From Streptomyces sp. SLBN-31 (GTDB lineage: Bacteria; Actinomycetota; Actinomycetes; Streptomycetales; Streptomycetaceae), in NCBI RefSeq assembly GCF_006715395.1, contig NZ_VFNC01000002.1, positions 806,001 to 870,000 of the forward strand: DNA of 64,000 nucleotides, given 5' to 3'. Below the pieces are notes generated by a model. The model was not told where the DNA came from and searched no databases. It saw only the letters and a list, made by a program, of their open reading frames with translations. Shown in pieces: positions 1-64,000 of this stretch. Made by a program: the position numbers and the translations under genes. Within the stretch, counting starts at the first letter, position 1; each line of letters starts with the position of its first letter.

Positions 1-666
1 GCGGACGTTCTCGTAGTAGCTGGCGGTGGTGTCGTGGGAGGCGAGGGTGGTGATGACGGTGCAGGAGTAGCCGGGATCGGTGGTGGGGACCAGCAGCATG
101 GTGATGCCCTTGTGGGGCGGGGCGTCCGGGTCCGTGCGGGTGGCGAGCCACACCCAGTCGGCGGTGTCGCCGTTGGTCGTCCAGATCTTCTGCCCGTTGA
201 CGACGTACTCGTCGCCGTCGCGCACCGCGCGGGTCTTGAGCGAGGCGAGGTCGGTGCCGGCGTCGGGTTCGCTGTAGCCGATGGCGAAGTCGATCTCGCC
301 GGAGAGGACCTTGGGCAGGAAGTACGCCTTCTGCTCGTCCGTGCCGTACCGCATGATCGTGGGGCCGACGGTGTTGAGCGCCATGAGCGGCAGCGGGACG
401 CCGGCCTGGGCGGCCTCGTCGAAGAAGATGAACTGCTCCATCGCCGTCAGGCCGCGGCCGCCGTACTCCTCGGGCCAGCCCACGCCGAGCCAGTGATCGG
501 TGCCGAGACGACGGATCGTCTCGCGGTAGAAGCGTTTCTGCGCGGCGGGGTCGGCGTGCCGGGCGTAGGCGTTGTCCGGTACCAGCTCGGCGAAGTAGTC
601 GCGCAGTTCGGCACGCAGCCGCTGCTGCTCGGGCGTGTATTCGAGGTGCACGGCGCCTCCAGGCAT
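1..666 (-). CDS. acyl-CoA dehydrogenase, N-terminal part (runs off left edge)
   Basis: The reverse strand codes without a stop for 222 residues from an ATG at 666 and leaves the window still open. The start reads MPGGAVHLEYTPEQQRLR, typical of the N-terminal helical domain of acyl-CoA dehydrogenases. It is followed by a GVGWPEEYGG segment and by the signature GYSEPDAGTDLASLKTRA, where FAD/substrate-binding residues lie. The family oxidises acyl-CoA to enoyl-CoA with FAD and passes electrons to ETF. The C-terminal domain with the catalytic base is outside the window, so chain-length class cannot be judged. No DevR-type palindrome was seen in front of it, so it probably does not belong to the stress island that follows. 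Confidence 0.88.
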   Translation of the reverse strand, partial: MPGGAVHLEYTPEQQRLRAELRDYFAELVPDNAYARHADPAAQKRFYRETIRRLGTDHWLGVGWPEEYGGRGLTAMEQFIFFDEAAQAGVPLPLMALNTVGPTIMRYGTDEQKAYFLPKVLSGEIDFAIGYSEPDAGTDLASLKTRAVRDGDEYVVNGQKIWTTNGDTADWVWLATRTDPDAPPHKGITMLLVPTTDPGYSCTVITTLASHDTTASYYENVR

Positions 667-760
667 CCCAGGCCGGTCCTGACGGCGCACACCGTAGAAC
701 GTGTTCCAGTAATTGGGAATGGCGAGGGTGCCCGAGGGTGCGGAATGAGCCGGGCCGGGG

Positions 761-1135
761 TCAGTTCAGGGTGGCGAGGAAGTCCGTGCACGCCTGCGCG
801 CACTCCCGGCAGGCCTTGGCGCCGTCCTCGGTGCCGGCCAGCCGGTCGAAGGCGTGCGCGGCCTCCAGGCACACCGTGCGGCACCATTCCACCTGGATGC
901 GGATTCCCGCCTCGTCCAGGCGGTTCTGCTCGGAGAGCACACGACAGGTCGCGTCGCACACCTCCGCGCACATGATGCCCTTGCGTCGTACGAGTTCCTG
1001 CTCCTCCGTGCCGTCCGGGTCCACGAGGCTCGCGCGCAGAGCACACGCGCGTGCGCACTCCGTGCACGCCTGAGCGCACGCGAAGCGGTCCTCCAGGAAC
1101 TGGAAGAGCTCCTGCTGGGTCGTTGTCGAAGTCAC
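761..1135 (-). CDS. Cys-rich four-helix-bundle copper-storage-like protein (DUF326/Csp type)
   Basis: A 124-residue protein with 12 cysteines, mostly in CxxxC spacing within predicted helices (CAQACTECARAC near the start, MCAEVCDATC in the middle, CRECAQAC near the end). This is the pattern of cytosolic Csp3/DUF326 four-helix bundles, which hold Cu(I) in a core lined by Cys. There is no signal peptide, which suggests a cytosolic store. The chosen start is the GTG at 1135 (VTSTTTQQELFQFLEDR); a longer frame reaches 1240 but its extra N-terminus looks non-conserved. It stands alone between the acyl-CoA dehydrogenase and a divergent DUF6479 gene. Copper binding is inferred from the Cys pattern only. 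Confidence 0.72.
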   Translation of the reverse strand: MTSTTTQQELFQFLEDRFACAQACTECARACALRASLVDPDGTEEQELVRRKGIMCAEVCDATCRVLSEQNRLDEAGIRIQVEWCRTVCLEAAHAFDRLAGTEDGAKACRECAQACTDFLATLN

Positions 1136-1315
1136 CCGGTTCGGGTAGCCGCGGCCCGCGCCGTCAAACACGGTGTCGCCGGTGGCCGTGCCGTTCGCGT
1201 CACCCGCGGCGAGCCGGGCCGCCTCACGCGTCACCTGCACAGAGCCGCGGCCGTCTCACGCGCCCCCGCGGAGAGCGGGCCGGTTCACGTGTCGGGCTCG
1301 GGGTACTCGCGGGTC

Positions 1316-1678
1316 ATGAACAGCGCATCGATGCACATCGCCGCAAGCAGCGCCTCCGCGATGGGTCTCATCGCGGCCGGTGTCGTGGTCGTGGCCCTGC
1401 TGATGGGCGCCTTCTGGATGGGCTCGCGCATCCGCCGCCGGGAGCCCGGTCCGCCGCGCCCGGAGGAGCAGCCCCATCTGCCGGACGGGGGTCCCGTCCG
1501 CGAGGTCCGGGAGGTCCGGGAGGCCGACGAGGTACCCCGCTCCGACACCCGGCTGACCCCGCACGAGCTGCCGGGCCACGGCAACTCGCCGACCCGTTCC
1601 TCCGCCTCGCAGGAACGCCCGCGCTGGACCGGGGGCAACAGCGGGTCGTTCGGCAGCGGGAGCCCGGGCGGACACTGA
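1316..1678 (+). CDS. DUF6479-type single-span membrane protein
   Basis: A 120-residue protein starting at ATG 1316. It has one N-terminal hydrophobic helix (MGLIAAGVVVVALLMGAFWMG, roughly residues 16-37) followed directly by basic residues (RIRRRE). A hydrophilic tail rich in Pro, Glu and Arg follows, ending in a Gly/Ser-rich GSFGSGSPGGH. The PPRPEEQPHLPDGGPVREVRE segment is characteristic of small Streptomyces membrane proteins annotated DUF6479. The helix with positive residues after it suggests an N-out anchor with a cytoplasmic tail. Function is unknown. A second in-frame ATG lies shortly downstream at residue 6, so the exact N-terminus is uncertain. Confidence 0.7.
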   Translation: MNSASMHIAASSASAMGLIAAGVVVVALLMGAFWMGSRIRRREPGPPRPEEQPHLPDGGPVREVREVREADEVPRSDTRLTPHELPGHGNSPTRSSASQERPRWTGGNSGSFGSGSPGGH

Positions 1679-1720
1679 TCCCGCGGCCTTCCACCGCCCT
1701 CCCGAGAGGAAGTGAGAGCC

Positions 1721-2071
1721 ATGACCGACCCCGCCCGCAGCACCCTGCCGCTGCCCGACTACGACCACCTTCCGCTGGGCGGCCTGGAGAGCCGGGTGCG
1801 GTCGCTGACCGCCGACGAGGTCGACGCGCTGCTCACCTACGAACGCTCGCACGCCGACCGGCGGCCGGTGACCGAAGTGCTGTCGGCCCGGCTGGAGCAG
1901 CTGCGTGCCGGCGCCGAGCCCACCGGGGGCGACCCCACGGCCCTGCGTCCCGAGCAGCACGGCCGGACCACGGGCTCCCCGGTCTCTCCGGCGACCTCCC
2001 CCCAGCCGTCCAGCGCGCCCCCGCACGGCACCCCCGACCAGCGGGGCAAGCCGAAGGGCGACCGCACCTAG
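1721..2071 (+). CDS. small DUF8129-like protein
   Basis: A 116-residue protein starting at ATG 1721, with a GAGAGGAAG ribosome-binding site 10-15 nt upstream. The N-terminal half (LPDYDHLPLGGLESRVRSL, then DEVDALLTYERSHA and PVTEVLSARLEQLRAGAEP) forms a compact helical domain. I recognise it from small actinobacterial proteins named DUF8129 or lipid-droplet-associated. The C-terminal third is a low-complexity Pro/Ser/Thr tail. There is no membrane span or signal peptide. It is followed 10 nt after its stop by a strong hairpin. Family name is from memory and the function is unknown. Confidence 0.62.
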   Translation: MTDPARSTLPLPDYDHLPLGGLESRVRSLTADEVDALLTYERSHADRRPVTEVLSARLEQLRAGAEPTGGDPTALRPEQHGRTTGSPVSPATSPQPSSAPPHGTPDQRGKPKGDRT

Positions 2072-2081
2072 AAGTTTCCGC

Positions 2082-2111
2082 GCACGGCGCACGGGCACCC
2101 GTGCGCCGTGC
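2082..2111 (+). terminator. perfect 14-bp hairpin, terminator-like, overlapping the qcrB start
   Basis: GCACGGCGCACGGG (2082-2095), a 2-nt CA, then CCCGTGCGCCGTGC (2098-2111) form a perfect 14-bp stem. It follows the stop of the DUF8129-like gene by 10 nt, but has no T-run. The GTG used as qcrB start (2108) lies inside the right arm, so the hairpin could also hide that start codon. Confidence 0.6.
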
Positions 2112-3760
2112 TGCCGAGGAAGAACAGTGACCACGCCCTGCCCGCGGCGGAGCGGGCCGCGGACGCGCTCGACGCGCGGCTCCCGGTGTACGACGGGGGA
2201 AAGCTGCTGCGCAAGGCCTTCCCCGACCACTGGTCGTTCCTGCTGGGCGAGATCGCCCTCTACAGCTTCGTCGTCCTGCTGCTGACCGGCGTCTGGCTGA
2301 CGCTGTTCTTCCACCCCTCCATGACGGACGTCGTCTACGGCGGCTCGTACCGGCCGCTGGACGGGGTGCGCATGTCTGAGGCGTACCGCTCCACCCTCGA
2401 CATCAGTTTCGACGTGCGGGGCGGTCTGCTGATCCGCCAACTGCACCACTGGGCGGCCCTGGTGTTCGTCGCGGCGATCGGCGTACACCTGCTGCGGATC
2501 TTCTTCACGGGCGCGTTCCGCCGGCCGCGCGAGGTCAACTGGCTGATCGGCGTGACCCTGTTCGTGCTGGCGCTGGCCGAGGGCTTCGCCGGCTACTCGC
2601 TGCCGGACGACCTGCTGTCGGGCACGGGCCTGCGCATCGCCCAGGGTGTCATGCTGTCGATCCCGGTGGTGGGGACGTATGTCAGCATGTTCGTCTTCGG
2701 CGGCGAGTACCCGGGACATGAGCTGATCCCGCGGCTGTACTCGCTCCACATCCTGCTGATCCCCGGCCTGCTGCTGGCCCTGGTCACCGTCCACCTGATG
2801 CTGGTCTTCTACCTCAAGCACACCCAGTGGGCGGGCCCGGGGCGCACCAACCGCAACGCCGTCGGCAAGCCCATGGTCCCGCAGTTCGCGGCGAGTTCGG
2901 GGGGCCTGTTCTTCATGGTCTTCAGCCTGCTGACGGTGCTGGCCGGGGTCGCGCAGATCAACCCGGTGTGGGTGTACGGCCCCTACCGGCCCGACATGGT
3001 GTCGACCGGCTCCCAACCGGACTGGTACGTCGGCTTCCTGGAGGGCTCGCTGCGACTGATCCCGCCGTGGGAGACGGCGGTGGCCGGGCACACGGTGATG
3101 TGGAACGTGCTGCTGCCCGCCGTGGTGCTGCCGCTCGCCCTGTTCGCCGTGCTGTACGCCTACCCCTTCCTGGAACGGTGGGTCACCGGGGACGACCGGG
3201 AGCACCACCTGTGCGACCGGCCCCGCGACAACCCCGCCCGGACGGGACTCGGCGTCGCCGGCATCTGCTTCTACGGCATCCTGCTCCTGGCCGGCGGCAA
3301 CGACATCCTCGCGCACACGTTCCGGATCTCCCTGAACACGCTGACCTGGATCTTCCGGGTCGCTCTGGTGGTGTTGCCGCCGCTGGCCATGATGGTGGCC
3401 AAGCGGGTGTGCCTGGCCCTGCAGGAGGCCGAGCTGGAGCGCCTGGCCGAGGGCGAGGAGACGGGCGCGGTGCGGCAGACGATCGCGGGCGGCTTCACCG
3501 AGGGCCACGAACCGCTCGACGAGGACAAGCAGTACGTGCTCCGGGCGCGCCGCCAGGCCGAACCGCTGCCGGCACCGCGGCCCCGGGCCGACGCCGGGCA
3601 GGTGCAGCGGCTGCGGGCGGCGCTGAGTTCCTGGTACTACGGTCACCGGATCCAGGAACCGGGCCATGGTGAAGTCCCGGGCGACGGTGAACTCCCGGCC
3701 GGGGGCGAGGTCCCGGCGAACGGCGAGGCCGCTCAGCGCGACCGCGAGTTGAAGGGCTGA
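2108..3760 (+). CDS. qcrB: QcrB-type cytochrome b of the bc1 complex (orphan paralogue)
   Basis: A 550-residue membrane protein of the actinobacterial QcrB family, the quinol-oxidising cytochrome b. The FPDHWSFLLGEIALYSFVVLLL opening, the heme-ligand helix HHWAALVFVAAIGVHLL and the second histidine pair in YSLHILLIPG...VHLMLVFYLKH are all present. The quinone-site region around PPWE and the C-terminal extension typical of Gram-positive QcrB follow. No Rieske (qcrA) or cytochrome c (qcrC) gene is nearby, so this would be a spare b subunit. The GTG start at 2108 sits in a hairpin. A much better GAGGAA + GTG pair at 2127 is out of frame by one base, so the true N-terminus or a frameshift needs checking. 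It overlaps the convergent ctaF end by 28 bp. Confidence 0.88.
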   Translation: MLPRKNSDHALPAAERAADALDARLPVYDGGKLLRKAFPDHWSFLLGEIALYSFVVLLLTGVWLTLFFHPSMTDVVYGGSYRPLDGVRMSEAYRSTLDISFDVRGGLLIRQLHHWAALVFVAAIGVHLLRIFFTGAFRRPREVNWLIGVTLFVLALAEGFAGYSLPDDLLSGTGLRIAQGVMLSIPVVGTYVSMFVFGGEYPGHELIPRLYSLHILLIPGLLLALVTVHLMLVFYLKHTQWAGPGRTNRNAVGKPMVPQFAASSGGLFFMVFSLLTVLAGVAQINPVWVYGPYRPDMVSTGSQPDWYVGFLEGSLRLIPPWETAVAGHTVMWNVLLPAVVLPLALFAVLYAYPFLERWVTGDDREHHLCDRPRDNPARTGLGVAGICFYGILLLAGGNDILAHTFRISLNTLTWIFRVALVVLPPLAMMVAKRVCLALQEAELERLAEGEETGAVRQTIAGGFTEGHEPLDEDKQYVLRARRQAEPLPAPRPRADAGQVQRLRAALSSWYYGHRIQEPGHGEVPGDGELPAGGEVPANGEAAQRDRELKG

Positions 3761-4185
3761 CCGGGCGGGGCGGCGGGCCCGGACGGTTCGGAGCCCGGGT
3801 CGGGCCGGTCTACGTACTGGAAGACCATGCCGAAGACGCCCAGCCCCAGGACACCCAGCCCGAGCAGGGCCAGCCACAGCCCGAAGACGATGCCGAGGGC
3901 GAGAAGGACCGCGCCGAACGCGACGACGATCGGCCAGGGACTGTGCGGGGAGAAGAACTCCAGCGGGCCCGCCGTGTCGAGGATCTCGGCGTCCGGCCGG
4001 TCCTGGGCGCGCAGGCCGCGCCGGCGGTACTGGACGTGCAGGAAGAACGCCACGAGCGCGGCCATCAGGAAGGCGACGCCCAGCGCGGCCGTGCCCGCGG
4101 GCTCTCGGGAACGCCACCAGTAGCCGGCCGCGGTGACGGCGAAGAAGACGGCGACCCCGGCGAACAGCCGGGACTCGGTACGCAT
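3733..4185 (-). CDS. ctaF: cytochrome c oxidase subunit IV (CtaF)
   Basis: A 150-residue protein with four predicted membrane helices arranged in pairs and a FFSPHSPWPIVVAFGA segment, as in the small fourth subunit (CtaF) of actinobacterial aa3 oxidases. The ATG (4185) overlaps the stop of ctaD as TGATG, so translation is probably coupled. The C-terminal tail is hydrophilic (PDPGSEPSGPAAPPG) and its last 28 bp of coding sequence overlap the 3' end of qcrB on the other strand. Subunits II and III are not encoded nearby. The product may therefore exchange into a housekeeping oxidase assembled from genes elsewhere, which is inference. Confidence 0.82.
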   Translation of the reverse strand: MRTESRLFAGVAVFFAVTAAGYWWRSREPAGTAALGVAFLMAALVAFFLHVQYRRRGLRAQDRPDAEILDTAGPLEFFSPHSPWPIVVAFGAVLLALGIVFGLWLALLGLGVLGLGVFGMVFQYVDRPDPGSEPSGPAAPPGQPFNSRSR

Positions 4186-5897
4186 CAGCCGCTCCGTTCC
4201 GTCTGCTGTGCCGCCGTGACCTCCGGGTGGTGCGCGTCGAACGCCGGGGACTCGGAGCGGATGCGGGGCAGGGCGGTGAAGTTGTGCCGCGGCGGCGGGC
4301 AGGAGGTGGCCCACTCCAGGGAACGGCCGTAACCCCAGGGATCGTCGGTGTCGACCTTCTCGCCGTACCGGGCCGTCTTCCAGACGTTGTAGAGGAACGG
4401 CAGGGTGGACAGGCCCAGCAGCAACGCGCCGATGGAGCTGACCGTGTTGAGCAGGGTGAAGCCGTCGGCGGCCAGGTAGTCGGCGTAGCGGCGGGGCATG
4501 CCCTGCTCGCCGAGCCAGTGCTGGACGAGGAAGGTGGTCTGGAAGCCGACGAACAGCGTCCAGAAGTGGATCTTCCCGAGGCGTTCGTCGAGCATCTTCC
4601 CGGTGAGCTTGGGCCACCAGAAGTAGAACCCGGCGAACATCGCGAACACCACGGTACCGAACAGGACGTAGTGCAGGTGGGCGACGATGAAGTACGAGTC
4701 GGTGAGGTGGAAGTCGAGCGGCGGGGACGCGATCAGGACCCCGCTCATGCCGCCGAGCAGGAAGGTGGCCATGAAGCCGCACGACCACAGCATGGGCGTC
4801 TCGAAGGACAGCGAGCCTCTCGTCATCGTGCCGATCCAGTTGAAGAACTTCACGCCCGTCGGCACCGCGATCAGGAACGACATCAGCGAGAAGAACGGCA
4901 GCAGGACCGCGCCGGTGGCGAACATGTGGTGGGCCCACACCACCGCGGAGAGCATGGTGATGGCGATGGTCGCGCCGACGAGGGTGACGTAGCCGAAGAT
5001 CGGTTTGCGGCTGAACACCGGGATGATCTCGGAGACGATCCCGAAGAACGGCAGCGCGACGATGTACACCTCGGGGTGCCCGAAGAACCAGAACAGGTGC
5101 TGCCACAACAGGGCTCCGCCGTCGGCCGCCTCGAAGATCCGCGCCCCGAACTTCCGGTCCGCCTCCAGCGCGAGCAGGGCGGCGGTCAGCACGGGGAACG
5201 CGGGCAGCACCAGGATCGACGTGAACAGCACGTTCCAGGTGAAGATCGGCATCCGGAACATGGTCATGCCGGGGGCGCGCAGGCACAGGATCGTGGTGAT
5301 GAAGTTGACGGCGCCGAGCGTGGTGCTGACACCGGTGACCACCAGCCCCATGGCCCACAGGTCACCGCCGGCGCCGGGGCTGTGGACGGCGCTGTTGAGG
5401 GGCGCGTAGGCGAACCAGCCGAAGGCCGCCGCTCCCCCGGGCACCAGGAACCCGGAGACGACCATCAGCCCCCCGAACAGGTACAGCCAGTACGACAGGG
5501 CGTTCAGCCGCGGGAACGCCACGTCCGGGGCACCGATCTGCAGCGGCATCACCGCGTTGGCGAACCCCGCGAACATCGGCGTCGCGAACAGCAGCATCAT
5601 GACCGTGCCGTGGATGGTGAACAGCTGGTTGTACTGCTCCTGGCTGACCAACTGCAGTCCGGGGCGGGCGAGTTCGGCCCTCATCAGCAGCGCAAGGACG
5701 CCGCCGAAGAGGAAGAAGGAGAAGGCGGTCGTGAGGTACAGATTGCCGATGACCTTGTGATCGGTCGTGGTCGCCCAACGCAGCAGCGCCCGTCCCAGCG
5801 ACGAGCGCGTGCGCGGCCGCTGCGGCGCCCGGCGCGGCCGCGCCGTTCTCCTGTCCACCGCCATGCGGCGGCGGGTACCCGGGGACGGCGAGCCCAC
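4185..5897 (-). CDS. ctaD: cytochrome c oxidase subunit I (CtaD paralogue)
   Basis: A 570-residue heme-copper oxidase catalytic subunit. Visible hallmarks are [19 protein letters not shown] (heme a ligand region), [11 protein letters not shown] (Cu-B His and cross-linked Tyr; the HPEVY motif marks type A oxidases with a D/K-channel layout), [10 protein letters not shown] (two Cu-B His) and HLHYVLFG near the heme ligands. About twelve membrane helices are expected. The GTG start at 5897 lies 19 nt after the ppdK stop, which makes a USP-ppdK-ctaD-ctaF operon. An internal ATG at 5864 is an alternative. The gene lacks ctaC and ctaE partners here, so it looks like a condition-specific isoform of the terminal oxidase core. 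Confidence 0.9.
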
Positions 5898-5916
5898 TCA
5901 CCGTCCCCGGCGTCCC

Positions 5917-8592
5917 TCACCTGCTGTCGCTCGTGCCGGTGGTCTCCGTCAGAGCCGCGCGTCCCGCCTCCAGCCGGGCCGCCGGGATCCGGAACGGCGA
6001 GCAGGAGACGTAGTCCAGGCCCGCGCGGTGGAAGAAGTGGATGGAGTCGGGGTCACCGCCGTGCTCGCCGCAGACACCCGTCTCCAGACGGGGGTTGACG
6101 GCGCGGCCGGCCTCGACGGCGATCTCCACCAGCCGTCCGACGCCCTCCTGGTCGATCGTCTCGAAGGGAGACACCGAGAAGACGCCCTTGTCGATGTACA
6201 GCGGGAAGAAGGACGCCTCCGCGTCGTCCCGGGACAGGCCCCAGGTCGTCTGGGTGAGGTCGTTGGTGCCGAAGGAGAAGAAGTCGGCGACCTCGGCGAT
6301 GCGTCCCGCGGTGAGCGCGGCCCGCGGCAGCTCGATCATCGTGCCGATCGGGCAGTCGAGGGTCAGTCCGGTCTCGGTCTCCACCTCGCCGAGCACGGTC
6401 TCCGACTCGTCGCGGGCCAGCCGCAGCTCCTCCACGGTGCCGACCAGCGGGATCATGACCTCGGCGCGCGGGGTGCCGCCGTCGCGCAGCCGCTGGGCCA
6501 CGGCCTCGGCGATCGCCCGCACCTGCATGGCCATCAGGCCCGGCACGGCCAGGCCCAGGCGGACGCCGCGCAGACCCAGCATCGGGTTCTGCTCGTGCAT
6601 CCGCTCGACGGCCGCGAGCAGTTCGCGGTCGTGCTCGTCCGGGTGCTCGGTGCGGGCGAGGCGGACGGCGAGTTCCGTGCGGTCGGGCAGGAACTCGTGC
6701 AGCGGCGGGTCGATCAGCCGGATTGTCACCGGCAGCCCGTCCATCGCCTCCAGAATGGCGGTGAAGTCGGCCCGCTGCAGCGGCAGCAGGGCGTCGAGCG
6801 CCCGCTCGCGCGCGGTGTCGTCGCGGGCCAGGATCATCGCCTCGACCAGCGCCCTGCGCTCACCGAGGAACATGTGCTCGGTACGGCACAGGCCGATGCC
6901 CTGCGCGCCGAGCGCACGGGCGCGGACGGCGTCCTCGGGTGTGTCGGCGTTGGCGCGGACCTCCAGGCGGCGCACCGAGTCGGCGTGGGCGAGGGCGCCC
7001 AGGACCGCGTCGGTGAGCGTGTCGGAGGCGGTGGCGGTCTCCAGGGCGCGTCCGACCTCGGACGCGGTCAGCGGCAGGGCGCCGAGGTGGACGGTGCCCG
7101 CGGTGCCGTCGACGGAGACGACGTCGCCCTCGCGGACCACGGCGCCGGACGGAGCGGTGAACTGCCGGGCCACCGTGTCGACGGCCAGCTCCTCGGCGCC
7201 GCACACGCACACCTTGCCCATGCCGCGGGCGACCACGGCGGCGTGGCTGGTCTTGCCGCCCCGGCTGGTCAGCACGGCCTCGGCGGCGATCATGCCGGGC
7301 AGGTCGTCGGGGGTGGTCTCCCGGCGGACCAGGACCACGTGCTCGCCGGCCGCGGCACGGCGTACGGCCTCGGCGGAGTCGAAGACGGCGGCTCCCACCG
7401 CGGCGCCCGGCGAGGCGGGCACGCCGTGGGCGAGTGGCCGGTCGGTGGACTTGGCGTCGAAGCGGGGGAACATCAGCCGGGTCAGCTCGGCGCCGTCGAC
7501 GCGGACCAGAGCCTCGTCGGCGGTGATGGTCCTCTCCTCGCGCAGGTCGTGGGCGATGCGGAAGGCGGCCTCGGCGGTGCGCTTGCCGACGCGGGTCTGC
7601 AGCACCCACAGCTTGCCGCGCTCCACCGTGAACTCCACGTCGCACAGGTCGCGGTAGTGGTCCTCCAGGGTGTGCAGGTGCTTGCCGAGCTCGGCGTAGG
7701 CCTCCGGGTCGAGCTTGCCGAGCTCGCTCAGCGGCAGCGCGTCGCGCACGCCGGCGACGACGTCCTCGCCCTGCGCGTCGGGCAGGTAGTCGCCGTACCG
7801 GCCGCGTTCGCCGGTGGCGGGGTCGCGGGTGAAGGCGACGCCCGTGCCGGAGTCGGAGCCGAGGTTGCCGAACACCATCGCCTGGACGTTCACGGCGGTG
7901 CCGAGGTCCTCGGGGATGTGTTCGCGGTGGCGGTAGACGCGGGCGCGCTCGGTGTTCCAGGACTCGAAGACCGCGCGGATGGCGCGGGAGAGCTGGTCGG
8001 CCGGGTCCTGCGGGAACTCCTCGCCGGTCTCCTCGCGGATGATGGCCTTGAACTCCTCGGTGAGCCGCTTGAGGTCGGCGGTGTCGAGGTCGTGGTCGTC
8101 CTTCTTCTTGTGCCCGGCCATGGCCTCCTCGAAGAGGTCGCCGTCGACACCCATCACGGTGTGGCCGAACATCTGGATGAGCCGCCGGTAGGAGTCCCAG
8201 GCGAACCTCTCCTGCCCGGAGGCCTCGGCGAGGCCAGTGACGGAGCGGTCGTTGAGCCCGATGTCGAGGATGGTGTCCATCATGCCGGGCATGGAGAAGC
8301 GGGCACCGGAGCGTACGGACACCAGCAGGGGGTCGTCGGCCGCACCGAGGCTGCGGCCCATGGCCTGCTCCAGGTCCGCGAGCGCCTGCGCGGCCTCGAC
8401 GCCGAGCTCGGGCGGCTCCTCGCCGGTCTTGAGGTAGACCTTGCAGGCCTCGGTGGTCACGGTGAATCCGGGCGGGACGGGCAGACCGATCCGGGTCATC
8501 TCGGCGAGTCCGGCTCCCTTGCCGCCGAGCAGGTCGGCCATGTCGCGGCCGCCCTCTGCGAATCGGTACACGTACTTCACGGGCGTGCTCAT
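5917..8592 (-). CDS. ppdK: pyruvate, phosphate dikinase
   Basis: An 891-residue PPDK, the usual length, interconverting pyruvate + ATP + Pi with PEP + AMP + PPi. The N-terminal ATP-grasp part starts with YRFAEGGRDMADLLGGKGAGLAEM. The phosphohistidine domain contains GGKTSHAAVVARGMGKVC, with the swivelling His at about residue 449. The C-terminal PEP barrel ends with the ETGVCGEHGGDP motif carrying the catalytic Cys. It begins 12 nt after the upstream USP gene and is followed by ctaD, so it is probably transcribed from the divergent promoter region around 9.6 kb. Under energy limitation a PPi-coupled route from PEP to pyruvate would conserve ATP; this role is inferred from context. Confidence 0.95.
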   Translation of the reverse strand: MSTPVKYVYRFAEGGRDMADLLGGKGAGLAEMTRIGLPVPPGFTVTTEACKVYLKTGEEPPELGVEAAQALADLEQAMGRSLGAADDPLLVSVRSGARFSMPGMMDTILDIGLNDRSVTGLAEASGQERFAWDSYRRLIQMFGHTVMGVDGDLFEEAMAGHKKKDDHDLDTADLKRLTEEFKAIIREETGEEFPQDPADQLSRAIRAVFESWNTERARVYRHREHIPEDLGTAVNVQAMVFGNLGSDSGTGVAFTRDPATGERGRYGDYLPDAQGEDVVAGVRDALPLSELGKLDPEAYAELGKHLHTLEDHYRDLCDVEFTVERGKLWVLQTRVGKRTAEAAFRIAHDLREERTITADEALVRVDGAELTRLMFPRFDAKSTDRPLAHGVPASPGAAVGAAVFDSAEAVRRAAAGEHVVLVRRETTPDDLPGMIAAEAVLTSRGGKTSHAAVVARGMGKVCVCGAEELAVDTVARQFTAPSGAVVREGDVVSVDGTAGTVHLGALPLTASEVGRALETATASDTLTDAVLGALAHADSVRRLEVRANADTPEDAVRARALGAQGIGLCRTEHMFLGERRALVEAMILARDDTARERALDALLPLQRADFTAILEAMDGLPVTIRLIDPPLHEFLPDRTELAVRLARTEHPDEHDRELLAAVERMHEQNPMLGLRGVRLGLAVPGLMAMQVRAIAEAVAQRLRDGGTPRAEVMIPLVGTVEELRLARDESETVLGEVETETGLTLDCPIGTMIELPRAALTAGRIAEVADFFSFGTNDLTQTTWGLSRDDAEASFFPLYIDKGVFSVSPFETIDQEGVGRLVEIAVEAGRAVNPRLETGVCGEHGGDPDSIHFFHRAGLDYVSCSPFRIPAARLEAGRAALTETTGTSDSR

Positions 8593-8604
8593 TGAAGAGG
8601 CCTC

Positions 8605-9507
8605 TCAGGCGTGAGGGACGACGGCCACGGGGCAGCCGACGTGGTGGATGGCGGCATGGGCGACGGGGCCGGTGCGCGGGACCGTCGGGTGTTCGGTGGT
8701 GCGGCGGCCGACGACGAGCAGGCTCGCTCCGGAGGCGGCGCGGACCAGCACGGACTGCGCGCGACCCTCGGTCACGGTCTCGACGACCTCGACCTCGGGG
8801 TACTTGTCGCGCCACACGTGGAGCACTGCGCCGAGGAAGCCGAGCCACTCCCCGGGCCGCTCGGACTCGGCGACCAGTGCGAGGTCGCCGGGGCCGAGGC
8901 CGATCGCGGAGGGCTGTTGCCAGGCGTGGACGGCCTTCAGACGCGCTCCGCGCATCCGGGCCTCCTCGAAGGCGAACTCGATCACCTCGTCGCAGGGGTC
9001 GTTTAGGTCGATGCCGACGACGACGTCGCGGTATCCGGTCTCCTCGGACGCGATGCCGTCGGCCCCCGGAAGGTGCTCGTCGGCGGCTTCCTCGTCCGCC
9101 CGGACCAGGACGACGGGCCCGCCGGCCCGCGCCACCACGCCGAGGGCGACCGAGCCGACCAGGAATCCGGTGAAGCCGCTGAGGCCGCGCGAGCCCAGCA
9201 CGAGCAGGTCGGCATCTTCGGCGGCCTTCAGCAGGGCGGCCGTCGCGGGTCCCTCGACCTGTTCGTCCTCGACCTTGACGCTCGGGCAGACTCGGTGGAT
9301 GCGGTCCTCGGCCTCGCGCAGGGCGCGACGGGCCAGGAACCGCTCGACGGCCGTGGGCGGCTCACCCTCGCCCTGGCGGGGGTGCCAGTTCCAGGCGTGC
9401 ACGAGCCGCAGCGGCCGGTCTCGGCGGGCGGCCTCCCGGGCGGCCCACTCGGCGGCGGCGAGACTCTCGGCGGAGCCGTCGACTCCGGCGATGACGGGCG
9501 GAAGCAT
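8605..9507 (-). CDS. universal stress protein, tandem UspA domains
   Basis: A 300-residue protein with two UspA domains (about 1-145 and 155-300). The first opens with PPVIAGVDGSAESLAAAEWA and has the ATP-binding loop GSRGLSGFTGFLVGSVA. The second has VVVGIDLNDP and a final GRRTTEHPTVPRTGPVAHA with HHVGCPVAVVPHA. Tandem USPs bind ATP and are typical DosR/DevR targets. ATG 9507 has GGAGGTACG just upstream. It is the first gene of the USP-ppdK-ctaD-ctaF operon and diverges from the reduced USP gene at 9672, with paired DevR-like palindromes between them. Confidence 0.9.
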   Translation of the reverse strand: MLPPVIAGVDGSAESLAAAEWAAREAARRDRPLRLVHAWNWHPRQGEGEPPTAVERFLARRALREAEDRIHRVCPSVKVEDEQVEGPATAALLKAAEDADLLVLGSRGLSGFTGFLVGSVALGVVARAGGPVVLVRADEEAADEHLPGADGIASEETGYRDVVVGIDLNDPCDEVIEFAFEEARMRGARLKAVHAWQQPSAIGLGPGDLALVAESERPGEWLGFLGAVLHVWRDKYPEVEVVETVTEGRAQSVLVRAASGASLLVVGRRTTEHPTVPRTGPVAHAAIHHVGCPVAVVPHA

Positions 9508-9574
9508 GTGCGTACCTCCAGCGCTCGGTCTGCTCTTCGGTCCCAGCGTCGTCCCCTGCCCGGGGCGGCGATAT

Positions 9575-9610
9575 GGGCCGCCGGGTCTTCGGGCGGGGAC
9601 CGTTCGGCCC
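9575..9610. promoter_or_regulatory. candidate DevR/OsdR-type operator, paired sites
   Basis: GGACCGTTCGGCCC at 9597-9610, with a weaker copy GGGCCGCCGGGTCT 22 bp away at 9575-9588. The pair lies between divergent USP genes (about 90 bp from the left start, 62 bp from the right start). It fits the window-wide motif GGGCCGnnCGGCCC. Confidence 0.55.
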
Positions 9611-9671
9611 TCTGTCGCGGGCCGCGGTCGGCGGGCACGGTGGGGGTCGAACGGACGGAAGGGGATACGGC

Positions 9672-10301
9672 ATGGGGCGAGTGGTCGTCGCGGGCGACGA
9701 CGATTCCGCGGCGGGCCGGGCCGCGGTGGCGTGGGCCGAACGGGAGGCCCGGCTGCGCGGGCTGACGCTGTCTTCGGACGACGTCGCCGGCCGGGACGTG
9801 GAGCTGCTGGTACGGCCCTCACCCGCGGCGGACGCGGGCGGGGCGGTGTCCGCCGTGTCCGGCTCACCCGTCGTCTTCGTGCCCGGTGCCCCGGTTCGGC
9901 TGCCCGACCGGGTGGCGGTCGGCGTCGACGCACGGGATCCGGCACAGGCGGCGATCGGCTTCGCCTTCGAGGCGGCGCGGCTGCGCGGGGCCGGGCTGCA
10001 CGCGGTGCACGCCTGGACGCTCCCCGCCGAGGCCGCCGACACGCCCTTCGCCCTGCCCGAGGAGGACCGTGCGAGGTGGGAGGACCAGGAGGTGCAAGTG
10101 CTGTCGGACGCCCTGCGCCCGTGGCGGGCGCGATACCCGGACGTGGAGGTGCGGCCGGACGTCCTGTCCTTCCCTCCACCCCACGCCCTCACCCACGCCT
10201 CCACCACCGCCGGCCTCCTGGTCCTGGGCCTCCGCACGGGCCGGACGGCGTCGGCGGTACTGGGGGCGGCGCGTTGCGCGGTGGCCGTGGTGGCCGGGTG
10301 A
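9672..10301 (+). CDS. reduced universal stress family protein
   Basis: A 209-residue UspA-like protein starting at ATG 9672 (GAAGGGGATACGGC upstream). It opens like a USP (MGRVVVAGDDDSAAGRAAVAWAEREARLRG), but the first domain is cut to about 75 residues and lacks the usual central helices and GSRG loop. The second domain is fuller (VAVGVDARDPAQAAIGFAFEAARL, then LRPWRARYPDVEVR). Its end, LVLGLRTGRTASAVLGAARCAVAVVAG, has lost the usual GPVAHAVLHHA segment. It may be a non-ATP-binding partner of the divergent intact USP or a gene in decay. The frame is intact and has a plausible ribosome-binding site, so I call it a gene. Confidence 0.68.
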   Translation: MGRVVVAGDDDSAAGRAAVAWAEREARLRGLTLSSDDVAGRDVELLVRPSPAADAGGAVSAVSGSPVVFVPGAPVRLPDRVAVGVDARDPAQAAIGFAFEAARLRGAGLHAVHAWTLPAEAADTPFALPEEDRARWEDQEVQVLSDALRPWRARYPDVEVRPDVLSFPPPHALTHASTTAGLLVLGLRTGRTASAVLGAARCAVAVVAG

Positions 10302-10324
10302 CGGCTGGGGCCGACGCACTCGCC

Positions 10325-10355
10325 TGGCAACCGGTCACCGTCGGGCCCGGCGAGC
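10325..10355 (+). repeat. 31-bp direct repeat, copy 1 (copy 2 at 10431-10461)
   Basis: The two copies differ at 2 of 31 positions (core CCGGTCACCGTCGGGCCCGG) and are 106 bp apart. Both lie in the non-coding stretch between the reduced USP and the hydrogenase genes. Confidence 0.7.
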
Positions 10356-10570
10356 GCGGCGACATGTCACCCGGGCCGTACGGCGCCCGCGGTCGTCGTG
10401 GCGGGTGGCTCCGAGGGCTGCGCGCCGCCGTGGCACCCGGTCACCGTCGGGCCCGGTGAGCACAGCGGAAGGTCGTTGGCCCGCGCCCGGGTCATCTTGC
10501 GCCCTCAGTCGTGTTGCCCCGGTGGCTTCGGAGAAGGTGGAGGCTGCGCACGCGGTGGCCGTGCTCGGTG

Positions 10571-10606
10571 GGGAGGGTCGGCCCGGTGTACGGGTCCGTT
10601 CGGCCC
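10571..10606. promoter_or_regulatory. candidate DevR/OsdR-type operator, paired sites
   Basis: GGGAGGGTCGGCCC (10571-10584) and GGTCCGTTCGGCCC (10593-10606) lie 22 bp apart, and the proximal one ends 36 bp before the maturation protease start. Probably controls hyaD-hypF-hypC. Confidence 0.55.
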
Positions 10607-10642
10607 ATGCCGGGGTGGGGCGCGGCGAACCACCGTGAGGGC

Positions 10643-11125
10643 ATGAGGACTCGCACGGGTATCGCCGTGATCGGCGTCGGCAACGAGTTCCGGCGCGACG
10701 ACGGCGTGGGCTGGGCCGTGGTCGCGCGTCTGAAGGAGCGCGCCGAGGACCACCCGCTGCCCGCCGGCACGGTGTTCGCCACCTGCGACGGCGACCCCGG
10801 CAGGCTGATCGGCCTGTGGGAGGGCGCCGGGCTCGCCGTGGTCGTGGACGCGGCGCACGCCCACCCCGGCACCCCCGGCCGCGTGCACCGCCTCGAACTC
10901 GACGCCGGGCACATCGCACCGCCCTCCGCCACCAGCTCGCACGGGCTGGGGCTGGGCGAGGCAGTCGAACTGGCCCGCGTCCTCGGCCTGTTGCCGGAAC
11001 GGCTCGTCGTCTACGCCGTCGAGGGCGCCGACAGCGACTTCGGCACCGGCCTGTCCGCCGCCGTCGCGGCCGCCGTGGAGCCCCTCGTGGTCGCGGTCGA
11101 GATCACGGCCGGGAGCGGGTCATGA
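10643..11125 (+). CDS. [NiFe]-hydrogenase maturation protease (HycI/HyaD family)
   Basis: A 160-residue endopeptidase of the HyaD/HycI/HupD family, which removes the C-terminal tail of the large subunit after nickel insertion. It shows IAVIGVGNEFRRDDGVGWAV (nickel-sensing Asp/Glu region near the N-terminus), VVVDAAHAHPGTPG and the late SSHGLGLGEAVELARVLG with conserved His. The length is normal. The start is ATG 10643. Its TGA overlaps the hypF ATG as ATGA, so it is translationally coupled. It is expected to act on the hydrogenase large subunit encoded at 16.97-18.33 kb, which carries a 19-residue tail after its last metal ligand. Confidence 0.88.
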   Translation: MRTRTGIAVIGVGNEFRRDDGVGWAVVARLKERAEDHPLPAGTVFATCDGDPGRLIGLWEGAGLAVVVDAAHAHPGTPGRVHRLELDAGHIAPPSATSSHGLGLGEAVELARVLGLLPERLVVYAVEGADSDFGTGLSAAVAAAVEPLVVAVEITAGSGS

Positions 11126-13407
11126 CCGTTCGGCGCTTCCATGTGGAGGGCATCGTCCAGGGCGTCGGGTTCCGGCCGTTCGTGTACCGCACCGCGTCCG
11201 CGCTGGGCCTGGACGGCTGGGTGGCCAACGTCAACGGGCACGTCGAGGGCGAGGTCGCCGGCCCGTCCCGGGACATCGAGGAGTTCGCGGCGCGCCTGCG
11301 CGCGGACGCCCCGGCCCTGGCCCGGGTCCGCCGGATCCGGCTGAGCGACGACGTCCGGGCGTATCTCCCCCCGGGGTTCCTGGTCCGGCACAGCCCGCCC
11401 GGCGCGCCGGACACCGCACCCCGCGAGATCCCCCCGGACGCGGCGATCTGCGACGCCTGCCTGCGCGAGCTGCGCGACCCGTCCGACCGCCGGCACCGCT
11501 ACCCCTTCATCAACTGCACGGACTGCGGCCCGCGGGCGTCGATCATCGAGGACCTGCCCTACGACCGGGTCCGCACCACCATGCGGCACTTCCCGCTGTG
11601 CGCGGACTGCGCCGCCGAGTACGCCGACCCGGGCGACCGCCGCTTCCACGCCGAGCCCGTCGCCTGCCCGGTCTGCGGGCCGCGCCTGGCCTGGGACGAG
11701 CTGCGCGGCGAGGAGGCGCTGCGGGCGGCCGTGAAGACGGTCGCCGACGGCGGGATCGTCGCGTTGAAGGGCCTGGGCGGCTACCAACTGGTGTGCGACG
11801 CGGGCGAGTCGGCGGCCGTCGCCGAGCTGCGGCGGCGCAAGCGCCGTCCCACGAAGCCCTTCGCCGTGATGGTCCCCGACCTGCCCGCGGCGGACCGGCT
11901 GGCCCGCGTCGGCGCCACCGAGCAGGCCGCGCTGACCTCGCCGGAACGCCCCGTGGTCCTGCTGGCCCGGCGCAGGTGGCACGGCGCTTCCCCGCTGGCG
12001 GCCGAGGTGCACCCGGGTCTGACCCGCGTCGGCCTGTTCCTGCCCACGACCGGTCTGCACCACCTCCTGCTGGACGAACTGGCCCGCCCGCTCGTGGTCA
12101 CCAGCGGCAACCTCAGTGACGAGCCCCTCTCCATCGACGACGCCGAGGCGCGGCACGCGCTCGCCGGTGTCGCCGACGGCTTCCTCACCCACGACCGGTC
12201 CATCCGCTCCCGCTACGACGACTCCGTCGTGCAGTTCGCCGGACGGACCCGGATCACCGTCCGCCGGGCCCGCGGACTCGCCCCCGCTCCGCTGCCGCTG
12301 CGCGTACAGCGGCCGGTCGCCGGGGTGGGCGCCCAGCTCAAGCACACGTTCACGCTGGCCGCCGACGGCCGCGCGCATGTCGGTCCGCACACCGGCGACC
12401 TCGCGGACGTCATGACCCACGACGCGTTCGTGGCGTCGTACGAACATCTCAAGCGGCTGACCGGCATCGAACCCGCCGTCCTCGCGCACGACCTGCACCC
12501 CGGATATCTGTCGACCCGCTGGGCCAAGGCGCAGCCGGTGCCCCGGATGGCGGTGCAGCACCATCACGCGCACGTCGTCGCGTGTGCGGCCGAGCACGGG
12601 GTGCGGGGCCCGTTCATCGGGGTCGCCTACGACGGGCTGGGGCTCGGCGACGACGGGACGCTGTGGGGCGGCGAGATCCTCGTCGCCGGTCTCGGCGGCT
12701 ACCGGCGCGTGGGCAGGTTCGCGACGGCGCCCCTGCCCGGCGGCGACTCGGCGGTGCGCCACCCCTCCCGGACGGCCCTCGGGCTGTTGCTCGGCGCGGA
12801 GACGCTGGGCTCCCCGCGGCCGTATCCCTGGCTCACCCGGCCCTTCATCGAACGCCTCGACCCGGCCGAGGCGACGGCGGTACGGGCCATGGTCGCCCGG
12901 AACGTCAACTGCCCGCGCGCGTCCAGCGCCGGACGGCTCTTCGACGCGGTCGCCGCCCTCCTCGGGCTGTGCGACCGGACCTCGTACGAGGGCGAGGCGG
13001 CCGTCCTGCTGGAGACGGCGGCGGGCGATCTGCACGCGGTGCCGCTGGCCCACCGGATCGTGCGGGCGCAGGGCCTGTGGGTGTACGACCCCACGCCGAC
13101 CGTCGCGGACCTGCTGCGGCGGCGGCTCGGCGGGGAACCGGTGGAGGCCCTGGCCGCGGCCTTCCATCTGACGCTCGGGATCGTCACCGCGGAGCTGGTC
13201 GCCCAGGCGGTGGCCGACGGCGCGCCGCACACGGTGTGCCTGGGCGGCGGTTGCTTCGTCAACCGCCGGCTGCTGACCGAGGTGAAGCGGCGTCTGCACG
13301 CGCAGGGGCTGCGGGTGCTGGTCGGCGGTGAGGTGCCGGTCGGGGACGGCGGGATCAGTTACGGACAGGCGGCGGTCGCGGCGGCGCGGCTCGGTGCGAA
13401 GGGATGA
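11122..13407 (+). CDS. hypF: carbamoyltransferase HypF
   Basis: A 761-residue HypF. In order: an acylphosphatase domain with VEGIVQGVGFRPFVYRTA (residues 1-90), two zinc fingers with CDACLRE...CTDCG and CADCAAEY...CPVCG (about 105-185), a YrdC-like domain (VKTVADGGIVALKGLGGYQLVCDA, about 200-380), and a Kae1-like domain with HHHAHVVACAAEHG and VCLGGGCFVNRRLL. HypF makes carbamoyl-adenylate and passes it to HypE as the source of the cyanide ligands of the NiFe(CN)2CO site. All domains look intact. It overlaps the protease gene upstream by 4 bp and is followed by hypC after 6 nt. Confidence 0.96.
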   Translation: MTVRRFHVEGIVQGVGFRPFVYRTASALGLDGWVANVNGHVEGEVAGPSRDIEEFAARLRADAPALARVRRIRLSDDVRAYLPPGFLVRHSPPGAPDTAPREIPPDAAICDACLRELRDPSDRRHRYPFINCTDCGPRASIIEDLPYDRVRTTMRHFPLCADCAAEYADPGDRRFHAEPVACPVCGPRLAWDELRGEEALRAAVKTVADGGIVALKGLGGYQLVCDAGESAAVAELRRRKRRPTKPFAVMVPDLPAADRLARVGATEQAALTSPERPVVLLARRRWHGASPLAAEVHPGLTRVGLFLPTTGLHHLLLDELARPLVVTSGNLSDEPLSIDDAEARHALAGVADGFLTHDRSIRSRYDDSVVQFAGRTRITVRRARGLAPAPLPLRVQRPVAGVGAQLKHTFTLAADGRAHVGPHTGDLADVMTHDAFVASYEHLKRLTGIEPAVLAHDLHPGYLSTRWAKAQPVPRMAVQHHHAHVVACAAEHGVRGPFIGVAYDGLGLGDDGTLWGGEILVAGLGGYRRVGRFATAPLPGGDSAVRHPSRTALGLLLGAETLGSPRPYPWLTRPFIERLDPAEATAVRAMVARNVNCPRASSAGRLFDAVAALLGLCDRTSYEGEAAVLLETAAGDLHAVPLAHRIVRAQGLWVYDPTPTVADLLRRRLGGEPVEALAAAFHLTLGIVTAELVAQAVADGAPHTVCLGGGCFVNRRLLTEVKRRLHAQGLRVLVGGEVPVGDGGISYGQAAVAAARLGAKG

Positions 13408-13413
13408 GGGCGG

Positions 13414-13671
13414 ATGTGCCTGGGAATTCCGGGGCGGGTCGTGGAGGTGCACGACGACGCCGGACTGCGGATGGCGACGGTGGACTTCGGGGGTGTGCGG
13501 CGCGAGGTCTGTCTGAGTTGCACGCCGGACGCGGACGTGGGCGCGTACGTCATCGTGCACGTCGGTTTCGCCATCACGCAGGTCGACGAGGAGGAGGCCC
13601 GGCGGACGCTGGACGTGCTGCGGGCGATGGCGGGAGCGGTCGAGAGCGAGCTGGGCGAGCCGCTGCCCTAG
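13414..13671 (+). CDS. hypC: hydrogenase assembly chaperone HypC
   Basis: An 85-residue protein starting MCLGIPGRVVEV. The Met-Cys at positions 1-2 is the invariant HypC N-terminus that binds the Fe(CN)2CO fragment with HypD. GAYVIVHVGFAITQVDEEEA in the second half is also canonical. Length is typical. It is the last gene of the protease-hypF-hypC unit. A hairpin and a new set of DevR-like sites follow before the structural genes, so the structural operon probably has its own promoter. Confidence 0.95.
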   Translation: MCLGIPGRVVEVHDDAGLRMATVDFGGVRREVCLSCTPDADVGAYVIVHVGFAITQVDEEEARRTLDVLRAMAGAVESELGEPLP

Positions 13672-13674
13672 GCC

Positions 13675-13694
13675 GGCCCGGACCGGTTCGGGCC
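13675..13694 (+). terminator. short hairpin after hypC
   Basis: GGCCCG (13675-13680) and CGGGCC (13689-13694) with an 8-nt loop begin 4 nt after the hypC stop. No T-run; weak terminator candidate. Confidence 0.4.
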
Positions 13695-13706
13695 GTCACG
13701 GGCGAG

Positions 13707-13742
13707 TGCCCGGTCGGCTCGTGCGGGAGGGCCGGTCGGCCC
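13707..13742. promoter_or_regulatory. candidate DevR/OsdR-type operator, paired sites
   Basis: A perfect palindrome GGGCCGGTCGGCCC at 13729-13742, plus a weaker TGCCCGGTCGGCTC at 13707-13720 (22 bp offset). The perfect copy ends 74 bp before the start of the hydrogenase structural operon. Confidence 0.6.
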
Positions 13743-13816
13743 CTGCCACGGGCCTGCCCCGACGACCAACCTGAAAGTGGATCCGCGTGACCCGCCTTTC
13801 TACGAGGAGGACCGCC

Positions 13817-14953
13817 ATGACCGCCACCGCAGCGCCGGCCGTGCTCGACCGGGAGGGCCTGGACGCCCTGGTCGCGGCACTGGTGGCACAAGGGCGGACC
13901 GTCGTCGGACCGACCGTCCGCGACGGGGCGGTGGTGCTGGCGGAGCTGACCTCCGCGGACGCGCTGCCCTTCGGCTGGGGAGTGGAGCTGGAGGCCGGGC
14001 GCTACCGGCTGGTGCGGCGGGAGGACGGCGCCGCCTTCGCGCACAGCGCGGGGCCCCAGTCCTGGAAGAACTTCCTGCACCCGGCGCGGGAGCGGTTGTG
14101 GAGCGCCGACCGGAAGCCGGACGGCGAGGTCACCTTCAGCGCCGAGGAGCCGGCCGACCCGTCGTACGCCTTCCTCGGGGTGCGGCCCTGTGATCTGCGG
14201 GCCATTGCGATCCAGGACCGGGTGCTGACCGGGGGACGGTACGAGGACTCCGGCTACGGCAGGCGGCGGTCCGGGGCGCTGCTGATCGCCGCCGAGTGCA
14301 CCGACCCCGGCGCCACCTGCTTCTGCGTCTCCATGGGGGGCGGCCCCGCCGCCGACCCCGGGTACGACCTGGCGCTGACCGAGGTCGTGGACGAACACGG
14401 GCACCGGTTCCTGGTGCGGGTCGGCAGCGAGGAGGGCGCCCGGCTGCTGGCGCGGGTGCCGCATCGCGCGGCCGATCCGGTCACCGAGGACACCGCCCGG
14501 GCCTCGGTGGACGACGCCCGGGACCGTATGGGGCGCTCGATGCCGCCGGTCGACCTGCGGACGCTGATGGGTTCGAGCATGGACGCCGAGCGCTGGAACG
14601 ACGTCGCCGAGCGCTGTCTGACCTGCGGCAACTGCACCATGGTGTGCCCGACCTGCTTCTGCACCACCACGGAGGAGGTCACCGACCTGACCGGTGACCA
14701 CACCGAGCGCTGGCAGCGCTGGGACTCCTGCTTCGACCTGGACTTCTCGTATCTGCACGGCGGGCCGGTGCGCCGTTCGGCCCACAGCCGCTACCGGCAG
14801 TGGCTCACCCACAAACTCTCCACCTGGCACGAGCAGTTCGACACCTCGGGCTGCGTGGGCTGCGGGCGCTGCATCGTCTGGTGCCCCGTCGGCATCGACA
14901 TCACCGAGGAAGTGGCCGCACTCAAGGCCGAGCTCGAAACGGAGACCGACTGA
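13817..14953 (+). CDS. hydrogenase beta subunit (4Fe-4S ferredoxin, HydB/HyhB-like)
   Basis: A 378-residue iron-sulfur subunit of group 3b hydrogenases (sulfhydrogenase beta type). The N-terminal two thirds match the HydB family ([36 protein letters not shown]). The C-terminal part carries two 4Fe-4S motifs, [16 protein letters not shown] and [16 protein letters not shown]. It should pass electrons between the small subunit and the flavin subunit. ATG 13817 has an ideal GAGGAGG site. An upstream in-frame GTG (13787) is less likely. Its stop overlaps the next start as TGATG. Confidence 0.87.
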
Positions 14954-15417
14954 TGCCCCCCTCGATCGCCCTGCGCATGAACCACGCTCTGCCGGCCGAG
15001 CACCGCGAGCGGCTGCTGCGCATCGGCCGTGAGACCGACTTCCCGCAGGGCGCCCGCCTCTTCGAGGAGGGCGGGCACGCCGACCGGTTCTGGATCGTCC
15101 GCAGCGGGACGGTCGCCCTCGACATGCATGTGCCGGGCCGCCGGCCGCCGGTCATCGAGACCATCGGGGTCGGTGACCTCGTCGGCTGGTCCTGGCTGTA
15201 CGAGCCGTTCGTGTGGCAGCTCGGAGCCGGAGCGGTGACCTCGGTGCGGGCCTACGAGTTCGACGCGGTCGCCGTCCGTCTGATGTGCCTGAACGACGCC
15301 GAGTTCGGGCGCGCGGTCGAGCACTGGGTGGGCCGGGTGCTGGCCCACCGGCTCAACGCGGCGCGCGCCCGGCTCGTGGACCTCTACGGCATCTACGAGA
15401 CCAAGGAGGAACGATGA
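14953..15417 (+). CDS. stand-alone cyclic-nucleotide-binding domain protein in hydrogenase operon
   Basis: A 154-residue protein made only of a Crp/Fnr-type effector domain. [25 protein letters not shown] is the beta-roll opening, [17 protein letters not shown] corresponds to the phosphate-binding-cassette side, and a C-terminal helix follows ([19 protein letters not shown]). There is no helix-turn-helix, so it is not a classical regulator. It is a close paralogue of the protein at 36.8 kb (both have [15 protein letters not shown] and RAYEFDA). The start and stop overlap its neighbours by 1-4 bp, so it is made in step with the beta and gamma subunits. It may gate electron flow or the complex in response to a nucleotide; this is inference. 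The usual cAMP-binding Arg-Ser motif is not obvious. Confidence 0.85.
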
Positions 15418-16220
15418 CCGCCGTGCCGGTCCCCCATCGCGTGGTCGCCCGCCGCCCGGAGACCGCGGACACGGTCACGCTGCGCTTCGAGCCGGTCGGC
15501 CGCCCGCTCCCGGACTTCCTGCCGGGACAGTTCGCGATGGTCCACGCCTTCGGCCGCGGCGAGATCCCGGTGTCGGTGAGCTCGGTGCAGGCCACGGGCG
15601 GGCTCGCGCACACCGTGCGGTCGGTCGGCGCGGTCTCCGACGGGCTGTGCGCGGTCCGGGTCGGCGACGTCGTGGGCATCCGCGGGCCGTACGGCACGAG
15701 CTGGGAGCTGGAGCGGGCCCGCGGGCGGGACGTGGTGATCGTGGCGGGCGGCATCGGCTTCGCCCCGCTGCGCCCGCTGATCCTGGGCGCGCTGGCCGAG
15801 CCGGAGGCGTACCGGCGCATCAACGTCCTGATCGGGGCGCGCACCCCGAGCGATCTCATCGCCCGCGCCGAGGTGGCGAGCTGGGCCACGGCGTACACCG
15901 GGGTGACGGTGGACCAGCCCGAGCCGGACTGGCGCGGGGACGTCGGCGTGGTCACCCAGCTGCTGGGGCGGGCCCACTTCGAGCCGGAGGAGACGACGGC
16001 GTTCGTGTGCGGGCCCGAGCCGATGATCCGGGCCACCGCACGCGAACTGATCCAGCACGGCGTGCCCCACGACCGTGTGCAGGTCTCGCTGGAACGCAAC
16101 ATGCGCTGCGCGACCGGGCACTGCGGGCACTGCCAGCTGGGCCCCGTGCTGGTGTGCCAGGCCGGCCCCGTCGTGGACTGGGCGCAGGCCGAACCCCTGC
16201 TCGCGGTAAGGGAGTTGTGA
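15414..16220 (+). CDS. hydrogenase gamma subunit (FAD/NAD(P)-binding, HydG/HyhG-like)
   Basis: A 268-residue ferredoxin-reductase-like protein. The N-terminal FAD barrel ([21 protein letters not shown]) is followed by a nucleotide-binding fold ([26 protein letters not shown]). A C-terminal Cys cluster [20 protein letters not shown] binds a 2Fe-2S centre, as in sulfhydrogenase gamma and dihydroorotate-dehydrogenase electron-transfer subunits. It should exchange electrons with NADP(H) or NAD(H). The ATG overlaps the CNBD stop by 4 bp, and the small-subunit gene begins 1 nt after its stop. Confidence 0.9.
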
Positions 16221-16221
16221 G

Positions 16222-16974
16222 ATGGCACCGAAACTCGCGGTGTTCAAGCTGGCCTCCTGCGACGGCTGTCAGCTCACCCTGCTGGACTGCGAGGACGAAC
16301 TCCTCGCGCTGGCCGGCGAGGTCGAGATCGCGCACTTCCTGGAGGCCACCAGCACGGTGCAGCCGGGCCCGTACGACCTGTCCCTGGTCGAGGGCTCGGT
16401 CACCACGCCGTCCGACGCCGAGCGCATCCGGCAGATCCGGGCCGCCTCCCGGCACCTGGTGACCATCGGCGCGTGCGCGACCGCGGGCGGCATCCAGGCC
16501 CTGCGCAACTTCGCGGACGTCGACGAGTACCGGCGCACCGTCTACGCGCACCCCGAGTACATCGAGACGCTCGCCACCTCCACCCCCGTCTCGGCCCATG
16601 TGGACGTCGACTTCGAGCTGCGCGGCTGTCCGATCGACCGGCGCCAGCTCATCGAGGTGCTCACCGCGTTCCTGGCCGGCCGCAAGCCGGACATCCCCGA
16701 CCACAGCGTGTGCTTCGAGTGCAAGCGGCGCGGCACGGTCTGCGTGACCGTCGCGCACGGCACGCCCTGTCTGGGCCCGGTCACGCACGCCGGCTGCGGG
16801 GCACTGTGCCCGGCGTACCACCGCGGCTGCTTCGGCTGCTTCGGCCCGTCCGGCTCGGTGAACCTGCCCGCGCTGATCCCCGTGCTGCGCCGCGACGGTA
16901 TGGACGACGACGCCGTGGAGCGCTTCCTGCACACCTTCAACGCCCCCGCGTTCGAAAAGGAGATGGGCAAGTGA
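16222..16974 (+). CDS. [NiFe]-hydrogenase small subunit (group 3b-like)
   Basis: A 250-residue small subunit. [19 protein letters not shown] carries the proximal-cluster cysteines (C13, C16), then [15 protein letters not shown] and [10 protein letters not shown] complete that cluster. A Cys-rich C-terminal part ([30 protein letters not shown]) would hold further clusters. There is no Tat signal and no membrane anchor, as expected for cytosolic group 3 enzymes. It is part of an uninterrupted operon, and its TGA overlaps the GTG of the large subunit. Confidence 0.93.
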
Positions 16975-18332
16975 CGCACCGCGGATCCCGTGTCCTGCAC
17001 GTCGGCTCGCTGTCCCGGGTCGAGGGCGAGGGCGCGCTGCGCCTGCACGTGCACGACCGCACGGTCACCGAGGCACGGCTGGAGATCTACGAGCCGCCGC
17101 GCTTCTTCGAGGCGTTCCTGCGCGGCCGGTCCTACACCGAGCCGCCCGACATCACCGCCCGGGTGTGCGGGATCTGCCCGGTGGCCTACCAGATGAGCGC
17201 CTGCGCGGCGATCGAGGACGCCTGCGGGGTCGAGGTGGACCCGGCGATCCGGGATCTGCGCCGGCTGCTGTACTGCGGCGAGTGGATCGAGAGCCAGGCC
17301 CTGCACATCTATCTGCTGCACGCCCCGGACTTCCTGGGCCACCCCAGCGCGATCGACCTGGCCCGCACGCACCGGGCCGAGGTGGAGCGGGGGCTGCGGC
17401 TGAAGAAGGCCGGCAACGACATCATGGAGCTGGTCGGCGGCCGCGCCGTGCACCCGATCAACGTACGGCTGGGCGGCTTCCACCGCGCCCCGGCCCGCAC
17501 CGAACTGCGGCCGCTGCGCGAGGAGTTGCAGCGGGCGCTGGACGACGCGTGGGAGACCGTGCGCTGGGTGGCGGGCTTCGACTTCCCCGAGGCGCGCACC
17601 GACGCGGACCTGCTGGCGCTGGCCGAGGCGGACACGTACGCGATCGAGGGCGGCACACCGACCGTGCTGCGCGCCGACGGCAGCCGCGGCTCCTTCCCCG
17701 TAGGGCAGTTCACCGACCATGTCAGCGAGACCCATGTGGCCCACTCCACCGCGCTGCACTCGCGGCTCGACGGGCGGCTGCATCTGACGGGCTCGCTGGC
17801 CCGGTTCGCGGTCAGCGGCTCCCTGCTGTCGCCGGTGGCGCTGGAGGCGGCCGTGGCGGCGGGGCTCGGTGACCCGCGCGAGGGCGCGGTGTGCCGCAAC
17901 CCGTTCCGGTCCATCCTGGTGCGGGCGGTGGAGGTGGTGTACGCCGTCGGCGAGGCGCTGCGCATCATCGACGGCTACGAGCCGCCCGCGTCCCCGTACA
18001 CCGAGGTGCCGCCGGTGGCGGGCGTCGGGCACGGCGCCACGGAGGCTCCGCGCGGGGTGCTCTACCACCGCTACGAGATCGACGCCGACGGCCTGGTCGC
18101 CGACGCGACGATGGTGCCGCCCACCGCCCAGAACCAGGGTGCGATCGAGGACGACCTGCGCCGGATGGCCCAGGCCGCCATCGGCGAACGCGACCCGGAC
18201 GACGACGAGCTGACGGCCCTGTGCGAACGCGCGATCCGCAACCACGACCCGTGCATCTCGTGCTCCACCCACTTCCTCGACCTGACCGTCGTCCGTACCT
18301 CGGGCCCGACCACGGGAGGCCACCGTGCCTGA
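16971..18332 (+). CDS. [NiFe]-hydrogenase large subunit (group 3b-like)
   Basis: A 453-residue catalytic subunit starting at GTG 16971. The L1 motif is [11 protein letters not shown] (C66 and C69), and the L2 motif is DPCISCSTH near the end (C428 and C431, H434). Together they give the four Cys ligands of the NiFe centre. A 19-residue tail after H434 is the expected target of the maturation protease encoded upstream. Length and operon partners point to the bidirectional, NAD(P)-linked group 3b. One peculiarity is that the residue four after the second L1 Cys is Tyr73, where many NiFe hydrogenases have His. Its last 8 bp overlap the CBS-BON gene. Confidence 0.93.
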
Positions 18333-18951
18333 ATCTCCGTACACCGTGAGCGATGTGATGACGCAGACCGTCATAGCCGTCGGGCGCGACGCCTCCTTCA
18401 AGGAGATCGTCGGCCTGATCGACCAGTGGAAGGTGAGCGCCCTGCCCGTCCTGGTCGGCGAGGGCCGGGTCATCGGCGTGGTCTCCGAGGCGGATCTGCT
18501 GCCCAAGGAGGAGTTCCGCGACGGGGGCGAGGAGGACGCGGAGCGCGCCGAGCGGCAGAAGGCGGCCGCGCTGACCGCGGGCGAGCTGATGAGCACCCCC
18601 GCGGTGACCGTGCACGCCGATGCCTCCGTCGCCGAGGCCGCCCGCATCATGGCCCGCCGGCACGTCAAGCGGCTGCCGGTGGTGGACTCGGTGGGCATCC
18701 TGCAGGGCGTGGTCAGCCGCAGCGACCTGCTGAAGGTCTTCCTGCGGGACGACGAGGAGATCGCCGAGGAGGTCCGGCACAGCGTCCTGGGCCAGCTGCC
18801 GATCACCACTCCCCTGACGGTGAGCGTGGCCGACGGTGTGGTCACCCTCGGCGGCGTGCTGCCCGACCGTACCCTCGTGCCGATCGTGGCGCGGGCGGTG
18901 CGGGCCGTGGAGGGTGTCGTGGACATCCGGCTGGACCTGACGCACCGATGA
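18325..18951 (+). CDS. CBS-pair + BON domain protein in hydrogenase operon
   Basis: A 208-residue protein with two CBS motifs ([25 protein letters not shown] and [25 protein letters not shown]) and a C-terminal BON domain ([18 protein letters not shown]). CBS pairs bind adenine nucleotides and act as energy sensors, while BON domains often mediate lipid or protein contacts. The GTG start (18325) overlaps the large-subunit end, and the stop overlaps the hypD ATG, so it is translated together with the enzyme. It is very similar to the CBS-BON protein at 37.3 kb (shared LPKEEFRD and [17 protein letters not shown]). Confidence 0.9.
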
Positions 18952-20054
18952 AATACCTCGACGAGTACCGCGACCCGGCGCTCGCCCGGCGGCTGCTGGA
19001 GGAGCTGCGGCGCACGGCCGGCCGGCCCTGGCGGATCATGGAGGTGTGCGGCGGTCAGACGCACACCCTCGTCCGCCAGGGCATCGACGAGCTGCTGCCC
19101 GCCGGGATGCGGATGATCCACGGCCCCGGCTGCCCGGTGTGCGTCACCCCGCTGGAGACCCTCGACCGAGCCATGGCGATCGCCGCCCGCCCCGGCGTTA
19201 TCTTCACCAGCTTCGGGGACATGCTGCGCGTGCCCGGCAGCGAGACCGACCTGCTGTCCCTGCGGGCGCGCGGCGCCGACGTCCGGGTGGTGTACGCCCC
19301 GATGGACGCCGTGCGCCTGGCCGCAGCGAACCCCGACCGGGAGGTCGTCTTCCTCGCGGTCGGCTTCGAGACGACGGCGCCCGCGAACGCCACGGCCGTC
19401 CTGCACGCGGCCCGGCTGGGGCTGACGAACTTCTCCATGCTGGTCAGCCATGTCCTGGTGCCGCCGGCGATGACCGCGCTGCTGGAGGACCCCGACTGCG
19501 AGGTGCAGGCGTTCCTGGCGGCCGGGCATGTGTGCGCGGTGATGGGCTGGACCGAGTACGAGCCGATCGCGGCCCGCTACCGGGTGCCGATCGTGGTGAC
19601 CGGCTTTGAGCCGCTGGACCTCCTGGAGGGCGTCCTGATGGCCGTCCGGCAGCTGGAGGGGGGCCGCTTCGAGGTCGAGAACCAGTACGTACGGGCCGTG
19701 CGCCGCTCGGGCAACACCGACGCCCAGGAGGCCGTACGGAAGGTCTTCCAGGTCACCGACCGGTCCTGGCGCGGCATCGGGGCGCTGCCGGACAGCGGGC
19801 TCGAACTCGCCGACGCCTACGCCGGGTTCGACGCCGCCCGCCGGTTCGACGTGGGCGGGCTGCGGCCCGTGGAGGACCCCGAGTGCATCGCGGGCGCCAT
19901 CCTGACCGGCGCCCGGCTGCCCACCGACTGTCCCGCGTACGGCACCCGCTGCACGCCCCGTCATCCCCTCGGCGCGCCCATGGTGTCGTCCGAGGGCACG
20001 TGTGCCGCCTTCCACGCGGCCGGACGCACCGCTTCGGCGAGGAGCACACCATGA
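18948..20054 (+). CDS. hypD: hydrogenase maturation protein HypD
   Basis: A 368-residue HypD, the 4Fe-4S scaffold that with HypC assembles Fe(CN)2CO. Canonical motifs are [48 protein letters not shown] and the late Cys-rich [24 protein letters not shown]. Length is normal. It is coupled by ATGA overlaps to the CBS-BON gene before it and hypE after it. Confidence 0.96.
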
Positions 20055-21085
20055 CCATCGAATGCCCGACTCCCCGGCACGAGGAGGAGGTCGTGCTGCT
20101 GGGCCACGGCGCCGGCGGCCGGCTCACCGAGGAACTCCTCGACACGCTGGTGCTGCCCGCGGTCGGCGAGACCGAGGGGCCGCTGGAGGACGCGGCGCTG
20201 CTGCCGGGCCGGCCGGACCTGGTGATGAGCACCGACAGCTTCGTCGTCAGCCCGCTGTTCTTCCCCGGCGGGGACATCGGGTCCCTCGCCGTGCACGGCA
20301 CCATCAACGACCTGGCGATGCGGGGCGCCCGGCCGCTCGCGCTGTCCGTCTCCCTGATCATCGAGGAGGGGCTGCCGCTGTCCGAACTGCGGGCGGTGAT
20401 GGCCTCGTTGGGCAAGGCGGCCCAGGACGCGGGGGTGCCCGTGATCACCGGCGACACCAAGGTCGTGGGCCGGGGCGCCGCCGACCGGCTGTTCATCAAC
20501 ACCACCGGGGTCGGGCAGCGGCATGCGCCGATGTGCCCGTCGGCGGCGAACGCCCGCCCCGGTGACGTGGTCCTGCTGTCCGGGCCGATCGGGCTGCACG
20601 GCACGACGGTGCTCAGCACCCGGGAGGGGCTGGGCTTCGAGGGGGACATCGCCTCCGACAGCCGTCCGCTGCACCGCCTGGTGCACGCCCTGGCGCCGCT
20701 CGGTGCCGCCGTGCACGTGCTGCGCGACCCCACGCGGGGCGGGCTGGCCGCCTCGCTCAACGAGATCGCCCGGGACTCGTCGGTGGCCGTGGAGATCGAG
20801 GAGAGCGCGGTTCCCGTGCCGCAGGCCGTCGCCTCCGCGTGCGACCTGCTCGGCCTGGATCCGCTGGTCGTCGCGAACGAGGGCTGCATGGTGGCGTTCG
20901 TCGAGCCGGAAGCCGCCGAGGAGGCGCTGACGGCGATGCGGTCGGTGCCGGAGGGCGCGCAGTCGGTCCGGATCGGCGAGGTACTGCACGAGGGCCCGCT
21001 GGGCCGGGCGACCCTGCGGACGCTGGTGGGCGCCCGCCGCATCGTGGAAATGCCACTCGGCGAGCAGTTGCCGCGCATCTGCTGA
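20051..21085 (+). CDS. hypE: hydrogenase maturation protein HypE
   Basis: A 344-residue HypE of the PurM-like AIR-synthase fold. It dehydrates the thiocarbamoyl group received from HypF to thiocyanate. The C-terminus ends in PRIC, the invariant motif whose terminal Cys carries the cyanide precursor. [21 protein letters not shown] at the start and [11 protein letters not shown] in the middle are typical. It is the last gene of the structural/maturation operon. hypA and hypB are not found after it or elsewhere in the window. Confidence 0.96.
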
Positions 21086-21391
21086 GCACCGGGCGCGCAG
21101 GTCGGCCACTGGCGCCGCGGCCGCGACTCACTCGCCGAGGTGGCGCCCCGGTTCAAGACCGGCGCCGCCCGGCTGACCCGAGCACGCCGACCCCGCCCCA
21201 CCAAGGGCGGCCCCGCGGCCCTGGCCGGACAGAGCACCGGCGACCCCGTCGGCACCCGCGGCACCCGAAAGCGCCGCCGTGAAGACGAAGATGCGGCGAT
21301 CCGGCCTCCGCTCGGACGTCGACGCCCGTCGTCGACGAGGTCAGGAGCGCGGCTCTGCCCGGCCCGCGTCGGACCGCCGGCCGGAAAGGCG
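21086..21391. other. intergenic stretch between convergent hypE and the Rv1733c-like gene
   Basis: About 306 bp with open frames but no recognisable family in any of them. It contains a weak hairpin (21142-21166). A decayed gene is possible, but I could not identify one. Confidence 0.5.
21142..21166. terminator. imperfect hairpin downstream of hypE
   Basis: GGCGCCCCGGT and ACCGGCGCC pair across a TCAAG loop with a 2-nt bulge, 57 bp after the hypE stop. No T-run. Confidence 0.35.
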
Positions 21392-21985
21392 TCAGCGTGT
21401 CTTTCCGCCCCACTGCCGGTCCACGCGGGCCCACTCGGTGTCCCACTGCACCAGGCGGCGTCGGTCGAGCAGGGTGCACATCCCCGAGCCGGTGAGGAGC
21501 ACCACTCCGGCGACGGTCACGCCGGCCAGTGTGCCCAGCACCACGGCCTGGAACCGCGCCTGGCCGACGCCCGCGGGCTCGGGCACGAGCCGGTCCTGGG
21601 CGTCCAGCCAGATCCGGGTGGTGCTGCCGGCCCTGCTCGCGGCCGCGACCCGGGTGACGCCCGTGCGCGGCGTCCCGTCTGCCGCGGTCCAGCGCACGGT
21701 GGCCCAGGCGCGGGCGTCGCCGACGCCGTCGACGGAGGAGGTGCCGCTCTCCGCGTCCTTGGTCAACACGGCCCGTACGGAGTGCCGTTCGGCCCGCAGT
21801 CCGGCGCTGTCGCGCTCGATGGCGCCAGCCGCGCCCAGGCCCGCGGCGACGGCCGCCAGCAGAGCCAGCGTCCACACGGCCAGCAGCAGCCAGGCCTCCA
21901 CCAGGTAGCTGGGGCGCCTGAGCGGGTTGCGCCGCAGCCGCCACCAGCGCTTCCTGGCCGGTCGTACGTGCCGTACCGCGGCCAT
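21392..21985 (-). CDS. Rv1733c-family membrane protein
   Basis: A 197-residue protein with two membrane helices. One follows the basic [33 protein letters not shown] opening; the other lies near the C-terminus (AVVLGTLAGVTVAGVVLLTGSG). A soluble domain between them includes WTAADGTPRTGVTRV and IWLDAQDRLVPEP. This layout and the NPLRRPSYLVEAW motif are those of the Rv1733c family, whose founding member is a DosR-regulon antigen in M. tuberculosis. Function is unknown. The ATG (21985) lies 2 nt after the stop of the upstream nitroreductase, so the two form an operon. A paralogue lies at 38.0-38.6 kb. Confidence 0.82.
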   Translation of the reverse strand: MAAVRHVRPARKRWWRLRRNPLRRPSYLVEAWLLLAVWTLALLAAVAAGLGAAGAIERDSAGLRAERHSVRAVLTKDAESGTSSVDGVGDARAWATVRWTAADGTPRTGVTRVAAASRAGSTTRIWLDAQDRLVPEPAGVGQARFQAVVLGTLAGVTVAGVVLLTGSGMCTLLDRRRLVQWDTEWARVDRQWGGKTR

Positions 21986-21987
21986 CG

Positions 21988-22977
21988 TCACCACCGGACC
22001 AACGCGTCGTCCCGGACGAGGACTTCGGAGGCCGGACGGCGGGCAGTGGTCCACACTTGCGCCGGGACACCCAGCCGCAGCACCATCTGCGGGAAGTTCC
22101 CGGCGGCCAGGCGCCGACGCAACTCGGCGCGGATCTCGGGGAGTTCGAGCGGCTGGGTGTGGAAGGCGGCCATGACGTGGCGAGCGGCGGCGGACAGCAG
22201 CACACGCTGCAGCGCCTGTCCGGCCCGCAGCCAGTCCATCCGGCCGTCGCGCGGCGTGGACAGCACGGCGACGGTGCCGGTGCCGAGTCCGCGCCGGCGG
22301 GCGGGGACGATGAACCGCCGTGCCAGGTCGAGGTAGTCCCGGCCTGCGAGGAGCGTGGCGTCCGGGTGGAAGCGGGCCGCGTCGGCGGGCACCTTGTCGG
22401 GACCGACGCTGCGCGTGACCTCCCAGCTGTGGCCGGCGTCCGCCCGGTGCGCGTCCTCGGCGGTGCGCACCAGGCGCGCGATCAGGTCCAGTTCCTCGGG
22501 TTCCTCCAGGACGTGGAGGACGGCGCCCTCCATCCGGGCTTGTTCGCGCAGGTCGTCGAGGAGCCCGCTGGGCAGCGCCAGGGAGGCGAAGGGTCCGCGG
22601 TGGGTGTGGCGGTGGGGCATGGCGTCGATCAGCTGCGCCTCGTCGGCGGTGGCCGGGGCGTGCACGGCGAAGCCCACGCGGGCCAGGAAGGTGGAGTCGC
22701 CGGGCCGCGGCAGCAGATCCACGGACGGCTGGAAGCCGAGGTGGCGCACGGCCATCCGCGTGTTGAACAGGGCCGCTCCGCAGGCGATGACCATCTCCCG
22801 GCCGCCGGGGTCGGTGAGGATCATGCGCCGTCCGCCGTCCGCGTGCACCTCGAAGCCGTGGTCGTGGCCCTCCTCGACGAAGAACCAGGGCTGGCTGTTG
22901 TGTGGGGAGGGCGCGAGGGAGGCGGCACGGGCCAGGTGAACCGCCGCGTGGCCGGACTTCTCGTACGACACGGTCAT
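21988..22977 (-). CDS. Acg-family nitroreductase-like FMN protein
   Basis: A 329-residue member of the Acg/Rv3131-like nitroreductase family. APSPHNSQPWFFV near the start and CGAALFNTRMAVRHLGF are the family's signature blocks. DWLRAGQALQRVLLSAA and PQMVLRLG in the second half complete the fold. Acg-type proteins bind FMN tightly but often lack nitroreductase activity, and they are classic DosR targets. ATG 22977 is preceded by AGGCGGGATCC. The region just upstream carries a duplicated 18-bp segment, and shared DevR-like sites lie between it and the divergent GerMN gene. Confidence 0.87.
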   Translation of the reverse strand: MTVSYEKSGHAAVHLARAASLAPSPHNSQPWFFVEEGHDHGFEVHADGGRRMILTDPGGREMVIACGAALFNTRMAVRHLGFQPSVDLLPRPGDSTFLARVGFAVHAPATADEAQLIDAMPHRHTHRGPFASLALPSGLLDDLREQARMEGAVLHVLEEPEELDLIARLVRTAEDAHRADAGHSWEVTRSVGPDKVPADAARFHPDATLLAGRDYLDLARRFIVPARRRGLGTGTVAVLSTPRDGRMDWLRAGQALQRVLLSAAARHVMAAFHTQPLELPEIRAELRRRLAAGNFPQMVLRLGVPAQVWTTARRPASEVLVRDDALVRW

Positions 22978-22986
22978 GGTGGATCC

Positions 22987-23022
22987 CGCCTTTCGCGAAC
23001 CGTCCACCTTTCGTGAACCATC
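22987..23022. repeat. 18-bp tandem duplication upstream of the nitroreductase
   Basis: Two adjacent 18-bp units (22987-23004 and 23005-23022) match at 15 of 18 positions. On the gene's strand each contains a CGAAAGG-type purine stretch, so the ribosome-binding region appears duplicated. Confidence 0.65.
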
Positions 23023-23134
23023 CCTCCCCAGGGTCCCCGGGTGCGGCCGGCGGAGGCAGGGGCCGAGGGTCCCGGTGCGCGGCCTGTGCGGCCCTCTTCC
23101 GGCTCTCCGGTCCCCGGCCGGCCGACAACGCGGG

Positions 23135-23169
23135 CCGCCGTTCGGCCCTCGAGGGGAGCCGGACGGCCC
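23135..23169. promoter_or_regulatory. candidate DevR/OsdR-type operator, paired sites
   Basis: CCGCCGTTCGGCCC (23135-23148, good right half) and GAGCCGGACGGCCC (23156-23169), 21 bp apart. The proximal site ends 51 bp before the GerMN gene. It could also serve the divergent nitroreductase. Confidence 0.45.
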
Positions 23170-23220
23170 TGGGAGCCCTGGGCGGGGAGCGGTTCGCTGG
23201 AAGTGTGGGAGGAGGATGCC

Positions 23221-24021
23221 ATGTCCAGTGGAACGCGGTCCGCGTCGGCGGCCCGCACGGCGACGGTCCCGAAGCCGTCGGCCGACGGCACGGGCACATC
23301 ATCGGCGAAGAGGGTGCGTACGGCGGTGTACTTCCTGCACGACGGGAAGGTCTCGGCCGTCCCCCGCACCGTGACGGCCCCGGCGACCGCCACCGCGGCC
23401 CTGCGCGCCCTGCTGTCCGGCCCCAGCCGCTTCGAGGGCCACCGGGGCCGTACCACCGCCGTCCCGGCCGGTACCGAGCTGCGCTCGGTCGACGTCCAGG
23501 GCCGTCTCGCGACGGTCGACCTGTCCGACCGCTTCCTCGACGACTCCGGCGGCCCGTCGATGCGGGCCCGGCTGGCCCAGGTCGTGTTCACGCTGACCAG
23601 GTTCCCGACAGTGCGCAAGGTGGCCTTCGAGATCGAGGGCAAGCCGGTGCGGTACTCCGGCCCCGAGGGCATCGTCCTCGACGGTCCGGTCGGCCGTGCC
23701 GACTTCGAGGACCTGTCGCCCGCCGTGCTGGTCGAGTCGCCCCTGATCGGTGACGCGGTACGCACCCCGCTGCGGGTGTGGGGCAGCGCGGACACCTTCG
23801 AGGCGGAGTTCCGGCTGATGGTGACCGACGTCTCCGGGCACCGGGCGGCCGACGTGCCGGTCCGGGCCACGTCCGGCACGAGCACTCGCGGCACCTTCGA
23901 CGTCACCTTCCCCTACCGGGCGGTGCGCACCGGGCCGGGTCTGCTGACGGCGTACTTCGTCTCGCCCGAGGACGGACGCCCGGTGACCGTGGACACCGTG
24001 CCGCTGGCCGTGAACCGCTGA
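23221..24021 (+). CDS. GerMN + Gmad2 domain protein without signal peptide
   Basis: A 266-residue protein. Residues about 30-140 form a GerMN domain (RTAVYFLHDGKVSAVPRTV, TALRALLSGPSRFEG, TELRSVDVQGRLATVDLS). Residues 165-265 form a Gmad2/immunoglobulin-like domain (VESPLIGDAVRTPLRVWGSADTFEAEF). Such domain pairs usually occur in exported lipoproteins with germination or cell-wall roles. Here the N-terminus is a Ser/Ala/Thr-rich stretch without a hydrophobic core or lipobox, so the protein seems cytosolic or the export route is unusual. ATG 23221 has GGAGGA 5-10 nt upstream. The gene is monocistronic, with a strong terminator after it. Confidence 0.82.
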   Translation: MSSGTRSASAARTATVPKPSADGTGTSSAKRVRTAVYFLHDGKVSAVPRTVTAPATATAALRALLSGPSRFEGHRGRTTAVPAGTELRSVDVQGRLATVDLSDRFLDDSGGPSMRARLAQVVFTLTRFPTVRKVAFEIEGKPVRYSGPEGIVLDGPVGRADFEDLSPAVLVESPLIGDAVRTPLRVWGSADTFEAEFRLMVTDVSGHRAADVPVRATSGTSTRGTFDVTFPYRAVRTGPGLLTAYFVSPEDGRPVTVDTVPLAVNR

Positions 24022-24040
24022 CTCCGGCCCGCGGCACGAG

Positions 24041-24069
24041 GACCCCGGCGCGAGGACCGCGCCGGGGTC
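24041..24069. terminator. strong hairpin between convergent genes
   Basis: GACCCCGGCGCG (24041-24052) and CGCGCCGGGGTC (24058-24069) form a perfect 12-bp stem with a 5-nt loop. It lies between the GerMN gene end and the small membrane protein end and is likely bidirectional. Confidence 0.7.
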
Positions 24070-24086
24070 GTCCAGTGCGTTGCCCC

Positions 24087-24284
24087 TCAGACCTTTGTCA
24101 GGGGGTGGTGGTGAGCCAGGTGCCGGGCCAGCAGGACCAGTCCGACGATGGCCGGTATCACCAGCGGCACCAGGGGCAGGCCGGCGACCGAGGCGGCCAG
24201 TCCGAGGCACAGGAACGCCAGGATCGCGGCGAGTAGATAGAGCACCGCCTCGGTGGTGACGACGGGGATCTGACGGATGTTCAT
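24087..24284 (-). CDS. small two-helix membrane protein
   Basis: A 65-residue protein starting at ATG 24284 with CCAAGGAGGCG just upstream. It is almost wholly two membrane helices (VLYLLAAILAFLCLGLAASV and LVPLVIPAIVGLVLLARHL) ending in a His-rich LAHHHPLTKV. No family name is recognised. It is the last gene of the acyl-CoA ligase-CBS-flavodoxin operon, 28 nt behind the flavodoxin gene. Confidence 0.72.
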   Translation of the reverse strand: MNIRQIPVVTTEAVLYLLAAILAFLCLGLAASVAGLPLVPLVIPAIVGLVLLARHLAHHHPLTKV

Positions 24285-24312
24285 GATGCGCCTCCTTGGG
24301 GAGGGTCTTCTC

Positions 24313-24822
24313 TCAGGTCGTCTGCTCCTTCTTGACCAGTTCGTCGGCGACCCCGGCCGCCCACGCCTCGATCTCGGGGAAGTCGCGGAAGTCACCGCCC
24401 TTCCCGTTGCGGATGATCATCCGGGCGATGCGCCCCTTGGCGCCCTCCTGCAGGCAGCCGCCGAAGGTGACGTGGCCGCGGGCGTCGAGCTTGTCCACGG
24501 CGCGCCGCACCCAGGGCACGGGCGGGATGTCCTTCTCGGAGGCCGAGGCGTCGAGCGGGCCGCTGCTGAACAGCCACACCGGCCGCTCGGCCAGGACCCG
24601 CCGGTGCCGGCGCACGAAGCGGCGGGCGTCGCGGTGCCAGCGCCCGGCGTACAGGGCGCCGCCGACCACGAAGGCGTCGTACGACGTCACGTCGGTGACC
24701 GTGGCCGCGGACGCCGTGTCCACGACGAGGCCCTCCCTGCGCAGGACGTCGGCCACCGCCTCGGCGATCCCCGCGGTCGATCCGTTCGTCGTTCCATAGG
24801 CGACCAGCACGTTCTCGGGCAT
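24313..24822 (-). CDS. flavodoxin-domain protein (protoporphyrinogen-oxidase-like)
   Basis: A 169-residue flavodoxin fold: VLVAYGTTNGSTAGIAEAVADVL is the FMN phosphate loop, then VVGGALYAGRWHRDARRF and LFSSGPLDA. It resembles HemG-like menaquinone-linked flavodoxins, which often occur beside USP and CBS genes in actinobacterial dormancy islands. Whether it oxidises protoporphyrinogen or serves another redox role cannot be told. It lies 20 nt downstream of the CBS-BON gene in the same operon. Confidence 0.85.
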   Translation of the reverse strand: MPENVLVAYGTTNGSTAGIAEAVADVLRREGLVVDTASAATVTDVTSYDAFVVGGALYAGRWHRDARRFVRRHRRVLAERPVWLFSSGPLDASASEKDIPPVPWVRRAVDKLDARGHVTFGGCLQEGAKGRIARMIIRNGKGGDFRDFPEIEAWAAGVADELVKKEQTT

Positions 24823-24842
24823 GGGGTCCGCCTCCTCTCACG

Positions 24843-25577
24843 TCACAGCTTGCGCATCCAGTCGTCGGCGACGCCGTGCATGGCGGACTCCTCGGCCGGC
24901 CGGACGTGCGAGTCGTCCAGACGGAAGGTGAGCTTGTCGACGACGGCGACCACTCCGTCGATCTGACGGGTCATGGAGACGGCTATCTCCGTCTCGCTCT
25001 TGCGTTCCATGTGTCCGGCGAGCGTGACCACGCCCTCGACCACGGAGACGTCGATGCTGCGCTCGGGGAGCCACAGGGCGCGGACGATGACCTCGCCGAC
25101 GACCTCGTTGCGGATCTCGGAGTCGGGCCGCAGGAAGACCTGGAGCAGGTCGCGGCGGGTGACGATGCCGACGAGCCGCTGCTCCTCGTCCAGGACGGGC
25201 AGCCGTTCCACATGGTGCAGGGCCATGGTGCGGGCGGCCTCGACGATGGTGTCGTCCGCGTGCACGGTGACGGCCGGTTCGGTCATCAGCTGGCCGGCGG
25301 TGCGGGCGCGGGCCTTGGCCTTGCGGGTGCGGCTCTCCCGGGTCAGGGCGGCGAGCGGGTGGTGCCGGGGCTGCTCGTAGGGGTCCGGCGTGTCGGCCTG
25401 CCGGATCATGAGGTCGGTCTCGGAGATGACGCCGATGACCTTCTCGTCCTCGTCCACCACCGGCAGTCCGCTGATGCGGTTCTCACCGAGCAGCCGGACC
25501 ACTTCCTTGAAGGGGGTTCCGTACTCGGCGCGGACGACGTCCGTGGTCATGACGGAGCCGACCTTGTTGTGCTTCAT
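24843..25577 (-). CDS. CBS-pair + BON domain protein
   Basis: A 244-residue protein: CBS1 (VGSVMTTDVVRAEYGTPFKEVVRLL), CBS2 ([25 protein letters not shown]) and a BON domain (SIDVSVVEGVVTLAGHMERK). A basic linker (TRESRTRKAKARAR) separates the CBS motifs. It is a likely adenine-nucleotide sensor. It begins 12 nt after the acyl-CoA ligase fusion gene and precedes the flavodoxin gene. It is more distant from the CBS-BON copies at 18.3 and 37.3 kb than those are from each other. Confidence 0.9.
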   Translation of the reverse strand: MKHNKVGSVMTTDVVRAEYGTPFKEVVRLLGENRISGLPVVDEDEKVIGVISETDLMIRQADTPDPYEQPRHHPLAALTRESRTRKAKARARTAGQLMTEPAVTVHADDTIVEAARTMALHHVERLPVLDEEQRLVGIVTRRDLLQVFLRPDSEIRNEVVGEVIVRALWLPERSIDVSVVEGVVTLAGHMERKSETEIAVSMTRQIDGVVAVVDKLTFRLDDSHVRPAEESAMHGVADDWMRKL

Positions 25578-25589
25578 GGCTTCTCCTCC

Positions 25590-28283
25590 TCAGCGCAGCC
25601 GGCGCAGATAGGGGTCCTGCTGCCTGCTGGGCAGCAGGCGCACCCGCGCATCGAGCACGCTGACGCCGCCCGGTGACGCGAGTACGGGGTTGAAGTCGGC
25701 CTCGGCCAGCTGCGGCAGGTCGCTCGCCATCCGGGACAGCCGCAGCAGCAGCTGTTCGAGGGCTTCGAGGTCGGCGGGCCGCTCGCCGCTCGCCCCGAAC
25801 AGCAGCGGGGCGCAGCGGGGGGCGGTGATCAGGTCGTGCACGTCGTGGTCGGTGAGCGGGGCCAGACGTGCCGCGTGGTCGGCGAGGATCTCGGTGGCGG
25901 TGCCGCCGAGTCCGAACAGGACGAGCGGTCCGAAGACCTGGTCCTGGACGACGCCGGCGAACAGTTCGGTGCCGCGCGCGGCCAGGGGCTGTACGACCAC
26001 GCCCGTCAGCCGGCCGGCGAACCGGGTCTCCAGGTCGCGGAACGCGGCCCGTACCTGCGAGTCGCCGCGCAGGTCGAGGTGGACGGCGTGTTCGACGCTC
26101 TTGTGCAGCAGCCCCGGCCAGTGTCCCTTCATGACCACCCGGCCGTCGGCGCCGCGCAGCCGGTCGGCGGCGAGGACGGCGTCGTCCTCGGTCTCCGCCC
26201 AGGCCCAGGGCGACAGCGGGATGCCGTAGCAGCCGAGGAGTTCGGCGCAGACGCGGGGATCGAGCCAGCCGCCGTCGGGGTGGGCGTCGAGGTAGGCCTC
26301 GACGACCGCGTGGGCGCGGGCGGTGTCGACGTCCGCCGGGGCGGGGACGGTGCCTGCGGGGCGGGCCAGCCAGGCCGCGCGGCGTGCCGCGTGGGCCAGC
26401 GCCCGCGCGGCGGCCTGGGGTTCGGCGTAGGCGGGGACGGCACCGCCGTCCGCGGTGGCCAGCAGCTCGACGGGCAGCGCCTGTTCGAGCCGTACCGCGG
26501 CGATCGGCTTGGCCCGTCGGCCGGGGGCTCGGGTGAGGGCCCGGACGAGGTCGTCGCCGGTCGCCGCGGCGACCGCCGTGGGGACGAGGGCGACGAGGAC
26601 GGCGTCGACTCCGCCGTTGCGCATGATCCGCTCCACGCACTCCATGAGCTGTTCCTCGCCGACGGCGGCGGTGGCGTCGACGGGGTTGCCCACGGCCGCG
26701 CCCTCGGGCAGGACGGCGAGCAGGTCGTCGACGAGCTGCGGGGTCGGCGCGGGCAGGATCAGCCCGGCCTCCGCGCAGGCGTCGGCGGCGAGCACACCGG
26801 CGCCGCCCGCGTTGGTGACGATGGCGACGCGGGGTCCGGCGGGCAGCGGCTGGGCGTGCATGAGGGCGGCGGCCTCCAGGAGTTCGCCGACCGAGCGGGT
26901 GGCGGTGATGCCGGCCTGGGTGAACAGCGCGCCTCGGGTCATGGTGCGGGTGGCGGCGGCCGCGGTGTGCGAGGCGGCCGCGCGGCGGCCCGCGTCGGTG
27001 CGTCCGGCGTCGACGGTCAGCACCGGCATCCGGCGGGTCACCCGCCGGGCGGTGCGGGAGAAGGCGCGGGGGTTGCCGAAGGACTCCAGGTGGAGCAGGG
27101 CGAGGTCGGTGCGGCCGTCGCTCTCCCACCACTGGAGCAGGTCGTTGCCGCTGACGTCGAACTTGTCGCCGAGCGAGACGAAGGAGGAGACACCGATGCC
27201 GAGCCGGGACATGCCGTCGAGGAGGGCGATGCCCACTCCCCCGGCCTGCACGGCGACGCCCGCGGTGCCGGGGCGCGGGTGGCCGGCGGCGAAGGTGGCG
27301 TCCAGGCGCAGTTCCGGGTCGGTGTTGGTCACGCCGAGGCAGTTGGGGCCGACGAGGCGCATGCCGTAGGTGCGGCAGGCGGTCAGCAGCGCGGCCGCCT
27401 GGTCGGCGTCGAGGCCCGCGGTGACGACGAGGAGGGTGCGTACGCCCGCCTTGCCGCACTCCTCGGCGGTCTCGGCCACCGCGGTCGCCGGTACGGCGAG
27501 GACCGCGAGGTCGGGTGTCCTGGGCAGGGCGGCGACGGAGGGGTAGGAGGGGACGCCGAGGATGGAGGTGGCGGCGGGGTTGACGGCGAACAGGCGCCGG
27601 GTGAAGCCGCCGGAGTGCAGGTGGTGCAGGATGGCGCGGCCCACGGAGCCCGGTTTGCGGCCGGCGCCGACGACGGCCACCGCGTCCGGGCGCAGCAGGG
27701 GCTGGAGGCTGGCGACGTCGGCGGCCCTGCCCCGCTCCTCCACGGCCGTGAGGTAGCTCTCGCTCTCGTCGAGCTCGATGGTGCAGCGCACCTCGGGGCC
27801 GTCGAAGTGGCGGGCGGTGTGCAGACCGAGGTCGGCGAAGAGCCGCAGGATCTCGTGGTTCTCGCACAGGGCGTCGGCCTTGAAGGCCGTGATGCCCTCG
27901 GCGCGGGCGGCCGAGACCAGGTGCTCGGTCAGCAGGGTACCGACGCCCCGGTGGTGCAGGGTGTCGGCGACCGCGATGGAGATCTCCGCCTCCTGGCCGG
28001 CGCCGGAGGTGTCGTACTCGGCGAGGCCGATGACGCGGCCCTGGGTCTCGGCCACCAGGGCCCGGTATCCGGGGTGGGACGTGGCGCAGGCCCGGTCGGC
28101 GGCCATCTCGCCGGAGCGCCGGCTGATGGCGAAGAACCGCAGCCTGAGGTTCTCCGGGGACATCTCCTCGTAGAAACCCCGCAGCTGCTCGTGGTCGCCG
28201 GGCCGTACCTCGCGGATGCACACGGTGGTGCCGTCCGCGAGCAGGGCGTGGACCTGGGGCCTGCTGAGAGCGTCGTGCGACAT
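25590..28283 (-). CDS. GNAT acetyltransferase fused to ADP-forming acyl-CoA ligase (PatA-like)
   Basis: An 897-residue fusion. Residues 10-165 are a GNAT domain with the acetyl-CoA loop HHRGVGTLL. Residues 170-460 are a CoA-binding/ligase part (VAVVGAGRKPGSVGRAILHHL; VGPNCLGVTN; RAAASHTAAAAT, a His like that phosphorylated in NDP-forming acetyl-CoA synthetases). The C-terminus is an ATP-grasp domain (GRVVMKGHWPGLLHKS; LFGLGGTATEIL). A protein of this order in Streptomyces lividans acetylates acyl-CoA synthetases. The ligase half may be catalytic or a sensor. It is the first gene of an operon with CBS-BON, flavodoxin and a small membrane protein, behind a perfect DevR-like palindrome. Confidence 0.88.
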   Translation of the reverse strand: MSHDALSRPQVHALLADGTTVCIREVRPGDHEQLRGFYEEMSPENLRLRFFAISRRSGEMAADRACATSHPGYRALVAETQGRVIGLAEYDTSGAGQEAEISIAVADTLHHRGVGTLLTEHLVSAARAEGITAFKADALCENHEILRLFADLGLHTARHFDGPEVRCTIELDESESYLTAVEERGRAADVASLQPLLRPDAVAVVGAGRKPGSVGRAILHHLHSGGFTRRLFAVNPAATSILGVPSYPSVAALPRTPDLAVLAVPATAVAETAEECGKAGVRTLLVVTAGLDADQAAALLTACRTYGMRLVGPNCLGVTNTDPELRLDATFAAGHPRPGTAGVAVQAGGVGIALLDGMSRLGIGVSSFVSLGDKFDVSGNDLLQWWESDGRTDLALLHLESFGNPRAFSRTARRVTRRMPVLTVDAGRTDAGRRAAASHTAAAATRTMTRGALFTQAGITATRSVGELLEAAALMHAQPLPAGPRVAIVTNAGGAGVLAADACAEAGLILPAPTPQLVDDLLAVLPEGAAVGNPVDATAAVGEEQLMECVERIMRNGGVDAVLVALVPTAVAAATGDDLVRALTRAPGRRAKPIAAVRLEQALPVELLATADGGAVPAYAEPQAAARALAHAARRAAWLARPAGTVPAPADVDTARAHAVVEAYLDAHPDGGWLDPRVCAELLGCYGIPLSPWAWAETEDDAVLAADRLRGADGRVVMKGHWPGLLHKSVEHAVHLDLRGDSQVRAAFRDLETRFAGRLTGVVVQPLAARGTELFAGVVQDQVFGPLVLFGLGGTATEILADHAARLAPLTDHDVHDLITAPRCAPLLFGASGERPADLEALEQLLLRLSRMASDLPQLAEADFNPVLASPGGVSVLDARVRLLPSRQQDPYLRRLR

Positions 28284-28359
28284 CGCGGATCCCTTCCACG
28301 TCTGTTGACACTTCGAGGGTCCAGCGGAACGGGCCGCGCTCCCATGGGCTGTCCGGGGG

Positions 28360-28389
28360 CGGATCGAGGGCCGGTCGGCCCCCGATCCG
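28360..28389. promoter_or_regulatory. 30-bp palindrome containing a perfect DevR/OsdR-type site
   Basis: The core GGGCCGGTCGGCCC (28368-28381) is flanked by CGGATCG and CGATCCG, extending the symmetry to 30 bp with one mismatched pair. It lies 85 bp upstream of the acyl-CoA ligase fusion and just after the phosphoketolase stop, so it could act as operator, terminator or both. Confidence 0.55.
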
Positions 28390-28396
28390 GGCCCTG

Positions 28397-30778
28397 TCAG
28401 GCGTTCCAGCCCCAGTCGGCGACCTCGGGCAGATCGGTGCCGTGCTCACGGATCCACGCCTGGTGGCGAGTGCGGGCGTCTGCCATCTGCTGGCGTACGG
28501 CGGCGGCGCGCACGGCGAGTCCGGGGACGCGGTCGATGACGTCCATGACCAGCCGGTAGCGGTCGAGGTCGTTGCGGACGACCATGTCGAACGGCGTGGT
28601 CGTGGTGCCGGACTCCTTGTAGCCGCGCACGTGCAGGTTCTTGTGCCCGGTGCGGCGGTAGGCGAGCCGGTGGATCAGCCACGGGTAGCCGTGGTAGGCG
28701 AAGATCACCGGCTTGTCCTTGGTGAACAGGCCGTCGTACTCGAAGTCGCTCATGCCGTGCGGATGCTCCTCGCGGGGCATCAGGCGGGCCATGTCGACGA
28801 CGTTGACCACGCGGACGGCGAGGTCGGGCAGGTTGCGGCGCAGCAGCTGGGCGGCCGCCAGGACCTCCTGAGTGGGCACGTCGCCGGCGCAGGCCAGGAC
28901 GACGTCCGGCTCGCCGCCGTTCTCGGTGCCGGCCCAGTCCCAGATGCCGGCGCCGCGGGCGCAGTGGGCGCGGGCGGCGTCCATGGAGAGCCAGTCGAAG
29001 CAGGGCTGCTTGCCGGCCACGATCACGTTGACGTAGTCCTTGCTGCGCAGCGCGTGGTCGGCCACCGAGAGCAGGGTGTTGGCGTCCGGCGGCAGATAGA
29101 CGCGGACGACCTCGGGGCTCTTGTTCAGGACGTGGTCGACGAAGCCGGGGTCCTGGTGGGAGAAGCCGTTGTGGTCCTGGCGCCACACGTGCGAGGTGAG
29201 CAGGTAGTTGAGGGAGGCGATGGGTGCCCGCCAGGGCAGCTCCCTGGATGTCTTCAGCCACTTGATGTGCTGGTTGACCATGGAGTCGACGATGTGCACG
29301 AACGCCTCGTAGGAGGAGAACAGTCCGTGCCGGCCGGTCAGCAGATAGCCCTCCAGCCAGCCCTGGCAGGTGTGTTCGGAGAGGATCTCCAGCACCCGGC
29401 CGTGCCGGTCGAGGTGTTCGTCGACCGGGAGCACGATCGCCTGCCAGGCCTTGCCGCTGGCGTCGAAGACGGCCTGCAGCCGGTTGGAGGCCGTCTCGTC
29501 GGGGCCGACGAGACGGAAGTCGCGGCGGTGCGAGGTGTCCTTCATGATCTCCTGCAGGAGGTCGCCGAGGATCCGGGTCGGCTCGTGCAGGGTGGTGCCG
29601 GGCTTGTCGACCGGTACGGCGAAGCGGTCCAGGGAGGGGACGGGCAGCTCGCGCAGGAGGACGCCGCCGTTGGCGTGCGGGGTGGCGCCCAGCCGGCGGT
29701 CGCCGTCGGGGACGCAGGCGAGGACGTCGGCGACGGGCCGGCCGTCGGCGTCGAAGAGGCTCTCGGGGTGGTAGGAGCGCAGCCAGGTCTCCAACTGCCG
29801 CAGGTGATCGGGGTTTTCCCGGACGCCGGCCAGCGGGACCTGGTGGGCGCGCCAGGTGCCCTCCACCGGCAGGCCGTCGACCTCGGCGGGGCCGGTCCAG
29901 CCCTTGGGGGTGCGCAGCACGATGACGGGCCAGCGCGGGCGTTCGGTGACCCCGCCCTCGCGGGCCGAGTTCTGCAGCAGGGCGATGCGGTCCAGTGCCT
30001 CGTCGAGGGCCTTCGCCATGGCGCGGTGGACGGTGATGGGGTCGTCGCCGGTGACGTGGAGGGGAGCGTGGCCGTAGCCGCGCAGCAGTTCGTCCAGTTC
30101 GTGCTCCGGCAGGCGCGCCAGCACGGTCGGATTGGCGATCTTGTAGCCGTTGAGGTGCAGGATCGGCAGGACGGCGCCGTCGCGCACCGGGTCGAGGAAC
30201 TTGTTGGAGTGCCAGGAGGCTGCCAGCGGGCCGGTCTCCGCCTCGCCGTCGCCGATCACGCAGGTGACCACCAGGTCCGGGTTGTCGAAGGCTGCGCCGT
30301 AGGCGTGCGAGAGGGAGTACCCGAGCTCACCGCCCTCGTGGATGGAGCCCGGCGTCTCCGGCGCGACATGGCTGGGCACCCCGCCGGGGAAGGAGAACTG
30401 CCGGAACAGCCGCTCCATGCCGTCCCCGTCGCGGGTGACGTCCGGGTACGTCTCGCTGTAGGTGCCCTCCAGCCAGGAGTTGGCCAGGACGGAGGGGCCG
30501 CCGTGGCCGGGGCCCCAGATGCACAGGGCGTCCAGATCGCGGGCCCTGATGACGCGGTTGAGGTGGGTGTAGACGAGGTTCAGGCCGGGCGAGGTGCCCC
30601 AGTGGCCGAGCAGCCGCGGCTTGATGTGCTCGGGCCGCAGGGGCTCGCGCAGCAGGGGGTTGGCCATCAGGTAGATCTGTCCGGCGGCCAGGTAGTTGGC
30701 GGCCCGCCAGTGGGCGTCCAGGGTGCGCACCTCGTCGTCGGTCAGTACGGTGGCGTCCTGGTGTTCGACCTTGGGCAT
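28397..30778 (-). CDS. xfp: phosphoketolase
   Basis: A 793-residue thiamine-diphosphate phosphoketolase, splitting xylulose-5-P or fructose-6-P with phosphate into acetyl phosphate and an aldose phosphate. Motifs are [50 protein letters not shown] and the ThDP/Mg site [20 protein letters not shown]. The length is typical. ATG 30778 with GTGGAG upstream is preferred over GTG 30790. It diverges from ppk2 with only 36 bp between the start codons. No DevR-like palindrome was found there, unlike most units in the window. Confidence 0.94.
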
Positions 30779-30814
30779 GAGTGACTCCACAAGTCATCGA
30801 GGGGAAGAGGCGGC

Positions 30815-31618
30815 ATGGCCGGCAAGAAGGCGGAAAAGCTGCCGCGCAAGGCGTACGAGAAGGAACTGCTGCGCCAGCAGACGGAATTGGTGAAGCTGCA
30901 GGAGTGGGTCCGGGCGCAGGGCGCGCGTCTGGTCGTCGTCTTCGAGGGCCGGGACGCGGCGGGCAAGGGCGGGACGATCAAGCGCGTGGCCGAGCACCTC
31001 AATCCCCGTGTGGCGCGGATCGCGGCACTGCCCAAGCCGACGGAGCGCGAGCGCACCCAGTGGTACTTCCAGCGGTACGTCGAGCATCTGCCGGCCGCCG
31101 GGGAGATCGTGCTGTTCGACCGGTCCTGGTACAACCGGGCCGGCGTCGAGCACGTGATGAGTTTCTGCACCAAGGAGGAGTACCAGCTCTTCCTGCGCCA
31201 ATGCCCCATCTTCGAGCGGATGCTGGTCGAGGACGGGATCCTGCTGCGCAAGTACTGGTTCTCGGTCAGCGACCGGGAGCAGCAGGAACGCTTCCGGCGC
31301 CGGCTGGAGGACCCGCTGCGGCGCTGGAAGCTGTCGCCCATGGACCTGGAATCGATCACCCGTTGGGAGGCCTACTCCCGGGCCAAGGACGAGATGCTGG
31401 TGCACACCGACATCACCGAGGCGCCGTGGTACGTGGTCGAGAGCGACGACAAGCGGCGCGCCCGGCTGAACATGATCGCCCATCTGCTGGGCTCGCTGCC
31501 GTACCACGAGGTGCCGCCGGCGGTGCTGAAGCTGCCCGCCCGCCCGGCGTCGACCGGATATGTGCGCCCGCCGCGCGACCTGCAGAACTACGTCCCGGAT
31601 CACGCGGCGGGCCTGTAA
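30815..31618 (+). CDS. ppk2: polyphosphate kinase 2 family protein
   Basis: A 267-residue PPK2 with Walker A GRDAAGKGG (residues 45-53), the Walker B/lid signatures LFDRSWYNRAGVEHV and KYWFSVSDREQQERF, and WKLSPMDLESITRWEAYSRAKDEM. PPK2 enzymes use polyphosphate to phosphorylate nucleoside mono- or diphosphates, regenerating ATP or GTP. The single-domain length fits class I (NDP-phosphorylating), but subclass cannot be settled from sequence inspection. It is divergent from phosphoketolase and ends 5 nt from the convergent USP gene. Confidence 0.93.
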   Translation: MAGKKAEKLPRKAYEKELLRQQTELVKLQEWVRAQGARLVVVFEGRDAAGKGGTIKRVAEHLNPRVARIAALPKPTERERTQWYFQRYVEHLPAAGEIVLFDRSWYNRAGVEHVMSFCTKEEYQLFLRQCPIFERMLVEDGILLRKYWFSVSDREQQERFRRRLEDPLRRWKLSPMDLESITRWEAYSRAKDEMLVHTDITEAPWYVVESDDKRRARLNMIAHLLGSLPYHEVPPAVLKLPARPASTGYVRPPRDLQNYVPDHAAGL

Positions 31619-31623
31619 GGCAC

Positions 31624-32496
31624 TCACGCCGGCTGTGGTACGACGGCGACCGGGCAGGCGGAGTGGTGCAGTGCCGCGTGCGCGACGCGGCCGAGCTGGA
31701 GCCCGAGGTGTCCTTCCCGGCGCCGGGCGCCGACGACGAGCAGGTCGGCGTGGTGGGAGAGGTCCACCAGCACCCGGCGGGCGTTGCCCTCGACGGTGCG
31801 GCGGCGCACGTCGACGTCCTCCGGGGCGTCCCGCAGTGCCTCCTCCAGGGCCTCGACGGCCCGCTCCTCGTGCAGCCGGGCGGGTTCGCCGGCCATCAAC
31901 GGGTGGTCGGTGGTCTCGTGCGCCGGGCACCGCCAGGCCCGTACGGCCTCCACGGGCACCCCGCGGCGCCGGGCCTCGTCGTAGGCGAAGCGCACGGCGG
32001 CCGAGTCCTTGCCGTCCTCACCGACGCCCACCAGGACGCGCCCGTGGGTCGCGGGCTGGGCGCGGTTGTCGTGGCTGCCGCGCAGCACGATCACCGGGCA
32101 GTCGGCGTGGGCTGCGACGGCGAGGCTGACGGAGCCGAGGAGCATCTCGGCGATGCCGCTGCGGCCGCGGGTGCCGACCACCAGCGCGGTGGCGTTGCGC
32201 CCCTCGCGGACCAGGGCGTACTCCGGCTCCTCGGGCAGCACCTCGCCGGTGACCGGGAGCCCGGGGTGCCGGCGCAGCGCGCGTTCGACGGCGTTGCCGA
32301 CGACGTCCTCGGCCATGACCTCGTCGGACGGCTTGCCGAGGTCCTCGGCGAGCGCGTGGCCCTCGTAGCGTTCCCACAGCGAGGCGTACACCACCCGGAG
32401 CGGCACTCCGCGCAGCGCTGCCTCGTCGGCCGCCCAGTCCACGGCGCGCAGACTGGGTTCGGAGCCGTCGGCCCCCACGACCAGGGGCAGTTCCAT
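31624..32496 (-). CDS. universal stress protein, tandem UspA domains
   Basis: A 290-residue USP. Domain 1 starts ELPLVVGADGSEPSLRAVDWAADEAALRG and contains VVGTRGRSGIAEMLLGSVS. Domain 2 begins RVLVGVGEDGKDSAAVRFAYDEA and ends VVGARRREGHLGLQLGRVAHAALHHSACPVAVVPQ. Both ATP loops are present. ATG 32496 with GGAAGGTGAGCACC upstream. It is the third gene of the USP-adhP-USP operon, 5 nt after adhP. Confidence 0.9.
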   Translation of the reverse strand: MELPLVVGADGSEPSLRAVDWAADEAALRGVPLRVVYASLWERYEGHALAEDLGKPSDEVMAEDVVGNAVERALRRHPGLPVTGEVLPEEPEYALVREGRNATALVVGTRGRSGIAEMLLGSVSLAVAAHADCPVIVLRGSHDNRAQPATHGRVLVGVGEDGKDSAAVRFAYDEARRRGVPVEAVRAWRCPAHETTDHPLMAGEPARLHEERAVEALEEALRDAPEDVDVRRRTVEGNARRVLVDLSHHADLLVVGARRREGHLGLQLGRVAHAALHHSACPVAVVPQPA

Positions 32497-32501
32497 GGTG
32501 C

Positions 32502-33524
32502 TCACCTTCCCGTGCCGAGATCGAACACGATGCGCGCCTTGACCTGGCCGCGCAGGACCTCGTCGATCGATTCGTTCACGCTCTGCAGGGGCCGGGTCTC
32601 GTAGATGACCTTGGTGCGGCCGTCCGCGTGCAGCCGGAAGACCTCGGCGAGGTCCTGCCGGGTGCCGACGATGGAGCCGATCACCGAGGTGCCGTTGAGG
32701 ACGGTGTCGAAGATCGGCACCTGGATGGTGCCGTGGGCCGGCAAGGCCACCATGACGAGCTTTCCGCCGCGCCGCAACCCCGCGTTGACGGCCTCGAAGG
32801 CGGCCGGGTTCACCGCGAGTGCGATCGCGGCATGGGCGCCGCCGTGCCGCTTGAGGACCGCGCCGACGTCCTCCTTGCGGGCGTCGATGACGATGTCCGC
32901 GCCGAGTTCGGCGGCCAGTTCGAGCTTGTCGTCGGTGACGTCGATCGCGGCGACGGTGGCGCCGGCGATCTTCGCGTACTGCACGGCCAGATGGCCGAGC
33001 CCGCCGACGCCGGAGACGGCGACGAGCTGGGCGGGCCGCACGTCGGCGACCTTGAGCGCCTTGTAGGTGGTGACGCCGGCGCAGGTCAGCGGGGCGGCCT
33101 CCAGGGCGCTGACCCCCTCGGGCACGGGCTGCGCGTAGTCGGCCCAGGCCAGCATCTTCTCGGCGTACCCGCCGTCGCAGCCATAGCCGGTGTTGATCTG
33201 CTGCTCGCACAGCGTCTCCCAGCCGGACAGGCAGTGCTCGCACCGCCCGCACGCCCGCCCGAGCCACGGCACGGCGACCCGCTGGCCGACGCTCAGGTGG
33301 GTGACGCCGTCGCCGATTTCCTCGACGAGGCCGACGCCCTCGTGGCCGGGCACGAACGGCGGGTTCGGCTTGACCGGCCAGTCGCCGTGGGCGGCGTGGA
33401 TGTCGGTGTGGCACAGGCCGGAGGCCTCCAGCCGGATGCGGACCTGGCCGGGGCCGGGCTCGGGGTCGGGGCGTTCCTCGATGACCAGGGGTTCACCGAA
33501 CGCTCGGACGACCGCTGCCTTCAT
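32502..33524 (-). CDS. adhP: zinc-dependent alcohol dehydrogenase (AdhP-like)
   Basis: A 340-residue medium-chain dehydrogenase, interconverting alcohols and aldehydes with NAD(H). Catalytic zinc ligands are C38 (GLCHTD) and H61/E62 (PGHEG). Structural zinc cysteines are C92, C95, C98 and C106 (CGRCEHCLSGWETLC). The Rossmann motif is VSGVGGLGHLAVQYAK. ATG 33524 has CCGAGGAGCAAC upstream. It sits between two USP genes in one operon. Ethanol or aldehyde disposal during oxygen limitation is a plausible role, by analogy with ADHs in DevR-type islands. Confidence 0.93.
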   Translation of the reverse strand: MKAAVVRAFGEPLVIEERPDPEPGPGQVRIRLEASGLCHTDIHAAHGDWPVKPNPPFVPGHEGVGLVEEIGDGVTHLSVGQRVAVPWLGRACGRCEHCLSGWETLCEQQINTGYGCDGGYAEKMLAWADYAQPVPEGVSALEAAPLTCAGVTTYKALKVADVRPAQLVAVSGVGGLGHLAVQYAKIAGATVAAIDVTDDKLELAAELGADIVIDARKEDVGAVLKRHGGAHAAIALAVNPAAFEAVNAGLRRGGKLVMVALPAHGTIQVPIFDTVLNGTSVIGSIVGTRQDLAEVFRLHADGRTKVIYETRPLQSVNESIDEVLRGQVKARIVFDLGTGR

Positions 33525-33556
33525 GGTTGTTGCTCCTCGGGGTGTCGGGGGGGACG

Positions 33557-34462
33557 TCAGTCGTGGGCGACGACGGCGACGGGGGCCTTGGCGTGGTGCA
33601 GGACGGCGTGGGCGACGGGGCCGATGTGCGGGCCCAGCGGGCTGCGGCGGGTGCGTCGGCCGACGACGACCAGGGAGGCGTCGGCGGAGCCGTCGATCAG
33701 GAAGGTGGCGGCGCTGCCCGCCCGGGACTCCTCGACGACCTCGACGTCCGGGTACTTCAGCCGCCACGGGCGCAGGGCCGCGGCCAGGGCGGTGGCCTGC
33801 TGGCGGCCGACCTCCCGGTCGAAGTCCGGGTCCACGGACAGGCCGTAGGTGTAGTAGGGCGGCAGGTTCCAGCCCGCCACGACCCGCAGGCCGGTGGAGC
33901 GGCGGGCGGCAGCGTCGAAGGCGAACTCGATGACGGAGTCGTCGGCGTGGGCGGGGTCGAGGCCGAGCAGGACGGGCAGGTAGGGGGTCGCGGCGGACGG
34001 AATGCCCACCGGGTCCGCCCGGTGCTCGTCGGCGGCCTGCTCCCCGGCACGGACCAGCACGACCGGCCGGGCGGCGTGCGCGACGACGGCGAGGCCGACG
34101 GAGCCGACCAGGAAGCCGCCGATGCCGCTCAGTCCGCGGGAGCCGAGCACGAGCAGTTCGGCCTCCTCGGCGGCCTTCGCCAGGATCTCGGCGGGCTGGC
34201 CGGTGGAGTGCTCGATGGTGACCTCGAGGCCGGGGTGGCGCAGCCGGAGGCCTTCGGCGGCCTCCCGCGGGATGCGCTCGGTCCAGTGCTGCTGGGTCTC
34301 GGCACCGAGCAGGGGGGCCTGGGCCATCGGAGCGGGCACGGGCTCCCAGATGTGCGCGATCTTCAGGGGAAGACCACGCAGCTTCGCCTCGCGCGCCGCC
34401 CACTCGGCCGCGGCGCGGCTTTCGGGTGAGCCGTCGAGACCTGCGACAACGGTGCGGACCAT
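33557..34462 (-). CDS. universal stress protein, tandem UspA domains
   Basis: A 301-residue USP. Domain 1 runs from MVRTVVAGLDGSPESRAAAEWA to GSRGLSGIGGFLVGSVGLAVVAHA. Domain 2 has VLLGLDPAHADDSVIEFAFDAA and a C-terminal GRRTRRSPLGPHIGPVAHAVLHHAKAPVAVVAHD. It is similar in length and loop sequences to the USP at 8.6 kb. It is the first gene of the USP-adhP-USP operon, with a DevR-like palindrome 82 bp upstream. Confidence 0.91.
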   Translation of the reverse strand: MVRTVVAGLDGSPESRAAAEWAAREAKLRGLPLKIAHIWEPVPAPMAQAPLLGAETQQHWTERIPREAAEGLRLRHPGLEVTIEHSTGQPAEILAKAAEEAELLVLGSRGLSGIGGFLVGSVGLAVVAHAARPVVLVRAGEQAADEHRADPVGIPSAATPYLPVLLGLDPAHADDSVIEFAFDAAARRSTGLRVVAGWNLPPYYTYGLSVDPDFDREVGRQQATALAAALRPWRLKYPDVEVVEESRAGSAATFLIDGSADASLVVVGRRTRRSPLGPHIGPVAHAVLHHAKAPVAVVAHD

Positions 34463-34544
34463 GATGCTGCCTCCTGATCGGGTATCTGTGTCCAGCGTCG
34501 GGCCGGGAGGCGGCCCGGCTGCAGGGGCCGCTTTTCCTCAACCG

Positions 34545-34558
34545 GGACCGACCGGCCC
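34545..34558. promoter_or_regulatory. candidate DevR/OsdR-type operator
   Basis: GGACCGACCGGCCC, 82 bp upstream of the USP-adhP-USP operon start. It matches the window-wide motif except for A at position 3. Confidence 0.5.
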
Positions 34559-34884
34559 AACGGCCATGCGGAACGGCGGGTCCCGTGAGTCCGGGATCCG
34601 CCGCCCCTCCCGCGCTCGGCGGGCCGGCTGTACGGGGGACGACCACGCGCCGGCAGCCCGCCGGTGGACGACCGCTCCGCCGGGGCGCACCGGCCGGCGC
34701 TCCCGTACGGCCGGGCACGGCGGCTGCCGTGCGCCGGCCGACCGAACCGGGGCCCGGATCGAGCCGATCGGCGGTGCCGGACGCCCGCGCCGTGTCGCCA
34801 CGGCCCGGTGCCCGAGGGCGTCCACGTTCCCGACGCTGCTCCGGGCCGGTCCGCAGCGCACGGTGCCGATGGTCGGGGCGCGCG

Positions 34885-34898
34885 GGGCCGAACGGCTT
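34885..34898. promoter_or_regulatory. weak DevR/OsdR-type site before SulP
   Basis: GGGCCGAACGGCTT, with intact left half and core; the last two bases deviate. It is about 105 bp before the SulP start, and a poor half-copy lies 22 bp upstream. Confidence 0.3.
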
Positions 34899-35003
34899 TT
34901 CGCGCAGGTCCTGTCGGGCCTCGCGGGGCCGGGGCCCTTCCCCGCGGCGGGGCGAATGGCCGATTCTCGGTGGATGCTGAGGGAGTGTGACGACACAACG
35001 CCC

Positions 35004-36716
35004 ATGTCGCGGGGCTGGAGCGGGCACGTACGCGCGTGGCGCCGCCTGACGCCCGGACTCGTGGCGCTGTCCCGGTACCGCCGTTCCTGGCTGCGCGGCG
35101 ACCTGCTGGCGGGCCTGACGGTGGCCGCGTATCTCGTGCCGCAGGTGATGGCCTACGCGGGCGTGGCCGGTCTGCCGCCGGTCGCCGGGCTGTGGGCCAT
35201 CCTGCCCGCGCTCGCCCTGTACGCGCTGCTGGGCTCCTCGAGGCTGCTGTCGGTGGGCCCGGAGTCGACGACGGCGCTGATGACGGCCACCGTGGTGGGT
35301 CCGCTCGCGGGCGGCGCCCCGGGCCGCTACGCCGAGCTGGCGGCCTGTCTCGCCCTCACCGTGGGCCTGCTGTGCGTGGCGGCCCGCGTCCTGCGTCTGG
35401 GTTTCGTCGCCGATCTGCTCTCCCGCCCGGTGCTGATCGGCTACCTCGCGGGCGTGGCCCTGATCATGATCATGGACCAGCTGCCCCGGCTGACCGGCGT
35501 GCCCACGACCGGTTCGGTGTTCTTCGCCCAACTGTGGTCGTTCGTACGGCACCTGGGGCAGGCGCACACGGCCACCGTGCTGTTCTCGGCGCTGACGATC
35601 GCGTTCCTGTTCACGGTGCCCCGGCTGTCCCGCGCGGTGCCCGGGCCGCTGCTGGCCGTCGCGCTGGGCACCTCGGCGGTGGCCGTGTTCGACCTCGACG
35701 ACCGGTTCGGCATCAAGGTCATCGGCGCGGTGCCGTCGGGACTGCCCTCGTTCGCGCTGCCCGATCCGGCCGAGCTGCCGTCTCTGGTGCTGCCGGCGCT
35801 GGGCGTGCTGATCGTCGCCTACACGGACTTCGTGCTCACCGCCCGCGCCTTCCCCGGGCCCGACGACGACGCGCCCCCGCTCGACGCCGACCAGGAGTTC
35901 CTGGCGCTCGGCTCGACCAACATCGGCGCGAGCCTGCTGCACGGCTTCCCGGTCAGCAGCAGCGCCAGCCGGACCGCGCTCGCCGCCTCGGCGGGCGCCC
36001 GCAGCCAGGCGTACTCGCTGGTGGCGGGCGCGCTGGTGCTGTGCGTGCTGATGTTCCTGAGCCCCCTGCTGAGCCGTACCCCCGCGGCGGTGCTGGGCGC
36101 CCTCGTCGTCTACGCGGCCGTCCGCATGATCGATCTGGCGGGCTTCACCAGACTCGCCTCCTTCCGCCGCCGCGAACTGCTCCTGGCGCTCGGCTGCCTG
36201 GCCGGCGTGCTGACCCTGGACATCCTCTACGGCGTACTGGTCGCCGTCGGCCTGTCCGTGGCCGAGCTGCTCAGCCGGGTCGCGCGCCCGCACGACGCCG
36301 TCGAGGGGCTGGTGCCCGGGGTGGCCGGCATGCACGACGTGGACGACTACCCGCAGGCCCGCACGATCCCGGGCCTGCTCGTCTACCGCTACGACTCCCC
36401 GCTGTTCTTCGCGAACGCGCAGGACTTCCACCGCCGCGCCCTGGCCGCCGTGGACGAACAGATCCGGCCGGTGCGCTGGTTCGTGCTCAACACCGAGGCG
36501 AACGTGGAGGTGGACATCACCGCGCTGGACGCCGTCGACGCGCTGCGGCGCGAGCTGACGCGCCGCGGCGTCGTCTTCGCGCTGGCCCGGGTCAAGCAGG
36601 ACCTCCTGGACGACCTGGAGGCGTACGGGCTGGCGGAGACGGTGGGCCGGGACCTGATCTTCCCCACCCTGCCGACCGCCGTGACCGCTTACCGCGAGTG
36701 GAGCCGCGAGCACTGA
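35004..36716 (+). CDS. SulP-family anion transporter with STAS domain
   Basis: A 570-residue SLC26/SulP permease. About ten to twelve hydrophobic helices start with WLRGDLLAGLTVAAYLVPQVMAYAGVAGLPPVAGLWA, and LSVGPESTTALMTATVVGPLAGG is the conserved anion-site region. A STAS domain forms the C-terminal 130 residues (IPGLLVYRYDSPLFFANAQDFHRR; EVDITALDAVDALRRELTRRG). Sulfate or bicarbonate are usual substrates, and which applies is not visible. ATG 35004 is chosen; an in-frame ATG at 34974 would add ten residues. A CNBD/CBS-BON pair follows 104 bp downstream with its own candidate operator. Confidence 0.9.
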   Translation: MSRGWSGHVRAWRRLTPGLVALSRYRRSWLRGDLLAGLTVAAYLVPQVMAYAGVAGLPPVAGLWAILPALALYALLGSSRLLSVGPESTTALMTATVVGPLAGGAPGRYAELAACLALTVGLLCVAARVLRLGFVADLLSRPVLIGYLAGVALIMIMDQLPRLTGVPTTGSVFFAQLWSFVRHLGQAHTATVLFSALTIAFLFTVPRLSRAVPGPLLAVALGTSAVAVFDLDDRFGIKVIGAVPSGLPSFALPDPAELPSLVLPALGVLIVAYTDFVLTARAFPGPDDDAPPLDADQEFLALGSTNIGASLLHGFPVSSSASRTALAASAGARSQAYSLVAGALVLCVLMFLSPLLSRTPAAVLGALVVYAAVRMIDLAGFTRLASFRRRELLLALGCLAGVLTLDILYGVLVAVGLSVAELLSRVARPHDAVEGLVPGVAGMHDVDDYPQARTIPGLLVYRYDSPLFFANAQDFHRRALAAVDEQIRPVRWFVLNTEANVEVDITALDAVDALRRELTRRGVVFALARVKQDLLDDLEAYGLAETVGRDLIFPTLPTAVTAYREWSREH

Positions 36717-36717
36717 T

Positions 36718-36752
36718 CGGCCGGGTGGCCCGCAGCTGGGGCCGGGTGGCCC
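36718..36752. promoter_or_regulatory. candidate DevR/OsdR-type operator, paired sites
   Basis: CGGCCGGGTGGCCC (36718-36731) and GGGCCGGGTGGCCC (36739-36752) are nearly identical and exactly 21 bp apart. The proximal one ends 68 bp before the CNBD start. Confidence 0.55.
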
Positions 36753-36820
36753 ATGGCCGCGGCAGGGGGCCGCCGAGACCCTGGAGGTGGCAGTTCCGTA
36801 CGCCTGAGTGGAGGCACGCC

Positions 36821-37285
36821 ATGAACGCTCCCGCAACGTCGAGCATGCCGCGGGCCCTGTCTCCCGAGTACCGGGAGCGGCTGATGCGGATGGCTCGCGA
36901 GGTGTCGTTTGCCGAGGGCGCCAGGCTCTTCGAGGAGGGTGGCCACGCCGACCGGTTCTGGATCATCCGTACCGGCACCGTCGATCTCGATCTGCGCGTG
37001 CCGGGCCGTCAGGCGGCCGTGATCGACTCCCTCGGCCACAACGAACTGCTCGGCTGGTCCTGGCTCTACCCGCCGCACACCTGGCATCTGGGCGCCGAGG
37101 CGGTCACCCCGCTGCGCGCCTACGAGTTCGACGCCGCGGACGTGCGGGCCGAGTGCAAGCGGGACGCGGAGTTCGGCCGGACCGTCGCCGAGTGGGTGGG
37201 CCAAATCGTGGCGCACCGGCTGCAGGCGGCCCGCACCCGGCTGCTGGACCTGTACGGCCCGTACGGCAGCGGAGGCATGCGATGA
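36821..37285 (+). CDS. stand-alone cyclic-nucleotide-binding domain protein
   Basis: A 154-residue Crp-like effector domain without helix-turn-helix. It has the same length and architecture as the protein inside the hydrogenase operon (shared [45 protein letters not shown]). ATG 36821 has GAGTGGAGG upstream. The stop overlaps the ATG of a CBS-BON gene by 4 bp, so the two are translationally coupled. I infer a sensor module made of one cNMP-type and one adenylate-type binding protein. Confidence 0.85.
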   Translation: MNAPATSSMPRALSPEYRERLMRMAREVSFAEGARLFEEGGHADRFWIIRTGTVDLDLRVPGRQAAVIDSLGHNELLGWSWLYPPHTWHLGAEAVTPLRAYEFDAADVRAECKRDAEFGRTVAEWVGQIVAHRLQAARTRLLDLYGPYGSGGMR

Positions 37286-37986
37286 CCACGCGCCAGGACC
37301 ATGAGGACCGTACCGGCCGCGGAACCGACGGGCACGGCTCGCCGCGCCTCGTCGGGGACGTGATGACCAGTGCCGTCGCGGTGGTGGACGTCGGAGCGGC
37401 GTTCAAGGACATCGTGCGCACCATGCAGGAGCGCCGGGTGAGCGCTCTTCCGGTCGTGGACGGCACGGGAGCGGTCGTCGGGATCGTCTCCGAGGCCGAC
37501 ATGCTGCCCAAGGAGGAGTTCCGCGACAGCGACCCCGACCGCTACACCCAGTTGCGGCGGCTGTCCGACCTCCTCAAGGCCGGTTCGGTCACGGCCGGCG
37601 AACTGATGACCTCCCCCGCCCTCACCGTGGCCCCGGACGCGACACTCGCGCAGGCCGCGCGGGAGATGGCGCGGGCCCGGGTCAAGCGGCTGCCCGTCGT
37701 CGACGCGTCCGGGCGGCTGGTCGGCATCGTCAGCCGGGCCGATCTGCTGAAGGTCTTCCTGCGCGACGACGAGGAGATCGCCGAGGAGGTGCGCCGGGAC
37801 GTGGTGACTTACCTCTTCCCCGCCTCCGCCTCGACCGTGCGCGTGGAGGTCCGCGACGGTGTGGTGACGCTCGGCGGCCACGTCGCCGACACCTCGCTGG
37901 TGCCGGTGGCCGCACGCATGGTGCGGTCGGTCGAGGGGGTCGTGGACGTGCGGTTCGCCCTCGACGGGCCGGACCCCGCCGGCTGA
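37282..37986 (+). CDS. CBS-pair + BON domain protein
   Basis: A 234-residue protein: an N-terminal polar stretch, CBS1 (VGDVMTSAVAVVDVGAAFKDIVRTM), CBS2 (AGELMTSPALTVAPDATLAQAAREM) and a BON domain ([19 protein letters not shown]). It shares MLPKEEFRD and [22 protein letters not shown] stretches with the CBS-BON protein of the hydrogenase operon. It is coupled to the CNBD gene before it. Its stop abuts the stop of the convergent Rv1733c-like gene inside a 16-bp palindrome (37979-37994). Confidence 0.9.
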   Translation: MTTRQDHEDRTGRGTDGHGSPRLVGDVMTSAVAVVDVGAAFKDIVRTMQERRVSALPVVDGTGAVVGIVSEADMLPKEEFRDSDPDRYTQLRRLSDLLKAGSVTAGELMTSPALTVAPDATLAQAAREMARARVKRLPVVDASGRLVGIVSRADLLKVFLRDDEEIAEEVRRDVVTYLFPASASTVRVEVRDGVVTLGGHVADTSLVPVAARMVRSVEGVVDVRFALDGPDPAG

Positions 37987-38574
37987 TCAGCCGGTGGTGT
38001 GCCCCCAGCGGCCGTCGATCCGCTCCCATTCGGTGCCCCACGCCTCCGTGGCGCGCCGCTGCACGCGCAGCCGCACCAGCCGCCCGCCGACGAGGGCCAG
38101 CAGGCCCGCGGTCATTGCGGCCCCGGTGCCCGCCAGTACCGCGCGGGTCGTCGCCTCCGCGGGTCCCACGGGCTTGGACAGCAGATGGCCGTGGCCGTCC
38201 GTCCAGGCCCGCACCCTGCTGCCGGCCCTGATCGTGGGGGCGACCTCCATCGTGCCGGTCCGCTCGGTCCCGGCCCCGTCCCGCCAGCGTACGGTCGCCA
38301 GGGCCCGGTCATAGCGCACGCCGGTGACCGCGTCGGGGGCGCCGCCCGGCAGGATGCGGACCAGCACCGCGGAGACGGGCTCACGGCCCGCCCGGTCCCG
38401 CTCGGCCGCGCGCTCCGACAGCTGCGCGCCGAGGATCCCGGCGAGCGCCGCCAGGACCGCGGCGAGCGTCCAGGCGGCCAGGACGATCCAGGCCTCCAGC
38501 ACGTCACTGCGCCGCCGCAGCGGATTGTCACGCCAGCGCCACCCCAGGACCTTGCCGGCTCTCACGTTCCGCAT
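37987..38574 (-). CDS. Rv1733c-family membrane protein (second copy)
   Basis: A 195-residue paralogue of the protein at 21.4 kb: a basic N-terminus with WRWRDNPLRRRSDVLEAWIVLAAW, a first membrane helix to about residue 55, a soluble domain (VRWRDGAGTERTGTMEVAPTI, VRAWTDGHGHLLSKP) and a second helix (VLAGTGAAMTAGLLALVGG). It ends GTEWERIDGRWGHTTG, matching the family's C-terminal motif. It diverges from the response regulator gene, with one perfect DevR-like palindrome between them. Function unknown. Confidence 0.82.
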   Translation of the reverse strand: MRNVRAGKVLGWRWRDNPLRRRSDVLEAWIVLAAWTLAAVLAALAGILGAQLSERAAERDRAGREPVSAVLVRILPGGAPDAVTGVRYDRALATVRWRDGAGTERTGTMEVAPTIRAGSRVRAWTDGHGHLLSKPVGPAEATTRAVLAGTGAAMTAGLLALVGGRLVRLRVQRRATEAWGTEWERIDGRWGHTTG

Positions 38575-38699
38575 CGGTCACACCCCCTCAGGGCGCAATG
38601 GGACGGACACACCTAAAAGGTCTCACCTATCGATCTCGGACGGGAGAGGATTGCGGCTGCGCCCTCGGGGGAGCTTTGATGGGGAGTCATGGTTCGGTG

Positions 38700-38713
38700 G
38701 GGCCGGTCGGCCC
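38700..38713. promoter_or_regulatory. candidate DevR/OsdR-type operator at the regulator gene
   Basis: The perfect palindrome GGGCCGGTCGGCCC, 83 bp before the response regulator start and 125 bp before the divergent Rv1733c-like start. It suggests autoregulation. Confidence 0.6.
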
Positions 38714-38796
38714 TAGTGCCTCCGGCCCCGGCGAGTCATGATCTTCAGCACAGACGGCCCGCAGTCCGTCTCACATCAGGGGAACGAGAGGTCGAC

Positions 38797-39498
38797 ATGA
38801 CCGAGGCACGCACCTTCACGGCGCAGGATCCCATCCGCGTCTTCCTGCTCGACGACCACGAGGTCGTCCGCCGCGGCCTCGCGGACCTGCTGGACGCCGA
38901 GCCGGACATCAGCGTGGTCGGTGACGCCGAGAACGTCGAGCACGCCCTGGTGCGCGCGCCCGCGGTCCGGCCGAACGTGGCCGTCCTGGACGTGCGGCTC
39001 CCCGACGGCGACGGCATCTCCGTCTGCCGTGAGCTGCGCAGCCGTATGCCGGAGTTGGCGGTGCTGATGCTGACCTCGTTTGACGACGAGGACGCCCTGC
39101 TGGACGCGATCATGGCAGGGGCGTCGGGGTACGTGCTCAAGCAGATCAAGGGCTCCGACCTGGTCTCGGCGGTCCGCACGGTCGCCTCGGGCCAGTCGAT
39201 GCTCGACCCGGCGACCACGGCCCGGCTGATGCGGTCACTGCGCACCGAGCCGGCCGAGGCCCCCGAGGTCTCCCCCGAGCTGGCGAGCCTGTCCCCGCGC
39301 GAGCGGGAGATCCTCACTCTCATCGGGGACGGCCTGACCAACCGGGAGATCGGCAAGCAGCTGTACCTGTCGGAGAAGACCGTCAAGAACCACATCTCGC
39401 GGCTGCTGGCCAAGCTGGGCGTGCAGCGCCGGGTGCAGGCGGCGGTGCTCGCCTCGCATCTGGAGCAGCCCGAGCAGGGCGCGTCGCACACCCGCTGA
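38797..39498 (+). CDS. NarL/FixJ response regulator, DevR/DosR/OsdR-like
   Basis: A 233-residue two-domain regulator. The receiver has the acidic pair in FLLDDHEVVRRGL, phospho-acceptor Asp65 in VAVLDVRLPDGDG, and Thr and Lys switch residues in LMLTSFDD and YVLKQIKG. The C-terminal LuxR-type helix-turn-helix reads LSPREREILTLIGDGLTNREIGKQLYLSEKTVKNHISRL. The VLDVRLPDGDGISVCRELRS and GYVLKQIKG stretches are those of the DosR/DevR group. ATG 38797 is preceded by GAACGAGAGG. No histidine kinase gene is in the window, so its DevS/OsdK-like partner must be elsewhere. It is the best candidate to bind the palindromes found throughout the window. Confidence 0.88.
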   Translation: MTEARTFTAQDPIRVFLLDDHEVVRRGLADLLDAEPDISVVGDAENVEHALVRAPAVRPNVAVLDVRLPDGDGISVCRELRSRMPELAVLMLTSFDDEDALLDAIMAGASGYVLKQIKGSDLVSAVRTVASGQSMLDPATTARLMRSLRTEPAEAPEVSPELASLSPREREILTLIGDGLTNREIGKQLYLSEKTVKNHISRLLAKLGVQRRVQAAVLASHLEQPEQGASHTR

Positions 39499-39506
39499 AC
39501 CGGGCG

Positions 39507-39540
39507 GGGCCGTACGGCGGGATTCGAGGCCTTACGGCCC
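39507..39540. promoter_or_regulatory. candidate DevR/OsdR-type operator, paired sites
   Basis: GGGCCGTACGGCGG (39507-39520) and AGGCCTTACGGCCC (39527-39540), 20 bp apart. The proximal site ends 88 bp before the nitroreductase start. Confidence 0.45.
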
Positions 39541-39628
39541 CTGCCCCGAGGTCCCCGTCGGGACCACCCTGGACAGGGTCAACGACCCGTTCCACCGCCC
39601 TCGGTCATCGGGCGGGGAGGAGGCCCCC

Positions 39629-40645
39629 ATGTCCACCGCGCTGCTCGACGTGGCGACCCTGGAGAAGCTGATCTCGGCTGCCGTGGCCGCCCCCTCCATC
39701 CACAACACCCAGCCCTGGCGGTTCCGGCTCGACCCGGACACGCTCACCCTGGAGATCCGCGCCGCGCAGGACCGCGGACTGCGCCACCTCGACCCCTCCG
39801 GGCGGGCCCTGCACGTGTCGGTCGGCTGCGCGCTGTTCAACCTGCGGCTGGCGGTGGCGCACTTCGGCTGGGCCCCGGTGACCCGGCTGCTGCCCCGGCC
39901 CGGCGAACCCGAACTCCTCGCCTCCGTCCGGCTGGGCGGCCCGGCCCGCTTCACGCCGCCGACCGAGCTCTACGAAGCGCTCTGGCACCGGCGCAGCAGC
40001 CGCTTCCCGTTCTCCGACCGGCCGCTGCCCACCGCCCTGCACCACGAGCTGGCGGAGGCCGCGCACGCGGAGGGCGCCCTGCTCAGCAGCCCGGAGACCG
40101 CCGAGACCGAGCGGCTGCTGCGGGTGACGCTGGAGGCGGAGCGCCGCAACAGGGCCGACGCCGACCGGGCCGCGGAGAGCCGCCGGTGGATCCGTGAGCC
40201 GGACGAGTCGGCGCTCGGCATTCCGCCGGCCGCCGTCGGCCCGCAGGACTACCGCGACCATGTCCCGATGCGGGACTTCGGGGCCCATCTCCACCCGTCG
40301 ACACTGGCCGCCCGTGCCTTCGAGAAGCGGCCGACGCTCGCCGTGCTGTCGACCCCGCACGACCGGCGGGCTGACTGGCTGCGGGCCGGCCAGGCCCTGC
40401 AGCACGTACTGCTGGTGGCCACCCGGCACGGTGTGCGCGCCTCGCTGCTCCACCAGGCCCTGGAGTGGCCCGACCTGCGCGACCAGCTGATCCGGGACCC
40501 GGAGGACGGGCGCGTCCACGCCCAGATGGTGCTCCGCCTCGGCTACGGCCCACAGGGGCCCGCCTCGCCCCGGCGGACCGTGACGCAGACGCTGGACCAG
40601 GACACGTTCGCGACGCCCGGCCCGGCGGCCGGCGTATCCGGGTGA
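39629..40645 (+). CDS. Acg-family nitroreductase-like FMN protein (second copy)
   Basis: A 338-residue Acg-type protein: AAVAAPSIHNTQPWRFRLD near the start, VGCALFNLRLAVAHFGWAP, WHRRSSRFPFSDRPLP, DWLRAGQALQHVLLVATRHG and AQMVLRLGYGPQGPASPRR. GGAGGAGGCCCCC-type purines precede ATG 39629. It lies downstream of the response regulator with its own DevR-like site pair. FMN binding is expected; the physiological substrate of this family is not established. Confidence 0.87.
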   Translation: MSTALLDVATLEKLISAAVAAPSIHNTQPWRFRLDPDTLTLEIRAAQDRGLRHLDPSGRALHVSVGCALFNLRLAVAHFGWAPVTRLLPRPGEPELLASVRLGGPARFTPPTELYEALWHRRSSRFPFSDRPLPTALHHELAEAAHAEGALLSSPETAETERLLRVTLEAERRNRADADRAAESRRWIREPDESALGIPPAAVGPQDYRDHVPMRDFGAHLHPSTLAARAFEKRPTLAVLSTPHDRRADWLRAGQALQHVLLVATRHGVRASLLHQALEWPDLRDQLIRDPEDGRVHAQMVLRLGYGPQGPASPRRTVTQTLDQDTFATPGPAAGVSG

Positions 40646-40682
40646 GCGGGCCCGCGCGCATCGGGTCGGGAAGTGGGTCCGG

Positions 40683-41396
40683 GTGACGCGGGAGGCGCCG
40701 GACGGCGTGGAGTGGGCGCACTTTGCGCAGCAGATGGCCGCCATGGCGCGGGATCTGCTGGCCCAGGACTCCGTCGGTGCCACGCTGGAGCGGATCACGG
40801 CCTCCGCCGTCGAGCTGGTGCAAGGGTGTGACGCCGCCGGCATCCTCGTCCTGCAGGGCAGGAAAGTGCAGACGTTGGCCCCCACCGATGATCTCGTGGT
40901 CGAGAGCGACCGGCTGCAGGAGCGGCTGGGCGAGGGGCCGTGCTTCGACACCGCCCGCAGCACGGTGCGCGAGCGGGTCCTGCGCATCGCCGATCTCACC
41001 GGGCAGCACCCGCGCTGGCCCGCCTTCGCCCCGCAGGCCTCCCGGCTCGGCGTGGGCAGCATGATGGGTTTCCTGCTGTTCACCGAGGACGAGGACTTCG
41101 GCGCGCTGAACCTGTACTCCCGCAAGCCCGGCATGTTCACCGGGGCCAGTGAGCTGGCGGGATGGCTGCTGGCCTCGCACGCGGCGGTCGCGTTCTCCAG
41201 CGCCCGCACACATGCCCAGCTGGAGCAGGCCATGGCCACCCGCCATGTGATCGGCGAGGCCATGGGCATCCTCATGGGCAGCCACCACCTCGGCGAGGAC
41301 GAGGCCTTCGACGTGCTGCGCCGCTACTCGCAGGAGCGCAACGTCAAGCTGCGGGAGGTCGCCCGGATGATCTGCGAACAGGGCGGCATCGCCTGA
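40683..41396 (+). CDS. GAF + ANTAR domain RNA-binding regulator
   Basis: A 237-residue protein starting at GTG 40683. Residues 15-165 form a GAF sensor domain (LERITASAVELVQGCDAAGILVL; GEGPCFDTARS; LFTEDEDFGALNLYS). The last 60 residues form an ANTAR domain (ATRHVIGEAMGILMGSHHLGEDEAFDVLRRYSQERNVKLREVARMI). ANTAR proteins act as RNA-binding antiterminators, and GAF-ANTAR proteins are common in Streptomyces with unknown targets. It lies 37 nt after the nitroreductase gene and may be co-transcribed with it. A hairpin follows. Confidence 0.9.
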   Translation: MTREAPDGVEWAHFAQQMAAMARDLLAQDSVGATLERITASAVELVQGCDAAGILVLQGRKVQTLAPTDDLVVESDRLQERLGEGPCFDTARSTVRERVLRIADLTGQHPRWPAFAPQASRLGVGSMMGFLLFTEDEDFGALNLYSRKPGMFTGASELAGWLLASHAAVAFSSARTHAQLEQAMATRHVIGEAMGILMGSHHLGEDEAFDVLRRYSQERNVKLREVARMICEQGGIA

Positions 41397-41407
41397 ATCC
41401 CGGCGGC

Positions 41408-41442
41408 GGCTTCCCTGGCTCGGTGTCAGAACCAGAGAAGCC
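41408..41442. terminator. hairpin between convergent ANTAR and monooxygenase genes
   Basis: GGCTTCCCTGGCTC (41408-41421) pairs with GAACCAGAGAAGCC (41429-41442), 12 of 14 positions, across a 7-nt loop. Probable bidirectional terminator. Confidence 0.55.
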
Positions 41443-41539
41443 TGGCCGGGCCGGCCCCCCGGGGGAGCGCGCCGCACCCGACGTGACCACCAAGTCCCCT
41501 GTGTCGCCGCCTCCACACACCTCACGTGCGGATCGCCGA

Positions 41540-42661
41540 TCAGGCGGCCGCGAACATGTCGACCAGGCCCCGCGGGGTGTCGTCCCCGAAGAGGAGTCCG
41601 TGCAGGTGGGCGCCATCGGTCGCGGCTTCGGCACTGCGCGGGAAGAGTGCCTGCTCGTACGCGGTGAGGGCGGCCTCGACGTCGTCGGGGCGGGCGGCGA
41701 GCGCCTGGCCGAGTTCGGCGCCGTCGTACATGGCCAGGTTGGCTCCCTCACCGTTCGGGGGCGAGAGGTGGGCGGCGTCGCCGAGCAGGGTCACGCCCGG
41801 TACCCGGTCCCACCTGTGCCCGGCCGGCAGCGCGTGCAGGGGGCGCAGGACCGGCGCGGTGTCGGTGTCGGTGATCAGCGCGGTGAGCTCCGGTGCCCAG
41901 CCCTCGAACTCCGCCGCGACGCGGGCGGTGGCCGCCGCGCGGTCGGTGAGGTCGACGGCGGCGAACCACTCCTGCGGCCGGGCGAGCGCCACATAGGCGT
42001 GGAGGGTTCCGCCGCTCTCGCGGTGGGCCTGGATGCCCTTCCCGGGGGCGAGCGCGAAGAGCGATCCGCCGCCGACGGCCTTCGCGGCGGCGGGGTGCCG
42101 GGTGTCGGCGTCGAGGAGGTAGGTCTCGACGAACGACATGCCGGTGTACCGGGGCGTGGCGGTGGAGAGCAGGGGCCGGACGCGTGACCACGCGCCGTCC
42201 GCGCCGACCAGCAGGCTCGTGGCGACGCTGGTGCCGTCGGCGAAGGCCACCTCGTGCTGTCCCCCGCCGAGGGCGCGGACGCCGACGGCCTTGTGGCCCC
42301 AGCGGACGGTGCCGGCCGGGAGCGAGTCGAGCAGCATCCGCCGCAGTTCGCCGCGCTGCACCTCGGGGCGGCCGCCCGTGCCGTCGTCGGGCTGCTCGAA
42401 CAGGACGGTGCCGTCCTGTTCGAGGACCCGCAGAGCCTGGCGGCCTTCCAGGACCAGGCCGCGGAACTCCTCGAACAGGCCCGCCGCGCCCAGCGCCGGC
42501 TGCCCGTTGTGGTCGTGGATGTCGAGCATGCCGCCCTGGGAGCGTGTCGTCGGTGAGCGCTCCGCCTCGTGGACCGTGGCCGGGATGCCGTGGACGTGCA
42601 GGACGCGGGCCAGGACGAGGCCGCCGAGCCCGGCGCCGATGATCGTGACGGGAGTGGTCAT
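41540..42661 (-). CDS. FAD-dependent monooxygenase (PHBH/TetX-like)
   Basis: A 373-residue flavoprotein monooxygenase of the para-hydroxybenzoate hydroxylase class. It has the Rossmann motif IIGAGLGGLVLARVLHVHG at the start, the DG motif VGADGAWSRVRPLL and the GD motif LLGDAAHLSPPNGEGANLAMYDG. TetX-type enzymes that hydroxylate tetracyclines belong to this group, but the substrate cannot be assigned. ATG 42661 has GGAAGGAACC upstream. It is divergent from a TetR gene, with three operator palindromes between. No DevR-like site was found, so this pair looks like an independent detoxification cassette. Confidence 0.88.
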   Translation of the reverse strand: MTTPVTIIGAGLGGLVLARVLHVHGIPATVHEAERSPTTRSQGGMLDIHDHNGQPALGAAGLFEEFRGLVLEGRQALRVLEQDGTVLFEQPDDGTGGRPEVQRGELRRMLLDSLPAGTVRWGHKAVGVRALGGGQHEVAFADGTSVATSLLVGADGAWSRVRPLLSTATPRYTGMSFVETYLLDADTRHPAAAKAVGGGSLFALAPGKGIQAHRESGGTLHAYVALARPQEWFAAVDLTDRAAATARVAAEFEGWAPELTALITDTDTAPVLRPLHALPAGHRWDRVPGVTLLGDAAHLSPPNGEGANLAMYDGAELGQALAARPDDVEAALTAYEQALFPRSAEAATDGAHLHGLLFGDDTPRGLVDMFAAA

Positions 42662-42714
42662 GGGGTTCCTTCCGGGAGGCCGCGCGTCACGCCGGGCGGA
42701 CACCCGGCTCGCAC

Positions 42715-42786
42715 ACTGGAACGACGTTCCAGTCACCCCAGATTGGAACGCCGTTCCAGTCATTGTCAAGGTGGAACAGCGTTCCA
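42715..42786. promoter_or_regulatory. three phased TetR operators
   Basis: ACTGGAACGACGTTCCAGT (42715-42733, perfect 19-bp palindrome), ATTGGAACGCCGTTCCAGT (42742-42760, one mismatch) and TGGAACAGCGTTCCA (42772-42786). Centres are 27 and 28 bp apart. They cover the divergent promoters of the monooxygenase and tetR genes. Confidence 0.85.
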
Positions 42787-42792
42787 TGCGGC

Positions 42793-42798
42793 TAGACT
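42793..42798 (+). promoter_or_regulatory. likely -10 element of tetR, leaderless start
   Basis: TAGACT ends 6 bp before the ATG at 42805, and no ribosome-binding site is visible, which suggests transcription begins at or near the start codon. The third operator lies immediately upstream. Confidence 0.45.
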
Positions 42799-42804
42799 GC
42801 CGCC

Positions 42805-43494
42805 ATGGCAACCAGGACGCGCCGTGCGGACCGACGGCAGGAACCGCTCTCCCGGGAGCGCATCGTCGGCGCCGCCGTGGAACTGCTCGACGCGGTGGGC
42901 GAGAGCGGCCTGACCTTCCGCGCGCTGGCCGAACGCCTGGCCACCGGCCCCGGGGCGATCTACTGGCACGTCACGGGCAAGGCGGAACTCCTGGCCGCCG
43001 CCACCGATGCCGTGGTCGCCGACGCCCTCGCCGACGACGGCACCCCCGACGCCTCGCCGCAGGAAGTGATCCGGGCCCTCGCACTCGGACTGTTCGACGC
43101 GATCGACGCCCATCCGTGGGTCGGCACGCAGTTGACCCGCGCGCCCGGGCAGCCGCCGATGGTGTCGGTCTTCGAACGCCTCGGACGGCAGGTCGAGGCG
43201 CTCCAAGTGCCCGAGGCGGCCCGGTTCACCGCGGTGTCGGCGCTGCTCAACTACATCCTCGGCGTCGCCGGCCAGAACGCCGCCAACGCCCGCTCCCAAC
43301 GGCCCGGCACGGACCGCGCCGACTTCCTGGATACGGTCGCGAGGGCATGGTCGGAACTGGACCCCGAGCGCTACGCCTTCACCCGCAGCATCTCCGACCG
43401 GCTCCGCGAGCACGACGACCGCGAGGAGTTCTCGGCCGGCATCGACCTGATCCTCACGGGAATCACGACGAACCTGCCGCCGAGCACGGACTGA
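42805..43494 (+). CDS. TetR-family repressor
   Basis: A 229-residue TetR regulator. The N-terminal helix-turn-helix reads SRERIVGAAVELLDAVGESGLTFRALAERLATGPGAIYWHVTGKAELL. The C-terminal ligand domain is all-helical and has a TetR_C-like AHPWVGTQLTRAPGQPPMVSVFERLG. It is divergent from the flavin monooxygenase. The three TGGAACGnCGTTCCA palindromes between them are its likely operators, so it should repress both genes until a ligand, perhaps a monooxygenase substrate, binds. The gene ends 3 bp from the convergent USP gene. Confidence 0.92.
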   Translation: MATRTRRADRRQEPLSRERIVGAAVELLDAVGESGLTFRALAERLATGPGAIYWHVTGKAELLAAATDAVVADALADDGTPDASPQEVIRALALGLFDAIDAHPWVGTQLTRAPGQPPMVSVFERLGRQVEALQVPEAARFTAVSALLNYILGVAGQNAANARSQRPGTDRADFLDTVARAWSELDPERYAFTRSISDRLREHDDREEFSAGIDLILTGITTNLPPSTD

Positions 43495-43497
43495 GGT

Positions 43498-44310
43498 TCA
43501 CCTCTTCGGGGCTCCCGGTGGGACCACCGCGACGGTGCACGGGGCGTGGTGCAGGAGGGCTCGGCCCAGTGAGCCGGTCAGGGTGTCCGTGAGGCCGGTG
43601 TGGGTGGGAACGCCCACGACGGCGAGCTGCGCGCCCGCGCTGGCTCCGACGACGACCGGGCGGTTGCGGCCCCGGATCCGCCGGTGGCGCACGACGACGT
43701 CGGGGTAGGTGCGCCGCAGCTCGGCCACCACCGCGGAACCGTCACGGCCGTGTCCGCGCGTGTGCAGGACGACCAGTTCCGCGGCCCGCTGGGCGGCCTC
43801 GGCGAAGGCGAACTCGGCCGCGGCGCGGGCCGCGGGCGAGGCGTCGTCGGACGCCAGGACGACGGGGCCGCTGCGGCCCGTCCTGCCGCGCACGACCAGC
43901 ACCGGGCAGCGTCCCTGCGCGGTGAGCCGGCCGGCGACCGAGCCGAACGGCAGCCCGCCGAAGCGGCCTTGGCGGCGGCCGCCGACCACCGCCAGCGAGG
44001 CGGCCCGCGACTGGGACTCCAGCACCGTCCCGGGCTCGCCGACGGCCACCTCACTGGTGATCGGCAGCCGGGGTGAGACCCGCCGCGCGTGCCGTTCGGC
44101 CTCGGCGAGCGCTCCCCCGGCCGACGCGCGCAGGCCGGCGCCGTCCGGGTCCCAGGGCGGCACACCGGGCGCCACGGGATCGGAGGGCCACGCGACGGCG
44201 TGCGCCAACCGCAGGCCCACACCCCGCCGTTCGGCCTCCCAGGCGGCGGTCTCCACCGCGGCCAGGCTCGACGGCGACGCGCCCACCCCCACCACAACCG
44301 GTCCGTTCAT
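43498..44310 (-). CDS. universal stress protein, tandem UspA domains
   Basis: A 270-residue USP. Domain 1 opens with GPVVVGVGASPSSLAAVETAAWEAERRG. The expected Asp of the VDGS motif is replaced (VGAS), and its loop is VVGGRRQGRFGGLPFGSVA. Domain 2 has VVLASDDASPAARAAAEFAFAEA and ends VVGVPTHTGLTDTLTGSLGRALLHHAPCTVAVVPPG. ATG 44310 has CGGAGAGGAGACG upstream. It is a close relative of the USP at 60.2 kb (same SSLAAVETAA opening). It is divergent from a single-domain USP, with a cluster of DevR-like sites between. Confidence 0.88.
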   Translation of the reverse strand: MNGPVVVGVGASPSSLAAVETAAWEAERRGVGLRLAHAVAWPSDPVAPGVPPWDPDGAGLRASAGGALAEAERHARRVSPRLPITSEVAVGEPGTVLESQSRAASLAVVGGRRQGRFGGLPFGSVAGRLTAQGRCPVLVVRGRTGRSGPVVLASDDASPAARAAAEFAFAEAAQRAAELVVLHTRGHGRDGSAVVAELRRTYPDVVVRHRRIRGRNRPVVVGASAGAQLAVVGVPTHTGLTDTLTGSLGRALLHHAPCTVAVVPPGAPKR

Positions 44311-44415
44311 GACGCCTCGTCTCCTCTCCGGCCGACCTCGACCGGTCGTCCCGGCCCCGCGGCCACGTCCCTTCGTGCCGCATCCAGCGTCCGCTCGTGG
44401 CCCGCTCCCGGCACT

Positions 44416-44498
44416 GGGCCGTACGGCTCCCGACGCAGCACCGACCGACCCGTTCGGCGCCCGTGACGGAGCCACTCGGCCCAAGTCCCGTACGGGCC
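44416..44498. promoter_or_regulatory. cluster of candidate DevR/OsdR-type sites
   Basis: GGGCCGTACGGCTC (44416-44429), GACCCGTTCGGCGC (44447-44460), GAGCCACTCGGCCC (44469-44482, 22 bp from the previous one) and an inverted repeat GTCCCGTACGGGCC (44485-44498). They lie between the divergent USP genes. Confidence 0.5.
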
Positions 44499-44546
44499 GC
44501 CCCGGGAGACTGGGACACCGGGGAACATCCGGCGAGGAGGGCTGTC

Positions 44547-45089
44547 ATGGCGGAACGCGCGGTCGGCAACAGTGTCGTGGTCGGGGTCGACGGGTCGGAG
44601 GCGTCGGTGGCGGCACTGCGCTGGGCGGCCCGGCAGGCGCGGGCCCTGCACGCCACCGTCGTCGCCGTGCACGCCTGGCAACGGCCCGGATTCGCCCCCT
44701 ACGCTCCGGCCACGGCACGGCCGACGGCCGCCGAACAGCGCGACGGGGCGGCACGATTGCTCACCGCGACGCTCCGCGAGGTCTTCGGACCGCAGGACGA
44801 CGACGCCGTACGAGCCGTCGTGGCCGAGGGGGCACCGGCCCGCGTCCTGGTCCAGCAGGCGCAGGACGCCGTACTGCTGGCGCTCGGGCGCACCCCGCAC
44901 AGGGGGCACGACGAGCACACGGCGGGAGCGGTCGTGCGCGCCTGCCTGGAGCAGGCCACGGTCCCCGTCGTCACGGTGCCGGGCAACCGGCGGTCCGTCC
45001 CCGCGCCCGCCGCTGCCGGGACGACCGGCCACACCGTCGCCCCGGCCCCGCGCCACGGCGCCCGTTGGACGTGCACCGTCGCCGGCTGA
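44547..45089 (+). CDS. single-domain universal stress protein
   Basis: A 180-residue protein with one UspA domain: VVVGVDGSEASVAALRWAARQARALHA at the start, VAEGAPARVLVQQAQDAVLLALGRTPHRGHDE in place of the usual GSRG loop, and VRACLEQATVPVVTVPG before a 30-residue Ala/Pro/Thr tail. ATG 44547 has GGCGAGGAGGGC upstream. The modified loop may weaken nucleotide binding. It is one of only two USP-like genes here that are not full tandem proteins. Confidence 0.85.
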   Translation: MAERAVGNSVVVGVDGSEASVAALRWAARQARALHATVVAVHAWQRPGFAPYAPATARPTAAEQRDGAARLLTATLREVFGPQDDDAVRAVVAEGAPARVLVQQAQDAVLLALGRTPHRGHDEHTAGAVVRACLEQATVPVVTVPGNRRSVPAPAAAGTTGHTVAPAPRHGARWTCTVAG

Positions 45090-45167
45090 GCGTGCCACCG
45101 TGACGCCCCCCTCAGGCTCTCGGCCGCCAAGTGGCCTCCCGCCGGGCGGAAGTTCTTCGACATGAAG

Positions 45168-45201
45168 AGGTCCATCGGCCGGGGAGGGGGACGGTCGGAT
45201 C
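45168..45201. promoter_or_regulatory. weak paired DevR/OsdR-type sites before the MsiK-like gene
   Basis: AGGTCCATCGGCCG (45168-45181) and GGGACGGTCGGATC (45188-45201), 20 bp apart, ending 61 bp before the ABC ATPase start. Both halves are degenerate. Confidence 0.3.
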
Positions 45202-45262
45202 ATGTGCGGGCGCCGACGACCGTTCCAGACTCGCAGTAGGAGATTCACGGGAGGGGTTGGTC

Positions 45263-46453
<1,191 letters not shown>

Positions 46454-46466
46454 CGTCCCGGCCGGC

Positions 46467-46480
46467 GGGCCGTTCGGCCC
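46467..46480. promoter_or_regulatory. candidate DevR/OsdR-type operator
   Basis: The perfect palindrome GGGCCGTTCGGCCC, 98 bp before the DUF1876 gene. It lies just after the ABC ATPase stop, so it is likely dedicated to the small gene. Confidence 0.55.
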
Positions 46481-46578
46481 TGTCCTGGCCCCCGTCAGGG
46501 GCGCAGGCTGGGAGGTGAGCGGAGGAACCCGTACGTCCGGGTGCCTGCTCCTCACCCCTCCGCCCGGGAGTGATCACG

Positions 46579-46836
46579 ATGCAAGCCAAGCAGTGGACGG
46601 TACAGATCTTCATCAGTGAGGACGGCGACGAGACCCACGCGCGGGCCGTGCTCACCACCCGGGACACCGCGACGGTCACCGGCCGGGGCGTGGCCCGCAA
46701 GAACCCGGTCGACCGCCCGATCCCCGAGGTCGGCGACGAACTGGCCGCCAGCCGTGCGCTGGAGGACCTCGCCATCCGGCTGCACGACGTCGCCTCCGAC
46801 GACATCCTCCAGCTGGCGGGGCCCGTGCTGCGGTGA
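46579..46836 (+). CDS. DUF1876 (Rv1738/Rv2632c-like) small protein
   Basis: An 85-residue protein: KQWTVQIFISEDGDETHARAVLTTRD, then VGRGVARKNPVDRPIPEVGDELAASRALEDLA-type blocks typical of DUF1876. Rv1738 of M. tuberculosis, a strongly DosR-induced member, resembles ribosome hibernation factors in structure. ATG 46579 has CCCGGGAG upstream; the GTG at 46570 would add three residues. It is a single-gene unit behind a perfect DevR-like palindrome, consistent with a dormancy role. Confidence 0.85.
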   Translation: MQAKQWTVQIFISEDGDETHARAVLTTRDTATVTGRGVARKNPVDRPIPEVGDELAASRALEDLAIRLHDVASDDILQLAGPVLR

Positions 46837-46850
46837 CGGTCGCGCACGAT

Positions 46851-46891
46851 CGGCGGCCGCCGGCGGGGGTGTCCCCGGCCGACGGCCGCCG
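46851..46891. terminator. hairpin between convergent DUF1876 and trkA genes
   Basis: CGGCGGCCG (46851-46859) pairs with CGGCCGCCG (46883-46891), with an inner GGGG/CCCC pairing around a GTGT loop. Likely bidirectional terminator. Confidence 0.55.
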
Positions 46892-46902
46892 TTCCTGCGC
46901 GG

Positions 46903-47559
46903 TCACTGGAACGCCGCGTGCACCTCGTCCTCCGTGGCCTCGTGCGAGACGACGAGGATCTCGTCCCCGGCCCGAAGGGCCAGCGTGGGCGCCGGTACGA
47001 CGGGGCCGCCGTCGCGGACGACCGCGGCGAGGACGGTGCTCGCCGGCAGCGTGATGTCCGCCAGCATGCGGCCGACCGCACGCGAGCGGGCCGTGATGGT
47101 GGTCTCGATGACGTTCACACCGGCCTTGCTCAGCCGCAGCAGGGCGACGGTGTCGGTGGCTCCGGCGGCCTCCTCGATGAGCGAGATGAGGGGCATGGCG
47201 GCGGGCACGGCGGCGTCGACGCCCCAGTTCCGGTCGAACAGCCAGGCGTTCTCGGTGTCGTTGACCCGGGCCACCACCCGCTCGACGCCGAACTGGCGCT
47301 TGGCGAGGAGGCTAATGACGAGGTTGTCCTCGTCCTCCCCGGTCGTCGCGACGACGAGGTCGGCCGAGTGCGCGCCGGCGCGTTCGAGGATCGAGGGTTC
47401 GCAGGCGTCCCCGGTCTCCAGCCGCACCGGCAGCCGGTCGTGGAGGGCGGCGATGCGGTCGTCGTCGCGGTCGACGACGGTGACCTGGTTGCCCGCGGCC
47501 GCCATCACCTGGGCGACCTGCCTGCCGAGCCGGCCGGCGCCGGCGACGATGACCTTCAT
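46903..47559 (-). CDS. TrkA-type NAD-binding K+ channel regulator (CeoC-like)
   Basis: A 218-residue protein with a TrkA-N (RCK) nucleotide domain (KVIVAGAGRLGRQVAQVMAAAGNQVTVVDRDDDR; VVATTGEDEDNLVISLLAKRQF) and a TrkA-C domain (GVNVIETTITARSRAVGRMLADI; ALRAGDEILVVSHE). It gates K+ transporters according to NAD(H) or ATP/ADP. Its ATG overlaps the stop of the first TrkA gene by 4 bp. It is the last gene of the P-ATPase-trkA-trkA operon. No membrane TrkH/Ktr subunit is encoded in the window. Confidence 0.88.
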   Translation of the reverse strand: MKVIVAGAGRLGRQVAQVMAAAGNQVTVVDRDDDRIAALHDRLPVRLETGDACEPSILERAGAHSADLVVATTGEDEDNLVISLLAKRQFGVERVVARVNDTENAWLFDRNWGVDAAVPAAMPLISLIEEAAGATDTVALLRLSKAGVNVIETTITARSRAVGRMLADITLPASTVLAAVVRDGGPVVPAPTLALRAGDEILVVSHEATEDEVHAAFQ

Positions 47560-48215
47560 GTGCCGAGCTCCTTGTCGAGGAAGCCGCGCAGCCGGGTCAG
47601 GGCCTCGGCGGCCACGGCGAAGGTGATCAGATCCTCCGGTTCGGCGGGGGTGCTGTGCGTCGGCAGGAACGAGCGCCCGCCGCGGGTCACCTCCACGAGC
47701 CGGATCTCGCCGTCGACCTCCAGCTCGCCCAGCCGCCGGCCGGTGAGGTGCGCGGGCAGTTGGGAGCGCAACAGCAGCGTTTCGCCGTTGCCGAAGCTGA
47801 GTTCGGGGGTGAGGTGGCGGTGCAGCAGCATCTGGTGGAGCCGGTCCGCCGTCCAGCGGACGCTCGCGATGGTGGGGATGCCCAGGTCGCGGTAGATGTC
47901 GGCGCGCCGTGGGTCGTAGATGCGGGCCAGGACGATCGGCACGCGGTAGGTCTCCTTGGCGGTACGGGCACTGACGATGTTGGTGTTGTCCCCGGAGGTG
48001 ACCGCGACGAACGCGTCGGCGTGCTCGATGCCGGCCGCCTCCAGCAGGGTGCGGCTGAACCCGTTGCCGTGCAGGACCTGACCGGGGAAGCCGGCCGGCA
48101 GCAGGGCGCGGGTCTTCGGCTCGCGGTCGATGATCCGCACGTCGTGGCCCTCGTTGACCAGCCGGGTGGCGAGGGCGGAGCCGACCCGGCCGCAGCCCAC
48201 GATGACGACCCTCAT
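47556..48215 (-). CDS. TrkA-type NAD-binding K+ channel regulator (CeoB-like)
   Basis: A 219-residue TrkA-N/TrkA-C protein: RVVIVGCGRVGSALATRLVNEGHDVRIIDRE at the start, FVAVTSGDNTNIVSARTAKETY, then DPRRADIYRDLGIPTI and a TrkA-C half (RRLGELEVDGEIRLVEV). The two adjacent TrkA genes resemble the CeoB/CeoC pair of mycobacteria. The ATG at 48215 overlaps the P-type ATPase stop by 4 bp, which couples the two functions translationally. Confidence 0.88.
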   Translation of the reverse strand: MRVVIVGCGRVGSALATRLVNEGHDVRIIDREPKTRALLPAGFPGQVLHGNGFSRTLLEAAGIEHADAFVAVTSGDNTNIVSARTAKETYRVPIVLARIYDPRRADIYRDLGIPTIASVRWTADRLHQMLLHRHLTPELSFGNGETLLLRSQLPAHLTGRRLGELEVDGEIRLVEVTRGGRSFLPTHSTPAEPEDLITFAVAAEALTRLRGFLDKELGT

Positions 48216-51031
48216 GGCTGTTTCCTCTCTGGCTGGTGCGGTGGTGTGCGGCGCACCCACGCCTTGCGGGCTTCCTCGGCGGCCAGCAGCAGCACCCCGA
48301 AGCCGGTGAGCACCGCCCAGTCGGTGGCCGAGATCGGCGCGGTGTTGAAGACGGCCTGCAGGGGCGGCGCGTAGCTGATGGCGGCCATCAGCGCGATTCC
48401 GAAGCAACCGGCGGCCAGCAGCCGCGGGTTGGAGAACAGGCCGACCCGGAAGACGCTCTCGCGGTCGGTGCGCACGGCCAGGGCGTTGAAGAACTGGCTG
48501 ACGACGATGGCGGCCTGGGTCAGGGTGATGGCCTTGCGGTAGGCGGGTGTGTCCGTGGTGAAGTCGGCGAAGGGGATGCCGGCGGAGTGGATCTGCCAGA
48601 AGAAGACCGTGCACACGCCGATGGACTGCACGATGCCGAGGAAGAGGAAGCGGCGTACGAGCGCGGCGGAGAACAGCCGTTCGCGCCGGCCGCGGGGCGG
48701 GCGCTCCATGGTGTCGGGCTCGGGCGGCTCGGCGCCAAGGGCCAGGGCGGGCAGTACATCGGAGCCCAGGTCGATCGCCAGGATCTGCACGGCGCTCAGC
48801 GGGACCAGCGGGAAGCCGACGAAGGTGGCGGCCAGGATCGGGGTCAGCTCGGCGATGTTGTGGCTGAAGAGGTAGGTCAGGAACTTGCCGATGTTGCGGT
48901 AGACGGAGCGGCCGAGCTCGACGGCCGCGGTGATGGAGGCGAAGGAGTCGTCGAGGAGCACCATCACGGAGGCCTCGCGGGCTACGTCGGTGCCGCCGGC
49001 GCCCATGGAGACACCGATGTCGGCGTGTTTGAGCGCGGGGGCGTCGTTGGCGCCGTCGCCCGTCACCGCGACGACGTCGCCCCGCTTCTGGAAGGCGGCC
49101 ACGACGCGCATCTTGTGCTCGGGGCTGACCCGGCACAGCAGCAGTTCTCCCGGAGCCGCGATCACCGCGTCGAGTTCCCCCGCGTCCATCTCGCCGAGCC
49201 GGGCTCCGGTCACCACGGTGGGGGCGGCCCCGGTGACGATGCCGACCCTGCGGGCGACGGCCTCCGCGGTGAGCGGGTGGTCGCCGGTGACCATGACGAT
49301 GCGGATGCCGGCCCTGCGACAGGCCTCGACGGCGGCGGAGACCTCGGGCCGGGGCGGGTCGAACATGCCGACGAGGCCCAGCAGGGTCAGCCCGGACTCG
49401 GCCTCCGCGCTGTCGCCGGGCGCCGAGGTCACCGGGCGCAGGGCCGCGGCCAGGACGCGCAGTCCCTGGGCGGCCATGGTGTCGTTCGCCTCGGTGACGC
49501 GGGCGCGCAGCTCGTCGGTGAGGGGCCGGGAGACGCCGTCCAGCAGGAGGTGCGTGCAGTGGGCGAGGAGTTCCTGGGGCGCGCCCTTCGCGCACACCAC
49601 GTCACCCTCGGGCGTGCGGTGGACGGTGCTCATCAGCTTGCGGACGGGATCGAAGGGGAACTCGGCGATCCGCGGCGCGGCGGCCCGCTCGGTGGCCGGG
49701 TCGAGTCCGGCCTTGGCCGCGGCGACGAGGATCGCGCCCTCCGTGGTGTCGCCGAGGACCCGCCAGTCGGCCTGCTCGTCCGGTGCCAGCAGCCGGGCGT
49801 CGGAGCACAGCACGCCGACGCGCAGCAGGTCCCGTACGGACTCCGGATCGATGACGGCGCCGACGGGGGCGTAGCCCACACCGGAGACCTCGTGCCATTC
49901 CCCGCCGCTCCACAACCGGGTGACGGTCATCTCGGCCTGGGTCAGGGTGCCGGTCTTGTCGGTGCAGATCACCGTGGTGGAGCCCAGCGCCTCCACCGCC
50001 AGCAGCTTCTTGACCAGGGCCTGGCGGCGAGCCATGCGGCGGACGCCGATGGCGAGGGACACCGACAGGGTGGCGGGCAGTCCCTCGGGGACCAGGGCGA
50101 CCATCACGCCGAGGGCGAAGACGAACGTGGACACCAGCGGCTGCCCGCTCTGCAGGCGGACAGCGAGGACGAGCAGGCCGATGGCCACGGCCAATACGGC
50201 CACCCGGCGGGCCATGGAGGCCACCTGCTGCTGGAGCGGGGTCTGCTGCTGCGGTGCCTCCTGGGTGAGCCGGTAGATGCGGCCGAACTCGGTGTCGGCG
50301 CCGATGGCGAACACGACCGCCTTGCCCGATCCGGAGACCGCCGTGGTGCCCATGAACACGCAGTTGCGGGAGTCGAGGACGGTGGCGGCCGCCGTGGGCT
50401 CCTCCACCCGGCCGACGGCCACGCTCTCCCCGGTCAGCGAGGCGTTGTTGACCATGAGGCCGTGCCCCTCGACGACACGGCAGTCCGCCGGTACGGCGTC
50501 CCCCGCCTCCAGGACCACGAGGTCGCCGGGGACGAGCGCCGACGTGGGCAGTTCCAGGCGCTCGCCGTCGCGCAGCACCCGGCAGGTGTGCGGCACCATC
50601 GCCTGCAGCGACTGGGCGGTGCGCTCCGCCGAGTACTCCTGGACGAAGCCGATGACCGCGTTGAGCACCACCACGCCGAGGATCGCGAAGGCCAGCTGCA
50701 GGTTGCCCACATCGCGGGGGTCCTGCAGGGCGTAGGCGAGGAAGGTCAGCGCGGAGGCCACGATCAGCAGGATCGCGAACAGATCGGTGAACTGGGCGAG
50801 GAAGCGGCGCCACAGGCCGGTACGGCGCGGTTGCGGCAGTTCGTTGGGGCCGTACCGGATGCGCCGCCGCTCGGCCTCCGCCGCGGCCAGGCCCCGCCGT
50901 GAGGTGCCGAGCTGCGCGAGCACCTCGTCGGCCCGCTGCCGGGGCAGCGGGGGCCCGGATGCGCGGGGTGCGGGCACCGTGCCGCCCTCCGGGCCGGTGG
51001 CGAGCCGCTGAGCGACGCTGTCCTTGTCCAC
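48212..51031 (-). CDS. P-type II cation-transporting ATPase
   Basis: A 939-residue P-type ATPase. Present are an N-terminal cation-ATPase helix region (LGTSRRGLAAAEAERRRIRYGPNEL), an actuator loop with SLTGESVAVG, the M4 motif VALVPEGLPATLS, the phosphorylated Asp at about residue 358 in CTDKTGTLTQ, the hinge TGDGANDAPALKHADIGVSMG, and M5-M6 with NIAELTPILAATF and AIDLGSDVLPALALGAEPPEPDTM. PEGLP indicates type II. The IDLGSDVLPA segment is closer to Na+,K+-type than to SERCA-type pumps, so the ion (Ca2+, Na+ or K+) is open. The GTG start at 51031 has GGAGGG upstream. It leads an operon with two TrkA genes. Confidence 0.9.
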   Translation of the reverse strand: MDKDSVAQRLATGPEGGTVPAPRASGPPLPRQRADEVLAQLGTSRRGLAAAEAERRRIRYGPNELPQPRRTGLWRRFLAQFTDLFAILLIVASALTFLAYALQDPRDVGNLQLAFAILGVVVLNAVIGFVQEYSAERTAQSLQAMVPHTCRVLRDGERLELPTSALVPGDLVVLEAGDAVPADCRVVEGHGLMVNNASLTGESVAVGRVEEPTAAATVLDSRNCVFMGTTAVSGSGKAVVFAIGADTEFGRIYRLTQEAPQQQTPLQQQVASMARRVAVLAVAIGLLVLAVRLQSGQPLVSTFVFALGVMVALVPEGLPATLSVSLAIGVRRMARRQALVKKLLAVEALGSTTVICTDKTGTLTQAEMTVTRLWSGGEWHEVSGVGYAPVGAVIDPESVRDLLRVGVLCSDARLLAPDEQADWRVLGDTTEGAILVAAAKAGLDPATERAAAPRIAEFPFDPVRKLMSTVHRTPEGDVVCAKGAPQELLAHCTHLLLDGVSRPLTDELRARVTEANDTMAAQGLRVLAAALRPVTSAPGDSAEAESGLTLLGLVGMFDPPRPEVSAAVEACRRAGIRIVMVTGDHPLTAEAVARRVGIVTGAAPTVVTGARLGEMDAGELDAVIAAPGELLLCRVSPEHKMRVVAAFQKRGDVVAVTGDGANDAPALKHADIGVSMGAGGTDVAREASVMVLLDDSFASITAAVELGRSVYRNIGKFLTYLFSHNIAELTPILAATFVGFPLVPLSAVQILAIDLGSDVLPALALGAEPPEPDTMERPPRGRRERLFSAALVRRFLFLGIVQSIGVCTVFFWQIHSAGIPFADFTTDTPAYRKAITLTQAAIVVSQFFNALAVRTDRESVFRVGLFSNPRLLAAGCFGIALMAAISYAPPLQAVFNTAPISATDWAVLTGFGVLLLAAEEARKAWVRRTPPHQPERKQP

Positions 51032-51095
51032 AGGAAGCCCTCCGGACTCCGAGACGACCTCTCCAGCTTCGACGCCCCGGCCAGCCCACTGCCAT

Positions 51096-51130
51096 GGGTC
51101 ATGTGACCCCCGGGTGGGGCCGGGTGGATC
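51096..51130. promoter_or_regulatory. candidate DevR/OsdR-type operator, paired sites
   Basis: The perfect palindrome GGGTCATGTGACCC (51096-51109) keeps the DosR-box geometry with other inner bases. GGGCCGGGTGGATC lies 21 bp further out (51117-51130). The proximal site is 65 bp before the P-type ATPase start. Confidence 0.5.
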
Positions 51131-51244
51131 CGGGGCGCCTGGTCACGCCCGCTCGCAGCTGCGATCGGGGCCGGCTCACAACCTTGCGATTCCGCGCACT
51201 CGCCGAGCACGAGCGAGTCCGACCCGGGCCCAGGGCCTGGCCCG

Positions 51245-51874
51245 TCATGTCCGGTCGCCCAAGGCGCGGGCCGCCCAGCGGCGGCGGACCGCGTCCTCGT
51301 GCTCGCTCTGTTCCAGGGCGGCGTCCACGCGGGACAGGGCGTGTTCCAGGCGGGGGATCCAGTGGCGTTGCAGGGCTCGGACGCGCTGGCGGGTACGGAG
51401 GACCTCCGCGCCGATCTCGCGTGCCGCGGCGTGGGCGACGGCGTGGTCGGCGGCGGCCCTTACCGCCTCGGCGTAGGCGGCCTCGGCGTGGACCAGCGCG
51501 GTGTTCACGGGTGCGGGAGTGTCCGGTTCGCGTGGCGGCAGCGCGCAGGTGGCCGTCTCGGGGTGGCGCACGCCCATCGTGGAGGTCCGGACGACGTCGA
51601 TCTCGGCGGGGTGCGGTGGCGCCGGGGTTTCCAGTGCCTGCTCGCCGGCCAGCAGCAGCCCGCGCCGCTGCCAGGTCTCGGCCTCCCGCAGCCGCTCGTG
51701 CCAGGCGTCGCGCGCGCTCTCCTCGGCGGCCAGCAGCGCCTCGTGGCGGGCGCGCAGGATGCGCAGCTTCTGGTCGAGCAGGTCGGCGCCGCGGCGGGCG
51801 ACGTCCAGGCTGTGGCGCAATCTCATCCGGCCGGCCCGGCCGGGCGGGGTCCGCAGGTCCTTCACGGGGCTCAC
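51245..51874 (-). CDS. atpD: V/A-type ATPase subunit D (central shaft)
   Basis: A 209-residue subunit D, the long coiled-coil shaft turning inside the A3B3 head. PPGRAGRMRLRHSLDVARRGADLLDQKLRILRARHEALL is the typical N-terminal helix. The C-terminal helix ends RVRALQRHWIPRLEHALSRVDAALEQSEHEDAVRRRW. The start is a GTG overlapping the subunit B stop by 4 bp, and it is the last gene of the operon. Note that atpD in V/A-type naming is unrelated to atpD of F-type ATPases. Confidence 0.9.
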   Translation of the reverse strand: MSPVKDLRTPPGRAGRMRLRHSLDVARRGADLLDQKLRILRARHEALLAAEESARDAWHERLREAETWQRRGLLLAGEQALETPAPPHPAEIDVVRTSTMGVRHPETATCALPPREPDTPAPVNTALVHAEAAYAEAVRAAADHAVAHAAAREIGAEVLRTRQRVRALQRHWIPRLEHALSRVDAALEQSEHEDAVRRRWAARALGDRT

Positions 51875-53283
51875 CCGCCTTCCGGCGCCGCGTGGGCGTC
51901 GAGGAACTCGGCGGGCAGCATGGACAGTTGGCTGCGCGGCAGGGTGAGCAGCACCTGCCAGGCGCGCTCCAGTGTCTGCTCCAGCGTGCGCCGTTCGTCG
52001 CGGCGCTGGTGGACGAAGCCGTGCGCGAACGCCTCGTCGAAGGCCAGGTAGCGGCGGTCGGTGGGGCTCAGCGCCGCCTGCCCGACCAGATCGGCCAGCT
52101 CCCGGACCTGGCGGGCCCGGGCCAGTGCGGCGAGCAGCTGGGCGGCGACATCGAGGTGGTCGTCGCGGGTGCGGCCGGGGCCGGCGCCCTTGCGCATGAG
52201 CCGGGACAGCGAGGACAGGGCGTCGACCGGCGGGTAGACGCCCTTGGCGTGCATCTCGCGGGAGAGCACGACCTGTCCTTCGGTGATGTACCCGGTGAGG
52301 TCGGGGACGGGGTGGGTGATGTCACCGGCCGGCATGGTGAGCAGCGGCAGCACGGTCACCGACCCCGGCAGCCCGCGGATGCGTCCGCAGCGCTCGTAGA
52401 GGGACGCGAGGTCGCTGTAGAGGTAGCCGGGGTAGGCGCGGCGGGCCGGGATCTCGCCGCGGGCCGCGGAGACCTCGCGCAGCGCCTCGGCGTAACTGGT
52501 CATGTCGGTCATCACCACCAGCACATGCCGGCCGCCGGTGAACGCCAGCTCCTCGGCGATCGTCAGCGCGATGCGCGGGGTGAGGATGCGTTCGATCACC
52601 GGGTCGGCGGCGGTGTTGAGCAGCAGCACCAGTTCGCCCGCCGCGGAGCGCTCCTCCAGCGCGTCGCGCACGAAACCGGCGTCCGCGTGGGTGACTCCCA
52701 TGGCGGCGAACACCACGCTGAACGGCTCTCCCCCGGCCGTCGACTGGGCCGCGATCTGCGCGGCCAGCTCCAGGTGCGGCAGGCCCGCCGCGGAGAACAC
52801 CGGCAGCTTCTGACCGCGTACGAGGGTCGTCAGGGCGTCCACCGCGCTGACCCCGGTGAGCACCGGTTCGGCCGGCGGCTCGCGGCGCACGGGGTTGACG
52901 GGGTTGCCGCCGACCGCCGAGGTGGTGGAGCCGAAGACGGGCGGGCCTCCGTCGAGCGGTTCGCCGCGGCCGTTGCAGACCCGGCCGAGCCAGCCGGGGC
53001 CCACCGGGATCCGCAGCGGCGTGCCGGTGAAGGCGGCCCGGATGCGCGCCGGATCGATCTCGGCGGTGTCCTGAAGCACCTGTACGACGGCGGTGCCGCG
53101 GTCGACGTCGAGGACGAGTCCGTGCCGTTGCTCGCCGGAGTCGAGGGTGAACAGCACGAACTCGTCCCAGCCGACGCCCTCGACCTTGTCGACGACGACG
53201 AGGGGGCCGTGCAGTTCACGGATGGAGGTGTACTCGACGAGGCCCCAGCCCCGCGTGTCCTGCGTGTCCCGCGTGTCCGTCAT
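51871..53283 (-). CDS. atpB: V/A-type ATPase subunit B
   Basis: A 470-residue regulatory (non-catalytic) head subunit: VEYTSIRELHGPLVVVDKVEGVGWDEFV at the start, GRVCNGRGEPLDGGPP, PVFSAAGLPHLELAAQIAAQ in place of a Walker A loop, VVMTDMTSYAEALREVSAARGEIPARRAYPGYLYSDLASLYERCGRI, and MPAGDITHPVPDLTGYITEGQ. Absence of a P-loop with otherwise full conservation is the hallmark of B. Start and stop overlap A and D by 4 bp each, implying coupled translation. Confidence 0.95.
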   Translation of the reverse strand: MTDTRDTQDTRGWGLVEYTSIRELHGPLVVVDKVEGVGWDEFVLFTLDSGEQRHGLVLDVDRGTAVVQVLQDTAEIDPARIRAAFTGTPLRIPVGPGWLGRVCNGRGEPLDGGPPVFGSTTSAVGGNPVNPVRREPPAEPVLTGVSAVDALTTLVRGQKLPVFSAAGLPHLELAAQIAAQSTAGGEPFSVVFAAMGVTHADAGFVRDALEERSAAGELVLLLNTAADPVIERILTPRIALTIAEELAFTGGRHVLVVMTDMTSYAEALREVSAARGEIPARRAYPGYLYSDLASLYERCGRIRGLPGSVTVLPLLTMPAGDITHPVPDLTGYITEGQVVLSREMHAKGVYPPVDALSSLSRLMRKGAGPGRTRDDHLDVAAQLLAALARARQVRELADLVGQAALSPTDRRYLAFDEAFAHGFVHQRRDERRTLEQTLERAWQVLLTLPRSQLSMLPAEFLDAHAAPEGG

Positions 53284-55016
53284 GTCAGCTCCCCCAGTCG
53301 GTCGAGCATGCTCCGGCCGAGTGCCCGTACGGTGTCCGCGTCGTGCGGTCCCGCTTCCTCGCGGGCGCGCAGTACGGGGGTGAAGTCGGCGTCCTCGATG
53401 TGGGCCGCGGGCACTCCGGCGTCGGCCAGTTCGCGGCAGCGGTCGACCACGCCGAGGACCGCCTCGGCCAGTGCGGCCGTCTTCTCCGCTCCGCTGTAGG
53501 CGTCCCGCCGCGACAGGGCGCTCTGCTGGAGGACCCCTTCGCGGACGAGCCGGCCGCCCAGGACGCTGACGCGCTCCTGCGCGGGCAGCGCGGTGATGCC
53601 GACGAGGTCGACGAGGTCGGCGAGCCGGTCGGCCTCGGCGAGCAGACCGGCGACCCGGGCACGCCGGGCCGGCCAGTCCGGGTCGTCGGTGGCGGCGCGG
53701 CGGGCGCCGAGGGCCTCGGCGTCGCGGGAGAAGGACTCCGCCCAGGAGACGGCCGGGTAGTGGCGGGCGTAGGCGAGTTCGCGGTCCAGGGTCCACAGGC
53801 AGCGCACGAAGCGCTGGGTGTGCGCGGTGACCGGTTCGGCCATGTCGCCGCCGGGCGGGGACACCGCGCCGATGACGGTCACCGAGCCGCTGCGGCCGCC
53901 GAGGGTGGTGACCGCGCCGGCCCGCTCGTAGAACGCGGCGATCGCCGAGGCGAGACCGGCCGGGTAGCCCTCCTCGGCGGGCAGGGCGCCGGTGCGGGAG
54001 GCGAACTCGCGCAGCGCCTCCGCCCAGCGGGAGGTGGAGTCGGCGATGACGACCACGTCCAGGCCCATGTCCCGGAAGTACTCGGCGACCGTCACGCCCG
54101 TGTGGATGCTGGCCTCGCGGGCCATCATCGGCATGTTGGACGTGTTGGCGACGATCACGGTCCGGTCGGCGAGCCGGCCGCCGGTGCGCGGGTCGGTGAG
54201 GGCGCCGAACTCGTCGATGACGTCGGCCATCTCGTTGCCGCGTTCGCCGCAGCCGACGTAGACGATGACGTCGGCGTCGCACCACTTGGCGATCTGCTGC
54301 AGCAGTACGGTCTTGCCGGTGCCGAAGCCGCCGGGGACGGCGACGGTGCCGCCGAGGGCCACCGGGAAGAGCAGGTCGATGGCGCGCTGCCCGGTGCCCA
54401 GGGCGCGGGGGGAGTCGAGGCGTTCGCGGACAGGTCGGGGGGTGCGGACGGGCCAGGGAGTGGTCATGCGTACGGCCGTGCCCGCGACGGATGCGACGAC
54501 GGCGTCAGCGGGGTGGCGGCCGGCGTCGGCGACGTGGTCCACGGCGCCGGACCGGCCGGGCGGCACCAGCACCTCGAGCGGCACGGGTCCGGGGCCGTGG
54601 ATCTCTCCGAGTACGTCGCCCTGCGCGACGAGGTCGCCCGCCGAGGCCCGTGGCACGAACTCCCACTGGCGTGCCGGGCCGCTCCCGCGGCCGGCGGCGC
54701 CGGGTTCCAGCCAGGCGCCGGCCGTCGCGAGGGGGCGCAGCAGGCCGTCGAAGACCCCGCCCAGCAGGCCCGGGCCGAGCGGCGCGGACAGGGGGCGGCC
54801 GAGCGGGCGGGCCCGCGCGCCGGGGGCCAGGCCGCCCGTGTACTCGTACGCCTGGACGGTGACGACCCCGTCCCGGATGGCGACGACCTCACCGGGCAGT
54901 TCCGCCTCGCCCAGCGCGACCAGGTCGTTCATCGCGGTGCCGGTGACGTACTCGGCCTCCACGAGGGGGCCGGCGACGCGCAGGATGCGGCCGTCCGCCG
55001 ACGACACGTCCGTCAT
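53280..55016 (-). CDS. atpA: V/A-type ATPase subunit A (catalytic)
   Basis: A 578-residue catalytic head subunit. Walker A is GGFGTGKTVLLQQIAKWCDAD (P-loop near residue 230), followed by VYVGCGERGNEMADVIDEF with the catalytic Glu, VVVIADSTSRWAEALREFASRTGALPAEEGYPAGLAS, and VSPPGGDMAEPVT. The roughly 100-residue bulge domain specific to V/A-type A subunits is present between residues 110 and 200. Length is normal. Start and stop overlap E and B by 4 bp. All nucleotide-binding residues look intact, so the complex should be active. Confidence 0.96.
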   Translation of the reverse strand: MTDVSSADGRILRVAGPLVEAEYVTGTAMNDLVALGEAELPGEVVAIRDGVVTVQAYEYTGGLAPGARARPLGRPLSAPLGPGLLGGVFDGLLRPLATAGAWLEPGAAGRGSGPARQWEFVPRASAGDLVAQGDVLGEIHGPGPVPLEVLVPPGRSGAVDHVADAGRHPADAVVASVAGTAVRMTTPWPVRTPRPVRERLDSPRALGTGQRAIDLLFPVALGGTVAVPGGFGTGKTVLLQQIAKWCDADVIVYVGCGERGNEMADVIDEFGALTDPRTGGRLADRTVIVANTSNMPMMAREASIHTGVTVAEYFRDMGLDVVVIADSTSRWAEALREFASRTGALPAEEGYPAGLASAIAAFYERAGAVTTLGGRSGSVTVIGAVSPPGGDMAEPVTAHTQRFVRCLWTLDRELAYARHYPAVSWAESFSRDAEALGARRAATDDPDWPARRARVAGLLAEADRLADLVDLVGITALPAQERVSVLGGRLVREGVLQQSALSRRDAYSGAEKTAALAEAVLGVVDRCRELADAGVPAAHIEDADFTPVLRAREEAGPHDADTVRALGRSMLDRLGELT

Positions 55017-55540
55017 GGTGCCCACAGCTCCTCCGCCTCCCCGTCGATGCGGTCCAGCGCCCGCAGGGCGAGCGCGGTCAGGTCGCACTCGAGCCTGCGG
55101 TCCGCCGTACGTCCCCTGACTCCCCCGCGCGGGGCCTCGGTGACCTCGGCCTCCGGGCCGAGCGCGGCGCGTACGTGCGCGGCCATCCGGGCGCGCAGAG
55201 CCGGGTAGGAGTCCGCGTGGCGCAGTTCCTCCACGCCGGCCACCACCCGTCGGCGCAGTTCCTCCCAGCACTCCCGGCGGGCGGCGAGTTCGCGGGCGCG
55301 GGCGGTGCGGCGGGCCCGGGACCGGACGGCGTCGCGGGCCGCGGCCGCGTCGGCCTCGCCCATGCCGCGGGCCTCGTCCAGAATCGCGGCGGCCTGCCCG
55401 TCGGCCTCGGCGAGCACGGCCCGGACGTCGGCATCGGCCGCGGCCGACAGAGCGTCGGCCTCGGCTCGCGCGGCGCGCAGCAACTGCGCCCGCACCGGTT
55501 CCAGCGCGACGTCGGCCGAGCCCAAAGGCGGGTTCCTCAT
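55013..55540 (-). CDS. atpE: V/A-type ATPase subunit E (peripheral stalk)
   Basis: A 175-residue protein with a long Ala/Arg/Glu-rich helix (ADALSAAADADVRAVLAEADGQAAAILDEAR to about residue 95) and a small C-terminal globular part ending DLTALALRALDRIDGEAEELWAP. This is the pattern of subunit E, which forms the peripheral stalk with a G/H-type partner. It is placed by gene order (F-E-A-B-D) as much as by sequence. Its ATG overlaps the stop of a 29-codon open frame, and its own stop overlaps the atpA start. Confidence 0.82.
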   Translation of the reverse strand: MRNPPLGSADVALEPVRAQLLRAARAEADALSAAADADVRAVLAEADGQAAAILDEARGMGEADAAAARDAVRSRARRTARARELAARRECWEELRRRVVAGVEELRHADSYPALRARMAAHVRAALGPEAEVTEAPRGGVRGRTADRRLECDLTALALRALDRIDGEAEELWAP

Positions 55541-55626
55541 ACCGGCACCACCACCCCGAACGGCATCTGACCACCGAGGGCATCGGCATCGCCCCGGGCG
55601 GCACGCGGCGACCGCGCGGCCCTCAT
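55537..55626 (-). CDS. 29-codon coupled mini-ORF inside the V-ATPase operon
   Basis: Between subunits F and E lies the only apparent gap of the operon. A 29-codon frame fills it exactly: its ATG (55626) overlaps the F stop as ATGA, and its TGA overlaps the E start as ATGA. The peptide is basic at first and hydrophobic at the end (QMPFGVVVPV). It may be a coupling peptide, a tiny subunit, or the displaced C-terminal tail of F (F is short at 73 residues) left in another frame. No family was recognised. Confidence 0.4.
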   Translation of the reverse strand: MRAARSPRAARGDADALGGQMPFGVVVPV

Positions 55627-55844
55627 GGCGGCATCACCGCCACCAGCGGCTCCTGGCCCTCGATGGCCTCGGGGTCGAGGGCGTCGGCGGCGGCAGGGGT
55701 GAGGAGGACCAGGTCGACGTCCGGCGGCAGGTCCCGCCAGGCGGCGCGCGCGGCGGCCGGACCCTCGGCGGGGCTCAGCAGGACGCCCGCGGACGCCAGT
55801 CCGAGGATGCGCAGGGGTTCGCCCATCGCCGCGATGTGTCCCAT
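55623..55844 (-). CDS. atpF: V/A-type ATPase subunit F-like (short)
   Basis: A 73-residue protein: EPLRILGLASAGVLLSPAEGPAAARAAW, then LPPDVDLVLLTPAAADAL and PLVAVMPP at the end. This is the Rossmann-like N-terminal domain of V/A-type subunit F, which sits on the central shaft and couples to D. Usual F subunits are about 100 residues and have a C-terminal helix that is missing here. It lies 2 nt after subunit K, and its stop overlaps the mini-ORF that leads into E. The identification rests on the fold pattern and the position in the operon. Confidence 0.72.
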   Translation of the reverse strand: MGHIAAMGEPLRILGLASAGVLLSPAEGPAAARAAWRDLPPDVDLVLLTPAAADALDPEAIEGQEPLVAVMPP

Positions 55845-55846
55845 GG

Positions 55847-57685
<1,839 letters not shown>

Positions 57686-57702
<17 letters not shown>

Positions 57703-58621
57703 CGAACGCCTCCCCGGCCCGGCCCTCGTGCGCGGCGGCCAGCAGGGCGGCGCGCAGCCGCCAGGCGTCGGCGGACAGCACGGCGACGGCGCCCACGACG
57801 GGGGTCACGCCGAAGTCCGCCTTGTGCAGCATCTCCAGGCCGTCCCGTTCGACGGCGGCCCACCAGCGGGCCTCGGCGCGCCACAGGTCGGCGGGCCGCC
57901 CGGTGTCCTTCAGCGCCCAGCGCGCCGCCGAGGGCAGGCGGGCGCGGAAGTCGTCGTAGGAGACGGCCCGTACGGCGGACCGGCCGAGGATGCGCTCGGC
58001 GTGTCCGGCGGCCCGTCCGGTCGGCGGACGGTCCAGGACGTAGGACTCGCGGGCCAGCATCAGCGCGGTGTCCCCCGCCGCCCAGCGGGCCGCCTGCGGC
58101 AGGTCGGCCACGATGCCGACGGCGGCGGACAGCCGCATCCCGGTCAGTACGGCCGTCGCGGACTCGCCGCCGGGGTCCCCCCAGGGCGAGGCGGTCAGCA
58201 CGGCCCGCACCCCGCGCGCGTCGGCCGTCCGCGCCAGTCGGGGCCAGGCGGTGGCGAGCGCGCCCAGGCGGTACGGGGCCGGGCACGGCTCCCCGGCCAG
58301 GGCGCGCAGATGGTCGCGGGTGTTGGCGATCTCGAAGCCGGCGGCGAGCCGGCGCAGGGCGGCGACACCCGCCAGGGGCTGCCATCCGGCGAGCACGCGC
58401 AGCTGCCACAGGAGGGCGGCGGAGACCGCGCGGCACGCCGCGGCGGGCTCGGCCTCGGCCTCCGTCTCGCGGACCTTGCGGTAGCGGGTGTTCGCCAGGG
58501 CGCGCAGGGCCTCGGTCAGGCCGGCGGAGGCGGCCAGCTCCCGAGCTGCGTCGGGGCCGAGACGTCCGACGGCCATGGACCTGGCCCGTGTCACCCCCGC
58601 GACCCAGCCGGCGCCCATCAC
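57686..58621 (-). CDS. atpC: V/A-type ATPase subunit C (V0 d/AC39 family)
   Basis: A 311-residue, mostly helical protein: TRARSMAVGRLGPDAARELAASAG at the N-terminus, LRALANTRYRKV, GFEIANTRDHLRALAGEP in the middle and VAVLSADAWRLRAALLAAAH near the C-terminus. The ArSMA..RLG opening, ANT.Y and late A.RLR..L..A blocks match the V-ATPase C/d funnel subunit that links the shaft to the proteolipid ring. Sequence identity to well-studied members is probably low, but position between the stalk gene and subunit I supports the call. Confidence 0.83.
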
Positions 58622-58627
58622 GGCCTC

Positions 58628-59080
58628 CTACTCCGGTCCGCCCCGCTCGGCGGACAGGCCCAGGTCGGCGGCCACCCGCGCCACGATCCGCGCGGCGAGG
58701 GCGGGGGTCCGGGCGCGTGCCCGTGCCCGCAGCGCCTCCGTCTCGCGCCGCGACACGGCGTCCGCCCGCTCGGCCTCGGCGGTGGCCTCCCGCCGTATGC
58801 GGGCCGCGGTCTCGTTCCTGACGTCCAGGGCCCGTGCCCGCGCGGCCCGCACGATTTCCTCGGCCTGTCGCCGCGCGGCCCGGCGCCGCTGGTCGGCCTC
58901 GTGGGCCGCCTCGGCGCGGATGCGGTCGGCGTCGGCCGCCGTGTCGTCCAGCCAGGTCAGCGGGGGCTGCAGTTCGGTCGTGAGTTCGTCCGACCGGTCG
59001 GCGGGGACACCGCCCGGCGCGGCCGGACCGGGCGAGCCGGCCGGCCTGAGTCGTATGCGGAACTCGCGGAACCCGGGCAT
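58628..59080 (-). CDS. V/A-type ATPase peripheral-stalk coiled-coil protein (G/H-like)
   Basis: A 150-residue protein with a polar, Pro-rich first third (FREFRIRLRPAGSPGPAAPGG) and then a continuous charged helix (DADRIRAEAAHEADQRRRAARRQAEEIVRAARARALDV, ending before LAARIVARVAADLGLSAE). Such a helix is expected for the G/H partner of subunit E. It is the first gene of the nine-subunit operon, 6 nt before subunit C. The N-terminal extension is longer than in common G/H subunits. Confidence 0.75.
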   Translation of the reverse strand: MPGFREFRIRLRPAGSPGPAAPGGVPADRSDELTTELQPPLTWLDDTAADADRIRAEAAHEADQRRRAARRQAEEIVRAARARALDVRNETAARIRREATAEAERADAVSRRETEALRARARARTPALAARIVARVAADLGLSAERGGPE

Positions 59081-59154
59081 GAGAACCTCCGGACCCGGCG
59101 CGGGTGCCCGCCGTGGCCCACTCTCACGCTACGAAGGCGGCCGGAGGTCTTCCA

Positions 59155-59189
59155 GGGCTGTTCGCCCCGTAGAAGGGACCGGTCGGCCC
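59155..59189. promoter_or_regulatory. candidate DevR/OsdR-type operator, paired sites
   Basis: GGGCTGTTCGCCCC (59155-59168) and GGACCGGTCGGCCC (59176-59189), 21 bp apart, lie between the divergent V-ATPase operon (74 bp from its start) and the CBS-BON gene (74 bp from its start). The element could switch both. Confidence 0.55.
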
Positions 59190-59263
59190 TGGAAGCGGCC
59201 ACCGTGTCGGCGAGACGGTAGGACCAGGAGGGGTGTGGTCTCCACGCACGCTGGGAGGTAGCC

Positions 59264-60124
59264 ATGAGCGACCGAGAGGCACGAGAACACGCCGCCGCGT
59301 CGGTGGAAGCCCAGCATGCGGTACCGGCCTTCGCGCCGTCGCCGGCGGAGGACGTCCATCAGGACATGATGGTGCGCTACCTGCAGGCCATGGCGTCCCA
59401 TTCGGCGTCCGCGCCGGAGGCACCGGTCGCCGCAGGCCCGCACCCCGCCGAGGCCCACCACGTCCACCACAAGACACGGACGAGCGCGGAACTGCGGGTG
59501 CGTGACGTCATGCGGCGGTCGGTGGCGGGCGTCTCCCGCGACGCGCCGTTCCTCGACGTCGCCCGGATGCTGGCACGCCGGCAGACGGGGGCGGTGCCCG
59601 TCGTGGACGAGGCCCAGCGGGTGATCGGCGTGATCGCGGAGTCCGACCTGCTCGCCCGCGCGGCGTCCATCACCGCGGGCGACCACCCCGGCGCGTTCGC
59701 CCGAATGCTGCGCCGGCATCCGCGGGACGCGGGCGCGGGGGTGACGGCGGGCATGCTGATGTCGGCGCCCGCGCTCACCGTCCACTCGTGGACCCCCGTG
59801 ATCGAGGCGGCGCGCATCGCCTCGCGTTCCCGGATCAGGCAGCTGTTCGTCACCGATCACAAGGGACACCTGGTGGGCGTCGTCAGCCGCAGCGAGCTGC
59901 TGCACGCCCTGGTACGGGACGACGCGGCCATCCGCTACGAGGTCCTGCACCGCGTCGTCCGGGGCGAGTTGGGCATCGACCCGGCGCAGGTGGACGTCGA
60001 GGTCCACGACGGGACGGTGACGCTCAGTGGTTCGCTGGACGCCGGACGGATCCCGAAGCTGGTCGCCGAGGTGGAACGCATCGCCGACGTCGTCGCCGTG
60101 GTGGACCACCTGATCCCCGACTGA
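59264..60124 (+). CDS. CBS-pair + BON domain protein with N-terminal extension
   Basis: A 286-residue protein. Residues 1-75 are a polar, His/Ala-rich region (PHPAEAHHVHHKTRTSAE) that the other three CBS-BON proteins here lack. CBS1 (VRDVMRRSVAGVSRDAPFLDVARML), CBS2 (AGMLMSAPALTVHSWTPVIEAARIA) and a BON domain (VDVEVHDGTVTLSGSLDAG) follow. ATG 59264 has GGGAGG upstream. It is divergent from the V-ATPase operon with shared candidate operator sites, so it may report adenylate levels to that system; this is inference. It converges on a USP gene. Confidence 0.9.
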   Translation: MSDREAREHAAASVEAQHAVPAFAPSPAEDVHQDMMVRYLQAMASHSASAPEAPVAAGPHPAEAHHVHHKTRTSAELRVRDVMRRSVAGVSRDAPFLDVARMLARRQTGAVPVVDEAQRVIGVIAESDLLARAASITAGDHPGAFARMLRRHPRDAGAGVTAGMLMSAPALTVHSWTPVIEAARIASRSRIRQLFVTDHKGHLVGVVSRSELLHALVRDDAAIRYEVLHRVVRGELGIDPAQVDVEVHDGTVTLSGSLDAGRIPKLVAEVERIADVVAVVDHLIPD

Positions 60125-60160
60125 GCACGCGCCGGCCGCCGGCCTTGCCCCGGCGCCTGG

Positions 60161-61042
60161 TCACTCCCCCGTGGAGCGGATCACGGCGACGGGGCAGTGC
60201 GCGTGGTGCAGCAGGGCCTGGCCGACCGAGCCCAGCAGCAGCCCGGTGAAGCCGCCGTGGGCGTGCGCGCCGGTCACCACGAGCTGTGCCCCTGCGCTCG
60301 CATCGACGAGCGTGCCGCCCACCCGGCCCCGGACCAGGCGCCGCTCGACGGCGACGTCCGGGTACCTCTGGCGAAGCCCCGACAGTGCCTCGGCCAGTAC
60401 CCGCTGCTCCTCGTCGCGCAGCCGGTCCTCGTCGTACGTCATGAAGGGCGGGTCGGCCGGGCCGTCGTACACCCGTTCGGTGGCGGTGTTCCACACGTGC
60501 TGCGCCACCAGGTCGGCGCCGCGCGACTGGGCTTCGGCGAAGGCGAACTCGACGGCCGGGCGGGCGGCCGGGGAGCCGTCGACGGCGAGGAGCACGGGCC
60601 CGGACGCGTCCGGGCGGCCGCGCACCACCAGCAGGGGGCGGCGGGCATGGGCGGCGAGGTGGGCGGCGGTGGAGCCGAGCAGCAGGCTGCCGAGCCTGCT
60701 CAGCCCACGGTTGCCGACCACGAGGAGCGAGGCGTGACGGGAGACGATCTCCAGGACCATGACCGGCTCGCCGAGCACGCTGTCGGTGACGGTCCGCACA
60801 TGCGGTGCGATCCTGCGGGCCCGCTGTTCGGCCTCGGTGAGCATGCCGTCCACCCGCTCGCGTACGCCCGCGGCGTCCGGGTTCCAGGCGGAGCGGCCCC
60901 GCCGCAGCGGAAGCGGCGGCCATCCGACGGCGTGCACCAGGCGCAGCCCGACACCCCGCCAGGCGGCCTCGCGTGCCGCCGTCTCCACGGCGGCCAGGCT
61001 CGACGCCGAACCGTCCACTCCCACGACGACGGGGCCGCTCAT
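60161..61042 (-). CDS. universal stress protein, tandem UspA domains
   Basis: A 293-residue USP. Domain 1 runs from SGPVVVGVDGSASSLAAVETAAREAAWRG to VVGNRGLSRLGSLLLGSTAAHLAAHA. Domain 2 has VLLAVDGSPAARPAVEFAFAEAQSRG and VVTGAHAHGGFTGLLLGSVGQALLHHAHCPVAVIRS. Both nucleotide loops look intact. ATG 61042 has GGGGAGGTGCG upstream. It is closest to the USP at 43.5 kb. It is divergent from another USP, with paired DevR-like sites between. Confidence 0.91.
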   Translation of the reverse strand: MSGPVVVGVDGSASSLAAVETAAREAAWRGVGLRLVHAVGWPPLPLRRGRSAWNPDAAGVRERVDGMLTEAEQRARRIAPHVRTVTDSVLGEPVMVLEIVSRHASLLVVGNRGLSRLGSLLLGSTAAHLAAHARRPLLVVRGRPDASGPVLLAVDGSPAARPAVEFAFAEAQSRGADLVAQHVWNTATERVYDGPADPPFMTYDEDRLRDEEQRVLAEALSGLRQRYPDVAVERRLVRGRVGGTLVDASAGAQLVVTGAHAHGGFTGLLLGSVGQALLHHAHCPVAVIRSTGE

Positions 61043-61194
61043 CACGCACCTCCCCTCGCGGCCGCCGCTCCCGGTCTCGACGCGGGTGATGACGGCGGCA
61101 GCTCGGGGCGGCGAAGGTGTCACGGCCGGCAAGCGCGGGCGGACACACCCACCGCTCCGGTCACCAGCCTGCCCCGACAGGCCGTGCTCCCCCA

Positions 61195-61230
61195 GGGCCG
61201 GACGGGTCCCAACAGCGCACCGTCCGGCCC
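61195..61230. promoter_or_regulatory. candidate DevR/OsdR-type operator, paired sites
   Basis: GGGCCGGACGGGTC (61195-61208) and GCACCGTCCGGCCC (61217-61230), 22 bp apart, lie between divergent USP genes. Each has one strong half. Confidence 0.4.
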
Positions 61231-61331
61231 TCCCACCGCCGTCGGGCCCGGGGCGACGCTGGAAGAAACGGACCGAGGGGGACCTGGACGCGGTGCCGCG
61301 GCACGGCCGTCGTACCGCCGGGAGGTGCGCC

Positions 61332-62195
61332 ATGACCGGACCCGTCGTCGTCGGAGTCGACGGCTCCCCCGCCGGCACGACCGCCGCGTGGTGGGCCGCC
61401 CGGGAAGGCATGACCAGGCGGCTGCCGGTGCTCCTGGTCCACTCGTGGACCACCCAGCCGTTGAACGTGCCGGTCGCGCAGGAGGCCTTGAGCAAACAGC
61501 ACTACGGGCAGGGCCTGCTGCTGCGGATCGAGGCCGAACTGCTGCACCGCTACGGCGAGCTGAGCCTCACGACCGAGCTGGTGGAGGTCTCCGCGTCGCA
61601 GGCCCTGCTGGAACACAGTGAGCGGGCCGCCCTGCTCGTGCTCGGCTCCCGCGGACACGGTTCGGCCGCGAGCTTCCTCCTCGGCTCCCACAGCCTGCAC
61701 ATCTTGGGCCTGTCGCGGTGTCCCGCCGTCATCGTCAGGGCCGGCGATCCGGCCGTCGGGACCGGCTGGGGGCATCCGGGCACGGAGCGGGGCGACGTCG
61801 TGGTCGGCGTCGAGCCGGGGCCGGGCGCCGACGCCCTGCTGGAGTTCGCCTTCACCACCGCCGAGGCGCACGGCTGCGGCGTCCACGCGGTACGGGCCCT
61901 CCCTCACCAGTACACGGTCGCGACCGGTCGGCAGGCGGAGCAGGGCGCGGTGGACCGCGCGCGGCTCACGGCCTCTCTGGCACCGTGGCGCGAGAAGTTC
62001 CCCGGCGTTCCCCTCGTCGACGAGGTGACGGCGGGGCCTGCGGCCCAGGTGCTGCTGTCCGCCGCCACGCGGGGCCGGCTCACCGTGGTGGGGCGCCGCC
62101 GGCACTCGTCCCACCTCACCTGGAAGCTCGGACCCGTCGCGCACGCCGTGCTGCACCACGCGCCGTGCCCGGTCGCCGTGGTCCCGCACGACTGA
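61332..62195 (+). CDS. universal stress protein, tandem UspA domains
   Basis: A 287-residue USP. Domain 1 opens with TGPVVVGVDGSPAGTTAAWWAAREG and contains VLGSRGHGSAASFLLGSHSLHILG. Domain 2 has VVVGVEPGPGADALLEFAFTTAEAHG, LAPWREKFPGVPLVDEV and VVGRRRHSSHLTWKLGPVAHAVLHHAPCPVAVVPHD. ATG 61332 has GGGAGGTGCGCC upstream. It ends 13 nt from the convergent nitroreductase gene. Confidence 0.91.
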   Translation: MTGPVVVGVDGSPAGTTAAWWAAREGMTRRLPVLLVHSWTTQPLNVPVAQEALSKQHYGQGLLLRIEAELLHRYGELSLTTELVEVSASQALLEHSERAALLVLGSRGHGSAASFLLGSHSLHILGLSRCPAVIVRAGDPAVGTGWGHPGTERGDVVVGVEPGPGADALLEFAFTTAEAHGCGVHAVRALPHQYTVATGRQAEQGAVDRARLTASLAPWREKFPGVPLVDEVTAGPAAQVLLSAATRGRLTVVGRRRHSSHLTWKLGPVAHAVLHHAPCPVAVVPHD

Positions 62196-62208
62196 CACTC
62201 TCCGCGGG

Positions 62209-63249
62209 TCAACCGCCCGGGACGATCTCCAGGACCTGCTCAACGGGCCGCCGCGGGCTCGCGACCCCCGCGGGGCCGTAACCGAGGCGCAGCACCATCT
62301 GGACGAAGCCCATGCCCGAGACGGGGTCGCGGGCCAGCTCGCGCAGGTCCTGACGTTCCAGGCTGTGCGAGGTGAGCGAGGTGGCCAGCCCGTGGAGGGT
62401 GGCCAGCAGCAGGACCCGTTCCATCGCCTCTCCGGCGCGCAGCCAGTCGGCGGGGTGGTCGTGGGTGGTGCCGAGCAGGGCCAGGTTCGGGACGGTCTCG
62501 AAGACGGCCGCGGGACGGCCGGGCAGGGGCCGGCGGCCGGCGAAGTCCCGCACCGGGGCGCGGCCTCCCCGTTTGCTCGGCCCGAAGGCGTAGTCCGGGA
62601 CCCCGTCCACGGCGGCGTCGGTCTCCTGCGGACCGACACGGGTCCAGGCGCGCATCTCCGCCATGTACGCGGCGTCGAAGTCGTCGCGTCCCTCGGCGTC
62701 GCGGACGTCGTCCAGCAGCGACTCGATGTGCCATCTGTCGGGGAACACCAGCCGCGTCCCCTCCTGTTCGGCCGCGTGCCGCAGGGTTTCCTGCACGGCG
62801 GCCGGGACCGGCCGGTCCTCGAACGGGTGGCGGCTGGTGTGGCGCCGGCTGATCACCGCGAAGAGCCGGGCCAGTTCGCGGTCGGGGTGGTCGGTGTCGG
62901 TGACGCGCACGGTGGCGAGCAGCTGCCGGTCCGTGGGATCGGGCAGCAGCCGGACGTGCGCGTCCCGGCCGCCGTCGGCCGCGGCGACGCGCAGGTTGAA
63001 CAGGGCGGCGCCGCACCCCAGGTGCAGACCCCGCAGGTCGGGGTCGAACCGCGGCATCGTCCGCTCGAGGTCGGCCCGCAGTTCGAGCGTGTCGCCGCCG
63101 GCGACGTGCCGGAACCGCCAGGGCTGGGCGTTGTGCAGGGACGGGGCGGCCGTGGCCGCGGCCACCAGGGCCGTGACCGTCGTGGTGTCCAGTGGTCGCG
63201 CGAGCCCGGGGTGCGTCCTTCCGGGCTCGGAGCCGTGGTTCCCCTTCAT
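62209..63249 (-). CDS. Acg-family nitroreductase-like FMN protein (third copy)
   Basis: A 346-residue Acg-type protein: ATAAPSLHNAQPWRFRHVAG near the start, CGAALFNLRVAAADGG, SRRHTSRHPFEDRPVP, DWLRAGEAMERVLLLATLHG and VQMVLRLGYGPAGVASPRR. It resembles the copy at 39.6 kb more than that at 22 kb in its C-terminal YGPxGxASPRR motif. The start is ATG 63249, preceded by GGAAGGGGCC. Two DevR-like sites 22 bp apart lie 70-105 bp upstream. Confidence 0.88.
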   Translation of the reverse strand: MKGNHGSEPGRTHPGLARPLDTTTVTALVAAATAAPSLHNAQPWRFRHVAGGDTLELRADLERTMPRFDPDLRGLHLGCGAALFNLRVAAADGGRDAHVRLLPDPTDRQLLATVRVTDTDHPDRELARLFAVISRRHTSRHPFEDRPVPAAVQETLRHAAEQEGTRLVFPDRWHIESLLDDVRDAEGRDDFDAAYMAEMRAWTRVGPQETDAAVDGVPDYAFGPSKRGGRAPVRDFAGRRPLPGRPAAVFETVPNLALLGTTHDHPADWLRAGEAMERVLLLATLHGLATSLTSHSLERQDLRELARDPVSGMGFVQMVLRLGYGPAGVASPRRPVEQVLEIVPGG

Positions 63250-63318
63250 GGCGGCCCCTTCCTCTCGCTCGGACCGCTCTATTGGAAAAGCCTCGCCCCG
63301 GCCGGCCGGCCGGGGGTA

Positions 63319-63354
63319 GGGGCCATCGGGTCTCGGCGGTGGCCCATCAGGCCC
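63319..63354. promoter_or_regulatory. candidate DevR/OsdR-type operator, paired sites
   Basis: GGGGCCATCGGGTC (63319-63332) and GGCCCATCAGGCCC (63341-63354), 22 bp apart, upstream of the nitroreductase on the reverse strand and downstream of it the GH65 gene end. Confidence 0.45.
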
Positions 63355-63371
63355 ACCGCCGTTCCCGCCCG

Positions 63372-64000
63372 TCAGTCGACCAGCAGCAGGTGGCCGGACT
63401 CGCCGGGCCGCAGGCTCACCGACCGGTCGGGCAGCCGTACCTCGATCGGCAACGCCTCGGACTCGGGTACGGCGATCTCCAGCCGGCCGCGGCTCAGGCG
63501 CAGCCGTACGTCCCAGTGGCCCTGGTAGCGCAGGACGAAGCCGTACGACGACAGCTCCGGCAGCGGCACCGGATCGAGCCACAGGGCGCCGGCGCGGGTC
63601 TCCAGGCCGGTCAGCCCGCGCTGCACGAAGTCGAGGGTGCCGGCCATCGCGCCGAGGTGGATGCCCTCCCCGGTGGTGCCGCCCTGCAGGTCGGCGACGT
63701 CGCCCTGCAGGGCCTCCTGGCAGAACTTCCAGGCCTCGGCACGCCGGGCGCGGGCCAGCAACCAGCCGTGGACCAGGCCGCTGAGCGTGGAGCCGTGACT
63801 GGTGCGGGTCAGGTAGTGGTCGACGGTGCGCGACCAGGTCCCGTCGTCGACGGCCACCCCCAGCCTGCGGAACAGGCCGGCGAGTTCGGCCGGGGAGAAC
63901 AGGTAGCCGAGCATGAGGACGTCGGCCTGCTTGGACGCCTGGTAGCGGTTGACGGTGTCGCCCTCGGCCTCCAGGATCCGGTCCAGCCGGCGGATGTCTC
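63372..64000 (-). CDS. glycoside hydrolase family 65 (trehalose/kojibiose-type phosphorylase), C-terminal part
   Basis: The last 208 residues of a protein entering from the right edge. NRYQASKQADVLMLGYLFSPAELAGLF and DHYLTRTSHGSTLSGLVHGWLLARARR contain the GH65 catalytic-domain blocks, and GEGIHLGAMAGTLDFVQRGLTGLE is the conserved phosphate/substrate-loop region. A beta-sandwich C-terminus ends RPGESGHLLLVD. GH65 enzymes phosphorolyse or hydrolyse trehalose, maltose and related disaccharides; specificity residues lie outside the window. A phosphorolytic enzyme would fit the energy-saving theme. Confidence 0.87.
   Translation of the reverse strand, partial: DIRRLDRILEAEGDTVNRYQASKQADVLMLGYLFSPAELAGLFRRLGVAVDDGTWSRTVDHYLTRTSHGSTLSGLVHGWLLARARRAEAWKFCQEALQGDVADLQGGTTGEGIHLGAMAGTLDFVQRGLTGLETRAGALWLDPVPLPELSSYGFVLRYQGHWDVRLRLSRGRLEIAVPESEALPIEVRLPDRSVSLRPGESGHLLLVD

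Follow-up and report, generated by a model that had tools for sequence, protein, structure and literature searches.

In a stretch of 64,000 nucleotides from Streptomyces sp. SLBN-31, the whole of which is called the window here, the recurring palindromic box sites are real, and their signal is the location and arrangement of the boxes. The box itself had already been described as an OsdR/DevR site by Urem et al. (2016; PMC5069765, in the parts of that paper covered here), and the addition of the present analysis is a promoter grammar: a distal box, an offset of 20-22 bp, a proximal box centred near -42.5/-43.5, often a TG at -35/-34, a -10 hexamer of the form [G/C]AnnnT and a GGA-like discriminator. 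Very probably the window sites are promoters of class II layout that are switched on by a phosphorylated response regulator of the OsdR/DevR family.

Location and arrangement of the boxes

The box matrix was built solely from published S. coelicolor OsdR sites (Table 1 of PMC5069765); of the 26 site sequences printed there, six and one duplicate, chosen by eye, were excluded. This matrix and the dinucleotide shuffles were independent of the window. The bare pattern GGGnCnnnnGnCCC was not enriched across the whole window (12 observed vs 12.6 in shuffles), and whole-window enrichment was thus rejected. On the matrix, scores of at least 8 were found 16 times in the 5.2 kb of intergenic vs 13 times in the 58.8 kb of coding window DNA, and scores of at least 11 nine vs four times. 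The sequence-only reading had named equal density in unrelated intergenic DNA as evidence against the motif: in 36.6 kb of random-background intergenic DNA of this genome, a score of at least 11 occurred once.

Seven of the 16 boxes examined (from 17 listed) had a partner scoring at least 3 at 18-22 bp, while control offset windows without 20-22 bp gave a partner for 0 or 1 of 16. Partner offsets were also counted for 203 non-redundant intergenic boxes, drawn from the island and the third osdR locus of this genome and from 15 relatives: 20, 21, 22 and 23 bp had 13, 26, 33 and 7 partners, and each remaining offset between 9 and 69 had 0-6. The proposed tandem pairing at 20-22 bp held, with the range corrected to 20-23 bp, mostly 21 or 22 bp.

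A composite promoter model (score T; promoter threshold T>=16) was trained on relatives' sequence only; as the training relatives carry orthologues of the window promoters, this test is partly dependent on the window. It gave 18 promoters with a downstream gene in the window (17 called directly plus that of HycI, whose upstream region was covered by an ORF call), 14 in 80 kb of flanks, and none in 300 kb of random stretches of the same genome (a sample of about 0.3 Mb out of 9.47 Mb). Three extra window matches at T>=16, on the minus strand at 10577, 34869 and 34891, had no downstream gene. That the genome's base composition (74% GC) alone produces the pattern would agree with the finding that the bare pattern is no more frequent than in shuffles across the whole window, but at the composite level this is already contradicted and deserves next to no credence: the random stretches were empty, and when 20 longer intergenic window segments were dinucleotide-shuffled, 200 shuffles gave a mean of 0.01 and a maximum of one match at T>=14, against 21 observed.

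All 17 sites of the sequence-only reading were read, and 13 (9597, 10593, 13729, 23156, 28368, 34545, 36739, 38700, 39527, 44469, 46467, 59176 and 61217) fell within composite promoters at T>=16 with a gene. The other four stayed below this threshold: 34885 (T 15.1), 63341 (T 12.9), 51096 (T 8.2, rejected as a firm member) and 45168 (rejected, with no composite match of at least 8). Two promoters beyond that list, 44422 and 23066, were found on the minus strand. The pattern CGGCCC-N22..34-GCTGG was of no use at genome scale, where it matched 569 times forward and 468 times in reverse, less often than its backward control (780 and 815); 91 kb from 30 loci containing it gave no match at T>=16.

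Promoter layout and the predicted -10 hexamer

Statistics on the -10 hexamer and its gap were taken from 466 boxes. These came from 78 of 80 named loci, almost all of them streptomycete; L121 and L159 were set aside because they overlapped own or training DNA. AnnnT stood 66 and 83 times at gaps of 22 and 23 nt after the box, against a mean of 5.6 elsewhere; on sides lacking a gene start, these gaps had it in 8 and 6 of 269. Only 241 of the 466 boxes had AnnnT in one of five registers. With the hexamer's first base taken as -12, the implied start had C at -1 in 47% and a purine at +1 in 73%; TG was found at -35/-34 in 61 of 149 and at -36/-35 in 23, T at -35 being partly the last base of the box itself. 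If the hexamer is the -10, the position of the proximal box fits a class II activator promoter (centre near -42, over -35).

T at -12 occurred in 3 of 241 hexamers of this mostly streptomycete set, whereas TANNNT has been reported at 80.4% of S. coelicolor start sites, which counts for the hexamer being no -10 and instead a second-factor site or an alternative sigma element. We consider this unlikely: a housekeeping-type promoter would account for the A-11/T-7 register, C-1/R+1 and the TG at -35/-34, and of seven -10 regions of M. tuberculosis DosR promoters whose starts have been mapped, four would match [G/C]AnnnT if the published hexamers are shifted by one base. In the window, the V-type ATPase promoter (TAGCGT) and 23163 (TTCGCT) have T-12. 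In other families of the class the same layout was found, with T at -12 in 17 of 46 hexamers.

Under the favoured OsdR/DevR activation, two regulator dimers would bind next to each other at a distance of about two helical turns, and the proximal dimer, overlapping the -35 region, would act as a class II activator through contact with RNA polymerase. The [G/C]AnnnT hexamer would keep the A-11 and T-7 read by a housekeeping-type sigma and avoid T-12, so that next to no transcription is expected in the absence of the activator. The sequence itself shows the boxes, their pairing and spacing, the -10 pattern, the concentration in the island and the conservation, whereas binding by this strain's regulators, the start sites, the sigma factor, low-oxygen activation and the silence of the unactivated promoter are inferred from it. 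One box pair may serve two divergent promoters, each using its own nearer box as proximal.

Predicted promoters of stress-protein and other genes

Divergent Usp/Usp promoters were predicted twice, on common boxes 9574-9589 and 9596-9611 (-10 GACGCT at 9545-9550 on the minus and CACGGT at 9636-9641 on the plus strand; T 33.0 and 27.1) and on common boxes 61194-61209 and 61216-61231 (CAGGCT at 61166-61171 on the minus and GACGCT at 61255-61260 on the plus strand; T 26.2 and 31.7). Each promoter had its own box pair at 23030-23198 (minus: boxes 23059-23074 and 23080-23095, -10 23030-23035; plus: boxes 23134-23149 and 23155-23170, -10 TTCGCT at 23193-23198; T 23.9 and 24.1) and, in divergent orientation, at 44386-44511 (minus: boxes 44415-44430 and 44437-44452, -10 44386-44391; plus: boxes 44446-44461 and 44468-44483, -10 GAGACT at 44506-44511; T 23.8 and 17.1). 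On the minus strand, putative promoters precede a GNAT/acyl-CoA synthetase gene (25590-28283; boxes 28345-28360 and 28367-28382, -10 28316-28321; T 25.2) and a Usp gene with its 3' end at 33557 (boxes 34524-34539 and 34544-34559, -10 34494-34499; T 23.4). On the plus strand, they precede cNMP-binding and CBS-BON genes (boxes 36717-36732 and 36738-36753, -10 GACCCT at 36777-36782; T 17.9), an Acg/Rv3131-family FMN oxidoreductase gene (NF047509; boxes 39506-39521 and 39526-39541, -10 CACCCT at 39565-39570; T 23.1) and a Rv2632c-like gene (PF08962; single box 46466-46481, -10 CAGGCT at 46504-46509; T 23.7).

Weaker candidates were a plus-strand box pair at 34884-34921 before a SulP-family transporter gene (34974-36716), with box scores of 11.0 and 7.9 and a poor -10 towards the gene (T 15.1), and a marginal minus-strand pair at 63318-63355 before a second Acg/Rv3131-family gene (T 12.9). 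Read on the minus strand, the boxes at 34884-34921 scored T 21.3, with no gene start following.

The response regulator and its paralogues

The plus strand of the window encodes, at 38797-39498, an OsdR/DevR-type response regulator with a receiver and a LuxR/GerE HTH (Pfam PF00072 and PF00196). The claimed box before the regulator's own gene was recovered as a single box at 38699-38714 (score 18.8), with CATGAT at 38737-38742 as its predicted -10 on the plus strand (T 18.1). The best solved relative of the protein is M. tuberculosis DevR (3c3w, E 2.5e-71), and the two share the same recognition stretch, KTVKN, as expected of a DevR-type protein. The lysines and asparagine of this stretch are presumably DNA contacts. 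Since KTVKN is unchanged, an altered recognition stretch was rejected as an explanation for GC-rich inner bases. The sites stood as DevR/OsdR-type, but a "GC-adapted code" is not visible in the protein: KTVKN is unchanged, and Urem et al. report that OsdR binds upstream of M. tuberculosis DevR-regulon genes. The GC-rich consensus AGGGCCGATCGGCCCT and OsdR binding to such a site had been published in 2016 (Urem et al., PMC5069765, in the parts covered here).

The genome has three osdR paralogues. No histidine kinase adjoins the window's regulator; a GAF-GAF histidine kinase lies near paralogue 2 (L063:15908-17602), and the 20 kb around the third paralogue held only one match at T>=16. Streptomycetes have many NarL-type regulators (most same-genus genomes had at least about 70 matches to the window regulator), any of which might bind the boxes in place of an OsdR paralogue. 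We regard such a different NarL/LuxR-type binder as distinctly improbable, as i) the matrix derives from S. coelicolor OsdR sites, which are predictions, some of them EMSA-tested (PMC5069765, in the parts covered); ii) both this genome and relatives have the boxes concentrated near osdR genes; and iii) the KTVKN stretch is kept.

Hydrogenase and V-type ATPase operons

On the plus strand, a HycI/HypF (hydrogenase maturation) promoter was predicted from boxes 10570-10585 and 10592-10607 with -10 CACCGT at 10631-10636 (T 26.9); its predicted start, 10643, coincides with an ATG and may be leaderless. The [NiFe] hydrogenase operon (13817-21085, plus strand; Fe-S, cNMP, NAD-binding, small and large subunits, CBS-BON, HypD and AIRS/HypE-like by Pfam) follows boxes 13706-13721 and 13728-13743 and the predicted -10 CAACCT at 13767-13772 (T 25.8); its start ATG at 13817 was picked by eye, the script giving 13841. 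The subunits are sulfhydrogenase-like in NCBIfam, below equivalog cut-offs. Relatives gave 38 matches in 37 genomes, own included, and 30 loci were examined: the promoter was present at T>=14 in all 11 loci of at least 82% identity (own included) and in only 3 of the 19 loci of at most 79% identity.

The V/A-type ATPase operon (51245-59080, minus strand; I, C, E, A, B and D subunits and small genes by Pfam/NCBIfam) and a plus-strand CBS gene have predicted divergent promoters on common boxes 59154-59169 and 59175-59190, with -10 TAGCGT at 59126-59131 (minus) and GACGGT at 59214-59219 (plus; T 28.1 and 22.5). A promoter at T>=16 stood in the same place at the operon head in 10 of 17 relatives, five of the ten starting with TA (two TAnnnT, three TACCAA); seven of the 17 had none at T>=16, one of these (L319) being cut by a contig end. 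Of the proposed single regulon, the hydrogenase, HycI and V-type ATPase operons, together with the stress proteins, are retained as predicted members, but the ion pump is weak: the minus-strand site GGGTCATGTGACCC (51095-51110) before the P-type ATPase has a box score of -7.3 and is a doubtful member.

Comparison with known systems

Boxes matching the published OsdR consensus lie before the genes, as would be expected of an OsdR regulon. In the parts of PMC5069765 covered here, the S. coelicolor OsdR regulon shares with the window the box, its place before osdR and the kind of island, with Usp, Crp-like, nitroreductase and PPDK genes. Three promoters in S. coelicolor depend on osdR, being weakly or not active in the osdR mutant. 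It differs in that here the window osdR is without a neighbouring kinase and the genome has three paralogues. The promoter layout is absent from the parts covered, and in the main text 'ATPase', 'hydrogenase', 'spacing', 'tandem' and 'transcription start' have no occurrences. Literature searches on OsdR with start sites, hydrogenase or tandem, where 'OsdR' also matched rice gene names, and on V-type ATPase in Streptomyces gave nothing to the point.

M. tuberculosis DevR/DosR promoters resemble the layout predicted here: they have at least two closely packed boxes, the proximal one over -35, with cooperative binding, non-consensus -10s, and a single pair between divergent genes, tgs1-Rv3131 (PMC3029386 and PMC5360333, in the parts covered). 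Rv3131- and Rv2632c-like families recur among the targets. In contrast, the inner bases are AT-rich there: the M. tuberculosis-type box GGGACTnnAGTCCC, with A/T inner bases beside GGG/CCC ends, was not the form of the window boxes, most of which read GGGCCG-NN-CGGCCC or GGACCG/GGTCCG-NN-CGGCCC, the outer GGGnC/GnCCC being largely common to both. For M. smegmatis, GGGACTTNNGNCCCT was the DosR consensus used (PMC6448022); in its hypoxia-induced Dos regions, the [NiFe] hydrogenase Hyd3, a cation P-type ATPase and PEP synthase are induced with Dos genes, whereas a V-type ATPase is unnamed in the parts covered (PMC2799521).

A broader proposal, to which we give even chances, is that streptomycetes fixed the DevR-type promoter as activator-only: selection would act against T-12 but preserve A-11, T-7, the GGA discriminator and a TG left over from the -35, and a change at -12 alone would then make the promoter leak. 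In this strain, hydrogenase and V-type ATPase would be driven together by it as an energy module for oxygen starvation. A loose motif becomes a testable promoter grammar that allows base-by-base prediction of the genes of the dormancy regulator in a streptomycete, and the hydrogenase and V-type ATPase join the predicted oxygen-starvation programme. Moreover, the avoidance of T-12 gives an easy way to test what keeps a promoter silent until its activator comes, in a layout also present in the other families of the class sampled here.

Enrichment and pairing of OsdR-type boxes

The sequence-only reading had placed a DosR-box-like palindrome, usually in tandem pairs, before about sixteen transcription units, and all 17 of its sites were inspected in sequence. 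Because the bare pattern was not enriched over the whole window (12 observed vs. 12.6 expected), a matrix for the box (a 16-bp palindromic site of the OsdR/DevR type) was built from 19 S. coelicolor sites (PMC5069765), with no window sequence in it. Scores of at least 8 were found at 16 places in the 5.2 kb of intergenic DNA of the window and at 13 in its 58.8 kb of coding DNA, and scores of at least 11 at nine and four places, respectively. In random background from the same genome (15 stretches of 20 kb), scores of at least 11 occurred once in 36.6 kb of intergenic and nine times in 263 kb of coding DNA, while the right flank of the window carried 18 such places in 12.6 kb of intergenic DNA. 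Thus, in the sample examined, the motif was not equally dense in unrelated intergenic DNA.

The tandem spacing, proposed as 20-22 bp, proved to be 20-23 bp, mostly 21 or 22. Partners scoring at least 3 at 18-22 bp accompanied 7 of 16 boxes (16 of the 17 listed), vs. 0 or 1 for offset windows without 20-22 bp. Among 203 non-redundant intergenic boxes from the own island, the third osdR locus and 15 relatives, partner counts were 13, 26, 33 and 7 at 20, 21, 22 and 23 bp, with 0-6 at each of the remaining offsets (a pair with both boxes above threshold enters twice).

A composite promoter model

Among five-letter words downstream of the boxes, GCTGG peaked sharply at +25 to +30, and CGCTG and ACGCT peaked about one box period later. 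Expectation-maximisation seeded with GCTGGAA yielded [G/C]A...TGG(A). Its first base lay 22-24 nt past the box, or 43-45 nt past it in cases with the distal box selected. A composite model combining both boxes (distal and proximal) with the -10 (total score T, main cut-off 16) was trained on 145 relatives' sequences only, of which 121 passed, 82 with a distal box; since these include orthologues of window promoters, the test keeps some dependence on the window.

At T of at least 16 the window gave 21 matches: 17 with a downstream gene, three without one, and that of HycI, counted apart as its upstream region fell inside an ORF call. The window flanks held 14 matches with a downstream gene and the 20 kb around the third osdR paralogue held one. 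No match at this cut-off was found in 300 kb of random stretches of the own genome, where T of at least 12 gave four, one of them before a gene; 30 loci chosen for CGGCCC-N-GCTGG gave none even at 12. At T of at least 14, 21 matches were observed vs. a shuffle mean of 0.01. Of the own-genome promoters with a gene and T of at least 16, 27 of 32 fit [G/C]A...T; the preference built into the model adds to this number.

One box pair is predicted to serve two divergent promoters at 9574-9611, 59154-59190 and 61194-61231, the proximal box of either gene acting as the distal box of its neighbour. A fourth two-sided pair, at 10570-10607, is followed by a gene on the plus side only. Shared divergent pairs with T of at least 16 on both sides occurred at 62 places in 78 named loci.

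The predicted -10 element

These 78 loci (1.51 Mb; from Streptomyces and closely related genera, plus one Actinomadura locus, L177) formed a second set, with less than 2% of sampled 60-mers common to training or own DNA. With the S. coelicolor matrix as sole finder, they provided 466 non-redundant, oriented boxes. An A at -11 together with a T at -7 occurred 66, 83 and 14 times at gaps (box to hexamer) of 22, 23 and 24 nt and 21, 39 and 38 times at 43, 44 and 45 nt, vs. a mean of 5.6 elsewhere; on the side lacking a gene start, gaps 22 and 23 gave 8 and 6 of 269. Assigning one register per box (22, 23, 43, 44 or 45), 241 of the 466 qualified and nearly half failed.

T preceded the A, at -12, in 3 of these 241 (spacer T 9.6%, binomial p 8.8e-8; T before AnnnT elsewhere 10.6%). 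Since TANNNT is found at 80.4% of S. coelicolor start sites generally, according to PMC4895711, the missing T marks this promoter class. Around the implied start, C stood at -1 in 47% and a purine at +1 in 73%, with G, G and A favoured at -6, -5 and -4. TG lay at -35/-34 in 61 of 149 boxes with gaps 22 and 23, vs. 23 at -36/-35; it keeps this register at both gaps, its T being the box's own last base at gap 22.

In a wider set of 64 loci from other families of the class, 41 had a strict box (82 boxes in total). Among 96 non-redundant oriented boxes, AnnnT occurred 14 and 16 times at the corresponding gaps vs. a mean of 2.1, and partners with at least 7 of 8 fixed bases numbered 10, 12 and 6 at 21, 22 and 23 bp. 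T preceded the A in 8 of 30 at these two gaps, vs. 2 of 149 in the second set (p 9e-6), and in 17 of 46 (13 loci) over the five registers, vs. 3 of 241 (p 1e-12). Judged by these peaks, the predicted layout is common to other families of the class; by the difference, avoidance of T at -12 looks streptomycete-specific, at the level of groups of mixed genomes in which boxes from the same genome are not independent observations. By our reading of the M. tuberculosis DosR -10 regions given in PMC5360333, four of seven would fit [G/C]AnnnT, in a register shifted by one base from the published hexamers, and none fits TAnnnT.

The regulator and its predicted regulon

The window takes up C2:806001-870000 of a 9.47 Mb genome, which has three OsdR paralogues, at 38797-39498 in the window, C2:908933 and C1:3242773. 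The best solved-structure match of the window copy was M. tuberculosis DevR, with an identical KTVKN stretch, and its nearest named relative among the matches listed was from S. panaciradicis (99% identity). Near the C2:908933 paralogue lies a GAF-GAF-HisKA_3 kinase (15908-17602 of locus L063), with one GAPDH gene between, and an ORF adjoining the C1:3242773 paralogue resembles, by eye, a GAF-type kinase. No kinase adjoins the window copy, which may therefore depend on one encoded at a distance.

A GC-position script called 63 window ORFs, and the Pfam scan covered 60, the other three being short (65-129 aa). Usp, CBS, cNMP-binding, Acg/Rv3131-family, Rv2632c-like, hydrogenase, V/A-ATPase and P-type ATPase proteins were found, and no histidine kinase among the 60. 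At 25590-30790 a phosphoketolase adjoins a GNAT/acyl-CoA synthetase fusion with a predicted OsdR-type promoter, possibly an ATP-yielding route via acetyl-phosphate and acetyl-CoA. Beyond the window, at L063:4022-4570 and the next genes, a PF01558 pyruvate:ferredoxin oxidoreductase-like gene has a weaker composite site (T 12.6).

The V-ATPase, hydrogenase and ion-pump operons had been proposed to form one regulon. Predicted promoters argue for the first two, and inclusion of the P-type ATPase is doubtful. The hydrogenase promoter reached T of at least 14 in all 11 loci, the own one among them, with an identity of at least 82% and in 3 of the 19 that are more distant; a promoter with T of at least 16 lay 4.0-4.2 kb before V-ATPase subunit A, at the operon head, in 10 of 17 relatives. 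Of 199 genomes sampled from the genus, counting the own genome, 37 carried the hydrogenase Fe-S gene and 18 that of subunit A. That five of the ten V-ATPase promoters start with TA argues against a universal rule at -12. The first two genes (57686-59080; 311 and 150 aa) of the V/A-type ATPase operon (51245-59080) had no Pfam or NCBIfam match at the cut-off used. For HycI (boxes at 10570-10585 and 10592-10607), the predicted transcript start (10643, with the -10 at 10631-10636) coincides with the ATG, so that its mRNA may be leaderless.

Several elements of the setting have been published: for S. coelicolor the box, the regulator, the island and three osdR-dependent promoters (PMC5069765); for M. 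tuberculosis closely packed boxes, the proximal over the -35 (PMC3029386, PMC5360333); and for the Dos regions of M. smegmatis a hypoxic hydrogenase, a P-type ATPase and PEP synthase (PMC2799521). Three features were not found in the open-licence literature searched and may be new: the set arrangement of boxes and [G/C]AnnnT -10 in streptomycetes, the avoidance of T at -12 in OsdR-type promoters, and the predicted membership of the V-ATPase in the OsdR regulon.
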